Positions 1-64,000 of a stretch of 64,000 nucleotides of DNA are shown one piece after another. Source of the DNA: Selenomonas sp. GACV-9. Lineage in GTDB: Bacteria; Bacillota; Negativicutes; Selenomonadales; Selenomonadaceae. The notes below the pieces were generated by a model. The model was not told the DNA's origin and did no database searches. It was given only the letters and a program-made list of their open reading frames with translations. Position 1 is the stretch's first letter. The number at the start of each line of letters is the position of its first letter. The position numbers and the translations under genes are program-made. The DNA lies in contig FPAX01000003.1 of assembly GCA_900116485.1 (NCBI GenBank), positions 1 through 64,000 on the forward strand. Direction: 5' to 3'.

Positions 1-148
1 TGCCCGGCGCATGTACCTAGGTACGTACAACCTACCAGCGCGGGTCATTTAGCGGAGCGGAGAAAAAGTGCACCCACCCTCACCCCAGCTGAGCTGTATC
101 AAACTTATTGTAATCTCGAACTAACAGACAAACTGTAATTTACATAGC

Positions 149-183
149 AAAACGCCTGTCGATATTTTCGTCAACAGGCGTTT
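149..183 (-). terminator. Intrinsic terminator after prfC
   Basis: A perfect inverted repeat (AAACGCCTGT pairing with ACAGGCGTTT around a 14-nt loop) lies just beyond the prfC stop codon. The T-tract after the stem is short, so its strength is uncertain. Confidence 0.7.
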
Positions 184-191
184 GTATTTCT

Positions 192-1817
192 TTATGCTTC
201 TTTCTTGTCAAAGGGGACGTGGTTGAGCACGAGATCCGGATTGTTGTCGGTAATCCAGCCAATGGCCCACTCGTTGCTAAGAAGCAGTACCGGATTCTGG
301 TTGCGATCATAGACAAACATACCACGGTCAGCGCCCTTGAGCGCTGCCGGCGTCACTTCGCGGCCATCCTCGAAGGCCATCCAACGGGCAACTTCGAAGG
401 GCTGCATGTTCATCTCGATGTCAACGTTGTACTCGTTCTTGAGACGGTACTCCAGCACCTCGAACTGCAGCGTGCCGACGGTGCCGACGATATAGGACTC
501 GGTACCGGCGCCAGCCTGCTGGAAGAGCTGGATTGCGCCCTCCTGGGTCAGCTGCTCAATGCCCTTGACGAACTGCTTGCGCTTCATGGTATCCTTCGCC
601 TGGACGCGGGCGAATTTTTCTGGCGGGAATACCGGGAAGTCCGCATATTTGAACTTATGGCTGGCATCACAGACCGTGTCGCCGATGCCAAAGACCCCCG
701 GGTCGAAGAGACCGATGATATCGCCCGGGTATGCCGTATCCACAATCTGGCGGTCCTGAGCCAGGAACTGCTGAGGCTGAGCCAGCTTCAGCATCTTGCC
801 CGTACGCTCATGCCAGACTTCCATATTGCGCTCGAATTTGCCCGAGCAAATACGGATGAAGGCCAGACGGTCGCGATGGGCCGGGTTCATGTTGGCCTGG
901 ATCTTAAAGACAAAACCCGAGAACTTCTCATCGCTGGCCGGAATCATACCCTCTGAAGACTTGCGGGGCTGCGGGATTGGCGCCATGCGGATATAGCCCT
1001 CAAGGAAGTCCTGCACACCGAAGTTCGTCATGGCCGAACCAAAGAACATCGGCGTGAGTTCACCAGCATTGACAAGTTCCATATCGAATTCTTCGCCAGC
1101 CTCATTGAGTAGCTCCAGATCTTCCTGCAGAGCTTCCCAGACGTCTTCGCCCACACGCTCGATAACTGCCGGGTCATCGGGCTCGTAGACGTCGGCAATG
1201 CGCGCCTCCTGACCATGGGTCGTATCCTCAGCGAAGAGCAGTACCTTGTCGTTGCGGCGGTCATAGACGCCCATGTACTGCCCGTCCTGGCCGATTGGCC
1301 AGTTCATCGGATAAGAGCGGATGCCCAGCACGTTTTCAATTTCGTCCATGAGGTCGATTGGCGCCTTGCCATAGTGGTCGAGCTTGTTGACGAAGGTAAA
1401 AATCGGAATGTTGCGCTGTTTGCAGACCTTGAACAGTTTCTTCGTCTGCGCCTCGACGCCCTTGGCGACGTCGATGACCATGACAGCACTGTCAACGGCC
1501 ATCAGCGTGCGGTAAGTGTCCTCGGAGAAGTCCTGATGGCCCGGCGTATCGAGGATGTTGATGCGGCAGCCGTCGTAGTCGAACTGCAGCACCGACGAAG
1601 TGACCGAGATACCACGCTGCTTCTCGATTTCCATCCAGTCGGATACCGCATGGCGCTGGGTCTTGCGGCTCTTGATGGAACCAGCCAGATGGATGGCACC
1701 ACCGTAGAGCAGGAGTTTCTCCGTAAGCGTCGTCTTACCAGCATCCGGGTGGGAGATGATGGCAAAGGTGCGGCGCTTTTCTATTTCTTTATTGAGTTCT
1801 TCACTTAATGCTGACAA
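192..1817 (-). CDS. prfC: Peptide chain release factor 3
   Basis: This is a translational GTPase that recycles RF1 and RF2 from the ribosome after termination; it acts in the cytoplasm. The product is 541 residues, the usual RF3 length. The G1 loop HPDAGKTT is at residues 23-30, DTPGH (G3) near 90 and NKLD (G4) near 145, followed by domain II and the RF3 C-terminal domain. I chose a TTG start at 1817 because GGGAGG sits 7 nt upstream of it; the in-frame ATGs further up fall before or on that ribosome binding site. The gene is monocistronic, with a terminator downstream, and is divergent from the molybdopterin enzyme. Identity is near certain; the start is probable. Confidence 0.95.
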   Translation of the reverse strand: MSALSEELNKEIEKRRTFAIISHPDAGKTTLTEKLLLYGGAIHLAGSIKSRKTQRHAVSDWMEIEKQRGISVTSSVLQFDYDGCRINILDTPGHQDFSEDTYRTLMAVDSAVMVIDVAKGVEAQTKKLFKVCKQRNIPIFTFVNKLDHYGKAPIDLMDEIENVLGIRSYPMNWPIGQDGQYMGVYDRRNDKVLLFAEDTTHGQEARIADVYEPDDPAVIERVGEDVWEALQEDLELLNEAGEEFDMELVNAGELTPMFFGSAMTNFGVQDFLEGYIRMAPIPQPRKSSEGMIPASDEKFSGFVFKIQANMNPAHRDRLAFIRICSGKFERNMEVWHERTGKMLKLAQPQQFLAQDRQIVDTAYPGDIIGLFDPGVFGIGDTVCDASHKFKYADFPVFPPEKFARVQAKDTMKRKQFVKGIEQLTQEGAIQLFQQAGAGTESYIVGTVGTLQFEVLEYRLKNEYNVDIEMNMQPFEVARWMAFEDGREVTPAALKGADRGMFVYDRNQNPVLLLSNEWAIGWITDNNPDLVLNHVPFDKKEA

Positions 1818-1855
1818 AGTAAATCCTCCCATATGCAAATAACACTAATCTACAT

Positions 1856-1906
1856 ATTATCATAAGGACTATTATCATCGCAATAATTAATTTCTTGTCG
1901 TATAAT
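1856..1906. promoter_or_regulatory. Divergent promoter region, prfC / molybdopterin gene
   Basis: On the minus strand TTGCGA (1878-1883) and GATAAT (1856-1861) are 16 nt apart, pointing at prfC. On the plus strand TATAAT at 1901-1906 points at the oxidoreductase but has no good -35 box. Read by eye only. Confidence 0.45.
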
Positions 1907-1937
1907 AGAGAATAATGAACACAATGGAGGTGTCCAC

Positions 1938-3944
1938 ATGGAAATCAAGAAATCCGCCTGCCCCTACGACTGCCCCGACTGCTGCGGGCTGCTTGTCTAT
2001 ACCGAGGGCGATGAAGTTATCAAAGTAAAGGGCGACCCGAGCCACAGCTATACCCGCGGCACGCTCTGCCCCAAGATGGCGCGCTACGAGCGCACGGTGC
2101 ACTCGCCGGCACGCCTTACGACGCCCCTCAAACGCGTCGGCCCCAAGGGCAGCGGGGAATTTGCGCCGATTAGCTGGGACACCGCCATTGCGGCCATCGC
2201 CAGCCAATGGAAAACCATCATTGATACGTACGGTGCCGAGGCCATCCTGCCCTACTCCTATGCTGGCACCATGGGCACCATCCAGTACAGTGCCGGCCAC
2301 AGCTTCTTCTATCAGCTGGGCGCCACGAGCCTTGACCGCACCATCTGCGCGCCGGCAAAATCGCGCGGCTATCGCGACGTCATGGGCGGCACGCTGCCCA
2401 CGGCACCCCAGGAGGCCGGCTGCAGTGACTTCATCATTCTCTGGAGTATCAGCATGCTGGCCACCGACATCCACTTCCGTCACGACGTGGAGCTTGCCCG
2501 CCAGAACGGCGCCAAAATCTGGTGCATCGACACCTATGAGACGCCGACGGCCCGCTATGCCGACCACTTCACCTGCGTGAAGCCCGGCACCGACGGTGCC
2601 CTGGCCCTGGGCCTTATGCATGTGCTTAGCCGCGACGGGCTTGTCGACGAGAAATTCATCCAGCAATATGTCACGGGCTGGGAGGAACTTCGCGACAACG
2701 TCCTTCCCCGCTATTCACCAGCTGACGTAGCAGCCATCACCGAGGTTCCTGCCGCAGCCATTGAGGAGCTTGCCAAGGCCTTCGGCCGCGCCCGGGCCCC
2801 CTTCATCCGCCTCGGCAGTGGCCAATCCCGCTACGGCAACGGCGCGATGACCTCCCGTCTCATCACCTGCCTGCCCGCCATCGTCGGCGCCTATGCCCAT
2901 ACTGGCGGCGGCCTTTTGACCTCAGCCTCGGGCAGTCATGCCTTTGACAAGAGCATCATCCGCCGCCCCGAAAAGGAAAAGGGTGGCGTCCGACATATCA
3001 ATATGATAAAACTCGGCCAGGCACTTACCGACAAAAAACTCGCGCCCCCCATCAAGAGCCTTTACGTCTATTCCTCCAATCCTGCCTGCACGGCTCCCGA
3101 GCAGGCACTTGTCCAGCAGGGCCTGCTGCGCGAAGACCTCTTCACCGTTGTCCACGAGCGCTTTATGACCGATACGGCCCGCTACGCTGACATCATCCTG
3201 CCTGCAACGACTTCCCTGGAACACGACGACATCTACTATTCTTACGGCCACTATACCGTCCAGCGCGGCGATGCCGCCATCCCGCCGGTCGGCCAAAGCA
3301 AATCCAACTGGCAGGTCTTCGCGCTGCTGGCCAAGGCCATGGGCATCGACGATACCTTCTTCCAGCAGACGGAAGCGGAACTGATCGAAAAATTCATCGC
3401 CAGCACCGACACCGCCTGGCCACTGCCTGTCGACAAAGCAAAACTAGCAAACGGCGAGCCAGTCGACCTGCCTCTGCCCGAAAATTACAAACTCGATTTT
3501 AAAACACCCTCGGGAAAAATCGAAATCAAAAATCCCGCCATCGAACCAGCCATGCCCGACTACCGTCCGCCCCATTACGCCAAGGATGACGAGTCCTTCC
3601 TGCTGATCAACGCCCCGGACCCGCGTATCCTCGACAGCTCCTTCAACGAGCGGCCCGAGCTTACGCGTGGCCATGTCATGGAGCTTTTGATGCATCCTGA
3701 TGATGCCCAGCACCTGGGCCTTTGCGAAGGCGATACCGTGCAGGCCAGCAATGCCCAGGGAAGTGCGCAGTTTACGCTGACCCTGACGACACGCACCGCC
3801 CCGGGCCGCGTCGTCAGCGAGGGCGTCTGGTGGAACACGCTGACAAAGACTGGCAACACCAACCAGCTGACCCATGCCCGCACCACCGACAAAGACGACG
3901 GCAGCACCTTCTACGATGTCAAAGTCAACATCAGCAAGATCTGA
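1938..3944 (+). CDS. Molybdopterin-dependent oxidoreductase (Fe4S4/bis-MGD)
   Basis: A 668-residue catalytic subunit of the DMSO-reductase superfamily. It opens with an Fe-S cluster motif (C8, C12, C15/C16 and C44), continues through the molybdopterin core, and ends in a molydop-binding domain (about 550-668). Cys137, in TICAPA, sits where the family places its Mo/W ligand. There is no Tat or Sec signal peptide, so it is probably cytoplasmic. No Fe-S electron-transfer or membrane-anchor subunit is adjacent, so the partner and substrate are unknown. GGAGG lies 7 nt before the ATG. The TGA stop codon is part of a TGACCGGTCA palindrome that begins a cluster of the dispersed repeat. I do not assign a substrate. 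Confidence 0.88.
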   Translation: MEIKKSACPYDCPDCCGLLVYTEGDEVIKVKGDPSHSYTRGTLCPKMARYERTVHSPARLTTPLKRVGPKGSGEFAPISWDTAIAAIASQWKTIIDTYGAEAILPYSYAGTMGTIQYSAGHSFFYQLGATSLDRTICAPAKSRGYRDVMGGTLPTAPQEAGCSDFIILWSISMLATDIHFRHDVELARQNGAKIWCIDTYETPTARYADHFTCVKPGTDGALALGLMHVLSRDGLVDEKFIQQYVTGWEELRDNVLPRYSPADVAAITEVPAAAIEELAKAFGRARAPFIRLGSGQSRYGNGAMTSRLITCLPAIVGAYAHTGGGLLTSASGSHAFDKSIIRRPEKEKGGVRHINMIKLGQALTDKKLAPPIKSLYVYSSNPACTAPEQALVQQGLLREDLFTVVHERFMTDTARYADIILPATTSLEHDDIYYSYGHYTVQRGDAAIPPVGQSKSNWQVFALLAKAMGIDDTFFQQTEAELIEKFIASTDTAWPLPVDKAKLANGEPVDLPLPENYKLDFKTPSGKIEIKNPAIEPAMPDYRPPHYAKDDESFLLINAPDPRILDSSFNERPELTRGHVMELLMHPDDAQHLGLCEGDTVQASNAQGSAQFTLTLTTRTAPGRVVSEGVWWNTLTKTGNTNQLTHARTTDKDDGSTFYDVKVNISKI

Positions 3945-4011
3945 CCGGTCAAATTTTGACAAGTCAATGCTGACAAGTCAAAAAACGGCAGCCGCAATCC
4001 TGACATGTCAA
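3941..4011. repeat. Cluster of four TGACNNGTCA palindromes
   Basis: Cores lie at 3942-3951, 3957-3966, 3971-3980 and 4001-4010. The first three are spaced 14-15 bp. The first contains the oxidoreductase stop codon; the fourth is at the tip of the following terminator hairpin. It belongs to the window-wide repeat family described in the findings. Confidence 0.9.
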
Positions 4012-4030
4012 GATTGCAGCTGCCGTTTTT
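3981..4030. terminator. Bidirectional terminator between oxidoreductase and xth
   Basis: AAAAACGGCAGC pairs with GCTGCCGTTTTT; runs of A and T on both flanks make it usable for both convergent genes. A TGACATGTCA palindrome forms the loop region. Confidence 0.85.
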
Positions 4031-4036
4031 ACGTGC

Positions 4037-4789
4037 TTATTTCAGTTCCAAGCCCACCGGGCAATGGTCACTGCCAAATATTTCGTTGTGGATGGTCGCA
4101 TCGGCGATGCGGTCTTGGAGCCGCTTCGACGTCACAAAGTAATCGATGCGCCAGCCCGCATTCGTATCACGGGCCTTGCGCAGGTACGACCACCAAGTGT
4201 AGATGCCCGCGCGCTCCGGATACAGCGTGCGGAAGGTATCGATGAAGCCCGCCTCCAGAAGCTCCGTGAACTTGCCCCGTTCCTCATCGGTGAAGCCTGC
4301 ATTATGATGGTTCGTCTTCGGATTCTTGAGATCGATCTCCGTGTGGGCCACGTTGAGATCGCCGCAGACGATAACCGGCTTCTTGCTGTCAAGCTCAAGC
4401 AGATAGGCACGGAAAGCATCCTCCCACTCCATGCGGTAGGCCAGACGCTCCAGCTCGCGCTTGGAGTTCGGCGTGTAGACCGTCACGAAGTAGAATTCTG
4501 GGAACTCCAGCGTGATCACACGGCCCTCGTGGTCGTGCTCCTCGATGCCGAGCCCGTAGCTTACCGAAAGGGGCTCGATGCGCGTGAAGACCGCCGTCCC
4601 CGAATAGCCCTTCTTCTCGGCGCTGTTCCAGTACTGCTTATAGCCCGGCAGGTCGAGGATGGCCTGATCCGGCTGCATCTTCGTCTCCTGCAAGCAGAAG
4701 ACGTCCGCCCCCAGCTGGCAGAAAGATTCCATAAAGCCTTTTTTGAGGCAGGCCCGCAGGCCATTGACATTCCAAGAGATAAATTTCAT
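4037..4789 (-). CDS. xth: Exodeoxyribonuclease III
   Basis: A 250-residue AP endonuclease / 3'-5' exonuclease of the EEP fold, acting in base-excision repair. The metal-binding Glu is in LQETK (E35), the catalytic GDLN motif lies mid-protein, and the terminal GSDHCPVGL carries the catalytic His. The start is the ATG at 4789 because GAGGT is 8 nt upstream; an in-frame TTG at 4795 is less well placed. It lies just downstream of lepB on the same strand, separated by 18 nt, and may be cotranscribed with it. Confidence 0.94.
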
Positions 4790-4807
4790 CGGCAATACCT
4801 CATGCTA

Positions 4808-5329
4808 TCACGGCAGCGTCTTGAACGCATCAAAGGGCCAGAACACCAGCATCGCCTTGCCCTTGATGAGATTGAGCGGCACAAAGCCGACATCGGCGAA
4901 GCGACTGTCCTCCGAGTTGTTGCGGTTGTCACCCATGACGAAGATCGTCCCCTTCGGCACCGTGGACTTCGGATATTCGCTCTTCGTCTTCTCGAGGATA
5001 TAGTCCTCGTTCAAGAGCTGGTCATTGACGAATACGCGGCCATCCTTGATTTCGACCGTATCGCCAGCCGTCGCGATGACGCGTTTGATGAAATCGCGTT
5101 TCGGATCACGCGGATACTGGAAGACGAGGATTTCCCCCTTCTGCGGCTCGCGGAACTGGTAGATGAACTTGTTGACCACCAGGCGCTCCTGGGACTGCAG
5201 CGTTGGCCGCATCGACGGCCCATCAACGATGTACAGCTCTACGACGAACTGACGGATGATGAATGCCAGCACAACAGCGACGACAATCGAGATAATCCAA
5301 TCCTTGGCTTCTTCTCCTAAAGAACTCAT
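4808..5329 (-). CDS. lepB: Signal peptidase I
   Basis: A 173-residue membrane serine protease that removes signal peptides from secreted proteins. A single N-terminal transmembrane segment (about 11-32) is followed by the catalytic Ser39 in GPSMRPTL and general-base Lys82 in FIKRVIA; box E (GDNRNNSEDSR) is near residue 135. Size and layout match the short Firmicute-type enzyme. AGGAGG precedes the ATG at good spacing. It lies between rplS and xth on the minus strand; the rplS terminator separates it from rplS. Confidence 0.95.
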   Translation of the reverse strand: MSSLGEEAKDWIISIVVAVVLAFIIRQFVVELYIVDGPSMRPTLQSQERLVVNKFIYQFREPQKGEILVFQYPRDPKRDFIKRVIATAGDTVEIKDGRVFVNDQLLNEDYILEKTKSEYPKSTVPKGTIFVMGDNRNNSEDSRFADVGFVPLNLIKGKAMLVFWPFDAFKTLP

Positions 5330-5371
5330 TACAGTATCCTCCTCCTAATCGACTTTTAATCTACAAACAAA

Positions 5372-5397
5372 TAGGGACTGCCCAAAAGCAGTCCCTA
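5372..5397 (-). terminator. Terminator after rplS
   Basis: TAGGGACTGC pairs with GCAGTCCCTA around a 6-nt loop, followed on the minus strand by TTTGTTT. Confidence 0.85.
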
Positions 5398-5409
5398 CCG
5401 TTACGCCAA

Positions 5410-5751
5410 TTAGCGTTTCTCTTTGATACGAGCAGCTTTACCCGTAAGGTTGCGCAGATAATAGAGTTTTGCACGACGAACGATACCCTTGCGGACAACG
5501 TCGATCTTCTCAATGCGCGGGGAATGAACCGGGAACATACGCTCAACGCCTACGCCGTAAGAAATACGACGAACCGTGAACGTCTCACGGACACCCGTAC
5601 CCTGACGAGCGATGACAACGCCCTCGAACATCTGGATACGCTCGCGGGAACCCTCGACGATTTTCGCATGAACGCGAACCGTGTCACCAGGGCCGAAAGC
5701 CGGGATGTCAGAGCGGAGCTGTTCTTTTTCCAAAGTTTCGATGATGTTCAT
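5410..5751 (-). CDS. rplS: 50S ribosomal protein L19
   Basis: A 113-residue large-subunit ribosomal protein at the 30S-50S interface. It begins [13 protein letters not shown], has the conserved [13 protein letters not shown] segment and ends with [19 protein letters not shown], as in L19 throughout bacteria. A GGAGG site precedes the ATG. It has its own leader and terminator, so it appears monocistronic. Confidence 0.97.
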
Positions 5752-5850
5752 TTGTATATTTCCTCCTTATTTCAGACGTTCGTGGCAAGCATCTCATGGG
5801 TGACAAGTCACCGGCTCACTCAGAGGACCGCCCACATATACTCTGATAGT
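5752..5850 (-). promoter_or_regulatory. Probable L19 leader RNA
   Basis: About 100 nt of untranslated leader precede rplS, with a strong hairpin (GGTGACTTGTCACC, around 5799-5812). Firmicutes commonly carry an autoregulatory L19 leader here; assignment to that family is by position, not by alignment. The hairpin also contains a TGACAAGTCA core (5801-5810) identical to the dispersed palindrome. Confidence 0.4.
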
Positions 5851-5905
5851 TTATCATAAAAGGAAGAGCGTTTCAACACCCCGAAAAATTAATTTTCACT
5901 GAAAA

Positions 5906-6994
5906 TCAGCGGGAAATACGCGCCGCCATCGCCCGCTTGACGACCTCCTCGGGCACGTCATTGCGGGATACCACCGTGCCGATTCCCGTCATGAGCACCC
6001 AGTTGACCTTGCCGCCCACGGTCTTCTTGTCGTGGAAGATATCTTCATACATCGCCTCCACGGTGCAGCCCTCGGCCTGCACCGGCAGATGCAGTGCCGC
6101 AATGAGCCTGTTCACACGCGCTGCAGTATCCGCAGGCAGCAGCCCCAGCTGTACGCTGATATCGGCGGCGCCAGCCATGCCGATGGCGACGGCCTCGCCA
6201 TGGTTGTAGCGCACATAGCCGGTCTCCTTCTCGATGGCATGGGCCATCGTATGGCCAAAGTTCAGGATACGCCGCAGCCCTGCCTCCTGTTCATCCTGGC
6301 TCACGACAGCTGCCTTGATTTCGCACGAACGCGCAATCATATGCGTTGCCGCCTCAGGCTCCAAGCTCAGCACTGCCTGCTGGTTCTGCTCAAGGAACGC
6401 AAAGAACTCCGCATCATAGATGATGCCGTATTTGATGATCTCCCCCAGCCCCGTATAGATTTCGCGCTTGGGCAGCGTCTTCATCAGCGCCAGATCCATG
6501 AAGACGGCCTTGGGCTGATAGAAGGCCCCGATGAGATTCTTGCCCAAGGCATGGTTGACAGCCACCTTGCCGCCCACGCTTGAGTCGACCTGCGCCAACA
6601 GGCTCGTCGGCAGCTGCACGAAGGGCACGCCCCGCATATAGGTCGCCGCGATGAAGCCAGCCAGATCGCCGACCACACCGCCGCCCAACGCGAAAATCGG
6701 CGACTTGCGGTCAAGACCAAGCTCGATGGCCTTGGTATAGAGCCCCTCGGCCACGGCCAGGCACTTGGAGCTCTCACCAGCGGGAACCTGCGCGATCTCC
6801 ACCTGCAGCCCGGCCGCCTGCAGCAGCTTCTTGACCTTGCTGCCATAGAGCGGGCCGACATTCGTATCCGTCACGAGCAAGGCCTTCGGGGAAAACCCTG
6901 CCCTGCGCACAAAGGCCTGCAATTCCTCTTCTAATCCATAGCCGATATAGATGGAATAACTCTTCTCGCCTAACTCTACCTTGACCTCACGCAT
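5906..6994 (-). CDS. aroB: 3-dehydroquinate synthase
   Basis: Catalyses DAHP to 3-dehydroquinate, step 2 of the shikimate pathway; NAD+ and Zn2+/Co2+ dependent, cytoplasmic. The product is 362 residues. The nucleotide-binding GGGVVGDLAGFIAATYMRG segment is near residue 100, metal ligands are in the central Glu and the FGHTMAHAIE motif near 245, and the active-site Lys is in GKNLIGAF. I chose the ATG at 6994 (GAGGTG 7 nt upstream); it overlaps the aroK stop by 8 nt, indicating translational coupling in an aroC-aroK-aroB operon. Confidence 0.96.
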   Translation of the reverse strand: MREVKVELGEKSYSIYIGYGLEEELQAFVRRAGFSPKALLVTDTNVGPLYGSKVKKLLQAAGLQVEIAQVPAGESSKCLAVAEGLYTKAIELGLDRKSPIFALGGGVVGDLAGFIAATYMRGVPFVQLPTSLLAQVDSSVGGKVAVNHALGKNLIGAFYQPKAVFMDLALMKTLPKREIYTGLGEIIKYGIIYDAEFFAFLEQNQQAVLSLEPEAATHMIARSCEIKAAVVSQDEQEAGLRRILNFGHTMAHAIEKETGYVRYNHGEAVAIGMAGAADISVQLGLLPADTAARVNRLIAALHLPVQAEGCTVEAMYEDIFHDKKTVGGKVNWVLMTGIGTVVSRNDVPEEVVKRAMAARISR

Positions 6995-7517
6995 GCAGTA
7001 CACCTCTTGTTTTCAAAAAACGCACGATATTTTCCACGACCAGCAGGGGCGACAGCTCACTCGTATCGATGGTGTAGTCCGCCTGCTTGTAAAGCTCCCG
7101 GCGCTCAGCCATCAGCTGCTCCACCGCCTTGCGGCGGTCGCCCTGGTCGGCACCGTCCAGAACGGGCCGCGTGCCGCGGCGGTTCGTGCGCGCCAGCACC
7201 GCATCGACACTTGCACTCAGGCAGACAATGACACCGCTCTTCTTGAAATCCGCCACGTTGTCCGGATTCTTGACCGTGCCGCCTCCCGTCGAGATGACCG
7301 CGTTGCGGCGCGCCGCCAGCCGCTTCACCAGCGCCCGTTCCTGCTCCCGGAAATACGCCTCGCCCTTCCGGGCAAACATATCGGGGATGCTCATGCCCGC
7401 CTCTTCCTCGATTTTCTGATCCATATCAATGAAGGCCGCGCCCAGCTTTGCCGCCAGCATCTTGCCGGTGCTCGTCTTGCCCGTGCCCATGAAACCGATG
7501 AGTACGACGTTCCTCAT
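6987..7517 (-). CDS. aroK: Shikimate kinase
   Basis: Phosphorylates shikimate with ATP. The product is 176 residues. The Walker A loop GFMGTGKT is at 8-15, the shikimate-binding Asp is in FIDMDQKIEEEAGM, GGGTV lies near 80, and the LID region (RRGTRPVLDG) follows. The ATG at 7517 begins 2 nt after the aroC stop; a GTG 9 nt upstream is an alternative. It is the middle gene of the aroC-aroK-aroB set. Confidence 0.94.
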   Translation of the reverse strand: MRNVVLIGFMGTGKTSTGKMLAAKLGAAFIDMDQKIEEEAGMSIPDMFARKGEAYFREQERALVKRLAARRNAVISTGGGTVKNPDNVADFKKSGVIVCLSASVDAVLARTNRRGTRPVLDGADQGDRRKAVEQLMAERRELYKQADYTIDTSELSPLLVVENIVRFLKTRGVLHA

Positions 7518-7519
7518 GC

Positions 7520-8680
7520 TCACCAATCCTTCCCGATGCGCTGTTTATAGCTGTCCATTGCCGCCTTGACGTCCACCAGCGCATCAGCACCGAACTTGTC
7601 GCAAATAGCCTCCGCCATGACAAAGGCCGTCATAGCCTCGCCGACTACGGCTGCCGCCGACACGGCGCAGGTATCGCTGCGTTCCTTGCAGGCCAGCACA
7701 GCCTCGCGGCTCTCGATGTCGATGGAATGCAGCGGCGTCATCAGCGTCGGGATTGGCTTCATGGCCGCCTTGACCACGACCTCCTCGCCATTCGTCATGC
7801 CGCCCTCCAGGCCGCCCGCACGGTTCGTCTTGCGGTACACCTCGCCAGTTTCATCGAGGAATACCTCATCATGGATCTGGCTGCCCGGCAGGATGGCGCA
7901 GTCAAAGCCTGCACCGATCTCCACGCCCTTGATGGCCTGGATCGACATCATCGCCGCTGCCAGCTTCGCATCGAGACGGCGGTCCCACTGGATATGGCTG
8001 CCGAGGCCTGCGGGCAGGCCGCGGACCGTCACCTCGAAGATGCCGCCCAGCGTATCGCCAGCCTGCTTGGCCGCATCAATCTTGGCCTTCATCTGCTGCT
8101 CAGCCTCAGCATCATAGCAGTTGAGCTCCGAGCCATTCTCCGTGCCGAGTCTTGACCGGTCAATCTTTGACAAGTCAACAGCCACGCCGCCGATATTCGT
8201 AACCTGCGAGACAATGCTTATGCCCAGCGCCCGCAAGAATTCCTTGCAAACTGCGCCCACAGCCACGCGCATCGTCGTCTCGCGGGCGCTGGACCGCTCA
8301 AGGATATCACGGACGTCCTTGCGGTCATACTTCTTGACGCCAGTCAGATCGGCATGGCCCGGGCGCGCAGCAGTGACCTTCGGGCCAGCCGGCTCCCCGA
8401 ATACCGCCATGCGATCTGTCCAGTTGGCAAAGTCCTTATTGACCACCTGAAGCGTCACCGGGCCGCCCAGCGTCTCGCCGAAGCGCACGCCCGAAACGAT
8501 TTCGACTTTATCCTTCTCGATCTTCATGCGGCCGCCGCGGCCATAGCCCTGCTGACGGCGGGCCAGATCGCGGTTGATGGCCTCAAGGTCAAGCTTCAGC
8601 CCCGCTGGCAGCCCCTCCAGGATTGCCGTCAGACACGGGCCATGGGACTCCCCAGCCGTCATAAAACGTAATATACTCAT
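7520..8680 (-). CDS. aroC: Chorismate synthase
   Basis: Converts EPSP to chorismate using reduced FMN. The product is 386 residues. The N-terminal signature is FMTAGESHGP (His13), followed by the GRGGRMKIEKD FMN/phosphate region and RSSARETTMRVAVGA. The ATG at 8680 has GAGGTG 9 nt upstream. Residues about 168-176 (VDLSKIDRSR) are encoded by two tandem copies of the dispersed palindrome, in a region that varies between AroC proteins. First gene of the aro operon. Confidence 0.96.
   Translation of the reverse strand: MSILRFMTAGESHGPCLTAILEGLPAGLKLDLEAINRDLARRQQGYGRGGRMKIEKDKVEIVSGVRFGETLGGPVTLQVVNKDFANWTDRMAVFGEPAGPKVTAARPGHADLTGVKKYDRKDVRDILERSSARETTMRVAVGAVCKEFLRALGISIVSQVTNIGGVAVDLSKIDRSRLGTENGSELNCYDAEAEQQMKAKIDAAKQAGDTLGGIFEVTVRGLPAGLGSHIQWDRRLDAKLAAAMMSIQAIKGVEIGAGFDCAILPGSQIHDEVFLDETGEVYRKTNRAGGLEGGMTNGEEVVVKAAMKPIPTLMTPLHSIDIESREAVLACKERSDTCAVSAAAVVGEAMTAFVMAEAICDKFGADALVDVKAAMDSYKQRIGKDW
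8152..8178. repeat. Tandem TTGACNNGTCAA pair inside aroC
   Basis: Perfect 12-mers at 8152-8163 and 8167-8178, start-to-start spacing 15 bp. They are read in-frame as DLSKIDRS in AroC. Confidence 0.92.
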
Positions 8681-8763
8681 AACAGGATACACCTCGCAGG
8701 TTTTCAAATTTCTATCATTACTAGTTTAATTTATTGCATGTGATAAATCAAGTCCTCTGAATA

Positions 8764-9321
8764 TCAATCATTGTCCACGGATTTTCCCTCTGGCAAGGCG
8801 TAGATCCGCAGCTGCAGGGCACATAACAGGATTCCATCCTGCTGTTTGACCTTTATCCGCTCCACCTGGACATAGCGCTCGCTTTCGCGCAAGCCGCGCA
8901 AAAAGGCCAGCAAATCAAAATACCGGCAGCGAAACCTTACCTCCACCGGCAATACCTGCAGACTTTCCTGCTGCTGTACTGCCTGTGGCGTTACCTGCTG
9001 CAGCTCCATATGATTGCGCAATGCCTCGCGCTGCAGCATACTGAGGAACGCACCTTGCTCCAACGCAGACGGCAGCGCCTTATCCGCCAGCTCCTGCCGC
9101 TTAGTCAGCTCCTCTTCATAAGCCACCAGGTCAAGATGCGCATTCTGATAGTTCGTGACCTGCACGATCTGTGCCTGCACCTGCCCGGCCTCAGTCGCCG
9201 CTGCCTGTTGCATTTCCCGCAACGGCTGATGAATGAAAAAATAAACGCCTAGACCAAGCACCATACAGGCGCCAGCTGCCGCCGTCAGCCACTCTTTCCC
9301 TGCTAATTGCCGCCAAACCAT
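8764..9321 (-). CDS. PilO-like inner-membrane pilus assembly protein
   Basis: A 185-residue protein with a single transmembrane helix at about 13-31, a heptad-rich segment (about 33-85) and a C-terminal ferredoxin-like region. This is the layout of PilO/GspM, which stabilise the inner-membrane platform of type IV pili and type II secretion. It is the last gene of the eight-gene pilin operon, 16 nt after the PilM-PilN-like gene. The assignment rests on architecture and position, since PilO sequences diverge strongly. Confidence 0.7.
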   Translation of the reverse strand: MVWRQLAGKEWLTAAAGACMVLGLGVYFFIHQPLREMQQAAATEAGQVQAQIVQVTNYQNAHLDLVAYEEELTKRQELADKALPSALEQGAFLSMLQREALRNHMELQQVTPQAVQQQESLQVLPVEVRFRCRYFDLLAFLRGLRESERYVQVERIKVKQQDGILLCALQLRIYALPEGKSVDND

Positions 9322-9337
9322 ATCCTACGCCTCTCTC

Positions 9338-10573
9338 CTACAGATGCAGCCGCATGCGAAAACCAATTGCGCTGTTCCCTGCCGCCTGCTTTTCCTTGCC
9401 AGCCGCACTGCCCGAAGACTCCAGCACAGGCCCTGCGGAAAAGAAATCCTTATCCTTCTCAAAAGCCTGTACGAAATCGGCGATGGCATCGTAGCTCACA
9501 GCCTGCCCCTCAATCCGAATCTCATCCTGCTCCTGTAATTCCAAGCCATCCAGCCAGACGCCATCCACCGTCATCGTCCCCAGATGAACCAGCAGGCTGT
9601 ACCAAGGAAACCGCGTCTGCGACAAACTTTGCAGACATTGCTCCTTCTGCTCCAGCCCTGCCCGGATCTTTTCCTCCCCCTGCATCTTCTGCTGCACGGG
9701 CAATAATGATTGCAGCTCCTGCCGGCTCTGCACTGCATGCTGCTGTGCCTGGTAAAGCTGCCAGCCATCCCAAGCAAGCAGCATGCTGGCTACACTAAAT
9801 ACAACAGCCAGCATGATCATTGCCAAGTGCTGATAATCCCAGCGGTCAACACGGCTATCCGGTTCTAACAGCCATAGTGCCCGCTTGGCCGCCTGCTCAA
9901 TCCCTTGGCCAAATATCAAGGCAGCACGCAAGGCACCGCCCAACGCATCTACCGGCAGACCAGCAGCGGACTGCCCATAGCCTAGTCTCGTATCGCCAAT
10001 AATCAGCCCGCCCCCATCCGACGGGTCAAATTCCACTTGACTTGTCAACGGATCACCTGTCACAAGCTCCGCCAGCGGAATCTCTGCCTGGGAAAAAGCC
10101 GCCTCTGCCTGCGCGATATACTCGTGACTCACAGCTGCCATCCATACCTCCTGCTGCTCGTTTAAATCCATACAGGCAACTTGAAAATCTTCAATCGCCA
10201 AGCCTTCATTGCCAAGCTGTGATTCAAATTCCCAATAAGCCGCCTCGAACTGTTCCTTAGGCTTCATGTCCGGCGGTATTTTGATTAGACGAACAAGGAC
10301 TTGCTCCTCATCTGCCCAAAGCACCCGCGGAATATCCTCCCAGCCTTCCCGCGCCAAGCGAGCGCTGATGCGCTCTGCCTGCTCGCTAAGTTCCAACGGC
10401 TCAGCTGGTAATAGCACCGCATCCGTTACCAGCCACGGCTCGCCCCGTTCAACCCGCAGCAGACAGATGCTACCATCTTTTCTTATCTCCAGCCCGAGGA
10501 TTGCCGGCCAATCCTTCTGGCACTTTTGCCAGAGACTTTGTCCCCAGTCATGGAGCCCAGCCCAGCCATACAT
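9338..10573 (-). CDS. PilM-PilN fusion-like pilus assembly protein
   Basis: A 411-residue protein. Residues 1-220 resemble a shortened actin-like PilM domain: an ILGLEIRKDGSI opening, with GGGLIIGDTRLGYG near residue 190. A transmembrane helix lies at about 250-270, followed by a coiled coil and a PilN-type periplasmic domain (VDGVWLDGLELQEQ, then VSYDAIADFVQAF). Fusing cytoplasmic PilM to membrane PilN resembles GspL of type II secretion. GGGGG lies 6 nt before the ATG at 10573, inside the end of the upstream gene. Residues around 178-190 (DPLTSQVEFDPSD) lie over dispersed-palindrome copies. Confidence 0.7.
   Translation of the reverse strand: MYGWAGLHDWGQSLWQKCQKDWPAILGLEIRKDGSICLLRVERGEPWLVTDAVLLPAEPLELSEQAERISARLAREGWEDIPRVLWADEEQVLVRLIKIPPDMKPKEQFEAAYWEFESQLGNEGLAIEDFQVACMDLNEQQEVWMAAVSHEYIAQAEAAFSQAEIPLAELVTGDPLTSQVEFDPSDGGGLIIGDTRLGYGQSAAGLPVDALGGALRAALIFGQGIEQAAKRALWLLEPDSRVDRWDYQHLAMIMLAVVFSVASMLLAWDGWQLYQAQQHAVQSRQELQSLLPVQQKMQGEEKIRAGLEQKEQCLQSLSQTRFPWYSLLVHLGTMTVDGVWLDGLELQEQDEIRIEGQAVSYDAIADFVQAFEKDKDFFSAGPVLESSGSAAGKEKQAAGNSAIGFRMRLHL
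10018..10063. repeat. Palindrome array in the PilM-PilN gene
   Basis: A perfect TTGACTTGTCAA at 10037-10048 is flanked by degenerate copies at 10018-10029 (CCGACGGGTCAA) and about 10051-10063. Read in-frame. Confidence 0.7.
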
Positions 10574-11030
10574 ACGCATCCCCCTCTTTCTTCAGCACAC
10601 CTTTGACCATGCGGTGACGTTCCCACTTGGCCCCGCGGTCTTTATAACGCGCAAACCCAATCAGATACAGCTTATCCTTCCGCGGCAAAGCGGTAACCTG
10701 TACCGCCATCGTCTCTGGATAGATAAAACGATTCCCAGCCAGCGGCTGACTGTCTTCATCCTGCCAGGAAGCTGCCATTCCCGGCTGTGCCATGAGCTGC
10801 TGCGCCGCCTGCTCCGTCACCCCTTCAGCTGCCAATCGCAGCTGCATCTCCTGCTGATAATCCGCATTAGCTTTTTGCATGGTATGCACGGTATGCATCA
10901 TAGCCAAGGCAAACATCACGACCACCATCAGCAGGCATAGCATCACAACCGTGACTGCCCCCTCTTCATCACGATCATCTTCACTCTCTACCCAGCGACA
11001 GATAAACAGCCGTTTCCAAGGTATATACAT
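10548..11030 (-). CDS. PilX-like minor pilin / membrane protein
   Basis: About 160 residues from the ATG at 11030 (weak GAGG upstream). A short charged N-terminus (WVESEDDRDEEGAVTV) leads into one hydrophobic helix (about 26-47) and then an Ala/Gln-rich region (AAEGVTEQAAQQLMAQPGM). This is the pattern of PilX/GspK-type minor pilins that lack a canonical prepilin cleavage motif. It overlaps the upstream pilin-like gene by 50 nt and the downstream PilM-PilN start by 26 nt. Function is inferred from the operon. Confidence 0.55.
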   Translation of the reverse strand: MYIPWKRLFICRWVESEDDRDEEGAVTVVMLCLLMVVVMFALAMMHTVHTMQKANADYQQEMQLRLAAEGVTEQAAQQLMAQPGMAASWQDEDSQPLAGNRFIYPETMAVQVTALPRKDKLYLIGFARYKDRGAKWERHRMVKGVLKKEGDAYVWLGWAP

Positions 11031-11508
11031 GCCCGGTCCTCTGACTCTGGCCGCTGAGCTTGATGATATACAGCCCTTTATGACCACTCACCTCCTGACA
11101 GGAAAAGTCACGAATAGTTACTTCTGCCATCGCCGAATCACCAGTCATCGGTGCCGACGCATCGCTTCCCTCAACCAGCTTGCAAGTATCTTCGACAAGA
11201 TTTATCCAATATACCTTGCGGATTTCCTGCGCTTCAACAGGCGTTAACACATAGCTGCGCTTGCAAAAATCATAACCGTAATCAAACGTACAATTAGGCT
11301 CAATAGCTTTTGATTCCAACGCATCCTCTACCACCCGTTCAAAAGCTATCTGTACCTCTTGATGCAGTTCAGCATCGGCCATGACGACAAAATAATATTT
11401 GATGCTCCACAAGACCATTGCCCCCGCCGCGGTCAACAGCAAAGCCAGCATTGGCAGCGACACCGCAGCTTCCAATACGACAAAGCCCTTCTGCCTGTCC
11501 TTCCTCAT
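10981..11508 (-). CDS. Type IV pilin-like protein
   Basis: A 175-residue product. MRKDRQKG is followed by FVVLEAAVSLPMLALLL: a class III-type leader with Gly before Phe and Glu at mature position 5, then a hydrophobic helix. The rest carries several Cys (for example FDYGYDFCKRSY) compatible with disulfides outside the cytoplasm. The start ATG at 11508 overlaps the upstream stop (ATGA), showing tight coupling. TadE-like and PilW-like proteins are alternatives. Confidence 0.62.
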   Translation of the reverse strand: MRKDRQKGFVVLEAAVSLPMLALLLTAAGAMVLWSIKYYFVVMADAELHQEVQIAFERVVEDALESKAIEPNCTFDYGYDFCKRSYVLTPVEAQEIRKVYWINLVEDTCKLVEGSDASAPMTGDSAMAEVTIRDFSCQEVSGHKGLYIIKLSGQSQRTGHVYTLETAVYLSLGRE

Positions 11509-11921
11509 CCGCCATAGCCTCTTTCCCTGTTGCCCTGCCGGCACAGTACGCGCGTAAACTGCATGGTCTCCTGCTTCGTATCGCCTGGCCACACCACGGT
11601 TACTAGGACATGCCAAGCATTATCCGCCAGTGGCGTCACATCAGCAGTGACTGCAAACCGCCCTCGTCCTGTCGCCATCATCAACGCCTTCTCATCGCCT
11701 AGCCACTCGACGTGTCCTGCTATCAGTCCCGTCTGCTCAGCCTGCCACTCCAGCCACGAAAACTCTTCCCGGGCTAAAAAGATGCCTGCCGTACGCATGC
11801 TGTCAAAATCCTCCACACGCACAGCCTGACGATAAAGGCGCATACCAGCCACCATTGCCAGCAGTATCACACCAACAATCAGGGTTTCCAGCAATATATA
11901 GCCTTGCTCTTCTTTCTTCAT
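11505..11921 (-). CDS. Prepilin N-methylation-domain protein (PilV-like)
   Basis: A 138-residue pseudopilin. The KKEEQG leader is followed by YILLETLIVGVILLAMVAG: Glu5 is present and the hydrophobic stretch is canonical, so processing by the prepilin peptidase encoded nearby is expected. The rest is a short globular region rich in Trp. ATGA overlaps join it to both neighbours. Likely a minor pilin priming or capping the pilus. Confidence 0.72.
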   Translation of the reverse strand: MKKEEQGYILLETLIVGVILLAMVAGMRLYRQAVRVEDFDSMRTAGIFLAREEFSWLEWQAEQTGLIAGHVEWLGDEKALMMATGRGRFAVTADVTPLADNAWHVLVTVVWPGDTKQETMQFTRVLCRQGNRERGYGG

Positions 11922-12430
11922 CGCATCATCCTCTTCATCCGCATCCTTCCCGCCCGGCTGATCATGATTTTCCGCCCTTCATCTTCCCAGCCATCGCAGT
12001 ACATGACCAAGGTCATCATATCCGTACCGATATCCTCCAGACTGCCATTCTGCCGGAAAGCGATTATCCCACTGCCGCTGCTCTCCGACTTATCCTTGCG
12101 CTTGACATGTATAAGCGGCAGATAATGATGCACATTTTCCACGATTCCCGCCTGGCTCTTCACACGAAAAGCATAGTATGTTCCCTCCACATGTATCTGC
12201 GCCTTCTGTTCATTCGGCTCTTCCTGCCCATACATCCAGCCCTGCTCTGCTACCATGCGGCTCAATGATTGCGTGCGCCGCAAATCAGCCAACAAGCATT
12301 CCGACTCGTATTCCAGTGCCGTCTCACGATAGAATTTAAGGATTCCCGGCGCGATAGCAGCAGCCAGACATGCAGCCGCAGCTACTGCCACGACAGTCTC
12401 CAATAAAGCAAAGCCTTGTTCATCCTTCAT
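11918..12430 (-). CDS. Pseudopilin, GspH/FimT-like
   Basis: A 170-residue product. The MKDEQG leader is followed by FALLETVVAVAAAACLAAA with Glu5 present. The next segment (LLADLRRTQSLSRMVAEQG) resembles the conserved helix-end of GspH/FimT minor pseudopilins. GAGGTGAGG precedes the ATG. It overlaps the next gene by ATGA. Confidence 0.72.
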   Translation of the reverse strand: MKDEQGFALLETVVAVAAAACLAAAIAPGILKFYRETALEYESECLLADLRRTQSLSRMVAEQGWMYGQEEPNEQKAQIHVEGTYYAFRVKSQAGIVENVHHYLPLIHVKRKDKSESSGSGIIAFRQNGSLEDIGTDMMTLVMYCDGWEDEGRKIMISRAGRMRMKRMMR

Positions 12431-12439
12431 AGCCTCACC

Positions 12440-12916
12440 TCAACATAATGACCAATACCATCGCCAGCAAGCCACACCAAACCAATAAGCTCCGAAAAAG
12501 CCCATAGCCAAGAATGGACCAAACGGCAGCTTATCAGAAGGACGATACGCAGCCCGCAGCACAAGGATACCAGCCACGATACCGCCTAGAAAAAATGCCA
12601 CCCCCAAGGCTACTGCCATTGCCTGCCAGCCTAGCCACAACCCCATGGCTGCTGTCAGCTTGACATCGCCCCAGCCAATGCCGCTCCGACTGAGGCAACG
12701 AAGGAACCATAAGGCTCCGCCACCACAGACACTTCCCTGTACCGCCGCGGCAAAATCCACCAATCCGCACCCTAAGGGATATACCGCTGACACGGCAAGC
12801 AACAATACCCACCGATTGGGCAGCACCCCCAACTGCCTATCGATGCAGGCCAAACGCCAGAGCCAATAGCCCAGCCAGATACCGCCGATAACCTTCTCCA
12901 TATCATTTGCCATCAT
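12440..12916 (-). CDS. Prepilin peptidase (A24), lacking the methylase domain
   Basis: A 158-residue polytopic membrane aspartic protease that cleaves prepilin leaders. The two catalytic aspartates are Asp26 (CIDRQLGVLPNRW) and Asp84 in the GWGDVKL motif (GxGD). The N-terminal domain with the zinc Cys motif that N-methylates Phe1 in classical PilD/GspO is absent, so this enzyme is cleavage-only unless a methylase is supplied elsewhere. Its start overlaps the upstream pseudopilin stop (ATGA). It is the only enzyme in the operon. Confidence 0.85.
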   Translation of the reverse strand: MMANDMEKVIGGIWLGYWLWRLACIDRQLGVLPNRWVLLLAVSAVYPLGCGLVDFAAAVQGSVCGGGALWFLRCLSRSGIGWGDVKLTAAMGLWLGWQAMAVALGVAFFLGGIVAGILVLRAAYRPSDKLPFGPFLAMGFFGAYWFGVACWRWYWSLC

Positions 12917-13332
12917 TTGCCGAAATCACCCGAAAAATGATCATCACAGGCAGCCCGCCTCGTTTTCACAGGCCCCAGGGCACTGTGTTCCGTCTCCACC
13001 AGCCTGTAAGCAGTATCTTTGATCGTATGCTTTACAGCCTTTCCATCACTGTCTTTCAAAAAGCATTCCCCCACCGGCGGTTTGAGCTTCTCCACATCAT
13101 TGACATAATCCTTCAGCTGCGACAATTCAGTTGGCACGTTGCCCTCCTGGGCCTCATAGACAGCCACTGCCGCATCGAGGGTACTGAGGTCAGCCTGTAT
13201 CTTGCTCGTATTGGCCATGACAATCATCGAGTTGAACTTCGGCACAGCAATCGTTGCCACCACGCCGATGATCATGACCGCTATGAGCACGCCCAACAAT
13301 GAGAATCCCGCTTCATCTGTCTTTTCCATCAT
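12913..13332 (-). CDS. Major-like pseudopilin without Glu5
   Basis: A 139-residue product, first gene of the operon. It has MMEKTDEAG then FSLLGVLIAVMIIGVVATIAVPKF, a typical type IV pilin/PulG/ComGC helix, but mature position 5 is Gly (codon GGC) instead of the near-invariant Glu. The C-terminal region holds two Cys (GECFLKD, RRAACDDH). AAAGGAG precedes the start. It could be a fibre subunit, or a tip-like subunit as GspK is, which also lacks Glu5. Confidence 0.78.
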   Translation of the reverse strand: MMEKTDEAGFSLLGVLIAVMIIGVVATIAVPKFNSMIVMANTSKIQADLSTLDAAVAVYEAQEGNVPTELSQLKDYVNDVEKLKPPVGECFLKDSDGKAVKHTIKDTAYRLVETEHSALGPVKTRRAACDDHFSGDFGK

Positions 13333-13459
13333 GTTCTCCTTTCTACTCCAATCTCTTACTCACGACATAGATGTTTACCGGTGGTAGACTTCGCCACACT
13401 GCAGGAATTTCCTGTGCATCTAAAAAAATATATGTTACAACATTACACATAAATCAAAA

Positions 13460-13489
13460 ACTCCGTTGAATCTTACGATCCAACGGAGT
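13460..13489 (-). terminator. Terminator after the chemoreceptor gene
   Basis: ACTCCGTTG pairs with CAACGGAGT, followed on the minus strand by TTTTTG. The 120 nt between this and the pilin start should hold the pilin-operon promoter; I found no convincing boxes there. Confidence 0.85.
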
Positions 13490-13511
13490 CTTCCCATTCC
13501 CTATTATGCAG

Positions 13512-15233
13512 TTAGAATCTGAATTTCTGCAGCGAATTCTGCAGGCCCTGGGCCAGGTTAGCAAGCGACGTGCTCGCATCGGCGATTTCTGTAGCCGATG
13601 CCGACTGCTCCTCGGAGGCAGCCGATACGCTCTCCATCTCAGAAGCGACCATGCCGCCCTTCTTGAGGATGCCATCGGATTTCTCCTTGACGATCTCGGT
13701 CTCCGATGCTACAGCGCGGATTTCCATCGACATGTTCTTAGCCTGCTCAGCCATGGCCATTGCCGCATCGCGGATACTTGCGAAGTTCTCACGCAGCTCT
13801 TCGACCGACTGAGTGCCTTCTTTGACCGCGTCACTGCCTGCCTGCATCGAGCGGACGGCCTCAGCCGTATCGCCCTGGATGCCATTGATAAGGCTCGTGA
13901 TGCGCTGTGCAGCCTCCTGGGATTCCTCGGCGAGCTTTCTTACCTCGTCAGCAACGACTGCGAATCCGCGGCCATGCTCACCAGCACGGGCAGCCTCGAT
14001 AGCTGCATTGAGTGCCAGGAGGTTCGTCTGCTCAGCGATAGCCGAAATCGTCTCAACGATCTGGCCGATTTCCTGGGAACTCTGACCGAGTTTATCGACC
14101 GTAGCCGCCGACGTATTGACGATGCGGGCAACGCTTTCAATCTGCTCGACTGCCGTCTTGACCGACTCGTTACCGCTCGTAGCTGCATCATTGGTGACTG
14201 CCGCATGATCCGAGACTTCCTTAGCCGTCTGATTCAGACGATCGATAGCTGCTGCCGTCTTGTCGATGGCTGCAATCGTATCACCCACATCCTGCTGCTG
14301 CTCAGCCACAGCACCAGCTGCATTCGTTACCGACTGGGCCACCTGCTCCGAAGCCTGTGCCGACTGATGGGAGCTTGCCGTGAGTTCCTCAGACGATGCT
14401 GCCAGCTGCTCTGCCGTCGAGCTCGTCTCACGCATGAGCTTGTTGAGGCTCATGCGAACCGATGCAACCTTATCGGCCATCTGGCCGAATTCATCGCCGC
14501 GCATGATTGTACGCGCATGATCGCTGAAATCGCCACCTTCAAGACGATCGAGTGACAGCATCATTTTTTCCAGCGGATTCGTGATTTCCTTCGTGATCCA
14601 GAGCGCGCAGGCAATCAGGATAATCAGCGTGACCAGCAGCTGGATGACCGTATTGCGGACAGCCGCAGCCGAGTCAATATCATTCTGCGTATTGAGCTCC
14701 TCCGCATGTTTGCTGTTGAGCTCTGACAGTTCACCTAGTTCCTTTCCCAAGGCTGCTGCCAGCGGCGAACCAGTTTTCTCGTAATGAGCCAGCGCTTCTT
14801 CGTTCTTGCCTTCCATGCTTAAAGCCACCGCTTCGCCAAGGTTCGTCTTCAAAGCGGCCCAATCCTTCTTGACCTTGTCCATGATCGGGTCTTCGCCAGC
14901 AATTTTATGCGGGATTGCATCATAGGCCGCAATACTGTCTTCTACCGTTTTGACGCCGCTCTCATACTTGCCTTTGAGGTCCTGCAGCCGCTGTGGATTG
15001 TTTTTGACCGTCGTTGCAATAACCGCCATGCCCTGGGCATAACGGATACCATAGCCGGCCTTGCCGACCGCATCGACACCCTTGACCGTGCCTTCATACA
15101 TCACTTCCATATCCCGCTGTGCCTTCGTGACAGCTGAGTAGCCATTCCAGCCGATAAAGCTCATGCCGATGACGGCAACTACCGCTAAGATCAGCAGCTT
15201 GTAAGCCACCCGTAAATTATTCATCCATCCCAT
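13512..15233 (-). CDS. Methyl-accepting chemotaxis protein
   Basis: A 573-residue transducer for chemotaxis. It has TM1 at about 11-29, an extracytoplasmic four-helix-bundle-type sensor (about 30-190), TM2 at about 193-212, a HAMP linker and a cytoplasmic signalling coiled coil. The conserved hairpin tip is visible ([20 protein letters not shown], then [15 protein letters not shown]). GGAGTG lies 8 nt before the ATG. The ligand cannot be told. No che genes are adjacent; a terminator follows. Confidence 0.94.
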
Positions 15234-15343
15234 TATAAAACACTCCTTTACCTTTTATGCAGGGTATCCCTTTATCCCTTAAATTTATTTTTACTTGTTA
15301 TTTCGCTAAAAAAACATATTTTCCTCCCAAATCGAATAAAAAA

Positions 15344-15374
15344 AATAGAACCATGTTGTTTCCATGGTTCTATT
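15344..15374 (-). terminator. Terminator after zapA
   Basis: AATAGAACCATG pairs with CATGGTTCTATT around 7 nt, followed on the minus strand by a seven-T run. It ends the pheS-pheT-zapA transcript. Confidence 0.9.
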
Positions 15375-15390
15375 TCCTCATCGTACGTGT

Positions 15391-15651
15391 TTATTTTTCC
15401 TCGAGCAAGTCCACCAGCTCATCGTAGTCCTTCTTGAGCTGATAGTACTCCTCGGCAATCTGCAGCGCCGTCAGCACCGCAATCTTGCGATCGTCAAAAC
15501 TGCGGACAGCTCGCGACATGAACTTCATCTTCTTGTCGAGCTCAGCCGCAAGCTTGAGCATATGCTGCGGATTATCCGTCTTGAGCGGGTAACTGTTGCC
15601 ATAGATCTCTACGACAACGCGCTCCGACGGTTTCTTTTTTTCATCTGCCAT
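15391..15651 (-). CDS. zapA: Cell division protein ZapA
   Basis: An 86-residue coiled-coil protein that binds and bundles FtsZ. The N-terminal VVVEIYGNSYPLKTDNPQHM matches the ZapA fold, and MSRAVRSFDDRKIAVLTALQIAEEY followed by a Glu/Leu-rich helix forms the dimer/tetramer coiled coil. It lies 11 nt downstream of pheT; zapA following pheT is frequent in Firmicutes. Presumably controlled by the same T-box transcript. Confidence 0.9.
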   Translation of the reverse strand: MADEKKKPSERVVVEIYGNSYPLKTDNPQHMLKLAAELDKKMKFMSRAVRSFDDRKIAVLTALQIAEEYYQLKKDYDELVDLLEEK

Positions 15652-15662
15652 AGCGGATCTCC

Positions 15663-18098
15663 TTACGCGCGCAGTTCCGCCTGGAACTTGTCCTCAACGG
15701 CCTTGAGGATGCTGTTGAAGCCTGCATCGGCCTCCTCATCGGTCAGCGTCTTGTCCTTGGACTGGAACTTGAGGTTGAAGGCCAGGCTCTTCTTGCCTGC
15801 GGCCACATGCTCACCCGTGTAGACGTCGAACAACGTCACACCACAGAAGAACTTGCCGCCGTTCTTCTCGATGACTGCCTTGATATCGCCTTCGGCCACC
15901 GACTCGTCAACGACAATAGCCAGGTCGCGGGCAATAGCCGGATACTTCGGCAGGGACTCGTAGTGGAAGTTCTTGGCCGTGTATTTCATCAGCGTCTCCA
16001 CATCCATCTCGAAGAGGTAAACCTTCTGCTTGATACCAAAGTTAGCGGCGACTGCCGGATGCAGCTCGCCCACCGTGGCGATCACCTCACGGCCCTTCTT
16101 GAAGAGGGCCGTCTTGCCCGGATGCAGGGCAAAGTGTTCGCCAGCCTCCACCGAGTAACCGGAAATGGACAGAGCCCGGAAGAGCTCCTCGACGATGCCC
16201 TTCATATCGTAGAAGTCCACCATCTCATTGCTCTGGTTCCAGCCGAAGGGATAACGGCGGCCCGTGATAAGCCCCGTGAGTTTTACCACTTCATCGGGAA
16301 GCTCCGTCACCGGCAATGCCTTCGGATAGAATACCGGCGCCACATCGAAGAGGCGGATATCGGTATTCTTGCGGGCAAAGTTGCGCACAGCATTTTCCAT
16401 GATGCTTGTGAGCAGGCTCGTGCGAACCAACGGCGCATCATCCGTCAGCGGATTCATGATAGGGATAGCCTGACGCAGTTTGCTATCGGCCGGCACCTGC
16501 ATCTTGTCGAACATCTCGGTGCTCGTGAAGCTGAAGGACAACTCCTCGGTCATTCCGAGGCCAGCCAGTACGTGCTTGATTTTATCGATAAAGTTCTGAC
16601 GATTGCTCTGACGGCCCTGCATGACGCGGCCAAAAGGCGTCGTGGACTGGATGTTGTCAAAGCCATAAATGCGGGAAACTTCCTCGGAAAGGTCTTCCAT
16701 GTAAGTGCAGTCGTTACGCCAGGAAGGAACCGTAGCCGTGTAGGTCTCGTTCCCCTTGTCCTCAATCGCAAAGCCAAGGCTTTCAAGAATCTCGACCATC
16801 TTAGCCCCAGCCAGCTTCGTGCCCAGGCGCTTGTTGATCTGCTCCGCCGTGAAGTCAATCTTGACCGGCTCTTTCGGCTGCGGATAAACATCGACGATGC
16901 CCTTCGTAACCGTGCAGGCGCCCATTTCCTGCAGGAGCTGGGCAGCACGGTCGAGAGCACGCGGCGTATTCGTCACATCGACACCGCGCTCAAAGCGGCC
17001 CGATGCCTCGGAGTGCAGGCCGCAGCTGCGGGAGGTGCGGCGGATGTTCGGGCCATAGAAAGATGCTGCCTCGAGAACGACCGTCGTGGTCTTCTCGGTG
17101 ACTTCCGTCTCCAGGCCGCCCATGACACCAGCCAGGCCAGCCGGCTTCTCATCGTCAGCGATGACGAGCTCCGTGCCCTTGGCTACCCGCGATGAATCGT
17201 CGAGGGTATGGAGGTTCTCGCCAGCCTTGGCGACACGAGCCGTCAGGTGATGGCCCTTGATTTCATCATAGTCATACGCATGCATCGGCTGGCCCAGCTC
17301 GATCATGACAAAGTTCGTGACATCGACGACATTGTTGATGGCGCGGATGCCAGCCCCCTCCAGGCGCTGCTGCATCCACTCCGGCGACGGGCCGATCTTA
17401 ACGTTTTTCAGCACGCGGGCCGAGAAACGGTCACAGAGGTCATGGGCCTCGATGTCAATCTTGACCATGTCAGCAGCACTTGCCGCATCGTCCTCATTGA
17501 CCTTGATTTCCGGATAGTGGGGCTCATTGCCCGTGAGCACAGCAGCCTCACGCACGAGGCCCATGACGCTGAAGCAGTCGCCACGGTTGGCCGTGAGCTC
17601 GAACTCCAGCACCACATCGTCAAGGCCCAGCACATCTTTGGCCGGCACACCCACCGGCGTATCCGCCGGCAGGATGTAGATGCCGTTCTTCTGCTCCTCC
17701 GGCAGTTTATCAAGATCCATGTGGAGCTCATCGGCCGAGCAAAGCATGCCGTTGGACGGCAGGCCGCGCAGCTTGCCTTTCTTGATATGAAGGCCATTGG
17801 GCAGATGCGCGCCAATCATAGCCACCGGCACGATCTGGCCCTCTTTGACATTCTGAGCCCCCGTAATAATCTGGATGAGATCTTTTTCGCCCACATTCAT
17901 CTGGCAAATCTGCAGATGGTCCGAATCTGGATGTGCCTCGAGCTTTTCGATCCGGCCCGTCACGACCTTGTCGAGTCCTTCGTCCGCACGGATGACGTTT
18001 TCGACCGGCACGCCGGACATCGTATATTTATCGGCAAGTTCTTCTGCCGTCTCGTTGAATTTAATGTAATCGTTCAGCCATTTAATGGAAACCTGCAT
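15663..18098 (-). CDS. pheT: Phenylalanyl-tRNA synthetase, beta subunit
   Basis: An 811-residue beta chain of the (alpha-beta)2 enzyme; it carries editing and tRNA-binding functions. It starts MQVSIKWLNDYI, followed by the EMAP-like tRNA-binding domain (HPDSDHLQICQMNVG near 57-70), B3/B4 editing and B5 domains, the catalytic-like core, and a C-terminal ferredoxin-fold anticodon-binding domain (YPAIARDLAIVVDE). TGAGGAGG lies 7 nt before the ATG. 18 nt downstream of pheS. Confidence 0.97.
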   Translation of the reverse strand: MQVSIKWLNDYIKFNETAEELADKYTMSGVPVENVIRADEGLDKVVTGRIEKLEAHPDSDHLQICQMNVGEKDLIQIITGAQNVKEGQIVPVAMIGAHLPNGLHIKKGKLRGLPSNGMLCSADELHMDLDKLPEEQKNGIYILPADTPVGVPAKDVLGLDDVVLEFELTANRGDCFSVMGLVREAAVLTGNEPHYPEIKVNEDDAASAADMVKIDIEAHDLCDRFSARVLKNVKIGPSPEWMQQRLEGAGIRAINNVVDVTNFVMIELGQPMHAYDYDEIKGHHLTARVAKAGENLHTLDDSSRVAKGTELVIADDEKPAGLAGVMGGLETEVTEKTTTVVLEAASFYGPNIRRTSRSCGLHSEASGRFERGVDVTNTPRALDRAAQLLQEMGACTVTKGIVDVYPQPKEPVKIDFTAEQINKRLGTKLAGAKMVEILESLGFAIEDKGNETYTATVPSWRNDCTYMEDLSEEVSRIYGFDNIQSTTPFGRVMQGRQSNRQNFIDKIKHVLAGLGMTEELSFSFTSTEMFDKMQVPADSKLRQAIPIMNPLTDDAPLVRTSLLTSIMENAVRNFARKNTDIRLFDVAPVFYPKALPVTELPDEVVKLTGLITGRRYPFGWNQSNEMVDFYDMKGIVEELFRALSISGYSVEAGEHFALHPGKTALFKKGREVIATVGELHPAVAANFGIKQKVYLFEMDVETLMKYTAKNFHYESLPKYPAIARDLAIVVDESVAEGDIKAVIEKNGGKFFCGVTLFDVYTGEHVAAGKKSLAFNLKFQSKDKTLTDEEADAGFNSILKAVEDKFQAELRA

Positions 18099-18116
18099 CG
18101 TATAACCTCCTCAATC

Positions 18117-19390
<1,274 letters not shown>

Positions 19391-19394
19391 TTAA

Positions 19395-19423
19395 AGTGTA
19401 ACATAGATACAGGTATTTTGCAA
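19395..19423 (-). promoter_or_regulatory. pheS promoter
   Basis: TTGCAA (19418-19423) and TACACT (19395-19400) are separated by exactly 17 nt, immediately upstream of stem I of the T-box. Confidence 0.65.
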
Positions 19424-19451
19424 ATCGCTCACCCACGAAATTTTATCAGCA

Positions 19452-20126
19452 TCATTCCACCAGCCGGAACCCAAACCATTGTGCATTTTCATCCCAGAAA
19501 AAATATACCGAATTCGCAGCTGCATACCAAGAATCGAGTATGTGTATTTTGTGGCCCCGATATTTTTCTCCGATAGGGCCTCGCGTCCCATTTACGCCCA
19601 TCGCATAGCAACGAGCAATGCTCATTATCTCCAACTGTCCATCATGCACCTTGGGCACTATATCATCATATACCAAACCAGCCTGGTCAAGCGTCGCCTT
19701 GGTAGCGTAAGTCACGAAACCATCCCCCGTTTTACCAATCAGCCACATATTCTTACAACTTGAACTTCCATTTGCAGAATCTTTATAGGTGCGAATCAGT
19801 AAAAACGCCTTCTTCTGATTTGTCTGAATCAAATCCGCCTTCACCGATTCGTCTTGATTAACCGGAAAGGACATACACTCCTTATTGCCCGCTATCAATT
19901 TAATGCGTCCGCCGCCGTTCTTTCGGCACCCCCCTGCATTATACATTCGCAATTCCGGTTCCAGCCCTAAGACCTCATCTTCATAGGTAAAATTTGACCA
20001 CATGAGATCCCCAGTACAATTCTCATCCAATCCCGTTTTATTTTCGATGCGAAATACAGGAATCAATGACTTCAGCCATACACCTTCCTGCGCCCACGTC
20101 TGTGTTGGCGCATATAAAAACAACAC
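19452..20126 (-). CDS. Secreted protein of unknown function
   Basis: About 224 residues. The N-terminus is short and hydrophobic (MLFLYAPTQTWA, extendable upstream in-frame through VGVCV), suggesting an export signal cut after TWA. Six or more Cys are spread through the mature part (for example GGCRKNGG, SSSCKNMW), typical of exported proteins with disulfides. The start is uncertain: there is no good ATG, and GTG or TTG codons near 20126-20129 are the candidates. It lies 33 nt behind the UvrD-like gene and could be the distal gene of the defence operon or an unrelated passenger. I do not recognise its family. Confidence 0.55.
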   Translation of the reverse strand: MLFLYAPTQTWAQEGVWLKSLIPVFRIENKTGLDENCTGDLMWSNFTYEDEVLGLEPELRMYNAGGCRKNGGGRIKLIAGNKECMSFPVNQDESVKADLIQTNQKKAFLLIRTYKDSANGSSSCKNMWLIGKTGDGFVTYATKATLDQAGLVYDDIVPKVHDGQLEIMSIARCYAMGVNGTRGPIGEKYRGHKIHILDSWYAAANSVYFFWDENAQWFGFRLVE

Positions 20127-20159
20127 GCATACACCAACAAAAATCTCCCATGGTAAATA

Positions 20160-22250
20160 TCATCTCAATAAATCTGATTTTTTTCCATAACTAGTTATGT
20201 ATGCCCCCTTCTGTGCTCTAGTAAGGGCTACATACAGCAAACATTTTTCTGAAACTTCTGCTTCCTGTTTTGCCACAGAGTCATCGATATCAACTACATT
20301 ACTCAAGGGAACTATGCCTTTATTTACTCCTGCGATAAACACATACTGAAATTCCAATCCTTTTACCCGATGCATCGTTGCTAAACGAATGCCCTCCTGA
20401 TGGCGATCATCCATTTTTTCTTTTTTCAGTTCATAACAGCGGAAACCACACTCAGTAAATGCTTTGATATAGTTATCCAGCATATTATGAGTCCTAGCCG
20501 TAATGCAGATATCTTTGAGCGGTATGCCACTTGCTTCCAGGCTATTAATCTGTTCTTCGATAAATTCAATTTCCTTATTAGCCGAACGGAAATATTTTAC
20601 CATCGGTTTCTCTCCATGTGTCAATGATTGGCACTCGTCTTTATCGAGAGCTTCGCCATCCAGGTCATCAAAAGAGATGCCTTCTAACAAGGCAAACGCA
20701 TACGCTCTTGTCTCTTCCGTCGTACGATAATTGATGCGCAGTATGCTGCTGCGTCCCCGTACCTGGATGCCGCACTTGGAAAGGACTGTTTTATTGCGAT
20801 AGATACGCTGATGGGAATCACCAACAATAAAGATATCATTCGGGTGTTCTTCACCGGCAATGCTGCGGATCAGCTCCATAGCAATAGGACTGAAATCCTG
20901 TCCTTCATCCACAACGATATACGGATATAAGGTTTCATGCTGTTTATCAATGAGGAAACGGCACTCATCCATTGCCCACTGAACATCCCGCTTACCTGCA
21001 GCCTTCATTTGGCGCTGATAGCTTTCAAACACGGCCCAGACTTGCTTACGCATATTGCGATTCAGGCGTACCCCACGCCCATTACGCGAGCAACGAATAT
21101 ACTTTGCAAGATTCATAGCATGCTGTGGAATAACCACGCGTGCCCATTCTTCTGCATAAAAATCAACTGTCAGGCCCGTGTCTTCAGCCATAGCTTCACC
21201 GATTGCATTTTCCCAGCAATTCTTCAGGAACGCATCATTATACTCAATACGGGCATCATAACCAGCATTCCGCATGAAATCACTTACCCAGGAATCCAGG
21301 TTGATGACTTCAATATGACGCAATTCGTCATTGGTGCAGATCTTTCGCAGGTTGTCCTGAATATCCGCTGCCAGATTAGCCGTGAATGTTGTGAAGAGCA
21401 CCCGCTGACGTCCTGTCAGTTTCCCCGCTAAGCGTCTAGCCCTATGCATTGCTACCACCGTTTTACCAGTACCGGCACCACCAGTTACACGGGCTGATCC
21501 TGAATAGTCCTTATTGACAATTTTACGCTGTGCCGGATGCAGGAACACACGCCATTTTTCAAGAGGTCGCTCCAGCATCGCTTGTAAATCATCTTCGCCT
21601 TCTACCACACGGAAGAATCTCTGATTTTCAACATTATCCAAAGCAGCACGAAGGTCCATTGCTTTAGGAGCTGCATTTTCTCGTTCAGCTTCCAAAAGTT
21701 CAATTACTTCGTCTACTGGAATATCTTCTAGAATCCAAGATAAACCCTCGTAGACATCTGGCGTAATGATACCTTTGCTTTGAATAAACATATCTTTGGA
21801 TGTCAAAGTTCGGATGAATGGCAGCTGTTCTTCAGGGACTCCCAACTTCAGAAGGTTATCATCGGTAATATCCTCAAAGATTCCCTTTACCTGCACTTGT
21901 TCTGTAATTTCTTGTACCGTATAAAGCTGAATCGCACCTGTGAAAGGATTGATATTGCAGCGTTTCCGTTCTGCCCACGCATAGGCCTCGTCATGATGAT
22001 CTACCCATACAAGTAAAAATACACCACTCTTATCCTCACGAAGAACAATGCCACGATAAGTATCATCGATTCGTACAGACCAAACCTTCTTATCCAGTTT
22101 GCTGGCAATCTTCTCATAATTTATTGCAGGTGACGTCGGATTGCTGCGGAACTTTACCAAGAAATCTGAGGTATGCTTCTGTGCCTGCGATGGCAGTCGG
22201 GCAAACGAATCCAGAAATGTATCACCAATGACTACTTTCACATCACTCAT
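20160..22250 (-). CDS. RelE-like domain fused to UvrD-type (SF1) helicase
   Basis: A 696-residue protein. Residues 1-95 look like a RelE/ParE fold: DTFLDSFARLPSQAQ, then KVWSVRIDDTYRGIV and WVDHHDEAYAWAERK. Residues about 240-690 are an SF1 helicase: Walker A GGAGTGKT near 260, DEGQD near 448, motif III/IV around GDSHQRIYR, motif V MHRVKGLEF near 628, and motif VI VALTRAQKGAY. Its ATG overlaps the stop of the giant helicase (ATGA), so the two are translationally coupled. By context it is a defence protein, with the RelE-like part possibly for nucleic-acid or ribosome binding. Gabija's GajB is also UvrD-like but lacks this N-terminus and this company. Confidence 0.8.
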   Translation of the reverse strand: MSDVKVVIGDTFLDSFARLPSQAQKHTSDFLVKFRSNPTSPAINYEKIASKLDKKVWSVRIDDTYRGIVLREDKSGVFLLVWVDHHDEAYAWAERKRCNINPFTGAIQLYTVQEITEQVQVKGIFEDITDDNLLKLGVPEEQLPFIRTLTSKDMFIQSKGIITPDVYEGLSWILEDIPVDEVIELLEAERENAAPKAMDLRAALDNVENQRFFRVVEGEDDLQAMLERPLEKWRVFLHPAQRKIVNKDYSGSARVTGGAGTGKTVVAMHRARRLAGKLTGRQRVLFTTFTANLAADIQDNLRKICTNDELRHIEVINLDSWVSDFMRNAGYDARIEYNDAFLKNCWENAIGEAMAEDTGLTVDFYAEEWARVVIPQHAMNLAKYIRCSRNGRGVRLNRNMRKQVWAVFESYQRQMKAAGKRDVQWAMDECRFLIDKQHETLYPYIVVDEGQDFSPIAMELIRSIAGEEHPNDIFIVGDSHQRIYRNKTVLSKCGIQVRGRSSILRINYRTTEETRAYAFALLEGISFDDLDGEALDKDECQSLTHGEKPMVKYFRSANKEIEFIEEQINSLEASGIPLKDICITARTHNMLDNYIKAFTECGFRCYELKKEKMDDRHQEGIRLATMHRVKGLEFQYVFIAGVNKGIVPLSNVVDIDDSVAKQEAEVSEKCLLYVALTRAQKGAYITSYGKKSDLLR

Positions 22251-25200
22251 GCCTTATCCCCTCCAAAATACTCATTCACATTGTCTACCGTCTCATCAAA
22301 GACAGTCCATCCTGCCTTCTCGAAGTTATCACGGCTCTCCTCACAATCACTGATAATGAAGGCCAGTTTTCGATTGCTCCAAGCTAATTCGACACCGTCA
22401 AGGACAGTATCGCCATCCTGGACGTCTTCAGCAACAACATCAGGCAATTCAATTCCCTGTTCACACATAGACGACAGTAACATCATCTCCTGTTCATCTG
22501 CATATTCCTTCAATTTCTCAATAATTTCATTCCAAGGCGAAAGAACACCATCAGTCATCTCATTGTCATCCGTAATCAAATCTGGAATCGGCAATGCCAG
22601 ATAGACTTTATCCTGTATACCAAGTTCAGAAACACCAATGAAATTATCCATAAACTGCATCACGTTATGGAAATGCCAGAAACCATTCCATTCCTGTTCA
22701 TATTTATCACCACGCCAATCGGATCTATCCTCAAGGACCGCTGCGACCGTTATAGCTTTAGCAGGATTTTCCTTGTAGCGAACAATATCCATGCCCATCA
22801 AACAGCTTAAATCCGACTGTGAAGAACGTGGCTGCCACCAGCCAAATATCGTCTTACCAAAACCAAAGCTCATATCAATAAAATGACTCTCTTCTGCAAT
22901 AGCTCCGATTTTCTGATTCCATCGATTGAATTCCAATTTTGCCGTTGCCTTGCTCTTCTCCGAAAGCGACATTGCATAAGCGTCTGCTTGCCCACGGAAC
23001 TGGTCCTCGGCATTGGAAAGACTCAGGTACTGCATCAACATTTCCATTGCTGTGCTGCGTGAAGGTTGCAGAGACATTGCATTTTTCTTTTTAACCATTG
23101 GGCTATACATTTGCGGACCTGAGGGCATCTGATTGGCATCCAGTGCATTGGTCGCGAAATCGTCCTGCACTTGGAAAACAGACTGTACATCCTTATAGCT
23201 CAACGACCAGACACGGAAATTACCGCTGCGATGAATTGCCTCACGTTTTAAGGTATCATCGGCCACCTTATCCTTGTGATAGAGGAATCCGTCCGTAAAA
23301 ACAGCGACTGGTAAATGCTGCCCATCACTGGTATCGAAATTCGGCCACAGAACAAAATCAGGCTTACATTTGACACTGACACCCTGCACCTGATCAAAAA
23401 GCACCTGTGGTTCAATTTCCCAAGAATACCGCTCAACCGTATGATGCACAATATTCTCTTCTGTGATGTTCAAGATGTAACCTTGCTTATCATGGACGAG
23501 AGCCTGTTGGATTTCCACCTTGCGGTGCTCATTCCCCATCTGACCAAGAGCAACGATGAATTGCTGCTCTAACTCGCTGTCGAAAAGATGATTTGTCTGC
23601 ACACTGTCTAATTTATCAATTTTCTCGATATTATCCTTACCACTCAAAATAGTACGAAGCAGCTTGATAGCCACCCGACGGGAAATATCGCCGATATTAC
23701 GGCTTTGACGATATGCATAGAGACAGTGATAGCATCCATCTTTATGGGGATCATCCTTACAGTTGCAATTCTCCAGTACCTGAAGTGCCTTCTCAAAAAC
23801 AGTAGCCAAAGCATCATTATGCTGCATAAGCTGCTTGAGATAACCTGTTCCACCTGGGACAGAATCATATAAGACCAAATATTGTTTACGGTAATCCGCA
23901 TTCTTGACAGGAACTTCACTGACTGTAGCCCGCAGGTGATCTACATTGCCAAAGTACTCCTTCATGCCCAGCATAAATGCTGCTGTAAAGGATTCTGTTT
24001 TCATCCGTGTTCCCACAGCTGTTGTCTCCGGAATCAGGATACGGAGAACCTCCGTTGAGAATTCACGATAAAGGAACAGACACTCTTCTTCTGCATCTTT
24101 TACCAACGCTTCATTCTTACGCGTTTTACAGTATGGTGCATGATTGATTTTGCCTTCATCATTCTTGATACGACCGCAATATTTGCAGACATGGAATCCT
24201 TTACGTGCTTCCTCGATACCATTGACGGTCATCTCCTCTGTCTTAGCAATATCTGCCTCACCAAAGTTTATCTCTCTCAAATCTGCTTTGCGGACAAACT
24301 CATAGCCAAAGGGAAATTCATCATTATTCATCGAATAGGCACTGACGATATCCTGATCTTCGTCTACATCGACCAGAAGCTGTTTCGTATAGAATTTCAC
24401 CTCACGTGAATCACTTCCATCGTCAATGAGACTTTTGTTCATATCCATATTAGAATAGACCATCTTAACCTTCAGCATCTCACGAACTTGCCCATCATCG
24501 GCCCACATAGGACTGCCACAATGCGGACATGCTGCCCGATTCTTCAGTGTCGATTCCGGCTCTGCATGAGCACAGTTCGGGCAAAGACGCCAAAGCTCAG
24601 GCTTCGACGAATTCATATCCACTTGGTCGATGGTGAAATGATGGCCTCCCGCAAAAAAGCTATTATCGGGCGCAAACTCGCTGATTGCTGACGAAGCAGC
24701 CCGATTATACTCATAGACCGTATTCTGATATTTGCTCTTTTTCTTTGATGACGCATCCTTAACATCATCATCGACCTTGCGGAACAGGACGGCCTTCAGC
24801 GTAATTCCTTCTTCCGGGAAAGCATAATTCGGCAGCAATCCCTCGTCCGAAAGGAAGTTAAAGATATCCTTACGCTTCAGATTCTTTTTGACATTCAGCA
24901 ACGCCATCTTTTCATATTTTAGAGTCTTGATTTCTTCCTCATAGGAAGCGTCCTTCGGCTTTGCTTCATATTCCTTTTGCAGGATATTCAAAGTCTTGAT
25001 ATTCTTATTGATGCTGTCAATCTCCTCCGCCATTTCACGGAAACTTTCCAACACACGATTCTGTAAAGGCGGCTCTGACAAGCCTTTTCCTTTGGCAAAA
25101 ATCTCCAATTCTTCCCTGGCTTGGTCATCCAGTTCATTCTCAAATAAACGGGTAAACATCTGGAACAACTGCGCCTTTTTCTTCTGGACATAATTCAGGT

Positions 25201-28200
25201 AATTATGCGGGAAGGTATCTGCTGTACCATTCTTGACATTCGTTACCGCTTGCCCAAGATGCTTGGGTATCGCAGCTTCTTCTGTTCCATTCTTGATCCA
25301 GTTATCCATGCAGAAAGCCATAAACTGACGCTGGAGCACCGCAGATGCCCTTAAGAAAATATGTGGTGTAGCCACCGTTCCCTGCATCATATCCAGGGGC
25401 TCTGTATAGAAATACAAGTCATGGGCACTGGTATTCGCCACCACCAGAACCAGAGAATTGCCATCCGTACGGCCAGCTCGGCCTACGCGCTGAAGGAACT
25501 GAGCCTGTGCTGGCGGCATACTACACAGAATGACCGAAGACAAATCACCGATATCGATCCCCATTTCCAAGGTTGGCGTGCAGGACAGTACATTTGGATC
25601 CCAATCCTGTCGCTGCTCTTTCTCACTGCGCTTGAAATCATTCTCGACACGCTCTCGATCCTCACGCTCCAATAAACCTGTATGCTCGTAGGCATGGATA
25701 CGTACCAAATTCCCTGACCGATACAATCGCCCATAATAGCCCAGATTTGCATCTTCGTCGATTTGCAGATAGCCACCACAATTCCGTCTTGCGCAGGAAG
25801 CCCCTTCCATGACATCTGCAAAATCGCGTGAGAATGCTGCTTCATTTCTGCAGTCATCACAAGTAAAGGACAGAACATCATCCGAAAGATAAACATGCTC
25901 TTTGTTGAGTCCATAGATTTTCGCATGGCTGTCCTGAGAAGGCATTTCCTGTAAGATGCCTATTTTGACAGCTTCCGCCAAAATAATGCTGCTGATTTGA
26001 TCAGCTAGATCTTCACGCATCAAGTCATCTGCGTCCATACAGCTTTCAATCAAGGATGTGTATTTCCAATTTCTAGTCGTATCGAAATAATAAGGACTCT
26101 TCCCCTGACCATGCCAATCACACAGGAAGCGTGGCGTATTACGTCCAGACTGCAGACCTGGCATCCAGCGTACATGATCATTCGACAGAAGGTAAGGATG
26201 ACCATTTTCCGCACAGTAACGATAAAATACCCTGTCATCAAAAGCGCCATTCTGACGCAGAACAGTAAGCCAGCCATAGACCATACGCTGGAAATCAATA
26301 ATTGACGACGAAGTCATGACTCCTAATTCATTGATTACATGCTCCTGCACTGCCTCTGCCAAAGCATCGATTTCTTCCCTGTCAAACGTCAGACAGGAAC
26401 AACCAGACTTCTCCAAAGTCCTGCCGATACGGCTTGTAACGCCATATTCCAGCATGATTTCATAGCCAAGACGTCGACGGATATCATGCAGCAAGTCCTC
26501 AGCCGTCTGATCCTCGCCCAACTGTCTATTCTCTCGCAGCTCCTGATAGCCACGCATCCAGGTCATATTTGGTGGAATGAAGTAGCTGACAAACGTTTCC
26601 CGTGGCATCGTATTCTCATAGTAATCCAGGAAATCCCGCACAAAATCCACCAGATTCTGGTGATGGAAATGTTCTGTTCCAATAAAATGCTGAATAGCTC
26701 CACGAAGTCCAAATCGCCAGGTTCGCGAATTGAAGAAACCGGCACGATGAGCGGCATCCTGCACACTGTCGGAAAAAGCCAGCGTCTTCTTATCATCATT
26801 GAATGGCGATGCCATCATCTGAGAGATGCTGGCACTGATTTCCGTTGTACTCCGCAAGCCCATCAGAGAAACCCCGCGACGGCTACCACAGAAAGGACAT
26901 TCAATCTGCTTATGCTTCTGCGACCCAGACGTCTTGATTCTCGGCACTAAGACATCAATGTATTCGCCGTTATCCTCTGGGCAATGCGTTGCTTTATCAT
27001 CTATGAAGGAAAGATAGTGGCAGTTTGGACAGAGCTTAGCTGGACGCAAGTCTTGGGATGCATGATCATGGCTTCCCGGATACATCAAAACAATCTTGTC
27101 ACTGGCATTGAAATAGAGATTATAGAATCCCTCCAGATTCTTGATGACCGCATGATGCTGTTCATCCTCTACCGCAGCCCAGCCCGTCGCGCCACAATCA
27201 CGACAGTTCACTACCGGTAAATAGGCTTTCGTCTGCTGTGCATTGAGATCTGGAGCCAACATGTAGTCGATATTATGTCCAGAGACACGTCCCATCAAAC
27301 GGCGAAGTTCACGCATCCAGAGCTGAACTTGAACGAAAAGAAACGGAATGGGATGATCAGCGCTGCCTGTCCGTGCATAAGATACCAATGCGAAAAGAGA
27401 ATTCAAACCAGCATCTTTATCCGTCCAGCTATCCATAGCCGGAAAACGGCTCCGCAATTCTTCGTAAAGGCCACTGCACTGCCAGTAGTTTCCCTTCATC
27501 AGCGTAATGGCATCCTGGAAAAAGCCATGCGACTTCAGCGCTTCCCCCAATGCCAGGCGCTCAGAAACAACATTCTCTCCAAAAGTAAGTCCGGCCTCCG
27601 GGAACCATGCTCTGGCTGCCGCACGCAGATATGCTGCTTCATCCTCCATATCAGACAATTCCACAAGCTCCTGCACATCCTCTGCGGATGGCAGCTGGAC
27701 CGATTCACGTTCAATCCCTGCAAAGAACTCCTCAGGACTCAGACGATTCTCCGTGACCACAGACTCATCGTCAAATACTTCACCAAAAACTTCTGATGCA
27801 TACTGACGAATCTCCTTGTCGCTCCCTTTATCGCCCATCGTAGCCGATGTTCCTACGCAGCAAAGATATCCCATAGGCGTATAGAGGCGAGCTTTCAAAC
27901 GACGCAATAGACAGGCCAAATCCGTTCCCTGCGCACCATCGAAAGTGTGAAACTCATCCACAACGATATATTTCAGCGTTTCCGGATTATTATCATGCCA
28001 AAGACCTGCATCCTTTGGACGCACCAGCAAATAGTCCAGCATTTTATAGTTAGTCAGCAGGATATCCGGAGCCTGATTGATCATCGTCTCATGGTCAGTG
28101 ATAACCCCCAGAATATTTTCTTCCTTATTGGGTTCAGACATCATAGTTGAGCCTTTGCCACGACCACCACCAACATACATACCTGCCGTGATGCCTGCCG

Positions 28201-28663
28201 CACGAAGTTTCGGACTGACATAGATAGCCTTGGCAATACGCCCGGCCTGATCTGTTGCCAGAGCATTCATTGGATAAATAATGAGCGCCTTGATGCCTGG
28301 CTCCCCCTGATGCTGATAGCAGTATTCCAGGATTGGATTCAGGAAGCACTCTGTCTTACCTGAACCGGTGCCTGTTGCTACCAAGGTCGAACGGCCTGCA
28401 TCACCAGTCAACCGCTCATAGGACTTCTGCTGATGCACATACGGAAGAAAGGATAATTCTACTCCTTCAAAAAAGTCTGGCATCGTCTCTGCCTTACGGA
28501 AAGGCAACTTCACGGATACATACGGCTCATGATAGACCGCATCATGCTCATCAAACATAGATGACAATGATCCCGCAAAGGGCGCGTTCGTCATCGGAAA
28601 TGTTGTCTCAATATAATCCCGCACTCCTTGCTGGAGCTGCTTCGCCAAAATAGATGGAAGCAA
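22247..28663 (-). CDS. Giant DEAD-box helicase with DUF1998 (DruE-like / DrmA-DrmB-like)
   Basis: A 2138-residue protein. The SF2 core comprises motif I TGTGSGKTE near residue 98, DEFH with FDGAQGTDL near 233, SAT (VGTSATM) near 272, and motif VI QRVGRAGRT near 1059. At least five zinc-ribbon-like Cys clusters follow or interrupt it, for example CRDCG, CPNCHYL with CPFCGSR, CPNCAHA with CPHCGSP, and CKYCGR. The DUF1998-type Cys region (CNCKDDPHKDGCYHCLYAYR) is near 1643, and a C-terminal domain runs to the end. This architecture is the hallmark of Druantia DruE; in DISARM the same parts are split between DrmA and DrmB. A TTG start at 28663 is supported by GGAGGG 6 nt upstream. Confidence 0.85.
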   Translation of the reverse strand: MLPSILAKQLQQGVRDYIETTFPMTNAPFAGSLSSMFDEHDAVYHEPYVSVKLPFRKAETMPDFFEGVELSFLPYVHQQKSYERLTGDAGRSTLVATGTGSGKTECFLNPILEYCYQHQGEPGIKALIIYPMNALATDQAGRIAKAIYVSPKLRAAGITAGMYVGGGRGKGSTMMSEPNKEENILGVITDHETMINQAPDILLTNYKMLDYLLVRPKDAGLWHDNNPETLKYIVVDEFHTFDGAQGTDLACLLRRLKARLYTPMGYLCCVGTSATMGDKGSDKEIRQYASEVFGEVFDDESVVTENRLSPEEFFAGIERESVQLPSAEDVQELVELSDMEDEAAYLRAAARAWFPEAGLTFGENVVSERLALGEALKSHGFFQDAITLMKGNYWQCSGLYEELRSRFPAMDSWTDKDAGLNSLFALVSYARTGSADHPIPFLFVQVQLWMRELRRLMGRVSGHNIDYMLAPDLNAQQTKAYLPVVNCRDCGATGWAAVEDEQHHAVIKNLEGFYNLYFNASDKIVLMYPGSHDHASQDLRPAKLCPNCHYLSFIDDKATHCPEDNGEYIDVLVPRIKTSGSQKHKQIECPFCGSRRGVSLMGLRSTTEISASISQMMASPFNDDKKTLAFSDSVQDAAHRAGFFNSRTWRFGLRGAIQHFIGTEHFHHQNLVDFVRDFLDYYENTMPRETFVSYFIPPNMTWMRGYQELRENRQLGEDQTAEDLLHDIRRRLGYEIMLEYGVTSRIGRTLEKSGCSCLTFDREEIDALAEAVQEHVINELGVMTSSSIIDFQRMVYGWLTVLRQNGAFDDRVFYRYCAENGHPYLLSNDHVRWMPGLQSGRNTPRFLCDWHGQGKSPYYFDTTRNWKYTSLIESCMDADDLMREDLADQISSIILAEAVKIGILQEMPSQDSHAKIYGLNKEHVYLSDDVLSFTCDDCRNEAAFSRDFADVMEGASCARRNCGGYLQIDEDANLGYYGRLYRSGNLVRIHAYEHTGLLEREDRERVENDFKRSEKEQRQDWDPNVLSCTPTLEMGIDIGDLSSVILCSMPPAQAQFLQRVGRAGRTDGNSLVLVVANTSAHDLYFYTEPLDMMQGTVATPHIFLRASAVLQRQFMAFCMDNWIKNGTEEAAIPKHLGQAVTNVKNGTADTFPHNYLNYVQKKKAQLFQMFTRLFENELDDQAREELEIFAKGKGLSEPPLQNRVLESFREMAEEIDSINKNIKTLNILQKEYEAKPKDASYEEEIKTLKYEKMALLNVKKNLKRKDIFNFLSDEGLLPNYAFPEEGITLKAVLFRKVDDDVKDASSKKKSKYQNTVYEYNRAASSAISEFAPDNSFFAGGHHFTIDQVDMNSSKPELWRLCPNCAHAEPESTLKNRAACPHCGSPMWADDGQVREMLKVKMVYSNMDMNKSLIDDGSDSREVKFYTKQLLVDVDEDQDIVSAYSMNNDEFPFGYEFVRKADLREINFGEADIAKTEEMTVNGIEEARKGFHVCKYCGRIKNDEGKINHAPYCKTRKNEALVKDAEEECLFLYREFSTEVLRILIPETTAVGTRMKTESFTAAFMLGMKEYFGNVDHLRATVSEVPVKNADYRKQYLVLYDSVPGGTGYLKQLMQHNDALATVFEKALQVLENCNCKDDPHKDGCYHCLYAYRQSRNIGDISRRVAIKLLRTILSGKDNIEKIDKLDSVQTNHLFDSELEQQFIVALGQMGNEHRKVEIQQALVHDKQGYILNITEENIVHHTVERYSWEIEPQVLFDQVQGVSVKCKPDFVLWPNFDTSDGQHLPVAVFTDGFLYHKDKVADDTLKREAIHRSGNFRVWSLSYKDVQSVFQVQDDFATNALDANQMPSGPQMYSPMVKKKNAMSLQPSRSTAMEMLMQYLSLSNAEDQFRGQADAYAMSLSEKSKATAKLEFNRWNQKIGAIAEESHFIDMSFGFGKTIFGWWQPRSSQSDLSCLMGMDIVRYKENPAKAITVAAVLEDRSDWRGDKYEQEWNGFWHFHNVMQFMDNFIGVSELGIQDKVYLALPIPDLITDDNEMTDGVLSPWNEIIEKLKEYADEQEMMLLSSMCEQGIELPDVVAEDVQDGDTVLDGVELAWSNRKLAFIISDCEESRDNFEKAGWTVFDETVDNVNEYFGGDKA

Positions 28664-28687
28664 AGGAATCCCTCCAATATATAAACG

Positions 28688-28718
28688 AAAAAGGACACCT
28701 GTCCAAGACAGATGCCCT
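28688..28718 (-). terminator. Terminator-like hairpin 3' of the Abi gene (hairpin 2)
   Basis: In the minus-strand RNA an 11-bp stem (28693-28703 with 28707-28717, two G-U pairs) has a 3-nt loop and is followed by TTTTT. It sits between the Abi gene and the giant helicase gene, so readthrough or a second promoter is needed for the helicase. Confidence 0.7.
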
Positions 28719-28729
28719 CACATAAAACT

Positions 28730-28754
28730 AGGGCATCGTCAGCAACGATGCCCT
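28730..28754 (-). other. Second hairpin 3' of the Abi gene (hairpin 1)
   Basis: A perfect 10-bp stem (AGGGCATCGT with ACGATGCCCT) with a 5-nt loop. Its 5' arm shares AGGGCATC with that of hairpin 2, so the two look like a repeated RNA unit rather than two chance terminators. Confidence 0.65.
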
Positions 28755-28811
28755 TACAAAAGGTAAACCTTTTTGATGTTGACACCATTATAACCGACAT
28801 GGATAGAAATG

Positions 28812-29792
28812 TCAATGAATATGCTGAATCAGATTTAAGATAAACCGCAGTGAGGAAACTACTAATAAGTTATTTTCAAACTGCCCCAATGATGGCTCAA
28901 TCATTTTATGGGAAAGCTGATCCCACGTGTTCTTCATTCGCTCCTTGGCTTCCGAGGAAACCAGCTGATCATATACATAAAACAAGCCCGTCATCTCCAA
29001 TAAAGGACGATTCGAGAGCTTTTTCGAACGATCATCTTTGCTCATGCCCAATACATGGGATGCATAATCTGAGATATATTTCGGCGGTCTTGTCCCATCA
29101 CTAGGAGCAAAGTTTACGAATAAGCAATTGTTATGTGCACAAGCATTGCGCATACTCTTTACCATGTTAAGAATACCTTTTGGAATAGTATTCGGATGCG
29201 GGTACTTATTCCTATAGTATTCGAAAAACTTCAGCAAATCGCCAAAAGTCAAGAGCTCCAGCAATACCCATACCGGACAATCAATCTCCGTTATCTTTTT
29301 CTTAGGATAACCTTCATCTGTTGTTACAATCTCTACAGTAAAGTATTTTTCAAACAGGCCTTTGGTATAGACGCCCCCACTGGTTCGAACTAAATTCTCG
29401 CGAATATACGGATTATCCCTCAGAAAATCCTCAACAATCTGATAACCATCTTCTTCATCATTGTCCTCAAGTTCCTGCAGCAAATGTACCTGAATGGCAT
29501 GCTCCACATCAATGCTCATCTGCAGCAGCTTTTCTCGAAACTCTTTATCCAATGCAGATAATGTTGTCAGATTCTGAAAATCCAGCTGGATATATTTTCC
29601 TTTGTTATTACCGAAAATATGCTTCGGATAGTTCTTGCGATAAGCTGCCGTCCGCATATAGTTATTACGCTTCTTGAGGTAAAGGATAGCATCCTCTTCA
29701 TTCATGAGGTCGAAGCGAATTCCCTTTTCATTCCGCATCATTGCAATCAGTTCTTCGGATTTTCGTTTTGGTTTTAATATTCGATTACACAT
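28812..29792 (-). CDS. Abi_2-family (AbiD/AbiF-type) HEPN protein
   Basis: A 326-residue protein of the abortive-infection Abi_2 family. It has the early RFDLMNEEDAILYLKKRNNY..AAYR segment, DVEHAIQVHLLQELE, LLELLTFGDLLKFFEYYR, and a HEPN RNase-type motif RNACAH (R-x4-H, near residue 214) followed by NNCLF. Family members are thought to cleave RNA and arrest infected cells. The ribosome binding site is weak. It lies within the defence operon, 28 nt after the PD-(D/E)XK-type gene and before two hairpins and the giant helicase. It may be an independent toxin module nested in the locus. Confidence 0.82.
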   Translation of the reverse strand: MCNRILKPKRKSEELIAMMRNEKGIRFDLMNEEDAILYLKKRNNYMRTAAYRKNYPKHIFGNNKGKYIQLDFQNLTTLSALDKEFREKLLQMSIDVEHAIQVHLLQELEDNDEEDGYQIVEDFLRDNPYIRENLVRTSGGVYTKGLFEKYFTVEIVTTDEGYPKKKITEIDCPVWVLLELLTFGDLLKFFEYYRNKYPHPNTIPKGILNMVKSMRNACAHNNCLFVNFAPSDGTRPPKYISDYASHVLGMSKDDRSKKLSNRPLLEMTGLFYVYDQLVSSEAKERMKNTWDQLSHKMIEPSLGQFENNLLVVSSLRFILNLIQHIH

Positions 29793-29820
29793 AAATATGC
29801 ACCACTTCTACGCCCCACAT

Positions 29821-31203
29821 TTAATACTTACTAGCAGATGCTTTTGCTTTTGCATCTATAATTATAACAGTTGCTGGATTTAAGCCTTTCAAGGTCATTT
29901 CTTGGAATTTATCATTGACTGCTTCTATCCTTTTGCTGCATTTTCCATTATCAACTAATACAAAAATTTTATTTTCTGTTTTTTCCGCCTTTGCATATTC
30001 TTCAATCTGTATTTCCAACCCATGAACACACTGAGCGTTTGAAGTGAGCTTTACTTCTATAACAGTCTTATCATTCCCACGACTAATTTTGAAATCGACT
30101 GGTCCTCTCCCCATATTTTCTTCCGGATTCATATCCCAATTATGCTCTTGACAATACAAATAACCAACTGCTTGAATTGTTTTTTGTACAAACTTTTCCG
30201 AGTCCCAATTGAAAGGATTTATTATTAAATCACTTCCTTTTTGAAATTCAACCCAATGTTTAAAAGCATCTAATATCTTCTTTGATGCCTCAAATGAGTT
30301 ATTAGCATTTTCCTCAGAAAATCTAATTTCATCAAGTATCGTATCTATTACATACTGTTCATTATCCATGACATTTAATCGACTTACATTTTCAGCATTA
30401 TATCCTGAAAGAATTCTCATAAGTTTTTTGGGATCATTCAAAACGTTTTCTCGAATCCATTTCTTCTTCTCTTTAATAGAATTTTTGTTCCAATTATCCA
30501 AAACTATTTCATTTATTTCATTTCGAATAACTTCATTTTCTCGACAAACGCGTTCAATATCATCCCAGTTACGAGCAATTGGCATTTCTTGAAGAATGTC
30601 AATTGGCAATAATAAAATCTTTGTTTTTTTAAAAGGATTTAATGGTATTCCTTCTTCAAAACTAATATTAGGATAAGCCGTTTCATTAATTTTCAATTCT
30701 TCATATATTCTTCTAGAATATGCATTAATATCGTCATATACCAATCTAGCAATCATATCACTGATTCTATCTGGTCCAACATTTTCTTCAAACAAACTAA
30801 TCAAGTGAAACAGCTCAGGATGAATAGATGCTTTTTTGATAATATGATATGCATCTTTGATTATCTGTTCTCTAAGGGTATCACCAAAGCCCGCTCCATG
30901 ACCACTTTTAGAAAATCCAAGATTTATTCCATTTACTTCTGAAAAAGAAAATTTCTTAAAAGCGGATTTATAAAATTTGTCTTTTAGATTTGTCGATTCT
31001 GCAGATTCTAATAGCATTTCTATTTCACTAAAATATTTATTAATATTAGCATACGAATCAGCAAATTCAGGAATAGTCGTCACTTGAAGTCTCTTAATAT
31101 TTATAAAAAATGGACTATCCTTATCTAACAAACAATCAAAAACACCTTTTTGACGTATAACTCTTTTATCTATAGAGAAATAAGTTGAAAAAAGTACGCT
31201 CAT
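29821..31203 (-). CDS. PD-(D/E)XK nuclease-like protein of unknown family
   Basis: A 460-residue product from the ATG at 31203 (GGAGG 6 nt upstream). The N-terminal 330 residues show no domain I recognise. The C-terminal part has a candidate nuclease core: YCQEHNWDMNPEENMGRGPVD..VIEVKLTSNAQCVHG, that is Asp, 13 residues, then E-V-K, followed by a helix with QIEEYAKAE. Codon use is strikingly AT-rich even next to its island neighbours, a sign of separate acquisition. It occupies the slot between methylase and helicase where other systems carry an effector; DrmC (PLD nuclease) is missing here. A nuclease function is inferred only. Confidence 0.65.
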   Translation of the reverse strand: MSVLFSTYFSIDKRVIRQKGVFDCLLDKDSPFFINIKRLQVTTIPEFADSYANINKYFSEIEMLLESAESTNLKDKFYKSAFKKFSFSEVNGINLGFSKSGHGAGFGDTLREQIIKDAYHIIKKASIHPELFHLISLFEENVGPDRISDMIARLVYDDINAYSRRIYEELKINETAYPNISFEEGIPLNPFKKTKILLLPIDILQEMPIARNWDDIERVCRENEVIRNEINEIVLDNWNKNSIKEKKKWIRENVLNDPKKLMRILSGYNAENVSRLNVMDNEQYVIDTILDEIRFSEENANNSFEASKKILDAFKHWVEFQKGSDLIINPFNWDSEKFVQKTIQAVGYLYCQEHNWDMNPEENMGRGPVDFKISRGNDKTVIEVKLTSNAQCVHGLEIQIEEYAKAEKTENKIFVLVDNGKCSKRIEAVNDKFQEMTLKGLNPATVIIIDAKAKASASKY

Positions 31204-31234
31204 GAAAATCCTCCGATGTATTTTTACTATGGAA

Positions 31235-34200
31235 TTAATCCTTATACTTTTTTTCAAAAAATCCCCATACCGTATCATAATCTTTTTCACGATCACAACA
31301 GATGAATGGCGCGACGTATTCTACCGTGCGCTCGCGAGGACCGCCTGGCTGAGTATCGTCGGTGAAGGAATGAGCATAGGTCTTTCCAGCCGAATAATCT
31401 TTGATTGTTTCCCATTCATTCTTGTCTACACCGATGTATTTGCGTCCCTGGTCATCTTTTCCAGTCATGCCTTTGTTGACGGTGAAGACAATACGACCAT
31501 TGGCATCGTACCAGGTATCGGCTTCATAGCTCTGTAAAACAGGGAACTGGATACGGTAGATGGTCTTAAGCTGCGTCAGCGTCATGCCTAGAGCCATCGC
31601 CGTCAGAACATCAAGCTCCACCAATGCCTCACGGCGCTCATAGTCTGTACGCAACGGCGTATGCCAATCCCATTGACTGGTCAGATTTGCAAATTTTGAC
31701 TGATCAAGCCGGGAATTTTTTTTTGCCCATGAATCAGTGCCATATGACTTGTCAAATTGCCGCTGCCAAAGATCAGCATAGTAAACAGTTAAACAGTTCA
31801 GTAATAAAGCGCGTAATTTGATGGCATTATCAAACTTCGAATGAACAATCGGAAAAAGCATATTCGTATTATAATTTACATGACCCTTTCCAATGGTTTT
31901 TACCAGAAAATCAAATGGTAAACTGCATTCCAAACCTGCCATCAATGGCACAAAAGCTTCATCTTGATAAGCTATACCAAAAACGGTATTTACATAAGCT
32001 GTTCCTGGCGGAATAATACATGCTGCTAAAGTACGTTCCGATGTAGAACCAACCATTTCACGATTCACAATACGATAAAGTGAATAAAATTTCTTTTTCC
32101 ATGGTGTTATAGGAATCCGCCGTTGATATTCATCCATCGAACAAGATGGCTTATATTTACTACGAATAAGATAGCCTTCGGACATATCCGTCAGATCTAC
32201 TCGATCATAGTCGCTATTGACTTTATAAATTCGTCGTGTAGTTTGGAAACACGGATTTGCTATATTGATATGCGCACCAGATAAAATCATCTCTTGATAT
32301 GAGTCAGGAAAAGATACATTCGTAACCATAGTACCATCTTGTTGTGAATTTGTCTCATTCCAGAATTGTGTGGTATACACAGCATCTTCTAAACCTGCGA
32401 CTTTATCCTTTTGTTGATTTAGGCACCTCAACACCTCAAGAAGTTCTTTTGCATGGATAACAGGAAGGCGTGCCTGCTGCCATTTACATCCACCATCAAA
32501 CAGGTTAGCAAAAAGTTGCAGTTCCTTCTGGGTAATATGAATCATACGATGAGGATGACCAGTAATATTCCATCCACCTTTTTCATCTTTGAATCCTGGA
32601 ATAGCTTTCCATTCGTCACCATCAAAACATTCCGCAATAGTAGTTGGCCAATACAGATTATTGATAACTGTAAACGCGATAGCGTGTGGACCACCATAAA
32701 CGTTCAAAGAGAACGTGGTATGGTGGTGCACTTCGTGGAAAATTTTACGTTCATTTACGAACGCGAAACGCGTCCGCAAACGCCCGTATAAATTTTCCCG
32801 AAGTGCACCACCGTTCGGGTCGTCGAAGACGCCTTCTGGATGCACGAAAGCTGCGATGCCTTCCTGATTCTTTCGATTAGAAATTGTATAGAATGAAAGG
32901 GGTAAGAAACATTTGTAAAGATTTGCCTTCTGTCCTTTAAGTGATGGATAATTTGTCGTAGCGTTTAAGAAACTTTGTTGACCAGCCATTCGTTCATAGT
33001 CTTCAAAGTAATGGGCATACGTCGCTGCATCTTCCAATGCCTTTTCACGTTCCTGTGTGGTCTGCATTGCCGTCAATTTTTTCACAGCAAACATTGGATT
33101 TTTATCCCCAAGGATGCTCTGCTCATTCCACTCTAACTTGACCCAAGGCGGGTTCCCGATTTCGAGGCTCATACCTCCTTGATCTTTGAATACATCGGCA
33201 AACTCCAACTCCCAATGCAGGAATTTATTCTGACGAGCAATCTTTCGCACCAGTGCCATACGTGGGAACACCATACACAACTGATCGATATCCACTACAG
33301 TTCCCGACGGACTGATTTTACGCAGTTTTTCCGCCATAGCATCTTGTTCTTCCTCGCGGGCACTGGCAAAGAGTCCCAACTGCTGATCATGATCAAACAG
33401 ACTCTGCTCCGGACTCATCAGGTCTTCACCACCACTGGTAGAAACCGTTCCATCAAGAATAAAGCCTAATTCAGCCAGAAACTGGTCACGGGTTGGCAGT
33501 AAATCCGCCTGATTGATTGGCCAGAACCACAGTGCGCACCAGTAATCCATAGCAAACCGCAAACGAGCATACGGTCCAGCATTCTTCATATGCTCAGACT
33601 TATAGTATTTGCGATAGATTTCATCCTTGCAACGAATGGTCGTATGGCTATCGTATACATCATCCTGATAACCATAGATGGAGAGTTTATCACGTGTCTC
33701 CCGTTCAATTGCCTTACGCAGTTCCACCTGTTCATGCCATAAGGTATCGATGGACTTGGAAAGTTTCAGCATAACCGAAACCTGTTCATCATCATACGGC
33801 TTCGTGAAATCTTTCTGCCAGGTTTTGATTTTCTTGATGTTCTCCGGTTCCAAACTTTTGATGACTTTATCACCGTAGTCTGCCATCCCCGGATCACCAG
33901 TCAGAAAATGATATACCTGCTTCTTCGGCATACGATATTTATCTGTCTTGATGCGCTCCGGCGCATTTTCGTACCAGCGCATACCTTTGCCTGTAGACTG
34001 GAGCTCACTGACCGTATAGCATTCACGGCGGGCACCAATCAAGGAGTTGCCATTGACCAGCTGCGTGCCGAACCAGGGCACGAAGCCACCTTCATGGATG
34101 GTGTTGAGCCAGAGAGACACCTCTGCCAGCTCTACAGCCGTTGGATTTAGGTCAACGCCATAGACATTGCGGTCCGCAATGAACATCTTGATTTTCTGCA

Positions 34201-36040
34201 GTTCCTGAGGACGGCGGTCATAGGACAAAGACTCGCCCAGTTCTTCCTGACGCTTCTTCAGGTAGGCTTCTGCCAGCTGATTGATGGCTTCGTTGAGGAA
34301 TGCGGCTGAGCCCATAGCCGGCTCACAGACGGTCAGCTGCAGAATATCATCAGCGGTCTTGTCTTTCAGCAGTTCCTTCAACGCGTATTTGACCAGACAT
34401 TTCGTCAATACTTCCGGTGTATAGTAGGAAGCGGAAGTCTCGCGCTCACGGCCTGCCAGACGATAGATGAAGCTGCCCTGCTCATAGGTACGCAGGCTAC
34501 TCTTTGGATTCTTCGGTTCTACACGGACACGCTCTTCTTCCGTATAATTGTCCAGTTCTTCCTCTGGTACGAAATAACCAACATCCAGTTCATTGAACTC
34601 ATCCTTGGCACGCTTAACTTCATAGAGCTTTTCCTGTGCAATAAAACCACGGTATGAAAGCAATGCCTCATAAACGGCACCCATCTGGTTGATGCCAAGA
34701 TTTGCATAGGAAATACGCCCCCGGCGGGCATTCTTTTTGCCCGTATCACGGGTCAGGCTCATGAGATTGATGATACGCAGCATCACACGGTTCCGAAGTT
34801 TGGCAGAATGAACCAACTGCGTACGCTCCGGATCGAAAATATGTGCTTTGAGCGGTGGCAGGATAAAGTCATCCGTATGGCTTTCGATTTTGCGGTATTC
34901 CGCCTGCTTTTCCTCTGTTGTAGGGTAACCGGTATAGATAAGCTCGAAGAGTTTCTTCAGCGTATCGCCAATAAACGTCCCTTCCAGTACCTTTTCATCA
35001 GGCTGGATAGACATCTGCTCGGCAATCTCACGCAGGCTCTCTATGGAATAGCCAGTCACATAGGAAGCTGCCTTCATTGGTGCATAGCCGATATCTTCCC
35101 TTGACTCCATGAATAGGACGAAGAGCATCCGATACATGTAGCGCAGACACTGAAGCGTCAAATCCCCCGCATCCACAGGCTCCGCTACCATATCCCTGCC
35201 CTTGTTGTTCTTCAAGTCATAAAGGACCTCATTGCCCAGCAGCTCGATGCTTTCCCGCAGCGCATATTTGAGGTCTTCGGAAACTCCCGACACATTCTTT
35301 TCCGATGCTTCATTCAACTCATCCAGCAGAGATTTACCATCCTCCGGGCAAAGGCTGTCATGATGCAGCAGTACTGCCACGACCTGCCAGGTACTCTCAT
35401 CATTGCGGCTGAACAAGGTTTCCAAATCAAAGGACAGGCAGCGCTTCTCATTCCATTTATTACGATCCGCCAGGACAATCTGATTCATCCCGATGAACAG
35501 CAGCCAACGTGGCGGCTCCGTCTGGTCAAACAGAATTTTATTGGCCAATTCTTCGTTACCAATACTTGTCAGGCTTAGTTCCCCCATGTCAGGAGAGAAT
35601 ACACGGCTTTCCATGACTCCAGCAGAAAAATCCTGAGAAGCGGATAACAGTACCCACAACAAGGGCGCGCCAGTACTCTGCTTGATTTCCAAAGCTACTG
35701 GAACTGGCAGTTCTTCCTGCCCCTCTCCCAGCATTACCATTTCCGTCTTCATAGCAGGATAACCAAGAGCCGTCAGATATTCGCCTGCCAGACCGGCAAT
35801 TTGTTCCAGCGTCTCTGTATCAAAGCGTTCTTTCTGGAATCGTTCATGAGCCATATAGTAATGTCGGCTGGCAGCCCGCAGCTCCGACCATGGCGTTTTC
35901 GATTCCGTCTCTTTTGCGGACGTTTTCCAATCCGTAATCTGCGTTTTGATGTTGTCGGCAAAAATCGTGCTCAGATAATGGTTTGTATAGTATTCATTGA
36001 CATTATCAATGCCAGTCAAATCGATATCTTTCCCCACCAT
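31235..36040 (-). CDS. Large N6-adenine DNA methyltransferase (DrmMI-like)
   Basis: A 1601-residue protein. The SAM-binding motif EPAMGSAAFLNEA is near residue 571 and the catalytic NPPW near 961, spaced as in Eco57I/DrmMI/PglX-type gamma-class enzymes with long insertions. About 540 residues of N-terminal domain and a large C-terminal domain, presumably for target recognition, complete it. It likely marks host DNA so the helicases spare it. It begins 2 nt after the SNF2 helicase stop, so the two are coupled, as drmD-drmMI are in class 1 DISARM. Residues near 1430-1456 are encoded over copies of the dispersed palindrome. Confidence 0.85.
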   Translation of the reverse strand: MVGKDIDLTGIDNVNEYYTNHYLSTIFADNIKTQITDWKTSAKETESKTPWSELRAASRHYYMAHERFQKERFDTETLEQIAGLAGEYLTALGYPAMKTEMVMLGEGQEELPVPVALEIKQSTGAPLLWVLLSASQDFSAGVMESRVFSPDMGELSLTSIGNEELANKILFDQTEPPRWLLFIGMNQIVLADRNKWNEKRCLSFDLETLFSRNDESTWQVVAVLLHHDSLCPEDGKSLLDELNEASEKNVSGVSEDLKYALRESIELLGNEVLYDLKNNKGRDMVAEPVDAGDLTLQCLRYMYRMLFVLFMESREDIGYAPMKAASYVTGYSIESLREIAEQMSIQPDEKVLEGTFIGDTLKKLFELIYTGYPTTEEKQAEYRKIESHTDDFILPPLKAHIFDPERTQLVHSAKLRNRVMLRIINLMSLTRDTGKKNARRGRISYANLGINQMGAVYEALLSYRGFIAQEKLYEVKRAKDEFNELDVGYFVPEEELDNYTEEERVRVEPKNPKSSLRTYEQGSFIYRLAGRERETSASYYTPEVLTKCLVKYALKELLKDKTADDILQLTVCEPAMGSAAFLNEAINQLAEAYLKKRQEELGESLSYDRRPQELQKIKMFIADRNVYGVDLNPTAVELAEVSLWLNTIHEGGFVPWFGTQLVNGNSLIGARRECYTVSELQSTGKGMRWYENAPERIKTDKYRMPKKQVYHFLTGDPGMADYGDKVIKSLEPENIKKIKTWQKDFTKPYDDEQVSVMLKLSKSIDTLWHEQVELRKAIERETRDKLSIYGYQDDVYDSHTTIRCKDEIYRKYYKSEHMKNAGPYARLRFAMDYWCALWFWPINQADLLPTRDQFLAELGFILDGTVSTSGGEDLMSPEQSLFDHDQQLGLFASAREEEQDAMAEKLRKISPSGTVVDIDQLCMVFPRMALVRKIARQNKFLHWELEFADVFKDQGGMSLEIGNPPWVKLEWNEQSILGDKNPMFAVKKLTAMQTTQEREKALEDAATYAHYFEDYERMAGQQSFLNATTNYPSLKGQKANLYKCFLPLSFYTISNRKNQEGIAAFVHPEGVFDDPNGGALRENLYGRLRTRFAFVNERKIFHEVHHHTTFSLNVYGGPHAIAFTVINNLYWPTTIAECFDGDEWKAIPGFKDEKGGWNITGHPHRMIHITQKELQLFANLFDGGCKWQQARLPVIHAKELLEVLRCLNQQKDKVAGLEDAVYTTQFWNETNSQQDGTMVTNVSFPDSYQEMILSGAHINIANPCFQTTRRIYKVNSDYDRVDLTDMSEGYLIRSKYKPSCSMDEYQRRIPITPWKKKFYSLYRIVNREMVGSTSERTLAACIIPPGTAYVNTVFGIAYQDEAFVPLMAGLECSLPFDFLVKTIGKGHVNYNTNMLFPIVHSKFDNAIKLRALLLNCLTVYYADLWQRQFDKSYGTDSWAKKNSRLDQSKFANLTSQWDWHTPLRTDYERREALVELDVLTAMALGMTLTQLKTIYRIQFPVLQSYEADTWYDANGRIVFTVNKGMTGKDDQGRKYIGVDKNEWETIKDYSAGKTYAHSFTDDTQPGGPRERTVEYVAPFICCDREKDYDTVWGFFEKKYKD
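31673..31755. repeat. Palindrome array in the methyltransferase gene
   Basis: TTGACTGGTCAG at 31673-31684, TTGACTGATCAA at 31696-31707 (one mismatch) and ATGACTTGTCAA at 31744-31755. Read in-frame as LTSQ, LDQS and FDKS. Confidence 0.8.
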
Positions 36041-36042
36041 TG

Positions 36043-38901
36043 TCAGTTAGCTCCTTTCTGCTGACCAGTCAAAACAGCAATAACACGGATATAAGGCTGA
36101 TTTTCGATAGTCATAGAATCATTGACCCACTTCGTGAAGTCCTTGAATAACGCATCCACTTCACGCATTTTCTCTTCACGCTTACGCTCACCCTTATTTT
36201 GGAACAACGTGAGCTGATAAGCTTTATGTTTGTCTTCCAGTTCTGCCAGTTTCGTGAGCTCTTCATCAATCTGATCTTTTGTTCGCTCCTGATACGCCTG
36301 ATAGAATCCTGCCAGATAATCTTTTGCCTGTGCAACTGCATCCTGCAGCAGTCCCTGATTTGCGGTCTTTTCTCCTGCATGATGATTCTCACGGTCTACC
36401 TGATTGGGTATAGCATTCTCAGCCTGAACATGTGCTGCAGACAACACGCTCTCCAAGGACATTGCCTCAACGAATTTTCCCTTTTCATAGCGCAAACCAA
36501 ACCACTCATCGACCAATGGTGTGGATTTTCGATTAGGAATACTGCCATTCATCAGGAAAATGCAGGTATCATCCGGCAGATTCGGCATGACAGCCAGCGG
36601 TGCTTCATCCCGATTATAAATCAGGCTTGCCTTATCATTCACCCAATCGAATATAGGGTGAAGCGGCCACAGATACTGGACTTCCGGCCAGGCATCGCCA
36701 TTCTTGTCCTGCTGACATTTACGGACTTCATCCATGCAGTACGTTTTATCGCTGACCAGACGCAAGGAATTTTTATCCTTGAGCATATCCGATACTTCTG
36801 CAGGCAGCAGACTCTTCATGCGATGCTTGATGTCTGCAGTCAGGTTGATATCGACTCCATGCACAGTCTCAAGTTTCGAGACGGGATGCTCCTCCGACTG
36901 ATTGAAATACTTCATGGCCTGGAAGAGATACTCCGTATCACTGTACAAAGTTTCATCCTTGCTGATTTTTGGTGCAGAATCCTCCACTTCTGATGCATCA
37001 GACAGCAGGAATTCCAATGGATCGAACTCTGCCACGTTATCATCCATCATCTTGCTGAACTCCTCAGCACTCTGCCCCTGCTCCATTGCCTGGGATACCA
37101 CAGACTCTTCTTCCTCCACAGCATACTGTCCCAGAAGCGTTGCCGGATCGCCAATGTTCTTCAGAGCCTGTTCTTCTTTCTCCACAAGAATCTGCAACAG
37201 ACGGATGTCACCACGGATTTTCTCATTCTCCGTTTCATTGACCAGATAACGAATATCTGGCTGCTTCGTCTGTCCATAACGGTCAATACGACCATTGCGC
37301 TGCTGGAATACCATCAGAGACCAGGGCAAATCGAAATGAATCATGCGATGGCTTAGATAATGGAGGTTCAAACCTTCTGATGCGACATCTGAAGCCACCA
37401 GTACACGAACCTTCGCACTAGCACGACCGAAATCCTCAACAATCCGTTGCTGGTCCTCATCGCTCATGGCACCGGAGATTTTCTCAATCTCGCCCTTCTT
37501 CAAGCGCAGATCTTTCGCCAACTGTTCATACAGATATTCCATCGTATCGACACGTTCCGTAAAAATAACGATACGGTCATCGTCAGTTTTGCGGTTCCAG
37601 GCATACTCTTTATCCTGCAGAATATCTAACAATTTCTGATAGCGTGAAAAGCTACTGGGAGTAATCTGTTCCAGTGCAGAGTGAAGCTCTTCCAGCAGAC
37701 GGATATCTTTGATCTGGTCATCCTCATATTTCTTCCGCAGCTTCTTTAACCGAGACTCGATGGTCCTCATGCAGGCAGCGGGGCTGGAAAATAATGCTTT
37801 TTCCAGGCTTGTCTTGAAGAGCTGGCCTTTTCCCTGCTTTTTCTCGATATCCATATCCAGCTGCATTTCTGTGAATACTTGATAGGCATCTTCTTCCGCG
37901 AAAGATGCCCGGCATTTTTCCTCAGAAATCTTACGGTCCAAGACTACACCGCTCATCTGGTCTTTGACATCCTTCTTGAAGCGGCGAACAAAAAGTCCTT
38001 TGATTTCATCTGCCGTATATTCTTCCGGATTTGCAATAGCGGTCGGATCCAGCATATTCATCAACGAAGCAAAGCTTTTCGCCTTGCCATCATGCGGCGT
38101 AGCCGACAGCATGATCATGGTATCCGAACGGCCAGCCAGCAGTTCTGCCAATCTTGCACGCTGAGAGGTACGGTCACTACGGGATGCTACGCTCTGTGCC
38201 TCATCAATGACAATGATATCCCAATAAGCACGTTCCAGATGGGTACGGTAAGCCACATCATTTTTCAACGTATCGATAGAGATGATGGTTTTATCGTAAT
38301 AGAAGAACGGATTATAGGTAGATGGCAATTTTGCACGAATCTGACGAATCTTATTGGAATCAAGGCGCACCAAAGGAATGGTGAAGCGATTCCACATTTC
38401 TTTCTGGAACTGCACCATCATAGCCTTGCCGGTTACGACCAGGATTCTTTTCCCCTTACCACGTAAGATAAGTTCGCTCATGAGAATTCCCGCCTCAAGA
38501 GTCTTACCAAGACCAACTGCATCTGCAATCAAAATACGTTGCCGTGACTGATTCAATGCAATCTGCGCCGGTTCCAGCTGATAATTCATCGTATCCATCG
38601 CAGCACGATTACCTACATGGATAGCATTATCGGTAGGGATACGTTTACGCCACTGACTTTCAAGATAAAGGAGCGTATTACGATACTGTGGCGATTCATC
38701 CACAATCAGCTTTACCTTTGTCGGATCTACTGGAATAACTGTATCAATATCATCCAAGAAAATCGCATTGCGATCCCTTACCAACGGAGAGATGCCGATG
38801 CAATGAAGTGCACGAGCTCCCATGGTATTCTTTTCTATCTTCTTAATCATCCATTCTTCGTCACGAATGATGACGCGCATCCCCGGTGCAAACTTCGTCA
38901 T
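36043..38901 (-). CDS. SNF2-family helicase (DrmD-like)
   Basis: A 952-residue SF2 DNA translocase. The Walker A region ADAVGLGKTLEAG is near residue 129, DEAQ near 235, SATPHDG near 265, and motif VI QQRNGRIDRYGQ near 539. The last 350 residues are an uncharacterised C-terminal domain with a coiled-coil stretch. The short N-terminal beta-rich region (TKFAPGMRVIIRDEEW) is typical of DISARM DrmD and related helicases. GGGAGG lies 5 nt before the ATG. It follows the XRE gene by 36 nt and precedes the methylase by 2 nt. A palindrome copy (36061-36072) encodes LTGQ close to its C-terminus. Confidence 0.88.
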   Translation of the reverse strand: MTKFAPGMRVIIRDEEWMIKKIEKNTMGARALHCIGISPLVRDRNAIFLDDIDTVIPVDPTKVKLIVDESPQYRNTLLYLESQWRKRIPTDNAIHVGNRAAMDTMNYQLEPAQIALNQSRQRILIADAVGLGKTLEAGILMSELILRGKGKRILVVTGKAMMVQFQKEMWNRFTIPLVRLDSNKIRQIRAKLPSTYNPFFYYDKTIISIDTLKNDVAYRTHLERAYWDIIVIDEAQSVASRSDRTSQRARLAELLAGRSDTMIMLSATPHDGKAKSFASLMNMLDPTAIANPEEYTADEIKGLFVRRFKKDVKDQMSGVVLDRKISEEKCRASFAEEDAYQVFTEMQLDMDIEKKQGKGQLFKTSLEKALFSSPAACMRTIESRLKKLRKKYEDDQIKDIRLLEELHSALEQITPSSFSRYQKLLDILQDKEYAWNRKTDDDRIVIFTERVDTMEYLYEQLAKDLRLKKGEIEKISGAMSDEDQQRIVEDFGRASAKVRVLVASDVASEGLNLHYLSHRMIHFDLPWSLMVFQQRNGRIDRYGQTKQPDIRYLVNETENEKIRGDIRLLQILVEKEEQALKNIGDPATLLGQYAVEEEESVVSQAMEQGQSAEEFSKMMDDNVAEFDPLEFLLSDASEVEDSAPKISKDETLYSDTEYLFQAMKYFNQSEEHPVSKLETVHGVDINLTADIKHRMKSLLPAEVSDMLKDKNSLRLVSDKTYCMDEVRKCQQDKNGDAWPEVQYLWPLHPIFDWVNDKASLIYNRDEAPLAVMPNLPDDTCIFLMNGSIPNRKSTPLVDEWFGLRYEKGKFVEAMSLESVLSAAHVQAENAIPNQVDRENHHAGEKTANQGLLQDAVAQAKDYLAGFYQAYQERTKDQIDEELTKLAELEDKHKAYQLTLFQNKGERKREEKMREVDALFKDFTKWVNDSMTIENQPYIRVIAVLTGQQKGAN
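36061..36072. repeat. Single palindrome near the SNF2 gene 3' end
   Basis: CTGACCAGTCAA; nine residues from the C-terminus, read in-frame as LTGQ. Confidence 0.75.
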
Positions 38902-38937
38902 GTCAACCTCCCGAACCTCTACCTATACGACTAGCCT

Positions 38938-39147
38938 TCACTCATCTTCTGGCACAATCTCAATCACATCATCAAAAGTACAATCCAACACCTGACAGAT
39001 TTTCACCAAAATAGCCAGTGAGATATATTCGTTACGAGATAACTTAGCCAAGGTACTTCCACTGATTCCAGCCATTGCCGCAAACTTTGTCTTCTTCAAA
39101 TTTTTATCGATTAGGAGCTTGAACAATCTGTTATAAGAAACTGCCAT
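38938..39147 (-). CDS. XRE-family regulator (Cro/C1-type HTH)
   Basis: A 69-residue single-domain DNA-binding protein. The helix-turn-helix is recognisable in KFAAMAGISGSTLAKLSRNEYISLAILVKICQVLDC, with an acidic tail. AAGGAGG is upstream of the ATG. It is the promoter-proximal gene of the defence operon and probably autoregulates it through sites around its own -10 region. Small XRE regulators of this type are common in front of BREX and restriction loci. Confidence 0.88.
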   Translation of the reverse strand: MAVSYNRLFKLLIDKNLKKTKFAAMAGISGSTLAKLSRNEYISLAILVKICQVLDCTFDDVIEIVPEDE

Positions 39148-39165
39148 AACATCCTCCTTACTACA

Positions 39166-39211
39166 TGCGCATTATATTATTAATTATAACAAAAATATAC
39201 GACTTTGCGCA
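39166..39211 (-). promoter_or_regulatory. Promoter and candidate operators of the defence operon
   Basis: TATAAT (39183-39188 on the minus strand) in a very AT-rich stretch is bracketed by two TGCGCA hexamers (39166-39171 and 39206-39211), which break the AT context. They are candidate binding sites for the XRE protein. No good -35 box is seen. Confidence 0.5.
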
Positions 39212-39301
39212 CATAAATAAGAATGTATGGCCCAACCTTATGTAACCACTGCCAATGACCTTTCAAACAAGTATGTGCCGTATTTCTACCAGCATCAAAA
39301 A

Positions 39302-39344
39302 AGCCGACATTGAAATCGTCAACTTGACCACTTCGATGTCGGCT
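39302..39344 (-). terminator. Terminator ending the mutase operon
   Basis: AGCCGACAT pairs with ATGTCGGCT, extended by inner pairs, and TTTTTT follows on the minus strand. It insulates the mutase operon from the defence operon. Confidence 0.88.
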
Positions 39345-39371
39345 CTATTTTTAATTTCTCTTTTTTGTCAG

Positions 39372-39899
39372 CTAGTACCGCACCTGTTCCCGGAATGCCT
39401 TCCAGTCGATGAACGATTCGGCGTCGGGGTGTTTGGCAAAGTACTGCTGATGCTCTTCGGCGGCTGCGCGGAAATCTTTCAGCGGCGCAGCCTTGGCGTA
39501 GCATTTGCGTACGGCTTTGCTGTTGGGGTCGTTGATGGTGAGTCCAGCTGCTGTTGCCGCCGGAGCTTTGCCGCGATTGGCCAGAAAGTGCATGTAAAAC
39601 TGCAGATGTGGCTCGTCTTCGGCATCGGTATACCAGACACCAGCCCGGAAAGCCTTGCCCACCGCCTTGCCTTGGCCGTCGGGACGGTATGGTGTCACGA
39701 CGGCGAACAGGATATCCATCAGCATGGAGAGATCCACTTTTTTCGGATTGTACTCGACTTCGATGCCATGCACCTCATCGTCGTTACCCTCTCCCGTTAG
39801 GTAGCCTGTCCGCGTGGATAGGACGCCGGGCAAGCCAGTGAATACGGCCTGCAATTCGTGGAAATCGCCCCCCGAAAAGTAAATTTTTTTCGTATACAT
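39372..39899 (-). CDS. MsrA-like protein lacking the catalytic cysteine
   Basis: A 175-residue protein with clear similarity to peptide methionine sulfoxide reductase A: YFSGGDFHELQAVF, LPGVLSTRTGYLTGE, HGIEVEYNPKKVDLSMLMDILFAVVTPYRPDGQG. In MsrA the motif is GCFWG; here it reads GGDFHE, so the nucleophilic Cys is Asp12 (codon GAT) and the Trp is His. It is not a selenocysteine case, because the codon is not TGA. It cannot work as a normal MsrA. It starts 2 nt after the MeaB stop, as the last gene of the mutase operon, so its role may be linked to that pathway; this is speculative. Confidence 0.8.
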   Translation of the reverse strand: MYTKKIYFSGGDFHELQAVFTGLPGVLSTRTGYLTGEGNDDEVHGIEVEYNPKKVDLSMLMDILFAVVTPYRPDGQGKAVGKAFRAGVWYTDAEDEPHLQFYMHFLANRGKAPAATAAGLTINDPNSKAVRKCYAKAAPLKDFRAAAEEHQQYFAKHPDAESFIDWKAFREQVRY

Positions 39900-39901
39900 G
39901 C

Positions 39902-41104
39902 CTAACGGCCGCCTCCCTTCTCTTCCCGCGGATGGAACAAATCATCCTGCCTTGCGGCCGCCCGCTGTACATCAAACATGCCGATAAGCTCGGCCACTGC
40001 CTGCGTCGGCGAAATCGTACCGTCAAGAACCGCGTCCTTTACCTCGGGCATCCGGCCTTTGATGACCGGATCTTCGAGGAACAGGTTATGCAGATGCTCA
40101 TCGATCATGCTATGCATCCAGTCGAGCAGCTGGCCATCGCGGCGCTTTTGGAAGACGCCGCTTTTCTTGGTCATCTGTTCAAAGGCCTGCATGACCTCCC
40201 AGAGCTCTTCAAGCCCTGTCTTTTCGATGGCTGAGGCCAGATACGCATGCGTGGGCCAGCCTGGCGTAGCCGGACGGATGTATTCGATCATGCGCTCGAA
40301 TTCGCCGCGGGCCACCTTGGCCTTGACGAGGTTATCGCCATCGGCCTTGTTGATGACGATGGCATCGGCAAGTTCCATGATGCCTTTTTTGATGCCTTGC
40401 AGTTCATCGCCAGCGCCAGTAAGCACCACGAGCATAAAGAAATCCACCATCGACCGCACCGTCGTTTCGGACTGGCCGACACCGACCGTCTCGATGAGGA
40501 TGATATCGTAGCCGGCAGCCTCACACATCAGCATGGTCTCGCGGCTCTTGCGGGCTACGCCGCCCAAAGTGCCACCGGCCGGCGACGGGCGGATAAAAGC
40601 CTCGGGCCGTCTTGACAGCGTTCCCATCCGCGTCTTGTCGCCAAGAATCGAGCCTTTCGTAACCGAGCTTGTCGGATCGACCGTCAGGATTGCCACGCGA
40701 TGCCCCTCATCGCAAAGCATATTGCCTAAAGCCTCGATCATGGTGCTTTTGCCGGCGCCCGGAACGCCCGTGATGCCGATGCGCAGGGCCTTGCCCGTGC
40801 GCGGCAGCAGCCGCTGGAGCACACGCTGGGCCTTCTTGAAATGACGCGGGCTGTTGCTCTCGATAAGCGTAATGGCCCGCGACAGTGTCATGCGGTCACC
40901 GCGCGCCACGCCTTCGACATATTCATCCTCGGTCAGCACCAAGCGCCGCTTGGGTTTCAGTTTGCCACTTTGGATGGCCGGATTGATATTGCCGACTGTC
41001 GTATCCTTGATGCCTTCGATGCCGCCCATGACCGAGCAGGCAAATTTCTCATCCTTTTCTTCTGGCACCCAGCTCGGTTTGCTGACCGAATATTTCTGTG
41101 CCAT
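39902..41104 (-). CDS. meaB: Methylmalonyl-CoA mutase-associated GTPase MeaB
   Basis: A 400-residue G3E-type P-loop GTPase that loads and protects adenosylcobalamin in the mutase. Walker A GVPGAGKST is near residue 115, followed by VDPTSSVTKGSILGDKTRM, ETVGVGQSE and the NKAD base-recognition motif. It carries about 65 extra N-terminal residues before the usual MeaB start. GGGAGG precedes the ATG; it lies 13 nt after the large subunit gene. Confidence 0.93.
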   Translation of the reverse strand: MAQKYSVSKPSWVPEEKDEKFACSVMGGIEGIKDTTVGNINPAIQSGKLKPKRRLVLTEDEYVEGVARGDRMTLSRAITLIESNSPRHFKKAQRVLQRLLPRTGKALRIGITGVPGAGKSTMIEALGNMLCDEGHRVAILTVDPTSSVTKGSILGDKTRMGTLSRRPEAFIRPSPAGGTLGGVARKSRETMLMCEAAGYDIILIETVGVGQSETTVRSMVDFFMLVVLTGAGDELQGIKKGIMELADAIVINKADGDNLVKAKVARGEFERMIEYIRPATPGWPTHAYLASAIEKTGLEELWEVMQAFEQMTKKSGVFQKRRDGQLLDWMHSMIDEHLHNLFLEDPVIKGRMPEVKDAVLDGTISPTQAVAELIGMFDVQRAAARQDDLFHPREEKGGGR

Positions 41105-41117
41105 GCGTATTACCTCC

Positions 41118-43318
<2,201 letters not shown>

Positions 43319-43319
<1 letters not shown>

Positions 43320-45514
43320 TATGCCATCATTCCTTTCTTCTGCTGCAGGAACTGCAGGATTTTGTAACAATTGGCTCGTACCGAAATGTAATCGTCAATG
43401 CCCGCCGCGTTGTACGTTTCGAGCAATTCTTTCGGTGCGGCTCCAGCCAGATAGACCGTAGCCGCTGGCAGCGCCTTATGAAGTTTTGGTGCTAAATCGG
43501 GAACGATTTCCGGATAGGTCGCATCGGTCGAACAGATGACCACGGCATCGGCCCCGGATTCAGCGGCAGCAGCAGCAGCCTCGTCCGTCGTCTTGAAGCC
43601 ATCGTTGCGCAGTACCTCGAAGGCACCGACCTGCAAAAAGCCCGTGGTAAAGTCCGCCCTTGCCTTATGCTGCGGAATCGGCCCCATATTCGCCAGGAAA
43701 ATGCGCACGTTATCCCCCTTGTCGGCTGCATATTTTTCCGTGCGGTGACGCAGGGCCTCAAAGCGTTCACTCCAGCGGTGCGGCGTGATTTTCTCGACAC
43801 TTGGCGCCTCACCAGTCTTTGGCAGTGCTGCCCAAAGCTCCGGCAGAGTTGCCCCAGCCTCGGCAGCCGCGATAGCTGCCGTCACCCGGTCTGTTTGGGC
43901 TTTCGACAGGGCCGCGAGTTTCTCCGCGCGATACTTGCCGTCGATATCCGCCAGATACGCTTCGATGGCCTCGGTACGCGCTTTTTTATTTTCGGCCCAA
44001 TCCTCGGTGCGCGGGTCGAGAAGTTTCTCCGTCATATTCGGGTACATATTGTTGCCGACGATGCGATCGCGCCGGAGTTCCGCATTCTTGAACCGCTCCG
44101 CCAGCACTTCGCCAATGGCTTGCTGAGGTTTCCCCGCCTTCAGTGCCTCCACGATGCCGCCGGCGCCTTCCACTTCCTTGAAGGCCTCCCAGATTTTTTC
44201 TTTGACCTGTTTCGTCAGCGTTTCTACTGCCCAGGAACCACCGGCCGGGTCAATAGGCTGCAAGAGGCCGAACTCTTCCTGCAGGATAATCTGCACGTTG
44301 CGGGCGATGCGGCGCGAGAACACGTCGCCCTTGCGAATCGGTTCGTCAAAGGGGGCATTTTCAAAGGAGTCGATGCCACCGACAACCCCCGAAAAGATTT
44401 CCGTGGTATTGCGCAGCATGTTGACATAAGGGTCATAGACCGTCTTGAAAAAAAGTGCTGGTCTGGCATGGACATGCATGCGCTGGGACTCGGTATTGCC
44501 GCCAAAGGCCGCGATGATCTGTGCCCAGATGGGCCGCATCGCGCGGAGCTTCGCAATCTGCAGGAAGAAATTCGCCCCCATGGAAAAGCCGAACAGGATT
44601 TGGCTGGCCGCCTCATCAATGGAAAGCCCCCGCTTCTGCAGTTCCCGCAGGTAGGTTACTGCCGTGTCAATCGTATAGGAGGCTTCCTGGATGTCACTGG
44701 CACCGCCGCGGCTGTAGACGTCACTGCGAACCATGATGGTGCGCAGGCCCGGTGCATTGGCGATAGCCCATTTGGCGCACTCCGCCATTTCGTCATAGCG
44801 GTCGCTAAGGGCTGCCGCCAGGGTTCCCCGCTCGGCCAGCTCGCCAATGGGGTCAGCACCGATAAAGCCGCGGACCGCCTGCATGTCTTTTCCCGATGCC
44901 CGGCGCACCGCCGCCACCATGGAAAGCATTGGCAGGGCCGTCTGCCCCGCATAGATGTACAGCGGATGCTCGTCAAGCTTTAAGCCATCCAGCAATACAT
45001 GGAGGTCATCCAGCGTCGTTACGCTGCAGCCCTCGTCCCCGGGCTTTTCCGCCTCACGGGCATCCTGACCGGTAAGCGTTGACTGGTCAAGTTTGATATG
45101 GTAAATCGTCGAGCCTTTTTCCAGCTCGTATTTCAGCAGCTCATTGTTCTCAGCAGGCATCGTCTCATCGCAGGCCTGGGCAACGCCCCAGGGCGACTTG
45201 ATGTAGCCATTGGGCCGGGACCCACGCAGGAAATCATCCATGCCGGGGAAGGACGTGCGTGGAAGGATTTCCTCGGTGGTATTGCGGAAGTACATGGGAT
45301 CAAAGGTGATGCCCTCGTAGGTCTTCGTGAACATCTTCTTTTCAAAGGGTGCGCCCTTCAGGAGCGTAATACAGTTCTCCTTCCATTCTTCATACGTCGG
45401 CGGCGTAAACTCGTCGAGCGGTACATCGGGGAACTCGGTCTGCTGCTCAGCCTTCTTCAGGATGGCCTGCAGGTCGAGTTCCGACTCTGCCTGTGTCTTT
45501 GTTTCATTACTCAT
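43319..45514 (-). CDS. mutA: Methylmalonyl-CoA mutase, small subunit
   Basis: A 731-residue partner of MutB with the same fold but no cobalamin His: the region matching DxHxxG reads [14 protein letters not shown]. In the heterodimeric enzymes of propionate producers this subunit is structural. GGGGG lies 8 nt before the ATG at 45514. It is the first gene of the operon mutA-mutB-meaB-(msrA-like), which is headed by a long riboswitch leader. No methylmalonyl-CoA epimerase or decarboxylase gene is in this cluster. Confidence 0.95.
45065..45090. repeat. Palindrome pair in mutA
   Basis: Degenerate CTGACCGGTAAG (45065-45076) and perfect TTGACTGGTCAA (45079-45090), 14 bp apart; read as LDQSTLTGQ. 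Confidence 0.8.
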
Positions 45515-45577
45515 ATACATTTCCCCCTTTAAAGGTAGAATAATATATGCTCCATTTCATCCGCCCAGGCAAAAAAA

Positions 45578-45611
45578 GAAGGGTCTCGATCCTTCCACAA
45601 ATCGAGACCCT
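45578..45611 (-). terminator. Leader terminator upstream of mutA
   Basis: A 12-bp perfect stem (AAGGGTCTCGAT with ATCGAGACCCTT) is followed on the minus strand by CTTTTTTT, 64 nt before the mutA start. As it lies inside the operon leader it should act as an attenuator under riboswitch control. Confidence 0.9.
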
Positions 45612-45636
45612 TGCTGCAACAAAGGCAGCCAATACA

Positions 45637-45794
45637 TAGAACTGAATGAAATGTATGAGCAATTTCTTCCCCACAGAAGATTCCATGAGGAAAAACCTTT
45701 CGCCTAAAGTCAAGAACAGCGAGAATACATACCACAATGAGCCCATTCCCTGCTGCATGCGGAAATAGGCTCATCTTGAAAAACATTCAGTTCT
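45637..45794 (-). ncRNA. Structured leader domain between riboswitch and attenuator
   Basis: Two 11-nt arms (CATTCAGTTCT at 45784-45794 and AGAACTGAATG at 45637-45647) are perfectly complementary and 136 nt apart, closing a domain with at least two inner hairpins (45739-45750 with 45761-45772, and one around 45660-45690). It contains no convincing gene. It might be the expression platform of the cobalamin riboswitch or a second sensor; I cannot assign it to a known class. Confidence 0.5.
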
Positions 45795-45867
45795 AACGGT
45801 CAGGTAAAAGCCTGACTCTTTCTAAACTAAATCGTCCAAGATCCCCATCCCCATCGCTCGCAGGTCA

Positions 45868-46048
45868 AACGGTGATCGTCAATCAGGCAGTTCTCCTGGC
45901 TCCAGTTCATCGCTCCTCCGCGCCTTCCCAAAGAGGCTTTTTCCCTCTCCAGTGACATATCTGCGGAGTCGCTCGCTGTTACAGTGGCGGGACCGCGCCG
46001 GATTTTACCGGCTTCCCTATTAAGTCTTGCGACACCTAATCCAATCGC
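45868..46048 (-). promoter_or_regulatory. Cobalamin riboswitch
   Basis: The minus strand shows the canonical order: TTAATAGGGAA, GCCGG-loop-CCGGC, CCCGCCACTGTAA, GGGAAGGC, then the B12 box (AGCCAGGAGA then CTGCCTGA, about 45893-45910). It faces the mutase operon, about 350 nt upstream of mutA, and does not lie on the cbiM transcript. Confidence 0.92.
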
Positions 46049-46072
46049 TATATTCTATTTTAACTGAAATTT

Positions 46073-46101
46073 ATTTTACTATTGTTTTGGCTAATTGTCA
46101 A
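46073..46101 (-). promoter_or_regulatory. Promoter of the mutase operon
   Basis: TTGACA (46096-46101) and TAAAAT (46073-46078) are spaced 17 nt, placing the transcript start just before the riboswitch. This is one of the best promoters in the window. Confidence 0.75.
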
Positions 46102-46149
46102 ATTTTCCCGAAAAAAATCACAGGTCAAATTAGTATCCCCCCTTGGGGC

Positions 46150-46178
46150 TTACAAATTATGTGAAAATACTTTAAACT
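46150..46178 (+). promoter_or_regulatory. Possible promoter of the ECF transporter operon
   Basis: TTACAA (46150-46155), 17 nt, TAAACT (46173-46178). A CCCCTTGGGG palindrome lies just upstream (46139-46148). Weak evidence. Confidence 0.35.
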
Positions 46179-46230
46179 GAAACCGTATTGAGATCTTATT
46201 ACTTTCTTATTCAATGATAGGAGTGATACT

Positions 46231-47247
46231 ATGCACATTCCGGAAAATTATCTGAGCCCATCCACCTGCGCCGTCTTCGGTGCCGCCATGGTGCCTGTTT
46301 GGTGGCTGGCCGTACAGAAAGTCAAGCAGGAAGTCCCCAAAGAGAAGATGCCGCTGCTGGGGATTGGCGCGGCCTTCTCATTCCTCGGCATGATGTTCAA
46401 CCTGCCGCTGCCGGGCGGCACGACAGGCCATGCCGTCGGCGCCGTGCTGCTGGCCATAATGTTTGGCCCCTGGTCGGCCTGCCTTGCGGTCAGCGTCGCC
46501 CTGTTCGTCCAGGCACTCTTCTTCGGGGACGGTGGCCTGCTCGCCTTCGGCGCCAACTGCTTCAACATGGCATTCGTAATGCCCTTTGCTGGCTATGCCA
46601 TCTATCGCACCTTGCAGCAGAAACTGCCCGGCCACGATCTTATCGCCGCTGGCATCGGTGCCTACGTCGGCATCAATCTAGCCGCCCTCTGTGCTGCCAT
46701 CGAGTTTGGAATCCAGCCGCTGCTCTTCACCGATGCAGCCGGCCAGGCCCTCTACTGCCCGTATCCCATTGCCATCTCGATTCCAGCGATGATGGCCGGC
46801 CATCTGACGCTGTTCGGTCTTGCCGAAGTCGTCTTCACGACAGCCATCCTGGGCTATCTGAAAAAGACTGCCCCCTCGCTGCTTTCGCAAACGGCCCAGC
46901 AGGCAGAGGCGGGCATCAAGGCTGTCTACGGGCTGGTCGCTCTGCTGATCATCGGCACGCCCCTCGGACTTTTGGCCACAGGTACTGCCTGGGGTGAGTG
47001 GGATCCTGAGGAGCTCGCCGAGCAGGACTTCTTAGGCTCAGCCCTTGGCTATACACCGGCTGGCATGGAAGACGGCTTCTCCTTTGATGCCCTGTTCCCC
47101 GACTATGCGATTGCCGGACTGCCAGAATCCTTCGGCTATATCCTTTCGGCCATCATCGGCACGGCACTTCTGGTGCTGACCTTCAAGATTCTCGCGTCAT
47201 TTATCCACAAATCTACCGATTATGACGCCTCCATTGCCAAACACTAA
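46231..47247 (+). CDS. ECF transporter substrate component, CbiM/NikM with fused N domain
   Basis: A 338-residue polytopic membrane protein. It opens with MHIPENYLSPS, the metal-binding N-terminus of CbiM/NikM (His2 coordinates the metal), followed by the six to seven helix S-component core with GHAVGAVLLAIMFGPW and FGANCFNMAF. The last 120 residues (AWGEWDPEELAEQDF to the final helix) are the CbiN/NikN-like part fused in NikMN proteins. It imports Co2+ or Ni2+. Adjacency to a B12-dependent operon favours cobalt, but the fused form is often nickel-specific. AGGAGTG precedes the ATG. Confidence 0.9.
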   Translation: MHIPENYLSPSTCAVFGAAMVPVWWLAVQKVKQEVPKEKMPLLGIGAAFSFLGMMFNLPLPGGTTGHAVGAVLLAIMFGPWSACLAVSVALFVQALFFGDGGLLAFGANCFNMAFVMPFAGYAIYRTLQQKLPGHDLIAAGIGAYVGINLAALCAAIEFGIQPLLFTDAAGQALYCPYPIAISIPAMMAGHLTLFGLAEVVFTTAILGYLKKTAPSLLSQTAQQAEAGIKAVYGLVALLIIGTPLGLLATGTAWGEWDPEELAEQDFLGSALGYTPAGMEDGFSFDALFPDYAIAGLPESFGYILSAIIGTALLVLTFKILASFIHKSTDYDASIAKH

Positions 47248-47259
47248 GGGGCTTTCTGC

Positions 47260-48063
47260 ATGATAAAACTTCCACCATGGGCAATACAGGAAGAAAACTA
47301 TCAGCCAAATCGGGACCGGGATTATTTCATCTCCCGGTCTCTTTTGCGTGTGATGACTGTACTGCTCGCCATCCGTCAACAAGCTGGCCATTCACTGCCG
47401 CGTTATATTTCCGCCAGCAGCGCCCTCTGCTTCCTGTTTTTCTGGCTGCTCCTTTGCGTAACTGCCCATACTAGCGCCTTCCTGCTCTGCGAGCTGGCCC
47501 TGACACTGGTGCTCCTATGCCTGCTGCCTGGCCGCATGCTCTGGCCAGCCGTTCAAGCCTCCCTTGCTGCCGCCTTCTTTTCGCTGCTGCTCATCCTGCC
47601 AGCCATAGCCCTTGGCAGCGGAGCCCTTGTCCTGCTGCTGCCAGCTAAGACCTTCCTGTCCGTTGCAGCACTCAGCATCCTGCGCTCCCTCCTGCCCTGG
47701 AACGAGCTCACGGCAGCGCTGCGCAGGTTTCATGTACCGCAGACTGTCATCTTCCTTTTGGATACCACGCTCCGCTATATCATCCTGCTCGGCGAGATTG
47801 CCCGCGACATGCTGACGGCCCTCAAGCTACGCTCCATTGGCAAGAACCGGCACAAGCAGCGCGCCGCTGGCGGCATACTCGGCACCATGTTCCTGCGCTC
47901 GAAGGAAATGTCTGAGACCATGTACGAGGCCATGATCTGCCGCGGCTTTACCGGCGAATACCTGCCAGCACGCCAGCAGTCCTTCCGCCCAGGCGACAAC
48001 CTGCTGCTGCTCATCCACCTTCTCTATCTTTATCTATTCCTGCGACTGGAGGCTATCCTATGA
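47260..48063 (+). CDS. ECF transporter transmembrane (T) component, CbiQ/NikQ
   Basis: A 267-residue membrane protein with about five helices. Two cytoplasmic coupling motifs of T components are visible: ALKLRSIG near 190 and CRGFTGEY near 225, which dock into the ATPase. It starts 12 nt after the M component and overlaps the ATPase gene by 4 nt (ATGA). Confidence 0.88.
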   Translation: MIKLPPWAIQEENYQPNRDRDYFISRSLLRVMTVLLAIRQQAGHSLPRYISASSALCFLFFWLLLCVTAHTSAFLLCELALTLVLLCLLPGRMLWPAVQASLAAAFFSLLLILPAIALGSGALVLLLPAKTFLSVAALSILRSLLPWNELTAALRRFHVPQTVIFLLDTTLRYIILLGEIARDMLTALKLRSIGKNRHKQRAAGGILGTMFLRSKEMSETMYEAMICRGFTGEYLPARQQSFRPGDNLLLLIHLLYLYLFLRLEAIL

Positions 48064-48728
48064 TCCATTTTGACGATGTCTGCTATGCCTATGATGGCGA
48101 GCCTGTGCTGCGCCATGCCAGCTTCACCATAAAAAAAGGTGAGACCGTCGTGCTGCGCGGCCCCAACGGAGCGGGAAAATCCACGCTGTTGCGCATGCTG
48201 AACGGCCTCATCTATCCAGAACTTGGTACTTATCATTTTTGTGACACAAAGATTACCGCCGACAAGATGCGCGACCACTGCTACTCCAAATGGTTCCATC
48301 AGCAGATGGGCTTCGTCTGGCAGAATCCTGATGCGCAGCTCTTCTGCGCCAGCGTCGCCGAGGAACTGGCCTTCGGCCCCGAGCAGATGGGCCTTGCGCC
48401 TGACGAGATAGCGTGCCGCGTCGACGACGCCCTCGAGCTCCTCGGCCTTGCACGTTTGCGCGGACGCGCTCCCTATACGCTCTCCGGAGGCGAAAAGAAA
48501 AAGACTGCCATTGCCTCCATCCTGACCATGAACCCCAGCGTCTGGACCTTCGACGAGCCCTTAAGCGCCCTGGACGAAAAAGCCCAGGCCTGGCTGCGCG
48601 AATTCCTGCAGGCCCTCAAAGACGCCGGCAAGACATTGATCATTGCCACCCACGACGCGTCACTTAGCACACTGGCCGACAGGATGCTTACCATTCATGC
48701 CGACCATTCGGTGGAGTTGCTCTCGTAG
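48060..48728 (+). CDS. ECF transporter ATPase component, CbiO/NikO
   Basis: A 222-residue ABC ATPase energising Co/Ni uptake. Walker A GPNGAGKST is near 34-42, the Q-loop in FVWQNPDAQLF, signature LSGGEKKK near 141 and Walker B WTFDEPLSALD. Its last 69 nt overlap the convergent acyl-CoA ligase gene on the opposite strand, an arrangement worth noting for transcription interference. Confidence 0.93.
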   Translation: MIHFDDVCYAYDGEPVLRHASFTIKKGETVVLRGPNGAGKSTLLRMLNGLIYPELGTYHFCDTKITADKMRDHCYSKWFHQQMGFVWQNPDAQLFCASVAEELAFGPEQMGLAPDEIACRVDDALELLGLARLRGRAPYTLSGGEKKKTAIASILTMNPSVWTFDEPLSALDEKAQAWLREFLQALKDAGKTLIIATHDASLSTLADRMLTIHADHSVELLS

Positions 48729-50060
48729 CGCCCCGCGGTCAACTTTGCCACGGTCATTCAAGGGCATCCGGGGCAAGAACGCGATGACGCGCGGAACCTC
48801 GACGGGGGCAAGCTCATGCCGGATAGCGCGGCGCACATCACTAGCTGCTGCCATCTCCTCTTTTACCAGGAAAGCCGCCAAGGTGCTGCCGCGCAGCGTA
48901 TCACTATAGGGCAACACAACAGCCGCGCAGATGCCTGGGATTGCCCGCAGCTCATTTTCCAGCCGCAAGGTGCTGATCTTGACGCCGCCTTTATTGACCC
49001 AGGCATCGCGGCGCCCCGCAAAGATAAGCTCGCCAGCTTCATTCAGATGGCCCGTATCCTTGACCGAAAAAGGCAACGATACCCCGCTGACATGATAAGG
49101 CGTATCGACATAGATAAGGCCATCATGCACCGTCACCGCAACGCCCGGAAACGGCCGCCCCAGATTACACGGGTCACGGTCAGCATCCTCGCAGATGGCA
49201 TAGGTGATATAGTTCAGCTCGCTGGCCCCGTAGTAGAGGATAAGCGCAGCCTGGGGCAGCAGCTGCTGCAGCGCGCGGATGTTGCGCGCACTCAGCAGCT
49301 GCGAGCCAGTGAACAGACACTTTACCGCCGTCAAAGGCGCTGAACGGGCCGCTGCCCAAAGCTGCAGTTTCGTCGGAATCAGATAGATCACATCGACGGC
49401 CCACTTGTCCATGAGCTGCGTCCAGCGGCGGCAATGCAAGCCCCGGCTCGTGATGATGGTACCGCCCGCGTAGAGCACCGACAGCAAGGTATTCAGATTA
49501 CCGGTAAAGCTCAGGCTGCCTTGCAGGAAAAGCCGCGTCTCCCGCGCGACATGAAAGATTGGATTCTGCACAGAAAAAAAGCCAGCCCAACTGTCATAAG
49601 TGCGGTACATGACCTTGGGCGTGCCCGTGGAGCCCGAGCTCAGCACACCGAGGATATCGGGCTCGCTATGCGGAATTTTTTCATTCCCAACCAATTGAAA
49701 TGACCAGTCAAATCCTGACTGGTCATTTTTGTTTGCGGACAGTGACAAGAGTCCCTGCAGACGATTCTCCTGCAGGATAGCCTGCACCTCCTGGGGCCGC
49801 AAGCCGTGATGCAAGAGGACCGGCCGCACCGCCAGCGCCTGCAAGGCCAAAAAGGCTGCCAGTTGGCCGGTCAGATTATCGGCCAGCACCAGCACGCTGC
49901 CCCCTGTGAGACCCGCAGGCAATCCCGTCTGCCACTTCCCCATCAACCGCTCCACCTGCGCCAGCAGCTGCCGATACGTCCACGACTCCCCATCCACGAC
50001 GAGCAGCAGCTTATCCGGCTGAACCTCCGCCCAGCTGCGCAGCAGTTCATGATAATTCAT
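48660..50060 (-). CDS. AMP-forming acyl-CoA ligase (YhfT-like)
   Basis: A 466-residue ANL-superfamily enzyme. The P-loop SSGSTGTPKVMYRT is near residue 140, YYGASEL (A5) near 285, and DTGHLNEAGELIFAGRRDAWVNKGG spans A7/A8. The C-terminal catalytic Lys region is NDRGKVDRGAL. It is shorter than typical long-chain ligases. Its stop region overlaps the ECF ATPase gene. With the thiolase, BioY and a hotdog protein it forms an operon matching the yhfS-yhfT-bioY group of Bacillus, long suspected to act in biotin or pimelate-like precursor supply. Residues around 110-120 (NDQSGFDWSF) come from palindrome copies. Confidence 0.82.
   Translation of the reverse strand: MNYHELLRSWAEVQPDKLLLVVDGESWTYRQLLAQVERLMGKWQTGLPAGLTGGSVLVLADNLTGQLAAFLALQALAVRPVLLHHGLRPQEVQAILQENRLQGLLSLSANKNDQSGFDWSFQLVGNEKIPHSEPDILGVLSSGSTGTPKVMYRTYDSWAGFFSVQNPIFHVARETRLFLQGSLSFTGNLNTLLSVLYAGGTIITSRGLHCRRWTQLMDKWAVDVIYLIPTKLQLWAAARSAPLTAVKCLFTGSQLLSARNIRALQQLLPQAALILYYGASELNYITYAICEDADRDPCNLGRPFPGVAVTVHDGLIYVDTPYHVSGVSLPFSVKDTGHLNEAGELIFAGRRDAWVNKGGVKISTLRLENELRAIPGICAAVVLPYSDTLRGSTLAAFLVKEEMAAASDVRRAIRHELAPVEVPRVIAFLPRMPLNDRGKVDRGALREQLHRMVGMNGKHPVGQCAK
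49700..49726. repeat. Palindrome pair in the acyl-CoA ligase gene
   Basis: ATGACCAGTCAA (49700-49711) and CTGACTGGTCAT (49715-49726), 15 bp apart; read as NDQS and FDWS. Confidence 0.88.
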
Positions 50061-51205
50061 TCTACCAACTCCAATGCAATCGCCTCGCCCATACCCCCTG
50101 CGCCAGCAATCGACAGAATGCCGCGGCCGCCGCCAGCTGCCTGCAGCGACTTGATAAGATGGGCGAGCAGGATGGCCCCCGACGCACCATACGGGTGGCC
50201 GTAGGCCAGCGCTCCGCCAAACCGGTTGTACTTTTCTATGCAGTCTGGATGTGCGCGCTCAAACAGCACATCGATGACGGCGAAGGCCTCGTTGAACTCG
50301 ATGGCCTGCAGATCCTCATAGCGCCAGCCAAGCCGCGCTAGCAGGCCATCCGCCGTGCGCATGGCCCCGCGCGGACTCTGAGCAGGACTGCCGCCCACGG
50401 CAGCCGTGCCCACGATGCGTGCCAGCGGCCGCCGTCCATAACGCCGCAGATAATTGCCCGCTGCCAGCACCGCAAAGGCTGCGCCGTCATTGATCGAGCA
50501 GGCCGTCCCTGCCGTAAGGGTCGTGCCCTCGCCCAAGAGCAATGGCAAGCGGTCGAGGAGGCGCTGATTCATATGCAGGCGGATACCATCATCACGCGCC
50601 CATCCCTGAACCGGCACGATCACATCCTGCAGGACACCTGTCTTAGCGGCAGCTGCCGCCCGCGCATGCGAGCACAGGGCCCATTTTTCGAGTGCGCCCC
50701 GCGTTATCCCCTCTGCTGCCGCCACGCGCTCAGCGCCACGCAGCATCGTATCAGGAGCCATATCGTCGGGGGCGAACTGCGCCGTATAGTATCTGCCATC
50801 CCCCTGCGGCGTCAAGCCATAGCGGTCATCCAGCGGCGCGTAGGTCCGCAAGGGCTGCAGCGACGAGCTTTCCAATCCACCCGCAAGCCATATCTCCCCT
50901 TGGTAACTTGCGATTTTCGCATAAGCCATCCCTATTGCCGCAGCCGCTGACGCGCACTGCATGTCAATGGTGCAGGCTGGTACCTCCTCGGGAAGTCCAG
51001 CCAGCAGCGCCATAAGCCGCGTGATGTTGCCACCAGTTCCCACGGCATTGCCCCCCAGGATGCCATCCACTGCCGTCAGCTCACACCGCCGCAGCAGCGC
51101 CTTTACTACCTCAGCCCCCAGCACCTCGGGCCGTATCGCCTTGAACTTTCCGTTCTTGCCGACAATCGGTGTCCGCAGCACATCGAGTACATATACCTCC
51201 TGCAT
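50057..51205 (-). CDS. Thiolase-family protein (YhfS-like), second catalytic Cys missing
   Basis: A 382-residue thiolase fold protein. The nucleophilic Cys84 (DMQCASAAAAIG), NEAF and the GHPYGASGA His motif are present. The C-terminal CxGGG motif, whose Cys is the acid/base in normal thiolases, reads SIAGAGGMG: Ala replaces that Cys. It may thus catalyse a different or impaired Claisen step. Its start sits just below bioY and its stop overlaps the ligase start by ATGA-type coupling (50057-50060). Confidence 0.83.
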   Translation of the reverse strand: MQEVYVLDVLRTPIVGKNGKFKAIRPEVLGAEVVKALLRRCELTAVDGILGGNAVGTGGNITRLMALLAGLPEEVPACTIDMQCASAAAAIGMAYAKIASYQGEIWLAGGLESSSLQPLRTYAPLDDRYGLTPQGDGRYYTAQFAPDDMAPDTMLRGAERVAAAEGITRGALEKWALCSHARAAAAAKTGVLQDVIVPVQGWARDDGIRLHMNQRLLDRLPLLLGEGTTLTAGTACSINDGAAFAVLAAGNYLRRYGRRPLARIVGTAAVGGSPAQSPRGAMRTADGLLARLGWRYEDLQAIEFNEAFAVIDVLFERAHPDCIEKYNRFGGALAYGHPYGASGAILLAHLIKSLQAAGGGRGILSIAGAGGMGEAIALELVE

Positions 51206-51207
51206 AC

Positions 51208-51774
51208 TTAAAGATTTTCCAGCATCTTATTGACGCGCACGCCGATAAATGCCGCCAGCAGCGCCTTCATGATATCGCCGGGGATAAAGGGAAACACCGC
51301 CATGACAAGGCCCTGCCAGAGGCCGACCTGCATGACCAGCATCATCGAGATCAAACCGCCCACATACGTGAGAGGCACGCCCACCAGCACTGCCACCAGC
51401 GCATAGCGGCGAAACGCGATGGCTTTACCCTTGAGCAGGCTGACCAGCAGACAGACAAAGGGCCAGCCAAAGTAAAAGCCCCCCGTCGGCCCTAAGAGAC
51501 GGCCAAGACCGCCCATGCCGCCTGGAAATACCGGCAGCCCCACCGCCCCTAAGAACACGTAGGCCGCAATCGTGATAAAAGTAAGTTTCGGCGGCAGTAC
51601 GAGTGCCGTCACCGTAAGGGCCACCGTCAATGCCGTCACCAGGCCCGGCGTAAATGGCAGCGGAAATGATATGAATGCCGACACACAGCAGAAAGCCAGA
51701 CAAAGAGCCATCTTCGTCATCTGCCGCGTCGTGAATTTTTCTTCTGGTAATGCCATTGCTGTTTCTTTCTGCAT
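51208..51774 (-). CDS. bioY: Biotin transporter S component BioY
   Basis: A 188-residue six-helix membrane protein binding biotin for uptake by an ECF or solitary mechanism. The signature GLPVFPGGMGGLGRLLGPTG followed by GFYFGWP is near residue 80-105. It is the second gene of the operon, ending 2 nt before the thiolase start. No bioM/bioN genes are adjacent; the general ECF module must come from elsewhere. I could not see a clear BirA operator upstream. Confidence 0.93.
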   Translation of the reverse strand: MQKETAMALPEEKFTTRQMTKMALCLAFCCVSAFISFPLPFTPGLVTALTVALTVTALVLPPKLTFITIAAYVFLGAVGLPVFPGGMGGLGRLLGPTGGFYFGWPFVCLLVSLLKGKAIAFRRYALVAVLVGVPLTYVGGLISMMLVMQVGLWQGLVMAVFPFIPGDIMKALLAAFIGVRVNKMLENL

Positions 51775-51807
51775 AATAAAGACCTGCCTTAACCGAATAG
51801 ATTGATT

Positions 51808-52353
51808 TCACTGCCAGGCAAAAGATGCTGTGCAGCGTTTCCCTTGCAAAAACCTTCCCTTTGACCAGTCAACAAACACAAAACCCGCATACGCCGCATG
51901 GGAAAAGCGCATGGAAAGCTTTGCTGTCCCTGCCGGACGCTGCGCCAAGAGCTTTTCGAGCAGCAACAGTCCGGGAATCACGGGCGTCTCCCGCTGATGG
52001 ATGATATTCGTGTCACCAACAGCTGCTGTAAATCCCCAAACCTCAGCAGCGCTGACCTCCCAACGTTCCAGCTCCGTCTGTTGACTTGTCAAATCTGACT
52101 GGTCAACTTTTGACAAATCAACATCTTGCTGGGGCTTATGACCAAGCAGCATGGTCACTAAAAGCTGCTCTCCGCAGGCCTTGCAGCAGACCCTCATAAG
52201 ATTATGTCGGTCTTTAAGCACCTGCAATTCCTCAACCTGCCTTCTGTCAGTTCCCGCTGACCATTCAGCACGCATGATAGCGGCGCCGGAAAACTTTTCT
52301 CCCTGCAGGCGCGCGAGCACCTTAGCCAGTGACCGTAAATGATTCGTACTCAT
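51808..52353 (-). CDS. MaoC/FabZ-like hotdog-fold protein
   Basis: A 181-residue protein from the ATG at 52353 (GGGAGG 7 nt upstream). The second half carries AVGDTNIIHQRETPVIPGLLLLEKL (114-134), matching the hydratase-type D-x-N-x-x-H motif (Asp114, Asn116, His119) of MaoC-like enoyl-CoA hydratases. The N-terminal half is unlike known families and includes VDLSKVDQSDLTSQ (78-91), encoded by three palindrome copies. It is first in the operon with bioY, thiolase and ligase, suggesting a fatty-acyl or pimelate-like chain-building step. Confidence 0.65.
   Translation of the reverse strand: MSTNHLRSLAKVLARLQGEKFSGAAIMRAEWSAGTDRRQVEELQVLKDRHNLMRVCCKACGEQLLVTMLLGHKPQQDVDLSKVDQSDLTSQQTELERWEVSAAEVWGFTAAVGDTNIIHQRETPVIPGLLLLEKLLAQRPAGTAKLSMRFSHAAYAGFVFVDWSKGRFLQGKRCTASFAWQ
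51861..51872. repeat. Single palindrome in the hotdog gene
   Basis: Perfect TTGACCAGTCAA, read as VDWSK. Confidence 0.85.
52081..52121. repeat. Triple palindrome array in the hotdog gene
   Basis: TTGACTTGTCAA (52081-52092), CTGACTGGTCAA (52095-52106) and TTGACAAATCAA (52110-52121, one mismatch); spacing 14 and 15 bp. Encodes VDLSKVDQSDLTSQ. Confidence 0.92.
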
Positions 52354-52378
52354 CCCTTGACCTCCCGCAAACACTCTC

Positions 52379-52407
52379 ATTATAAACACCGTTTCTTCTT
52401 TCGTCAA
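52379..52407 (-). promoter_or_regulatory. Promoter of the hotdog-bioY operon
   Basis: TTGACG (52402-52407), 17-nt spacer, TATAAT (52379-52384). Two GGTTRAC half-sites (one at the -35 box, one about 20 nt upstream of it) are possible regulator contacts but do not form the inverted BirA operator. Confidence 0.75.
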
Positions 52408-52451
52408 CCATATGTCGATAATTAAGTTAACCAACTTCATACATAAGATTA

Positions 52452-52480
52452 TTGCTGGTTGCTGTCTTTCCTGCTATACT
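52452..52480 (+). promoter_or_regulatory. Promoter of the U32 gene
   Basis: TTGCTG (52452-52457), 17-nt spacer, TATACT (52475-52480). Confidence 0.6.
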
Positions 52481-52536
52481 TATATATTGGATTAATTAGT
52501 TATTAAAAATGTTTATAAAAGGGGTTTATTAATATC

Positions 52537-54486
52537 ATGATTCTTAATCGTAAATCGGTAGAGCTGTTGGCACCGGCTGGCACTTGGGATGCCCTCGTAG
52601 CTGGTGTTGAATCAGGTGCCGATGCCTGCTACCTCGGCGGCAAGCACTTTAATATGCGCATGCACGAAGGCGATTTCAACTTCGACGACGAGATGCTCAA
52701 GAAGGCCATCGCCTACACCCACGAGCATGATGTCAAGCTCTACATCACCCTCAACAACCTCATCAGCGACGAAGAGGTTCCAGCCCTGCGGGAGTACCTC
52801 GCTTACCTTAACGAAATCAAGCCGGATGCCCTGCTCGTGCAGGATTTTGCCGTGCTCGAACTCGTTCATGAAATGGGTATCGACATCCCCATCCATACGT
52901 CGGTCATGATGAACACCCACAACGAGCATGCCATCGAAAAACTCAAGGAATACGGCATCACCCGCATCGTCGTTGGCCGTGAGATGACGCTCTCCGAGCT
53001 CAGCCTGTTCCGCGAGCGCACGGGCATCGAAGTCGAATACTTCATGCATGGCGACATGTGCATGAGCGAAAGCGGCCAGTGCATCCACTCGGGCGTCGTC
53101 TTCGGCCAGAGCGGCAACCGCGGCCGCTGCCTCAAACCTTGCCGCTGGGCTTACTCGCTGATTGACGAGGAAACCGGCGAAGTCCTCGATAAGGACAGCG
53201 ACGGCGCTTACAAGCTGGCCCTCAAGGACATGTGCATGTACCGCTCGATTCCTCAGCTTATCCAGGCTGGCGTCTTCTCCTTCAAGATTGAAGGCCGCAT
53301 GCGCCCGGCACCGTTCATCCGCCGCATCGTCTCCACTTACCGCAAGGCCATCGATGCTTATCTGGCTGACCCCATGGGCTATCAGGTCGACGAAGAAGGC
53401 TGGAAGAGCCTCTACGAGAACCGCGCCCGCGACTTCACGACCACCTTTGCCTTTGGCAGCACCACCAAGGACGACATCGGCATGACCGGCGAGCGCGAGC
53501 CGCGTTTCTTCAGCGATGCAGTAAAAGAGGCTGGCTTCCAGGATGAAATCCTCAAGCAGGAGGCCGACATCAACAAGGAAAATGCGGCTCATCGCACCCT
53601 TAGCGTCCGCGTAAACACCATCGAGTCGGCCAAGGCCGCTGTCGATAACGGCGCCGATGTCATCTACGTCGGCGGCGAGGCCTTCCGCCCGTTCCGCCCA
53701 TGGACGCTGGCGGAATACGCCGACATCATCGCCTATGCCAAGGGCAAGGCCAAAGTCGTCATCAACACGCCGCGCACCACCATGCGCCGGGAATGCGGCG
53801 AGCTTGAGCAGTTTCTGACGGCGGTTTCCTCCCGTCCGGAGCTTGCCGCCGATGGCATCATGGTCAGCAACCTGGGTTCACTGAAACTTGCCAAGCAGTA
53901 CACCAAGCTGCCGGTTCAGGCTGACGTTTCGTTTAACCTCTTTAACCATCTGGCTGCCAAGTTCCTCAAGGAGAACGGCCTCACCCAGGTCTGCTCCTCG
54001 CTGGAGCTTTCCTTCGAGCAGCTGCGCGAGATCGTCGAAAGCTCCGAGCTGCCCATTGAGACCATCATCCACGGCTCCTACGAGTCCATGATTTGCGACC
54101 ACAATATCCCCGGCATGTCCCTGCCCCAGTATAACGACCTCGACAATCCCGAGGTGCTCGACCGCCGCTACGCCCTGGTGGACAATGCCAAGGAAAAGCA
54201 CTCCATCCGCATCGACCAGTTCGACCGCAACCATATCTACTTTGCCAAGGACCTCTGCCTCTATCCATATCTTGCAAAATTCAACGGCATTGCTTCCTAC
54301 CGCATCGAGGCTCAGGACTACACGCCGGAATTTACGGGCAAAGTCACGAAAATCTATCGTGAGGCCTTAGACGCCCTGGCAGCTGGTCAAGAAATTAACC
54401 AGTCAAGACTTGCGGAACTCAAACAGGGCCCCCGCGAGCTTGGCCTTGGTACCTACCGCTTCCGCCAGAGCCGCAATTCCATCTGA
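52537..54486 (+). CDS. Peptidase U32 family protein (RlhA/TrhP-related)
   Basis: A 649-residue protein. The N-terminal U32 domain begins ELLAPAGTWDALVAGVESGADACYLGG; the conserved Cys-rich block (MHGDMCMSESGQCIHS then GNRGRCLKPCRW, 165-205) is followed by FKIEGRMRPAPFI. A second U32-like half with VDNGADVIYVGG near residue 368 and a C-terminal domain complete it. Family members hydroxylate 23S rRNA or tRNA uridine/cytidine rather than cleave protein, and the Cys probably bind a metal or Fe-S cluster. Degenerate palindromes lie near its 3' end. Confidence 0.88.
   Translation: MILNRKSVELLAPAGTWDALVAGVESGADACYLGGKHFNMRMHEGDFNFDDEMLKKAIAYTHEHDVKLYITLNNLISDEEVPALREYLAYLNEIKPDALLVQDFAVLELVHEMGIDIPIHTSVMMNTHNEHAIEKLKEYGITRIVVGREMTLSELSLFRERTGIEVEYFMHGDMCMSESGQCIHSGVVFGQSGNRGRCLKPCRWAYSLIDEETGEVLDKDSDGAYKLALKDMCMYRSIPQLIQAGVFSFKIEGRMRPAPFIRRIVSTYRKAIDAYLADPMGYQVDEEGWKSLYENRARDFTTTFAFGSTTKDDIGMTGEREPRFFSDAVKEAGFQDEILKQEADINKENAAHRTLSVRVNTIESAKAAVDNGADVIYVGGEAFRPFRPWTLAEYADIIAYAKGKAKVVINTPRTTMRRECGELEQFLTAVSSRPELAADGIMVSNLGSLKLAKQYTKLPVQADVSFNLFNHLAAKFLKENGLTQVCSSLELSFEQLREIVESSELPIETIIHGSYESMICDHNIPGMSLPQYNDLDNPEVLDRRYALVDNAKEKHSIRIDQFDRNHIYFAKDLCLYPYLAKFNGIASYRIEAQDYTPEFTGKVTKIYREALDALAAGQEINQSRLAELKQGPRELGLGTYRFRQSRNSI
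54381..54406. repeat. Degenerate palindromes in the U32 gene
   Basis: A half copy (CAGCTGGTCAA) and TTAACCAGTCAA at 54395-54406, about 14-15 bp apart; read as AGQEINQS. Confidence 0.5.
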
Positions 54487-54502
54487 CCCATATAGCAAAA
54501 CG

Positions 54503-54528
54503 CCCTCCGGTAGTGATGTGCCGGAGGG
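54503..54528 (+). terminator. Terminator-like hairpin after the U32 gene
   Basis: CCCTCCGG pairs with CCGGAGGG around a 10-nt loop; no clear T-run follows, so it may be only partial. Confidence 0.5.
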
Positions 54529-54552
54529 TGTCTTCAGAAAGGATACGTATAA

Positions 54553-55851
54553 ATGGAAGAACAGAAATACATTGGCCCTGAGGCCATCATCGAAAAGAAA
54601 AAGAAATATATCATGCCGTGCCTCGCGCATTTCTACTCAAATCCCCAGCAGATGGTCAAGGGCTCGATGCAGTACCTCTGGGACAGCAACGGCAAGAAAT
54701 ACCTCGATATGTACGCCGGAGTATCCGTCATGAACTGCGGTCACTGCAATCCCGAAATCACGGCCAAGATCAAAGCTCAGGTCGATAAGCTCCAGCATGT
54801 CTGCAACATCTACCTGACCGAAAACTTCGTCAACCTTGCCGAAAAACTGGCTGAAGTAACGCCGGGAGACCTGCAAAAATCCTTCTTCTGCTCCACGGGC
54901 TCCGAGGCCACCGAGGGCGCCCTGCTGCTGGCAGAAGTCTACAGCGGCAACAGCGAGATCATCTCCCTGCGCCAAGGCCTGCACGGTCGCACGAAACTTG
55001 GCATGAGCGTCACGGGTCTTACCATGTGGCGCACAGCGCCGACGCCAGTAGGCGGCATCCACTTTGCCCCGAACCCCAACTGCTACCGCTGCCCCATGAA
55101 CAAGAAATTCCCGGAATGCGACTACGCCTGCGCCAACGCCATCGAAGACCTCATCAAGACGGCAACATCCGGACACCCGGGCGCTTTCATCGCCGAGACG
55201 ATCCAAGGCAACGCCGGCTGTGTGGTACCGCCGAAGGGCTACTTCAAACGCGTCAAGGAAATCCTGGAAAAATACAACACCCTGCTGATTATCGACGAGG
55301 TTCAGACGGGCTTTGCCCGCACGGGCAAGCTCTTTGCCATCGAAAACTACGATGTCGTTCCCGACATCATGTGCATGGCGAAAGCCCTGGGCAATGGCAC
55401 GCCGATTTCGGCCTTTATCGCCAGTGCCAAGATTGCTGATACCTATACCCGCCCCGGCGCCTCGACGCTCGGCGGCAACCCGGTTTCCTCGGAGGCAGCC
55501 CTGGCCGTCCTCGACTACATCGAGGAGCATAAGCTTGCCCAGAACGCCATGGAGCGCGGTGAGCAGCTGCGAGCCGGCCTGCGCGAACTCCAGAAGAAAC
55601 ATCCCGTCATCGGCGATGTCCGCGGCCTCGGCCTTATGGACGGTGCCGAATTCATCCACGCCGACGGCTCCGAGGCCCCCGAAATCCTCGATGACGTCCT
55701 AGAGACCCTCAAGGACCGCGGCTTCATCATCGGCAAGAACGGCGTAGGCCGCAACGTCATGGCCTTCCAGCCGCCCCTTGTCATCACCAAAGAAAACGTC
55801 GACGACGTGCTCAACGCCATCGACATGGTTCTGACGGAGAAAAACCTCTGA
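54553..55851 (+). CDS. Class III aminotransferase (PLP)
   Basis: A 432-residue PLP enzyme of the acetylornithine/4-aminobutyrate/AGXT2 group. STGSEATEGAL binds the phosphate near residue 115, IIDEVQTGFARTGK holds the PLP-contacting Asp near 245, and the Schiff-base Lys is in MAKALGNG near 277. Substrate cannot be told: omega-amino acids, alanine-glyoxylate and beta-alanine are options. Proximity to lysine decarboxylase makes a diamine link conceivable, but the genes are convergent and not one operon. Confidence 0.9.
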   Translation: MEEQKYIGPEAIIEKKKKYIMPCLAHFYSNPQQMVKGSMQYLWDSNGKKYLDMYAGVSVMNCGHCNPEITAKIKAQVDKLQHVCNIYLTENFVNLAEKLAEVTPGDLQKSFFCSTGSEATEGALLLAEVYSGNSEIISLRQGLHGRTKLGMSVTGLTMWRTAPTPVGGIHFAPNPNCYRCPMNKKFPECDYACANAIEDLIKTATSGHPGAFIAETIQGNAGCVVPPKGYFKRVKEILEKYNTLLIIDEVQTGFARTGKLFAIENYDVVPDIMCMAKALGNGTPISAFIASAKIADTYTRPGASTLGGNPVSSEAALAVLDYIEEHKLAQNAMERGEQLRAGLRELQKKHPVIGDVRGLGLMDGAEFIHADGSEAPEILDDVLETLKDRGFIIGKNGVGRNVMAFQPPLVITKENVDDVLNAIDMVLTEKNL

Positions 55852-55863
55852 TACCACACATAA

Positions 55864-55896
55864 AAATAGCCCCGCTACATCGTAGCGGGGCTATTT
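55864..55896. terminator. Bidirectional terminator
   Basis: A 15-bp perfect stem (AAATAGCCCCGCTAC with its complement) with a 3-nt loop; A and T runs on both sides serve the aminotransferase and the convergent small gene. Confidence 0.92.
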
Positions 55897-55905
55897 CTAT
55901 GTCAT

Positions 55906-56115
55906 TTACTCGGCCTCGTGCTCATGCACTTCGGCCTGTTCGTTCTTGAGTGCCTGGATTCCCTGCTGGAATTCCTCCATCGTCAGCGTGAAGTACGGCA
56001 GCGTTTTTAAAGCCTCGTATACTTCCTGCTGGGATTTGGCACCATCGAGCTTTTCCCCTACGGATTCTTCCGTCAGGGCATGCAGCAGCATATGCTCGAT
56101 CTCTGCTAATTCCAT
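55906..56115 (-). CDS. Small Nif11-like helical protein
   Basis: A 69-residue acidic protein, MELAEIEHMLLHALTEES then VGEKLDGAKSQQEVYEALKTL, PYFTLTMEEFQQGI. The spacing of helix, AKS-x-x-E-V and LT-x-EE-F recalls the Nif11 leader fold but there is no GG-type core peptide. GGAAG precedes the ATG. It lies downstream of the decarboxylase gene, separated by 55 nt containing a palindrome copy. Function unknown. Confidence 0.6.
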   Translation of the reverse strand: MELAEIEHMLLHALTEESVGEKLDGAKSQQEVYEALKTLPYFTLTMEEFQQGIQALKNEQAEVHEHEAE

Positions 56116-56148
56116 TCTGTATTTCTTCCTTTCTATACTGCTGCCAGT

Positions 56149-56160
56149 TTGACTTGTCAG
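56149..56160. repeat. Intergenic palindrome downstream of ldc
   Basis: TTGACTTGTCAG in the 55-nt gap between the decarboxylase stop and the small protein gene. Confidence 0.75.
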
Positions 56161-56170
56161 ATGTCAAAAG

Positions 56171-57352
56171 TCAGACAGCCGCCTCGGCATCATCGTCATT
56201 GCTGGTGCTCTGACGTGCCTCATACTCGGGCTGATCCTCAAAGATAACCGTCGGGGCCAGGTAGAAACCGTTGAAGCGCGTTGCGCTGACGCTGGTATAG
56301 GAACCCATCTCCGTTACGAGAAGGTTATCCCCCACCTGGAGCTGAGGCGCCATAAAGTCGCGATAGAGCACATCGATGCCATCGCAGCTCGGGCCGGCAA
56401 AGACCGACGGCTTCTTCTCCCCCTTGCCAAAGCAATGGAGCGGGTAGGTCCAATGGTCATACATGATGCCTGAGAAGCAACCATAGATACCCTCGTCGAG
56501 GATATACCACGGCGTGCCCGCCCGATCCTTGGTGCCGATAACCGAGGTCACGAGGTTGACCGCCGTGCCGCACATGTAGCGTCCCGGCTCCGTCCATACT
56601 GCCGTCTCCGGGAACAGGCGGTCAATCTGGCGGTTGATGGCCTCCATCATGGCTGCCAGATCCACCGCAAGCCCATCCGCATCGGGTACCGGGAAACCGC
56701 CGCCTATATCGAGATCGGTAAGGTGCATTCCGCGAGCTTCCGCCTCATCGAAAAGATTACGAACTAAGAGCAGGGCCTCTTCATAAGCCGCCGTCGACAG
56801 CGACTGGCTGCCAACGTGGAAGCAGATGCCCATCGCATGGAGGCCAGCCTTCTCTGCCTTCTCCAGCAAATCAAGGGCCTCATCCATCGGCGCGCCGAAC
56901 TTCGTATTGAGGTCGACAAGGGCCTTGTTGTTGCGGACCTGGATGCGCACCAGCACATCAGCCCCCGGCACGTATTTGGCCATCTTGTCGATTTCCGTCA
57001 CGTCATCAAAGGTGAACCGGCGCACACCATAGACAGCCGCCGCCTGCAGGCCACGCACATCCTTTACAGGATTGGCGTAAATCATCCGCGAACCCTCGAT
57101 GCCAAGCTCTGCCAGCGCTTCCATCTCGCCAGCCGAAGCCACATCGAAGTGGGAGCCAAGAGAAGCCAGCAGCTTGAGGATTTCCGGTGTCGGATTTGCC
57201 TTCATGGCATAATAAACACCAGCACTTGGCAAATGCTTGCGCATAAACTGGTAGTTTTCCTCAACTTTGTCCAGCGATGCGACCAGGAACGGCGTAGGAA
57301 TCCGCTCTGCCATCTTGTTCATTTCTTTTTCGGTGAGTCTGAAGCTTTTCAT
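56171..57352 (-). CDS. ldc: Lysine/ornithine decarboxylase, eukaryotic-ODC-like (fold III)
   Basis: A 393-residue PLP enzyme, the same length and near-identical motifs to Selenomonas ruminantium LDC/ODC. Lys51 (AMKANP) holds PLP; GGGF (218-220 region) and EPGRY (255-259) bind phosphate; Cys323 and Asp324 are the catalytic pair. Residues reported to allow lysine in the Selenomonas enzyme are all present: Ala44, Gly45, Val46, Pro54, Ser322. It would make cadaverine, which Selenomonas attaches to peptidoglycan to anchor the outer membrane. The ribosome binding site is weak. The upstream 200 nt are shared with the divergent PRTase. Confidence 0.95.
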   Translation of the reverse strand: MKSFRLTEKEMNKMAERIPTPFLVASLDKVEENYQFMRKHLPSAGVYYAMKANPTPEILKLLASLGSHFDVASAGEMEALAELGIEGSRMIYANPVKDVRGLQAAAVYGVRRFTFDDVTEIDKMAKYVPGADVLVRIQVRNNKALVDLNTKFGAPMDEALDLLEKAEKAGLHAMGICFHVGSQSLSTAAYEEALLLVRNLFDEAEARGMHLTDLDIGGGFPVPDADGLAVDLAAMMEAINRQIDRLFPETAVWTEPGRYMCGTAVNLVTSVIGTKDRAGTPWYILDEGIYGCFSGIMYDHWTYPLHCFGKGEKKPSVFAGPSCDGIDVLYRDFMAPQLQVGDNLLVTEMGSYTSVSATRFNGFYLAPTVIFEDQPEYEARQSTSNDDDAEAAV

Positions 57353-57495
57353 AACACATTAACACGACCTTATTGTATAAATTTAAGACCAAAAATTAAA
57401 GTTAGTCTCATGAAAGTATTCTATTACAAAATCCCGCATAGAACAAGGGATAAACCGCAATTTTATGCAACTTTTTATCTTCCTGTCAGATTGAT

Positions 57496-57524
57496 TTGCA
57501 CATAAGTTAGAAAGAGAGTATAAT
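57496..57524 (+). promoter_or_regulatory. Promoter of the PRTase gene
   Basis: TTGCAC (57496-57501), 17-nt spacer, TATAAT (57519-57524); GAGAGGTG follows before the ATG. Confidence 0.75.
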
Positions 57525-57553
57525 AGGTAGGTACTAAATGAGAGAGGTGTACT

Positions 57554-58108
57554 ATGGCTGATAGATTTTATGAATTGACTGTTGCAGGCTGCACGCGCTC
57601 CCTGCCTATCTTGAACGTCACGGATAAACTGGCCATCGCCGGCTTCATCATGCTCGGTGACCCTGACTTGACGCTCGCTTGCGCCAAGGAGCTGGCCAAG
57701 AAGGTTCCGGCCAATACCGACATCATCCTGACCGCTGAGACCAAGGGCATTCCTCTGGCTGCTGACCTGGCCCGCGAGCTTTCGATGCCGCGCTATATCG
57801 TTGCCCGCAAATCCGTCAAGGCCTACATGGAAAATGCCATCTGGGTCGAGGATATCTCCATCACGACCAAAGGCGTCCAGAACCTTTGCCTCGACGGTGT
57901 CGATGTTGACCGCATCAAAGGCAAGAACGTGCTGCTGCTCGACGATGTCATCAGCACGGGTGGCTCGATGAAAGCGCTGCGCGAGCTGACTGAAAAAGCC
58001 GGCGGCAACGTTGTCGGCGAAGCTTGCGTACTTGCCGAGGGTGATGCCTCCAAACGCAATGACATCATCTTCCTCGAGCCGCTGCCGCTCTTTGAAGCCC
58101 AGAACTGA
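57554..58108 (+). CDS. Type I phosphoribosyltransferase (adenine/xanthine PRTase-like)
   Basis: A 184-residue PRPP-dependent enzyme. The PRPP motif VLLLDDVISTGGS is near residues 125-137, preceded by a flexible-loop region (RKSVKAYMENAIWVE) like that of adenine PRTase. It could salvage a purine base or act in regulation as PurR/Xpt relatives do. Monocistronic with its own promoter and terminator. Substrate not assigned. Confidence 0.82.
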   Translation: MADRFYELTVAGCTRSLPILNVTDKLAIAGFIMLGDPDLTLACAKELAKKVPANTDIILTAETKGIPLAADLARELSMPRYIVARKSVKAYMENAIWVEDISITTKGVQNLCLDGVDVDRIKGKNVLLLDDVISTGGSMKALRELTEKAGGNVVGEACVLAEGDASKRNDIIFLEPLPLFEAQN

Positions 58109-58121
58109 TATAACCACTAAA

Positions 58122-58156
58122 AAATTCCGCAAAGGCCTTGCGCCCTTGCGGAATTT
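58122..58156. terminator. Bidirectional terminator
   Basis: AAATTCCGCAA pairs with TTGCGGAATTT; T-run on the plus side and A-run on the other. Confidence 0.88.
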
Positions 58157-58173
58157 TTCTATCTGCCAGTCAA

Positions 58174-58674
58174 TCAGAACTTGACCGTGACACCGGCACC
58201 AACGCCATTTTCGCGCTTGCCGTTCTCCGGTTTGAAGTTGTGATAGTTGACGTTGAGGTCAACGTTCAAAAGCAGGTTCTTGTTGACACCAACAGCAACC
58301 TCGTTGAAGTCCTTGCCTGCCACATAGGAGGCATAGGCATCAAAGCCCATGACCTTCGGCGTGCTCACAGCGACACCGCCGAAGATCTGGTTCTTATCCC
58401 CCGGCAAATCCCAGCGATAACCGCCAATCAGCTTGACCTGGGAACCCACCACATCATACTGCATATAAAGGTCCTTCTGGTCGCCATACTGATCGCGGTT
58501 GGCCAGCTGGGCACCCACCGTAGCCTTGCCGCTGACCTTATGCTCGATGTAGGACTCCTTCGTGCCTACGCCGATAGCCGTCTCATTTGCTGCCATCTGA
58601 TTGATTGGCGCTGCCATGACTGCCGACGAACCTAAAAACAACGCACCAAGCGTCAATAATGCTGTCTTTCCCAT
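58174..58674 (-). CDS. Outer-membrane beta-barrel-like protein
   Basis: A 166-residue exported protein from the ATG at 58674 (AAAGGAG upstream). A signal peptide (MGKTALLTLGALFLGSSAVMAA, cut after AMA) precedes alternating amphipathic strands such as LYMQYDVVGSQVKLIGGYRW and LLLNVDLNVNYHNF, ending GVGAGVTVKF with the terminal Phe recognised by the BAM machinery. About eight strands fit the size. It supports a diderm cell. Specific role unknown. Confidence 0.8.
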   Translation of the reverse strand: MGKTALLTLGALFLGSSAVMAAPINQMAANETAIGVGTKESYIEHKVSGKATVGAQLANRDQYGDQKDLYMQYDVVGSQVKLIGGYRWDLPGDKNQIFGGVAVSTPKVMGFDAYASYVAGKDFNEVAVGVNKNLLLNVDLNVNYHNFKPENGKRENGVGAGVTVKF

Positions 58675-58716
58675 GGAAAAACTCCTTTCTGGAACACCTA
58701 AGAAATACCGTATACT

Positions 58717-58745
58717 AGCGTAATCGTTTTCGCCGTCACTGTCAA
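58717..58745 (-). promoter_or_regulatory. Possible promoter of the beta-barrel gene
   Basis: TTGACA (58740-58745), 17 nt, TACGCT (58717-58722); the -10 is poor. Confidence 0.4.
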
Positions 58746-58775
58746 TTAACCGCCCATTAAAATCAAGCCGCAACC

Positions 58776-59498
58776 TCATTCCTGGCGCAGCGCATCATAG
58801 AGCTCCACCATGTCCCGGATCCGCTGGACTTCCTGGCTGCCCAGCTCCTGGCTGCGCGCTTTGCCATCTGTCTTGTAATAAACGATAGTCCCTCCGCCAG
58901 CTGCCGCAATCCGGCGAAAGGCATCGATCGTCGCCTGATCCGCATTCATCACATAGTTCTCCGACAGCCAGGACGCGTCGGAGGCCATATGCTTATGCAG
59001 ATTTGACGGGTCAAGTACCAATGTCGTCGTCTGCCCTCCGGCCGTGATGTCAAGCCGGTCGCCCATGATCCAGGCAGTCTGCTGTTCATCGGTAATCGAA
59101 TAGTAGTAATAGATATCGTTCTTGAGCACACAGATCTCGTTCTGCGTGGCAATAAATGGGCGCAAATAGACCCCCGAGGGCAGCTTTTTCGGCCAGTGAT
59201 GCTTGTAATACGTCACGCCATTGATTGTCTCTTCCCACATTTCCCCCTGGGCGCGCTCACGGCGCTCTGACGCCTGCTGAGCCCTCTTTGCCTTATCATC
59301 GGCAATAGCCCCGTCCTTGGCCTTCTCCACGGCCTCACGGGCCTGACGCCGCGCAGCGATTTCCTGCTGGGCCGCCTGCTCCTGCTGCGCAGCCTGTTCC
59401 TCATGCTGGATGCTGTAGGCATAGTAGGCCATGCCGCCTATCACCATGATGAGCAGGTAGAGGATTACCGCCGCTAGGATAATATGCGATTTCTTCAC
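58776..59498 (-). CDS. Membrane-anchored coiled-coil protein of unknown function
   Basis: About 240 residues from a GTG at 59498 (GGAGG 7 nt upstream). One N-terminal membrane helix (about 6-26) is followed by an Ala/Gln/Glu/Lys/Arg-rich coiled coil (about 32-85), then a globular domain beginning GEMWEETINGVTYYKHHWPK. No family recognised. VLDPSN near 165 is encoded by a palindrome copy. Its stop is about 100 nt from the beta-barrel gene. Confidence 0.7.
   Translation of the reverse strand: MKKSHIILAAVILYLLIMVIGGMAYYAYSIQHEEQAAQQEQAAQQEIAARRQAREAVEKAKDGAIADDKAKRAQQASERRERAQGEMWEETINGVTYYKHHWPKKLPSGVYLRPFIATQNEICVLKNDIYYYYSITDEQQTAWIMGDRLDITAGGQTTTLVLDPSNLHKHMASDASWLSENYVMNADQATIDAFRRIAAAGGGTIVYYKTDGKARSQELGSQEVQRIRDMVELYDALRQE
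59003..59014. repeat. Single palindrome in the coiled-coil protein gene
   Basis: TTGACGGGTCAA: both arms perfect, read in-frame as LDPS. Confidence 0.8.
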
Positions 59499-59516
59499 CG
59501 TCACCCCTCCTATGAA

Positions 59517-59551
59517 AAAGAGCCCGGCAGGACAATCCTGTCAGGCTCTTT
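59517..59551 (-). terminator. Terminator after the HU gene
   Basis: AAAGAGCC...GGCTCTTT with an inner CAGGA/TCCTG stem; followed by TTCAT on the minus strand. A second small stem (CTAATC/GATTAG, about 59574-59591) overlaps the HU stop. Confidence 0.75.
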
Positions 59552-59587
59552 CCGGATACTCAATCGCGTATCGCTAATCGCTTGTGA

Positions 59588-59860
59588 TTAGTATTTAACG
59601 CTGGATTTGAATGCCAGGCTATCGCTAGCAGCAATCTCAATCGTTGCGCCCGTCTGCGGGTTGCGGCCCTGACGTGCATTGCGATGAGCTTTCTTGAACG
59701 TACCAAAGCCGATGAGACGGATCTCAGCGTCAGCTTTTACGCTCTCCTTTACCGTTTCGAGCAGTGCATCGACAACAGCTTTCGTATCTTTCTTGGATAC
59801 GCCAGCAGCCTCTGCTACTTTATCTACCAGTGCGGATTTGCTAAGTACTTCTTTTGCCAT
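59588..59860 (-). CDS. hup: DNA-binding protein HU
   Basis: A 90-residue nucleoid protein that bends and compacts DNA as a dimer. MAKEVLSKSALVDKVAEAAG starts the helical base; IRLIGFGTFKKAHRNARQGRNPQTG is the beta-arm with the conserved GRNPxTG. I chose the ATG at 59860 (AAAGGGG upstream) rather than the longer frame. Strong promoter upstream, terminator downstream. Confidence 0.96.
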   Translation of the reverse strand: MAKEVLSKSALVDKVAEAAGVSKKDTKAVVDALLETVKESVKADAEIRLIGFGTFKKAHRNARQGRNPQTGATIEIAASDSLAFKSSVKY

Positions 59861-59896
59861 AGTGACTAATCCCCTTTCACTTTGATAACACGACGT

Positions 59897-59925
59897 ATTA
59901 TAGCGAATTATCTTGCATTCGTCAA
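59897..59925 (-). promoter_or_regulatory. hup promoter
   Basis: TTGACG (59920-59925), 17 nt, TATAAT (59897-59902): near-consensus, as expected for an abundant nucleoid protein. Confidence 0.85.
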
Positions 59926-59971
59926 TTATTTTTCTCATTCTGAACGAATTTTTAGCAAAATAGCCTAAAAA

Positions 59972-60184
59972 TCAGCCAACCGTAGTGCGTTCTGCCGCTG
60001 CCACGGCATCATTCAGGGCAGCTTCATAGCCAGCAGCATAGCCATCATGCTCACGGCTTTCGCCATAGTCGCGCAGCATATCGAGTACATCCTGCAGCTG
60101 GTCATCGGTCCACTTGCTCATCGCGCACATGGTGCCCAATTTATCGATACAAGCCAGTTCTTTTCCCTGTGTGTCTACGGTCAT
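59972..60184 (-). CDS. Small hypothetical protein
   Basis: A 70-residue acidic product with a good AAGGAG site. The central part (MSKWTDDQLQDVLDMLRDYGES then HDGYAAGYEAALNDAVAAAE) is helical; the G-Y-x-x-G-Y repeat is noticeable. No family recognised. Confidence 0.6.
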   Translation of the reverse strand: MTVDTQGKELACIDKLGTMCAMSKWTDDQLQDVLDMLRDYGESREHDGYAAGYEAALNDAVAAAERTTVG

Positions 60185-60325
60185 CGTGATTCTCCTTCAC
60201 CCTCCAGATTTGCCGTGCGAATCAGACATCCACATCGGATTCATGCACGGCACTGATGACAGTATAGCACGGGATTTTTTTCAGAAAAAGTCTTGACTTT
60301 TCCCTATCATCATCCCTTCATAAAG

Positions 60326-60354
60326 TTTACGTAAGCAAACAAATATGCTATCAT
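60326..60354 (+). promoter_or_regulatory. Promoter of the diguanylate cyclase gene
   Basis: TTTACG (60326-60331), 17 nt, TATCAT (60349-60354). Confidence 0.55.
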
Positions 60355-60412
60355 TATTGTATGATAAGTATGTCAATTACTAGACAAATCATGAGACAAA
60401 GGACCGATGACT

Positions 60413-61363
60413 ATGAATCAATCCATGGAAATTGCCCTTTTTTTGCTATTGATTATACTCGTCCTGATATGCCTGCTATGCTGGGAACACCGCCGGCGCA
60501 AAGAACAGCAAGCCTATTTCCACTGGCTTTGCGAGTCGGCCAAACTCTATGTCTTCAACTATGATTCACATAGGGACATCATGTATCTTTCCGCTGCCTG
60601 TGCAACAATCCTGCAGCTGCCAGAGACCATCAGCAGCTTTAGCACAGCCACCCAGCAACTGACCACGCCATTTGCTCAAGTCGGGATCAATTTTCTCAAG
60701 CAATCGATGCAGAATGTGGACAAAACGTCCAACCTCTGCCTGACCTATGACAATTCCCATACTTGTTTCTACCGGGTAACGGCTCATCGTTTCTACGATA
60801 AGAACCAGAAACTGCGGCATACGCTGGGATTCTTCTACGACGTTACCATCGAGATGAAAAAGGAGCAGCGGCTCGAACGCAAAGCTGCTACGGACCAGCT
60901 GACCGGCGTCTATAACCGCGGCGCCATCCATGAACTCATCCAGTTGGCCCTCAGGGAAAACACGCCCGGTGCCTTTATCATGCTCGATATCGACTATTTC
61001 AAGGCTATCAACGACTCGGCTGGCCATCAGGCAGGCGACGAGGTTCTGCGCAGCATCGTCCGCGTAATCCGGGAACACATCCGCCATACCGACATCGTCG
61101 GGCGCATGGGCGGCGATGAGTTCTGCATCTATCTGCCCAATGTTCCCTCCCGGGAATTCGCCCAGACGCTCTGCGAACGGATCCGGTCTGCGATTCCAGC
61201 CGGGGTTACCTATGGCAGCCAGCATCACCCCGTCACCATGAGCATCGGCTGCACACTGTCCAAACCAACCGACAACTTCACCAGTCTCTACTCCCGCGCC
61301 GACAGCGCCCTCTACCAATCAAAACGGCAAGGCCGCGACAAAGTCACTATCGACCAGGACTGA
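60413..61363 (+). CDS. Membrane diguanylate cyclase (GGDEF)
   Basis: A 316-residue protein with an N-terminal membrane helix (about 5-24), a PAS-like sensor (about 40-145) and a GGDEF domain. The active-site GGDEF is at about 233-237, and an intact inhibitory I-site RHTD lies exactly 5 residues upstream, so c-di-GMP feedback inhibition is expected. The start is the second ATG (60413), 9 nt after AAAGGA. Monocistronic. Signal unknown. Confidence 0.93.
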   Translation: MNQSMEIALFLLLIILVLICLLCWEHRRRKEQQAYFHWLCESAKLYVFNYDSHRDIMYLSAACATILQLPETISSFSTATQQLTTPFAQVGINFLKQSMQNVDKTSNLCLTYDNSHTCFYRVTAHRFYDKNQKLRHTLGFFYDVTIEMKKEQRLERKAATDQLTGVYNRGAIHELIQLALRENTPGAFIMLDIDYFKAINDSAGHQAGDEVLRSIVRVIREHIRHTDIVGRMGGDEFCIYLPNVPSREFAQTLCERIRSAIPAGVTYGSQHHPVTMSIGCTLSKPTDNFTSLYSRADSALYQSKRQGRDKVTIDQD

Positions 61364-61371
61364 GACATAGC

Positions 61372-61403
61372 AAAGAGCTGACCTTCTTAAAGGTCAGCTC
61401 TTT
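61372..61403. terminator. Bidirectional terminator
   Basis: A 14-bp stem AAAGAGCTGACCTT with its complement, 4-nt loop, T-run after it on the plus strand. Confidence 0.9.
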
Positions 61404-61589
61404 TTAAAATAAGTTCTTGTAAACACCCATACTGATTGAAAACAACCCAGCACCGTGCAAACGATGCTCCATGGAATACTCCAGCCGTTCATCCAAACGT
61501 TCCAGGCATTCTTCCATCGATTCGATTTCCCTCTGCAATCCGTTCATGCTGTTGCAGAGGCTACAAAGCTCTATAAGAGTTTTTTCCAT
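61404..61589 (-). CDS. Small coiled-coil protein
   Basis: A 61-residue product, MEKTLIELCSLCNSMNGLQ then REIESMEECLERLDERLEYS, with heptads and a short hydrophobic tail. A weak AGGGA site is 11 nt upstream. Its stop abuts the diguanylate cyclase terminator. Coding status is plausible, not proven. Confidence 0.4.
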   Translation of the reverse strand: MEKTLIELCSLCNSMNGLQREIESMEECLERLDERLEYSMEHRLHGAGLFSISMGVYKNLF

Positions 61590-61794
61590 CTGACAGTTTT
61601 CCCTTCATCGCAGTACCTATGTTGCTCGATACTTGAATTTTGTATACAAACATTATAGCACGATTAGAGCGGTATGCCAGTGTAAAGATGTACAGTTTTC
61701 AAGATTAATTTAGTACATTTATTCAATATAGTCAAGTCAATAGTGAATATTTATGCTGTCTCGCAGACATTTCCACTTAGCACAGACATTCTCA

Positions 61795-62388
61795 TTATTC
61801 CCCCAGCAGCATATCTATAGGTACGCTCGTCTTCGTATCCCGCCAGTAATCCGCGATGCCCTGCGCGATTGCCCTGGCGATATCATCGCCATGCTGGGTA
61901 AGGATGCCGACATCATCACTATCGATAAATCCCACCTCGACGAGCACAGCAGGCATGATGGTATTCCGCAGTACGCAAAAGGATGGATGTTCCTTGATGC
62001 CGCGATCGACATAGCCACGGTCATACGGTGCCAGCCCCCAAAGGAGCTGATGCTGGATGCAGGCCGCCAGCTGACCGCCTGCACCATCTGTCCTATAGCA
62101 ATAGGTCTCAGGGCCGCGGCCGCCCCCGGCATTTACGTGGATGCTGACAAAGACATCTGCTCCCCACTGATTCGCCATGTCGACAACACAAGGATAGCCT
62201 GGATTTTCACCACTTAGATTATGACTCTGCAGCAGCTTTACAGCGCAACCAGCCAATTCCAGATACCTGCCACATAAACTGCCATAAGTCAGCGCCAGAT
62301 TGCACTCGCGCAGCTGCAGCCGCGGATGTGAAAAACCCGAATCAGGATTACCGCCCAAGGCATGGCCGGGATTCAAAAAAACACGCAT
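61795..62388 (-). CDS. N-acetylmuramoyl-L-alanine amidase (Amidase_3)
   Basis: A 197-residue single-domain zinc amidase that cuts the peptide from MurNAc. Zinc ligands are His9 (NPGHALGG), Glu28 (LRECNLAL) and His84 (SIHVNAG); catalytic Glu151 is in VEVGFIDS. There is no signal peptide or wall-binding domain, which is unusual for a wall hydrolase and suggests a phage-lysin-like or non-classically exported enzyme. The 205 nt downstream hold no gene I can support. Confidence 0.88.
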   Translation of the reverse strand: MRVFLNPGHALGGNPDSGFSHPRLQLRECNLALTYGSLCGRYLELAGCAVKLLQSHNLSGENPGYPCVVDMANQWGADVFVSIHVNAGGGRGPETYCYRTDGAGGQLAACIQHQLLWGLAPYDRGYVDRGIKEHPSFCVLRNTIMPAVLVEVGFIDSDDVGILTQHGDDIARAIAQGIADYWRDTKTSVPIDMLLGE

Positions 62389-62577
62389 AAGTTTTCTCTC
62401 TCAAATTTAATAAACTGGTAAATAATACGAATTTCGACTAAAAAACTCGCAAAATCTACATACATTATATAGCGCTCCATACGCGTTGTCTAGTATTTTC
62501 TACCAATTTCCTCGTATATTCTCGCATATATTAGAAGAATATGATAGAATAATAACCTGAAAGGAGCGTGTTACAAT

Positions 62578-62931
62578 ATGACAGACGACCCTAAAAACCT
62601 GATCACTAAGGAGCCATTCCATCTGCGCCTGCATCGCCTGCGTGAAGAACGCCGGCTTACCCAGAGTGAAGTTGCTGCCGCTTGCAATGTCAAAGCCAGC
62701 AGCTATAGCAACTGGGAACAAGGCCGCTCACTACCCAGCCTCGACCGCCTGCCGATCCTTGCCGAGATATTCCGCACCTCAATCGACTACCTGCTCGGAC
62801 TCAAAACTTTTGCCCCCGACACCGAAAAGCTCCTGTCGCAACTTCGACGGCTTGATGATGCCGATCTGAAGGCCCTCACGCAAATCGTAGGCTCCATTTC
62901 CAGGCATCAAACCAAGCATAAAGACTGCTAA
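62578..62931 (+). CDS. XRE-family transcriptional regulator
   Basis: A 117-residue protein. The helix-turn-helix RLTQSEVAAACNVKASSYSNWEQGRSLPSLDRL (about 26-58) is followed by a SIDYLLGL helix and a C-terminal tail probably for dimerisation. AAAGGAG lies upstream. Its 190-nt upstream region, shared with the divergent amidase gene, is very AT-rich; I see no clean operator there. Confidence 0.85.
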   Translation: MTDDPKNLITKEPFHLRLHRLREERRLTQSEVAAACNVKASSYSNWEQGRSLPSLDRLPILAEIFRTSIDYLLGLKTFAPDTEKLLSQLRRLDDADLKALTQIVGSISRHQTKHKDC

Positions 62932-62976
62932 TAAAACAATTGGCCATACAATCCCCGAAAAAACATACGAAAAAAG

Positions 62977-62998
62977 ACCCCGCAAAAGCTTGCGAGGT
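62977..62998 (-). terminator. Terminator after tRNA-Leu
   Basis: ACCTCGCAA pairs with TTGCGGGGT (one G-U) around a 4-nt loop, then CTTTTTT on the minus strand. Confidence 0.88.
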
Positions 62999-63012
62999 TT
63001 TGATAGCACTAG

Positions 63013-63099
63013 TGGTGCCGGAAGCCGGACTTGAACCGGCACGTTGTTGCCAACGGCAGATTTTGAGTCTGCTGCGTCTGCCAATTCCGCCATTCCGGC
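63013..63099 (-). tRNA. tRNA-Leu (CAA)
   Basis: The 87-nt minus-strand sequence folds as a class II tRNA. The acceptor stem GCCGGAA/TTCCGGC is followed by an encoded ACCA end. The D arm is GCGGAATTGGCAGACGC, the anticodon stem GCAGA/TCTGC has loop CTCAAAA (anticodon CAA), and a long variable arm and the T arm GGTTCAAGTCC complete it. Confidence 0.96.
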
Positions 63100-63165
63100 A
63101 AAATGACACTTACGTGCGTCATCAACGAATAAAAGTATATCATTCCACCGTTTTTTTGTCAAATA

Positions 63166-63735
63166 TTATTTTTTTGATTTGTCTGGCGCCTTGTCCCAGC
63201 CCTTAGCCTGGACTTCTTCACGAGCTTTCTGCTGGATCTGTTCCCGATACTTTGCCATATCATTGCGCACGGTCTGCATGTCAGAGCGCTTGTAATGGTA
63301 TTCTTTGCAACGGACGTTAAATTCATCGACCATCGCGTTGAAGTCATCGACGGCTTTGCCGTTATATTGATTGATATGCGGCCGCATGGCATCGAGCTTG
63401 ATTTCCGTCATAACGATCCAACGGAGTTCCTCACGCTCGAGAGACGCCGCTCCCTCACGTGGCTTGGAAACCTTCAGCGGCAGTCCCATGGCCTCCTTTT
63501 TCTGCTCGTCGGTCATCTCAGCGGCTGCCGAGGCATCCATATGCTCATAGATTGCCGGTTTGACAATAAATACGACCACCAGAGCAATCATCACATAGAC
63601 GAGCCAGCTGCCGACACCATGGAGCAGCCGCGATACGAAACTTTGACTTTCCGCCTCCGTTTCCGGCTTCTCGTCCTTTACCTTCTCACTGAGCCGCGCA
63701 GCTTCCTGCTGCAGCTGTTCATTCTTATCATCCAT
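63166..63735 (-). CDS. Membrane protein of unknown function
   Basis: A 189-residue product from the ATG at 63735 (GAGGG 7 nt upstream). A charged cytoplasmic coiled coil (about 1-38) precedes one membrane helix (about 44-62), then a mostly helical, Lys/Glu-rich domain with the sequence RWIVMTEIKLDAMRPHINQY. It ends in a Lys-rich tail. No family recognised; single-pass anchoring resembles the coiled-coil protein at 58776. Confidence 0.68.
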   Translation of the reverse strand: MDDKNEQLQQEAARLSEKVKDEKPETEAESQSFVSRLLHGVGSWLVYVMIALVVVFIVKPAIYEHMDASAAAEMTDEQKKEAMGLPLKVSKPREGAASLEREELRWIVMTEIKLDAMRPHINQYNGKAVDDFNAMVDEFNVRCKEYHYKRSDMQTVRNDMAKYREQIQQKAREEVQAKGWDKAPDKSKK

Positions 63736-63903
63736 CAGACATCCCTCTTTCTGCCTTTGCGGCAATCCTGCAGCCATCAACATAGCTTTCCAGCTGCGAA
63801 ACACAAATCCTTTTATAGGATAGACAGCCTTTCTTAAAGGCTGATACGAAAACGATAAGAATCTAATAAAAAAGAGAAGGAATATCAAAATGCATGTCGA
63901 ATA

Positions 63904-63968
63904 TTCCCAGTGGGAAACGTAGGGTAAATGTCCTCAATTTTTTTATGCTAGCTTGAGGACAGGGTAAA
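63904..63968. promoter_or_regulatory. Inverted and direct repeats upstream of the last gene
   Basis: TTCCCA-G-TGGGAA at 63904-63916; TGTCCTCAA (63929-63937) and TTGAGGACA (63953-63961) with a 15-nt T-rich loop; AGGGTAAA repeated directly at 63921-63928 and 63961-63968, flanking that hairpin. Candidate operator or RNA element for the gene starting at 63987. Confidence 0.4.
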
Positions 63969-63986
63969 AGAAGAAAGGATGGTTCT

Positions 63987-64000
63987 ATGAACAAAAAGAA
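63987..64000 (+). CDS. Start of a gene cut by the window end
   Basis: ATG with AGAAAGG 8 nt upstream, reading MNKK before the window ends. A Lys-rich opening is compatible with a signal peptide, but nothing more can be said. Confidence 0.5.

Follow-up and report, generated by a model that had tools for sequence, protein, structure and literature searches.

Which defence system is encoded by seven tightly packed minus-strand genes that include three different helicases and a large DNA methyltransferase, and do all seven belong to one machine? The question is raised by a locus of Selenomonas sp. GACV-9 that lies in the 64,000-nucleotide stretch of DNA analysed here (contig FPAX01000003.1, positions 1 to 64,000; hereafter the window). 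An earlier note on this DNA had listed seven minus-strand open reading frames, and all were present at about the coordinates first given (Table 1). Its domain calls were supported by Pfam, PADLOC and NCBIfam for all but the nuclease, the RelE part being supported by predicted structure. While the PD-(D/E)XK gene itself was recovered, its proposed start at 31296 was not; the most likely start is 31203, an ATG behind GGAGGA, as in the ortholog of locus L010, which yields a 460-aa protein and removes the overlap with the methylase gene. The operon forms a GC-poor island, with 44-46% GC in the arm genes, 30% in the PD-(D/E)XK gene and 40% in the Abi_2 gene as compared to 56% in the flanks, and is bordered by msrA on one side and T-box/pheST on the other. 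Among 37 loci in which this could be measured, seven, the window among them, carry a similar XRE gene within 600 bp of armA on its upstream side.

Table 1. Features of the operon, in window coordinates and in order of transcription
Feature	Position	Strand	Basis
XRE-family regulator (69 aa)	38938..39147	-	Pfam HTH_26 60.8 bits
armA, BrxHII/RapA-like SNF2 helicase (952 aa)	36043..38901	-	Pfam/PADLOC/NCBIfam
armB, PglX-like N6-adenine methyltransferase (1601 aa)	31235..36040	-	Pfam/PADLOC/NCBIfam
cargo 1, putative PD-(D/E)XK nuclease (460 aa)	29821..31203	-	motif; L010 ortholog
cargo 2, Abi_2/AbiD-like HEPN protein (326 aa)	28812..29792	-	Pfam Abi_2; PADLOC AbiD
sigma-70 promoter TTGACA-17-TATAAT	28787..28815	-	12/12 matches; -35 overlaps Abi_2 stop codon
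cargo 3, candidate small RNA gene, ~58 nt	28722..28780	-	5' end inferred from promoter
second terminator-like hairpin, ahead of armC	28691..28719	-	sequence
armC, YprA-like DEAD helicase, DUF1998 (Pfam MZB), C-terminal Vsr-like stretch (2138 aa, TTG start)	22247..28663	-	
armD, RelE/YoeB-fold domain fused to GajB-like UvrD helicase (696 aa)	20160..22250	-	

ARMADA type II is a four-gene anti-phage system described in a 2025 preprint by Bell et al. from E. coli NCTC 12900 and ATCC 8739 (PMC12458937). It is reported to protect E. coli directly, without killing the cell, and all four genes were needed and sufficed (PMC12458937). The window shares its gene order, domains, tested residues and RelE-GajB fusion (PMC12458937): a BrxHII-like helicase, a PglX-like methylase, a YprA helicase and a RelE-GajB helicase follow one another, with two genes and an RNA inserted between the second and third. 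Judged by sequence, four of the seven genes are armA-armB-armC-armD, and the remainder appear to be a regulator and an inserted second defence layer. Mutation of K136, D236, K110, D234, K266, D454, N971 or G605 is reported to have weakened or removed protection in E. coli, the loss being only partial for D454 and G605 (PMC12458937). All eight residues are conserved in the window proteins, as traced through E. coli KCTC 2571, the strain that the preprint numbering fits. In ArmA (47.5% identical to its KCTC 2571 counterpart), K133 and D233 correspond to K136 and D236; in ArmB (43.3% identical to the E. coli protein), N963, within NPPW, and G577 correspond to N971 and G605; in ArmC, K103 and D236 correspond to K110 and D234; and in ArmD (47.0% identical to the E. 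coli protein), K263 and D448 correspond to K266 and D454. No sequence profile matched a RelE domain in ArmD, but fold comparison found one at the N-terminus, where the model has a pLDDT of 89 and the best PDB folds are YoeB/RelE, four of them at E ≤0.001. The ArmC C-terminus holds a conserved FTDGFxYHKD-like stretch, here called Vsr-like after the preprint, which predicts that the YprA helicase ends in an active nuclease domain (PMC12458937). In such a system ArmB would mark self DNA, and the SNF2 (ArmA), YprA (ArmC) and RelE-UvrD (ArmD) helicases would act jointly on unmarked invading DNA, with ArmC supplying the nuclease domain.

The window operon differs from the E. coli systems at the armB/armC junction. 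Here it holds two genes and an RNA, whereas in the E. coli copies compared the junction is empty; 38 of the 40 E. coli records listed, out of 527 matching, span 16209-16251 bp for a query of 16248 bp, and the other two are partial. No mention of cargo at this junction was found in the main text of the preprint, supplements aside (PMC12458937). The best overall explanation, and in our judgement a very probable one, is that the window operon is an ARMADA type II system with a filled armB/armC slot whose cargo would serve as a backup.

The earlier note had instead proposed a DISARM/Druantia hybrid or a new branch, in which the seven genes form one machine and the nuclease and the HEPN protein replace DrmC. 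Its more general description, a DISARM-related defence operon with three helicases and an unsplit YprA/DUF1998 helicase, holds, as does its reservation that the locus could match some newly named type related to DISARM, since it matches ARMADA type II (PMC12458937). The PADLOC comparison that it suggested gave a divided answer. The best matches are split in the manner expected of a hybrid, DrmD for the SNF2 helicase and DruE1 for the YprA helicase, with DrmMI among the methylase matches, and the cargo genes are tightly packed and co-directional with the core; yet the ARMADA core and the DruE and DrmD scores contradict that reading. DISARM class 1 has SNF2 helicase and PglX-like methylase families in common with the window, but its DrmA and DrmB (DUF1998) are separate proteins where the window has one 2138-aa chain, and the window SNF2 helicase falls below the curated NCBIfam cut-off for DrmD (338.9 vs 610 bits). 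No Pfam PLD domain, as in a DrmC-type nuclease, was present in the seven window proteins, and the two PLD-helicase models matched by ArmA (74 and 114 bits) cover its helicase part only. Druantia III (DruH-DruE) likewise shares a YprA-like giant helicase, but the window ArmC resembles E. coli ArmC much more than DruE, scoring 1212 bits over its full length against the former vs 111 bits, for the best piece, against the DruE of the same strain. The best PADLOC DruE models gave 377 bits for the window ArmC, 348 for E. coli ArmC and 2179 for true DruE (the identities of E. coli DruE and DruH were verified with PADLOC), and DruH was not among the best 25 PADLOC families for any of the seven proteins. 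Replacement of DrmC finds no support, as the junction in which the nuclease and HEPN genes lie is empty (<250 bp) in 33 of the 63 loci where it could be measured, and four genes suffice in E. coli (PMC12458937). Cargo also differs between near-identical operons, for example those of L012, L053, L013 and L015, whose ArmC proteins share 96-97% identity in four pairwise comparisons. DISARM, Druantia and hybrid membership were each rejected on these tests, the core being that of ARMADA type II, and we regard a true hybrid or new branch as highly improbable.

ARMADA type II loads extra genes at one junction, and many related operons carry other genes there. For the junction survey, 80 loci were kept out of 372 stretches encoding a relative; 87 loci were entered, L030 being dropped as lying on the same contig as L004. 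With an open junction defined as at least 250 bp, armB/armC was open in 30 of 63 measurable loci (window included), armA/armB in 2 of 53 and armC/armD in none of 68. Locus L025, with ~9.8 kb before armC, has too short an armB piece to be counted among the 63. Slot contents in other loci include Gabija, AbiL, Schlafen, PIN and PD-(D/E)XK genes. Mapped onto the ArmC tree, slot occupancy requires 18 changes, at least 15 of them forced by well-supported branches, and it is hardly clustered. Such frequent gain and loss would suit insertions that are selfish or neutral genes, settling where they do least harm and having no functional link to ARMADA, and relatives of the window nuclease do occur outside ARMADA (L006-L009, L137, L138). 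The cargo may consist of tolerated passengers, but we consider this somewhat unlikely: essentially one junction of three is used, 50 of the 54 cargo ORFs of at least 120 aa are co-directional, and the cargo families are, by our own grouping, mostly nucleases, helicases, ATPases and toxin-type proteins, several of them named PADLOC defence systems. The same effector classes, PD-(D/E)XK, OLD/TOPRIM, HEPN, PIN and Schlafen, are reported as backup effectors embedded in or beside the core loci of BREX (PMC12839542). The BREX core differs, and nearly all measured ARMADA II insertions are at one fixed junction, some with scars derived from its flanks. A literature search for nested cargo inside defence operons returned unrelated titles only. 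In the preferred reading, in which the cargo is functional, the PD-(D/E)XK nuclease and the AbiD-like HEPN RNase of the window would form a backup to the core. Layered defence of this kind becomes testable by swapping cargo on a constant core.

The first cargo protein carries the motif E361 ... GPVD370F ... E383-x-K385, kept in seven of eight aligned sequences including the window; L007 reads GPIDF, and L008 is without the acidic residues. The motif makes it a putative PD-(D/E)XK nuclease, and a 53% ortholog occupies the same slot in L010. No Pfam family scored above its cut-off, the one PADLOC match was weak (PDC-M36A, 24 bits), a sequence search found no relative of solved structure, and an AlphaFold model from a two-row alignment reached a pLDDT of 38. 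Relatives are rare: in the family 1 of 151 genomes has one, and in the phylum 3 of 398, both counts taking in the genome of the window itself. They were also found in 12 plasmid records, two of them spanning most of the protein, and in no phage record or viral contig.

The second cargo protein matches Pfam Abi_2 (80.6 bits, cut-off 25.6) and PADLOC AbiD (68 bits), and its HEPN R-x4-H motif reads RNACAH at 215-220, with R215 and H220 unchanged in all 10 sequences aligned; by these features it belongs to the AbiD/AbiF group (Abi_2). AbiD-like HEPN proteins are the group thought to have given rise to Cas13. An alignment search placed relatives in 28 loci, and a single-sequence search found no viral contig. 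The two hairpins pointed out earlier are real and both lie between the Abi_2 and big helicase genes, at 28757-28727 and 28719-28691; treated earlier as spacing, they contain an apparent RNA gene. On the minus strand, an A/U hairpin (28773-28758) is followed by the first of these, a long hairpin, and a U-run, together a candidate unannotated RNA gene with its own promoter.

This arrangement recurs behind other Abi_2 genes. Of 68 loci entered, three (L179, L181, L209) were dropped because the match stopped short of the C-terminus, and the other 65 were reduced to 49 at 90% identity, among them L178, which comes without downstream sequence. The window (L142) was kept out of the RNA model on purpose, the doubtful L164 and L197 were excluded, and one of the identical L184 and L200 was used. 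Shuffled sequences, the upstream side and other ORFs served as controls. The motif was found downstream of 27 of the 49 Abi_2 genes, upstream of one, and in 2 of 960 shuffles, and 26 of the 27 motif-bearing genes (window included) had a promoter with 9-12 matches 10-14 nt ahead of it. The full unit of promoter, two hairpins and U-run stood behind 26 of 49 Abi_2 genes as compared to 2 of 1977 other ORFs, both of which were Abi_2 genes overlooked by the filter. At the three loop-nearest pairs of hairpin 1 all four Watson-Crick pair types occur among 25 sequences, though such counts are no independent test, pairing being what the motif finder selects for. The window-free model returned the window copy at 28773-28722 as its best match there (33.8 bits; E 0.013 over 141 kb, 0.0018 over 20 kb). 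The strict motif is absent behind 22 of the 49 genes (L178 included), and the model matches 8 of 21 motif-less loci, mostly weakly (E 0.002 to 0.94), the best, L188, being nearly identical to a training sequence. The closest Abi_2 relative by identity, L166 (43%), gave no match to the model, and one group of relatives (e.g. L159, L162, L170, L172) has no such unit.

A promoter followed by a terminator-like second hairpin and U-run might simply end one transcript and begin the next, here that of armC, with no RNA acting on Abi_2. We think this unlikely, as a promoter that runs into a terminated two-hairpin unit within 10-14 nt would be an odd way of driving the next gene, termination does not need the first hairpin, whose pairing is kept through many changes, and the unit, which recurs behind Abi_2 genes, was met behind only two of the 1977 other ORFs, themselves missed Abi_2 genes. 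The terminator-like hairpins upstream of armC might nevertheless reduce armC transcription.

If the RNA does act on Abi_2, it would have a counterpart in the same protein superfamily. Zilberzwige-Tal et al. (2025) reportedly described an AbiF toxin with an RNA antitoxin. RCd22-AbiF_Cd is such a pair, and as in the window an Abi_2-superfamily HEPN protein adjoins a structured RNA; RCd22, however, precedes its gene and contains two abiF motifs, RF03085 (PMC12373285), whereas the window RNA follows its gene and is ~58 nt. No precedent for an RNA behind AbiD-like genes was found in the available text of two reports (PMC12373285, PMC12165695), the Cell 2025 AbiF study aside. The candidate RNA had no match in Rfam 15 and no visible tandem repeats, and the known abiF RNA (RF03085) had no match in 19000-40500 or 28600-28860. 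Among the Abi_2 loci, a single sub-threshold RF03085 match (L149, 34.6 bits, cut-off 37) lies away from the downstream RNA. The RNA is downstream of its gene, without repeats and distinct from RF03085, points that count against an antitoxin function, which is proposed by analogy. In this proposal a strong promoter directly behind the gene drives the two-hairpin RNA, which would restrain the HEPN toxin; a phage that shuts off host transcription or upsets the balance would free the toxin, and growth would stop. If so, RNA-controlled HEPN toxins extend beyond AbiF, which bears on the origin of Cas13.

The slots also bear on how cargo moves. Pieces of the armB end or armC start are kept in 8 of 30 filled slots, compared with 0 of 30 in the reversed control; a repeat in L063 of bases directly upstream of armC was not counted among the eight. 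The window's own slot has no armB/armC scar, only short chance-like repeats. Recombination at the armB end and the armC start, both conserved, may be the route by which cargo is gained and lost. In ArmB, alignment columns ~1050-1350 are swapped in all of the 11 close pairs of relatives that were chosen. The swapped stretch is presumably the recognition domain; in the window, the nearest relative is too distant to reveal a swap. A wider reading, to which we give an even chance as a whole, is that ARMADA II is a recombining platform that exchanges its methylase part and its slot by homology, thereby loading second-line defence, and that the cargo reveals a new RNA-antitoxin family for an AbiD-like HEPN clade, with a short A/U hairpin, a terminator hairpin and a promoter directly behind the toxin gene. 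A presumed hybrid is replaced by a known core and a rule, that ARMADA II cargo enters one junction near a swappable methylase part. By this rule, new defence genes may be sought among the unknown ORFs of filled slots, with L039, L053 and L091 as examples. Along the operon, the swapped ArmB stretch lies near the armB/armC slot.

The preprint PMC12458937 gives ARMADA type II four components in strict order, ArmA (BrxHII-like), ArmB (PglX-like), ArmC (YprA-like) and ArmD (a fusion of RelE with a GajB-like helicase), which confer direct protection in E. coli and are each required. The order and gene lengths of the window's core resemble those of an E. coli plasmid locus and of the Zorya-Druantia-ARMADA island of E. 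coli KCTC 2571, to whose proteins identities are 47.5% (ArmA), 43.3% (ArmB), 37.1% (ArmC) and 47.0% (ArmD). All eight residues that PMC12458937 reports as mutated are present in the window proteins; two of those mutations, ArmD D454 and ArmB G605, are described there as having only a partial effect in E. coli. Window ArmC scores 1212 bits against KCTC 2571 ArmC but 111 bits against DruE of that strain, in which DruE and DruH were verified by PADLOC (2179 and 2553 bits). The best DruE models of PADLOC give window ArmC 377 bits and E. coli ArmC 348 bits. A sequence search with the RelE part of ArmD gave no match; its predicted model (pLDDT 89) has YoeB/RelE as best structure matches. Because order, identities, the eight residues, the ArmC/DruE scores and the RelE fold of ArmD agree, the core is assigned, from sequence and predicted structure, to ARMADA type II, in place of the DISARM/Druantia hybrid proposed in an earlier note. 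The seven ORFs described there were all present at their positions, and Pfam, PADLOC and NCBIfam identify SNF2 helicase, N6 methylase, Abi_2, DEAD/MZB helicase, UvrD helicase and XRE among them. The impression of a hybrid arises because PADLOC of 2023 scatters the core over DrmD, type IIG, DruE and GajB-like models.

In collected locus L081, armA and armB are divergent from armC and armD, unlike in other loci, and in L004 armD is in two ORFs, through an assembly frameshift or a broken gene.

The armB/armC junction acts as a slot for additional genes (cargo). Loci came from a genome-contig scan (80 kept; 372 stretches encoding a relative), a viral-contig scan (L090-L094), L004, L005 and the window, and were chosen by ArmC likeness, independently of the gap. 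With 87 loci entered, gaps of at least 250 bp were found at 2 of 53 measurable A/B junctions (L080, L088), 30 of 63 B/C junctions and 0 of 68 C/D junctions, a measure that slots longer than ~10 kb or cut by contig ends escape. Among the 30 filled slots, the window and 22 relatives hold at least one gene of a Pfam family (E 0.01 or better), and the L010 slot holds an ortholog of the window nuclease. The Pfam scan covered 41 of 52 slot ORFs of at least 120 aa outside the window (slots L045, L080 and L088 lie outside it), and the PADLOC scan 10 ORFs. Cargo of L039 (308 aa), L053 (685 aa) and L091 (284 aa) had no recognisable family in the Pfam scan; these ORFs are candidate new defence genes. Fifty of 54 cargo ORFs of at least 120 aa, the window's two included, are co-directional with the operon, and in slots from an earlier gap measure no ORF was a fragment of an arm gene apart from one of 63 aa in L084. 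Of 5426 E. coli genomes, 513 matched the four-gene query over 80% or more (any match, 527); among the matches listed, 38 of 40 were colinear without insertion and the remaining two partial. Such empty slots may be why the cargo went unnoticed.

Features of the window and of collected loci, with slot contents
Feature	Location	Strand	Remark
T-box leader, Rfam RF00230	window 19193-19387	-	102.8 bits; precedes pheS-pheT, adjoins island
224-aa ORF at island edge	window 19452-20126	-	no Pfam/NCBIfam match
Candidate RNA	window 28722-28780	-	
Abi_2/HEPN	window 28812-29792	-	
Putative PD-(D/E)XK nuclease	window 29821-31203	-	
armD in two ORFs	L004 14969-17095		
armC/armB fusion	L017 slot, ~3305-3551 past armB stop		cargo unit either side
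Nuclease relative and three large ORFs	L138 10496-18919		
GajA/GajB	L014; L020		L020 by likeness
AbiLi/AbiLii	L054		PADLOC
PDC-M49A	L017		PADLOC candidate
PDC-S02	L042		PADLOC candidate
Schlafen AlbA_2	L011, L014, L041, L090		
AAA_15/OLD-type ATPases	L067, L084		
PIN	L033		
PDDEXK_2	L023		
Uma2	L078		
Abi_2	L059	opposite to operon	
Helicase-PLD	L056		
NERD-kinase-helicase	L086		
Sacsin-like + DUF932	L093		
M78 peptidase	L022, L049		
Hsp70	L087		
DUF3800 + DUF559	L063		
Helicase	L012		

On a 63-protein ArmC tree, slot occupancy requires 18 changes, 15 of them forced by well-supported branches; it is barely clustered, since the mean after label shuffling is 21 changes and 43-55 of 500 shuffles need 18 or fewer. 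Of loci L012, L053, L013 and L015, two carry cargo, different in each, and two have an empty slot, with ArmC 96-97% identical in the four pairs compared. Eight of the 30 filled slots contain, on the same strand, pieces of the armB end or early armC of that very locus (E 1e-5 or better), as opposed to 0 of 30 in the reversed-slot control. In L017 the start of an armC runs straight into the end of an armB between two cargo units, a scar left where operons were joined. The pieces and the fusion would fit recombination between operons of different cargo, followed by deletion.

One stretch of ArmB has been exchanged as well. In 11 of 11 close pairs, hand-picked from the tree at ArmC identity of at least 80% with several loci reused, identity falls to 31-57% at ArmB columns ~1050-1350, against 80-99% overall for ArmA, ArmC and ArmD and 84-100% over the first 900 ArmB columns, except in one segment of the L080/L087 pair. 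At the level of sequence, this points to wholesale exchange of the stretch between near-identical ARMADA operons; judging by the general plan of such methylases, it is presumably the recognition domain. The pair of the window and L033 is too distant to reveal the exchange.

The window nuclease gene, whose start is better placed at 31203, matched no Pfam family above cut-off. Of 8 aligned sequences, the window's included, 7 conserve its E ... GPVDF ... ExK motif, and L008 has lost it. The nearest slot relative of the nuclease is that of L010 (53%), and further relatives lie outside ARMADA; one, in L138, stands beside three large ORFs that by eye resemble another methylase/helicase system. The window Abi_2 protein retains R-x4-H. 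Between its gene and armC lie a promoter with 12 of 12 consensus bases, overlapping the Abi_2 stop codon, and a strongly folding stretch (z -4.5 for 151 nt) that includes two terminator-like hairpins.

Abi_2 relatives were collected from 12 of 398 genomes, 27 of 300 genomes (the window's genome in both) and 28 viral loci; of 68 loci, 65 reached the C-terminus and 49, window included, remained at 90% identity. The RNA motif consists of a short AAAA/UUUU hairpin and, 0-8 nt further on, a long one that is followed by a U-run; it occurs downstream of 27 of the 49 genes, upstream of 1 and in 2 of 960 shuffles. In 25 of 25 cases (window included, two doubtful ones left out) the best promoter, with 9-12 matches, ends 10-14 nt ahead of it. 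What carries weight is the constant spacing, because best promoter scores of at least 9 also arise in 157 of 500 shuffles. Promoter, spacing and motif combined mark 26 of 49 Abi_2 genes compared with 2 of 1977 other ORFs, and those two (L179, L181) are Abi_2 genes with an RNACAHNNC motif that a filter had dropped. All four Watson-Crick pairs occur at the three loop-nearest pairs of hairpin 1, and hairpin 2 varies similarly; the motif finder selects for pairing, hence shuffles serve as the control. A covariance model of 23 sequences, window excluded, detects the window RNA at 33.8 bits (E 0.013 per 141 kb, 0.0018 per 20 kb) and matches 8 of 21 other loci lacking the strict motif, mostly weakly. 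One Abi_2 group (e.g. L159, L162, L170, L172) yielded no motif, and the window RNA region no match in Rfam 15.

ARMADA is presented as a direct protection system in PMC12458937. In AbiF, as outlined in PMC12373285, an RNA restrains an Abi_2 toxin; the window Abi_2 also adjoins a candidate RNA, which by analogy may restrain it. Effectors embedded in BREX have been proposed as a backup layer (PMC12839542), a role that the window cargo could share. Transcription of armC and armD past the terminators may rely on read-through or on the RNA promoter itself.

The island is flanked by msrA and the T-box leader of pheST. At E 1e-80, armA was absent from 21 other genomes of the genus, and the 224-aa ORF at the island edge had no match at the corresponding site in five relatives compared. 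In L130-L134, the five relatives whose complete MsrA comes closest, 1.5-7 kb of other DNA separates msrA from pheS, including, by eye, a DUF262-like ORF (L133) and helicase and transposase-like ORFs (L131). What lies between msrA and pheS varies within the genus.
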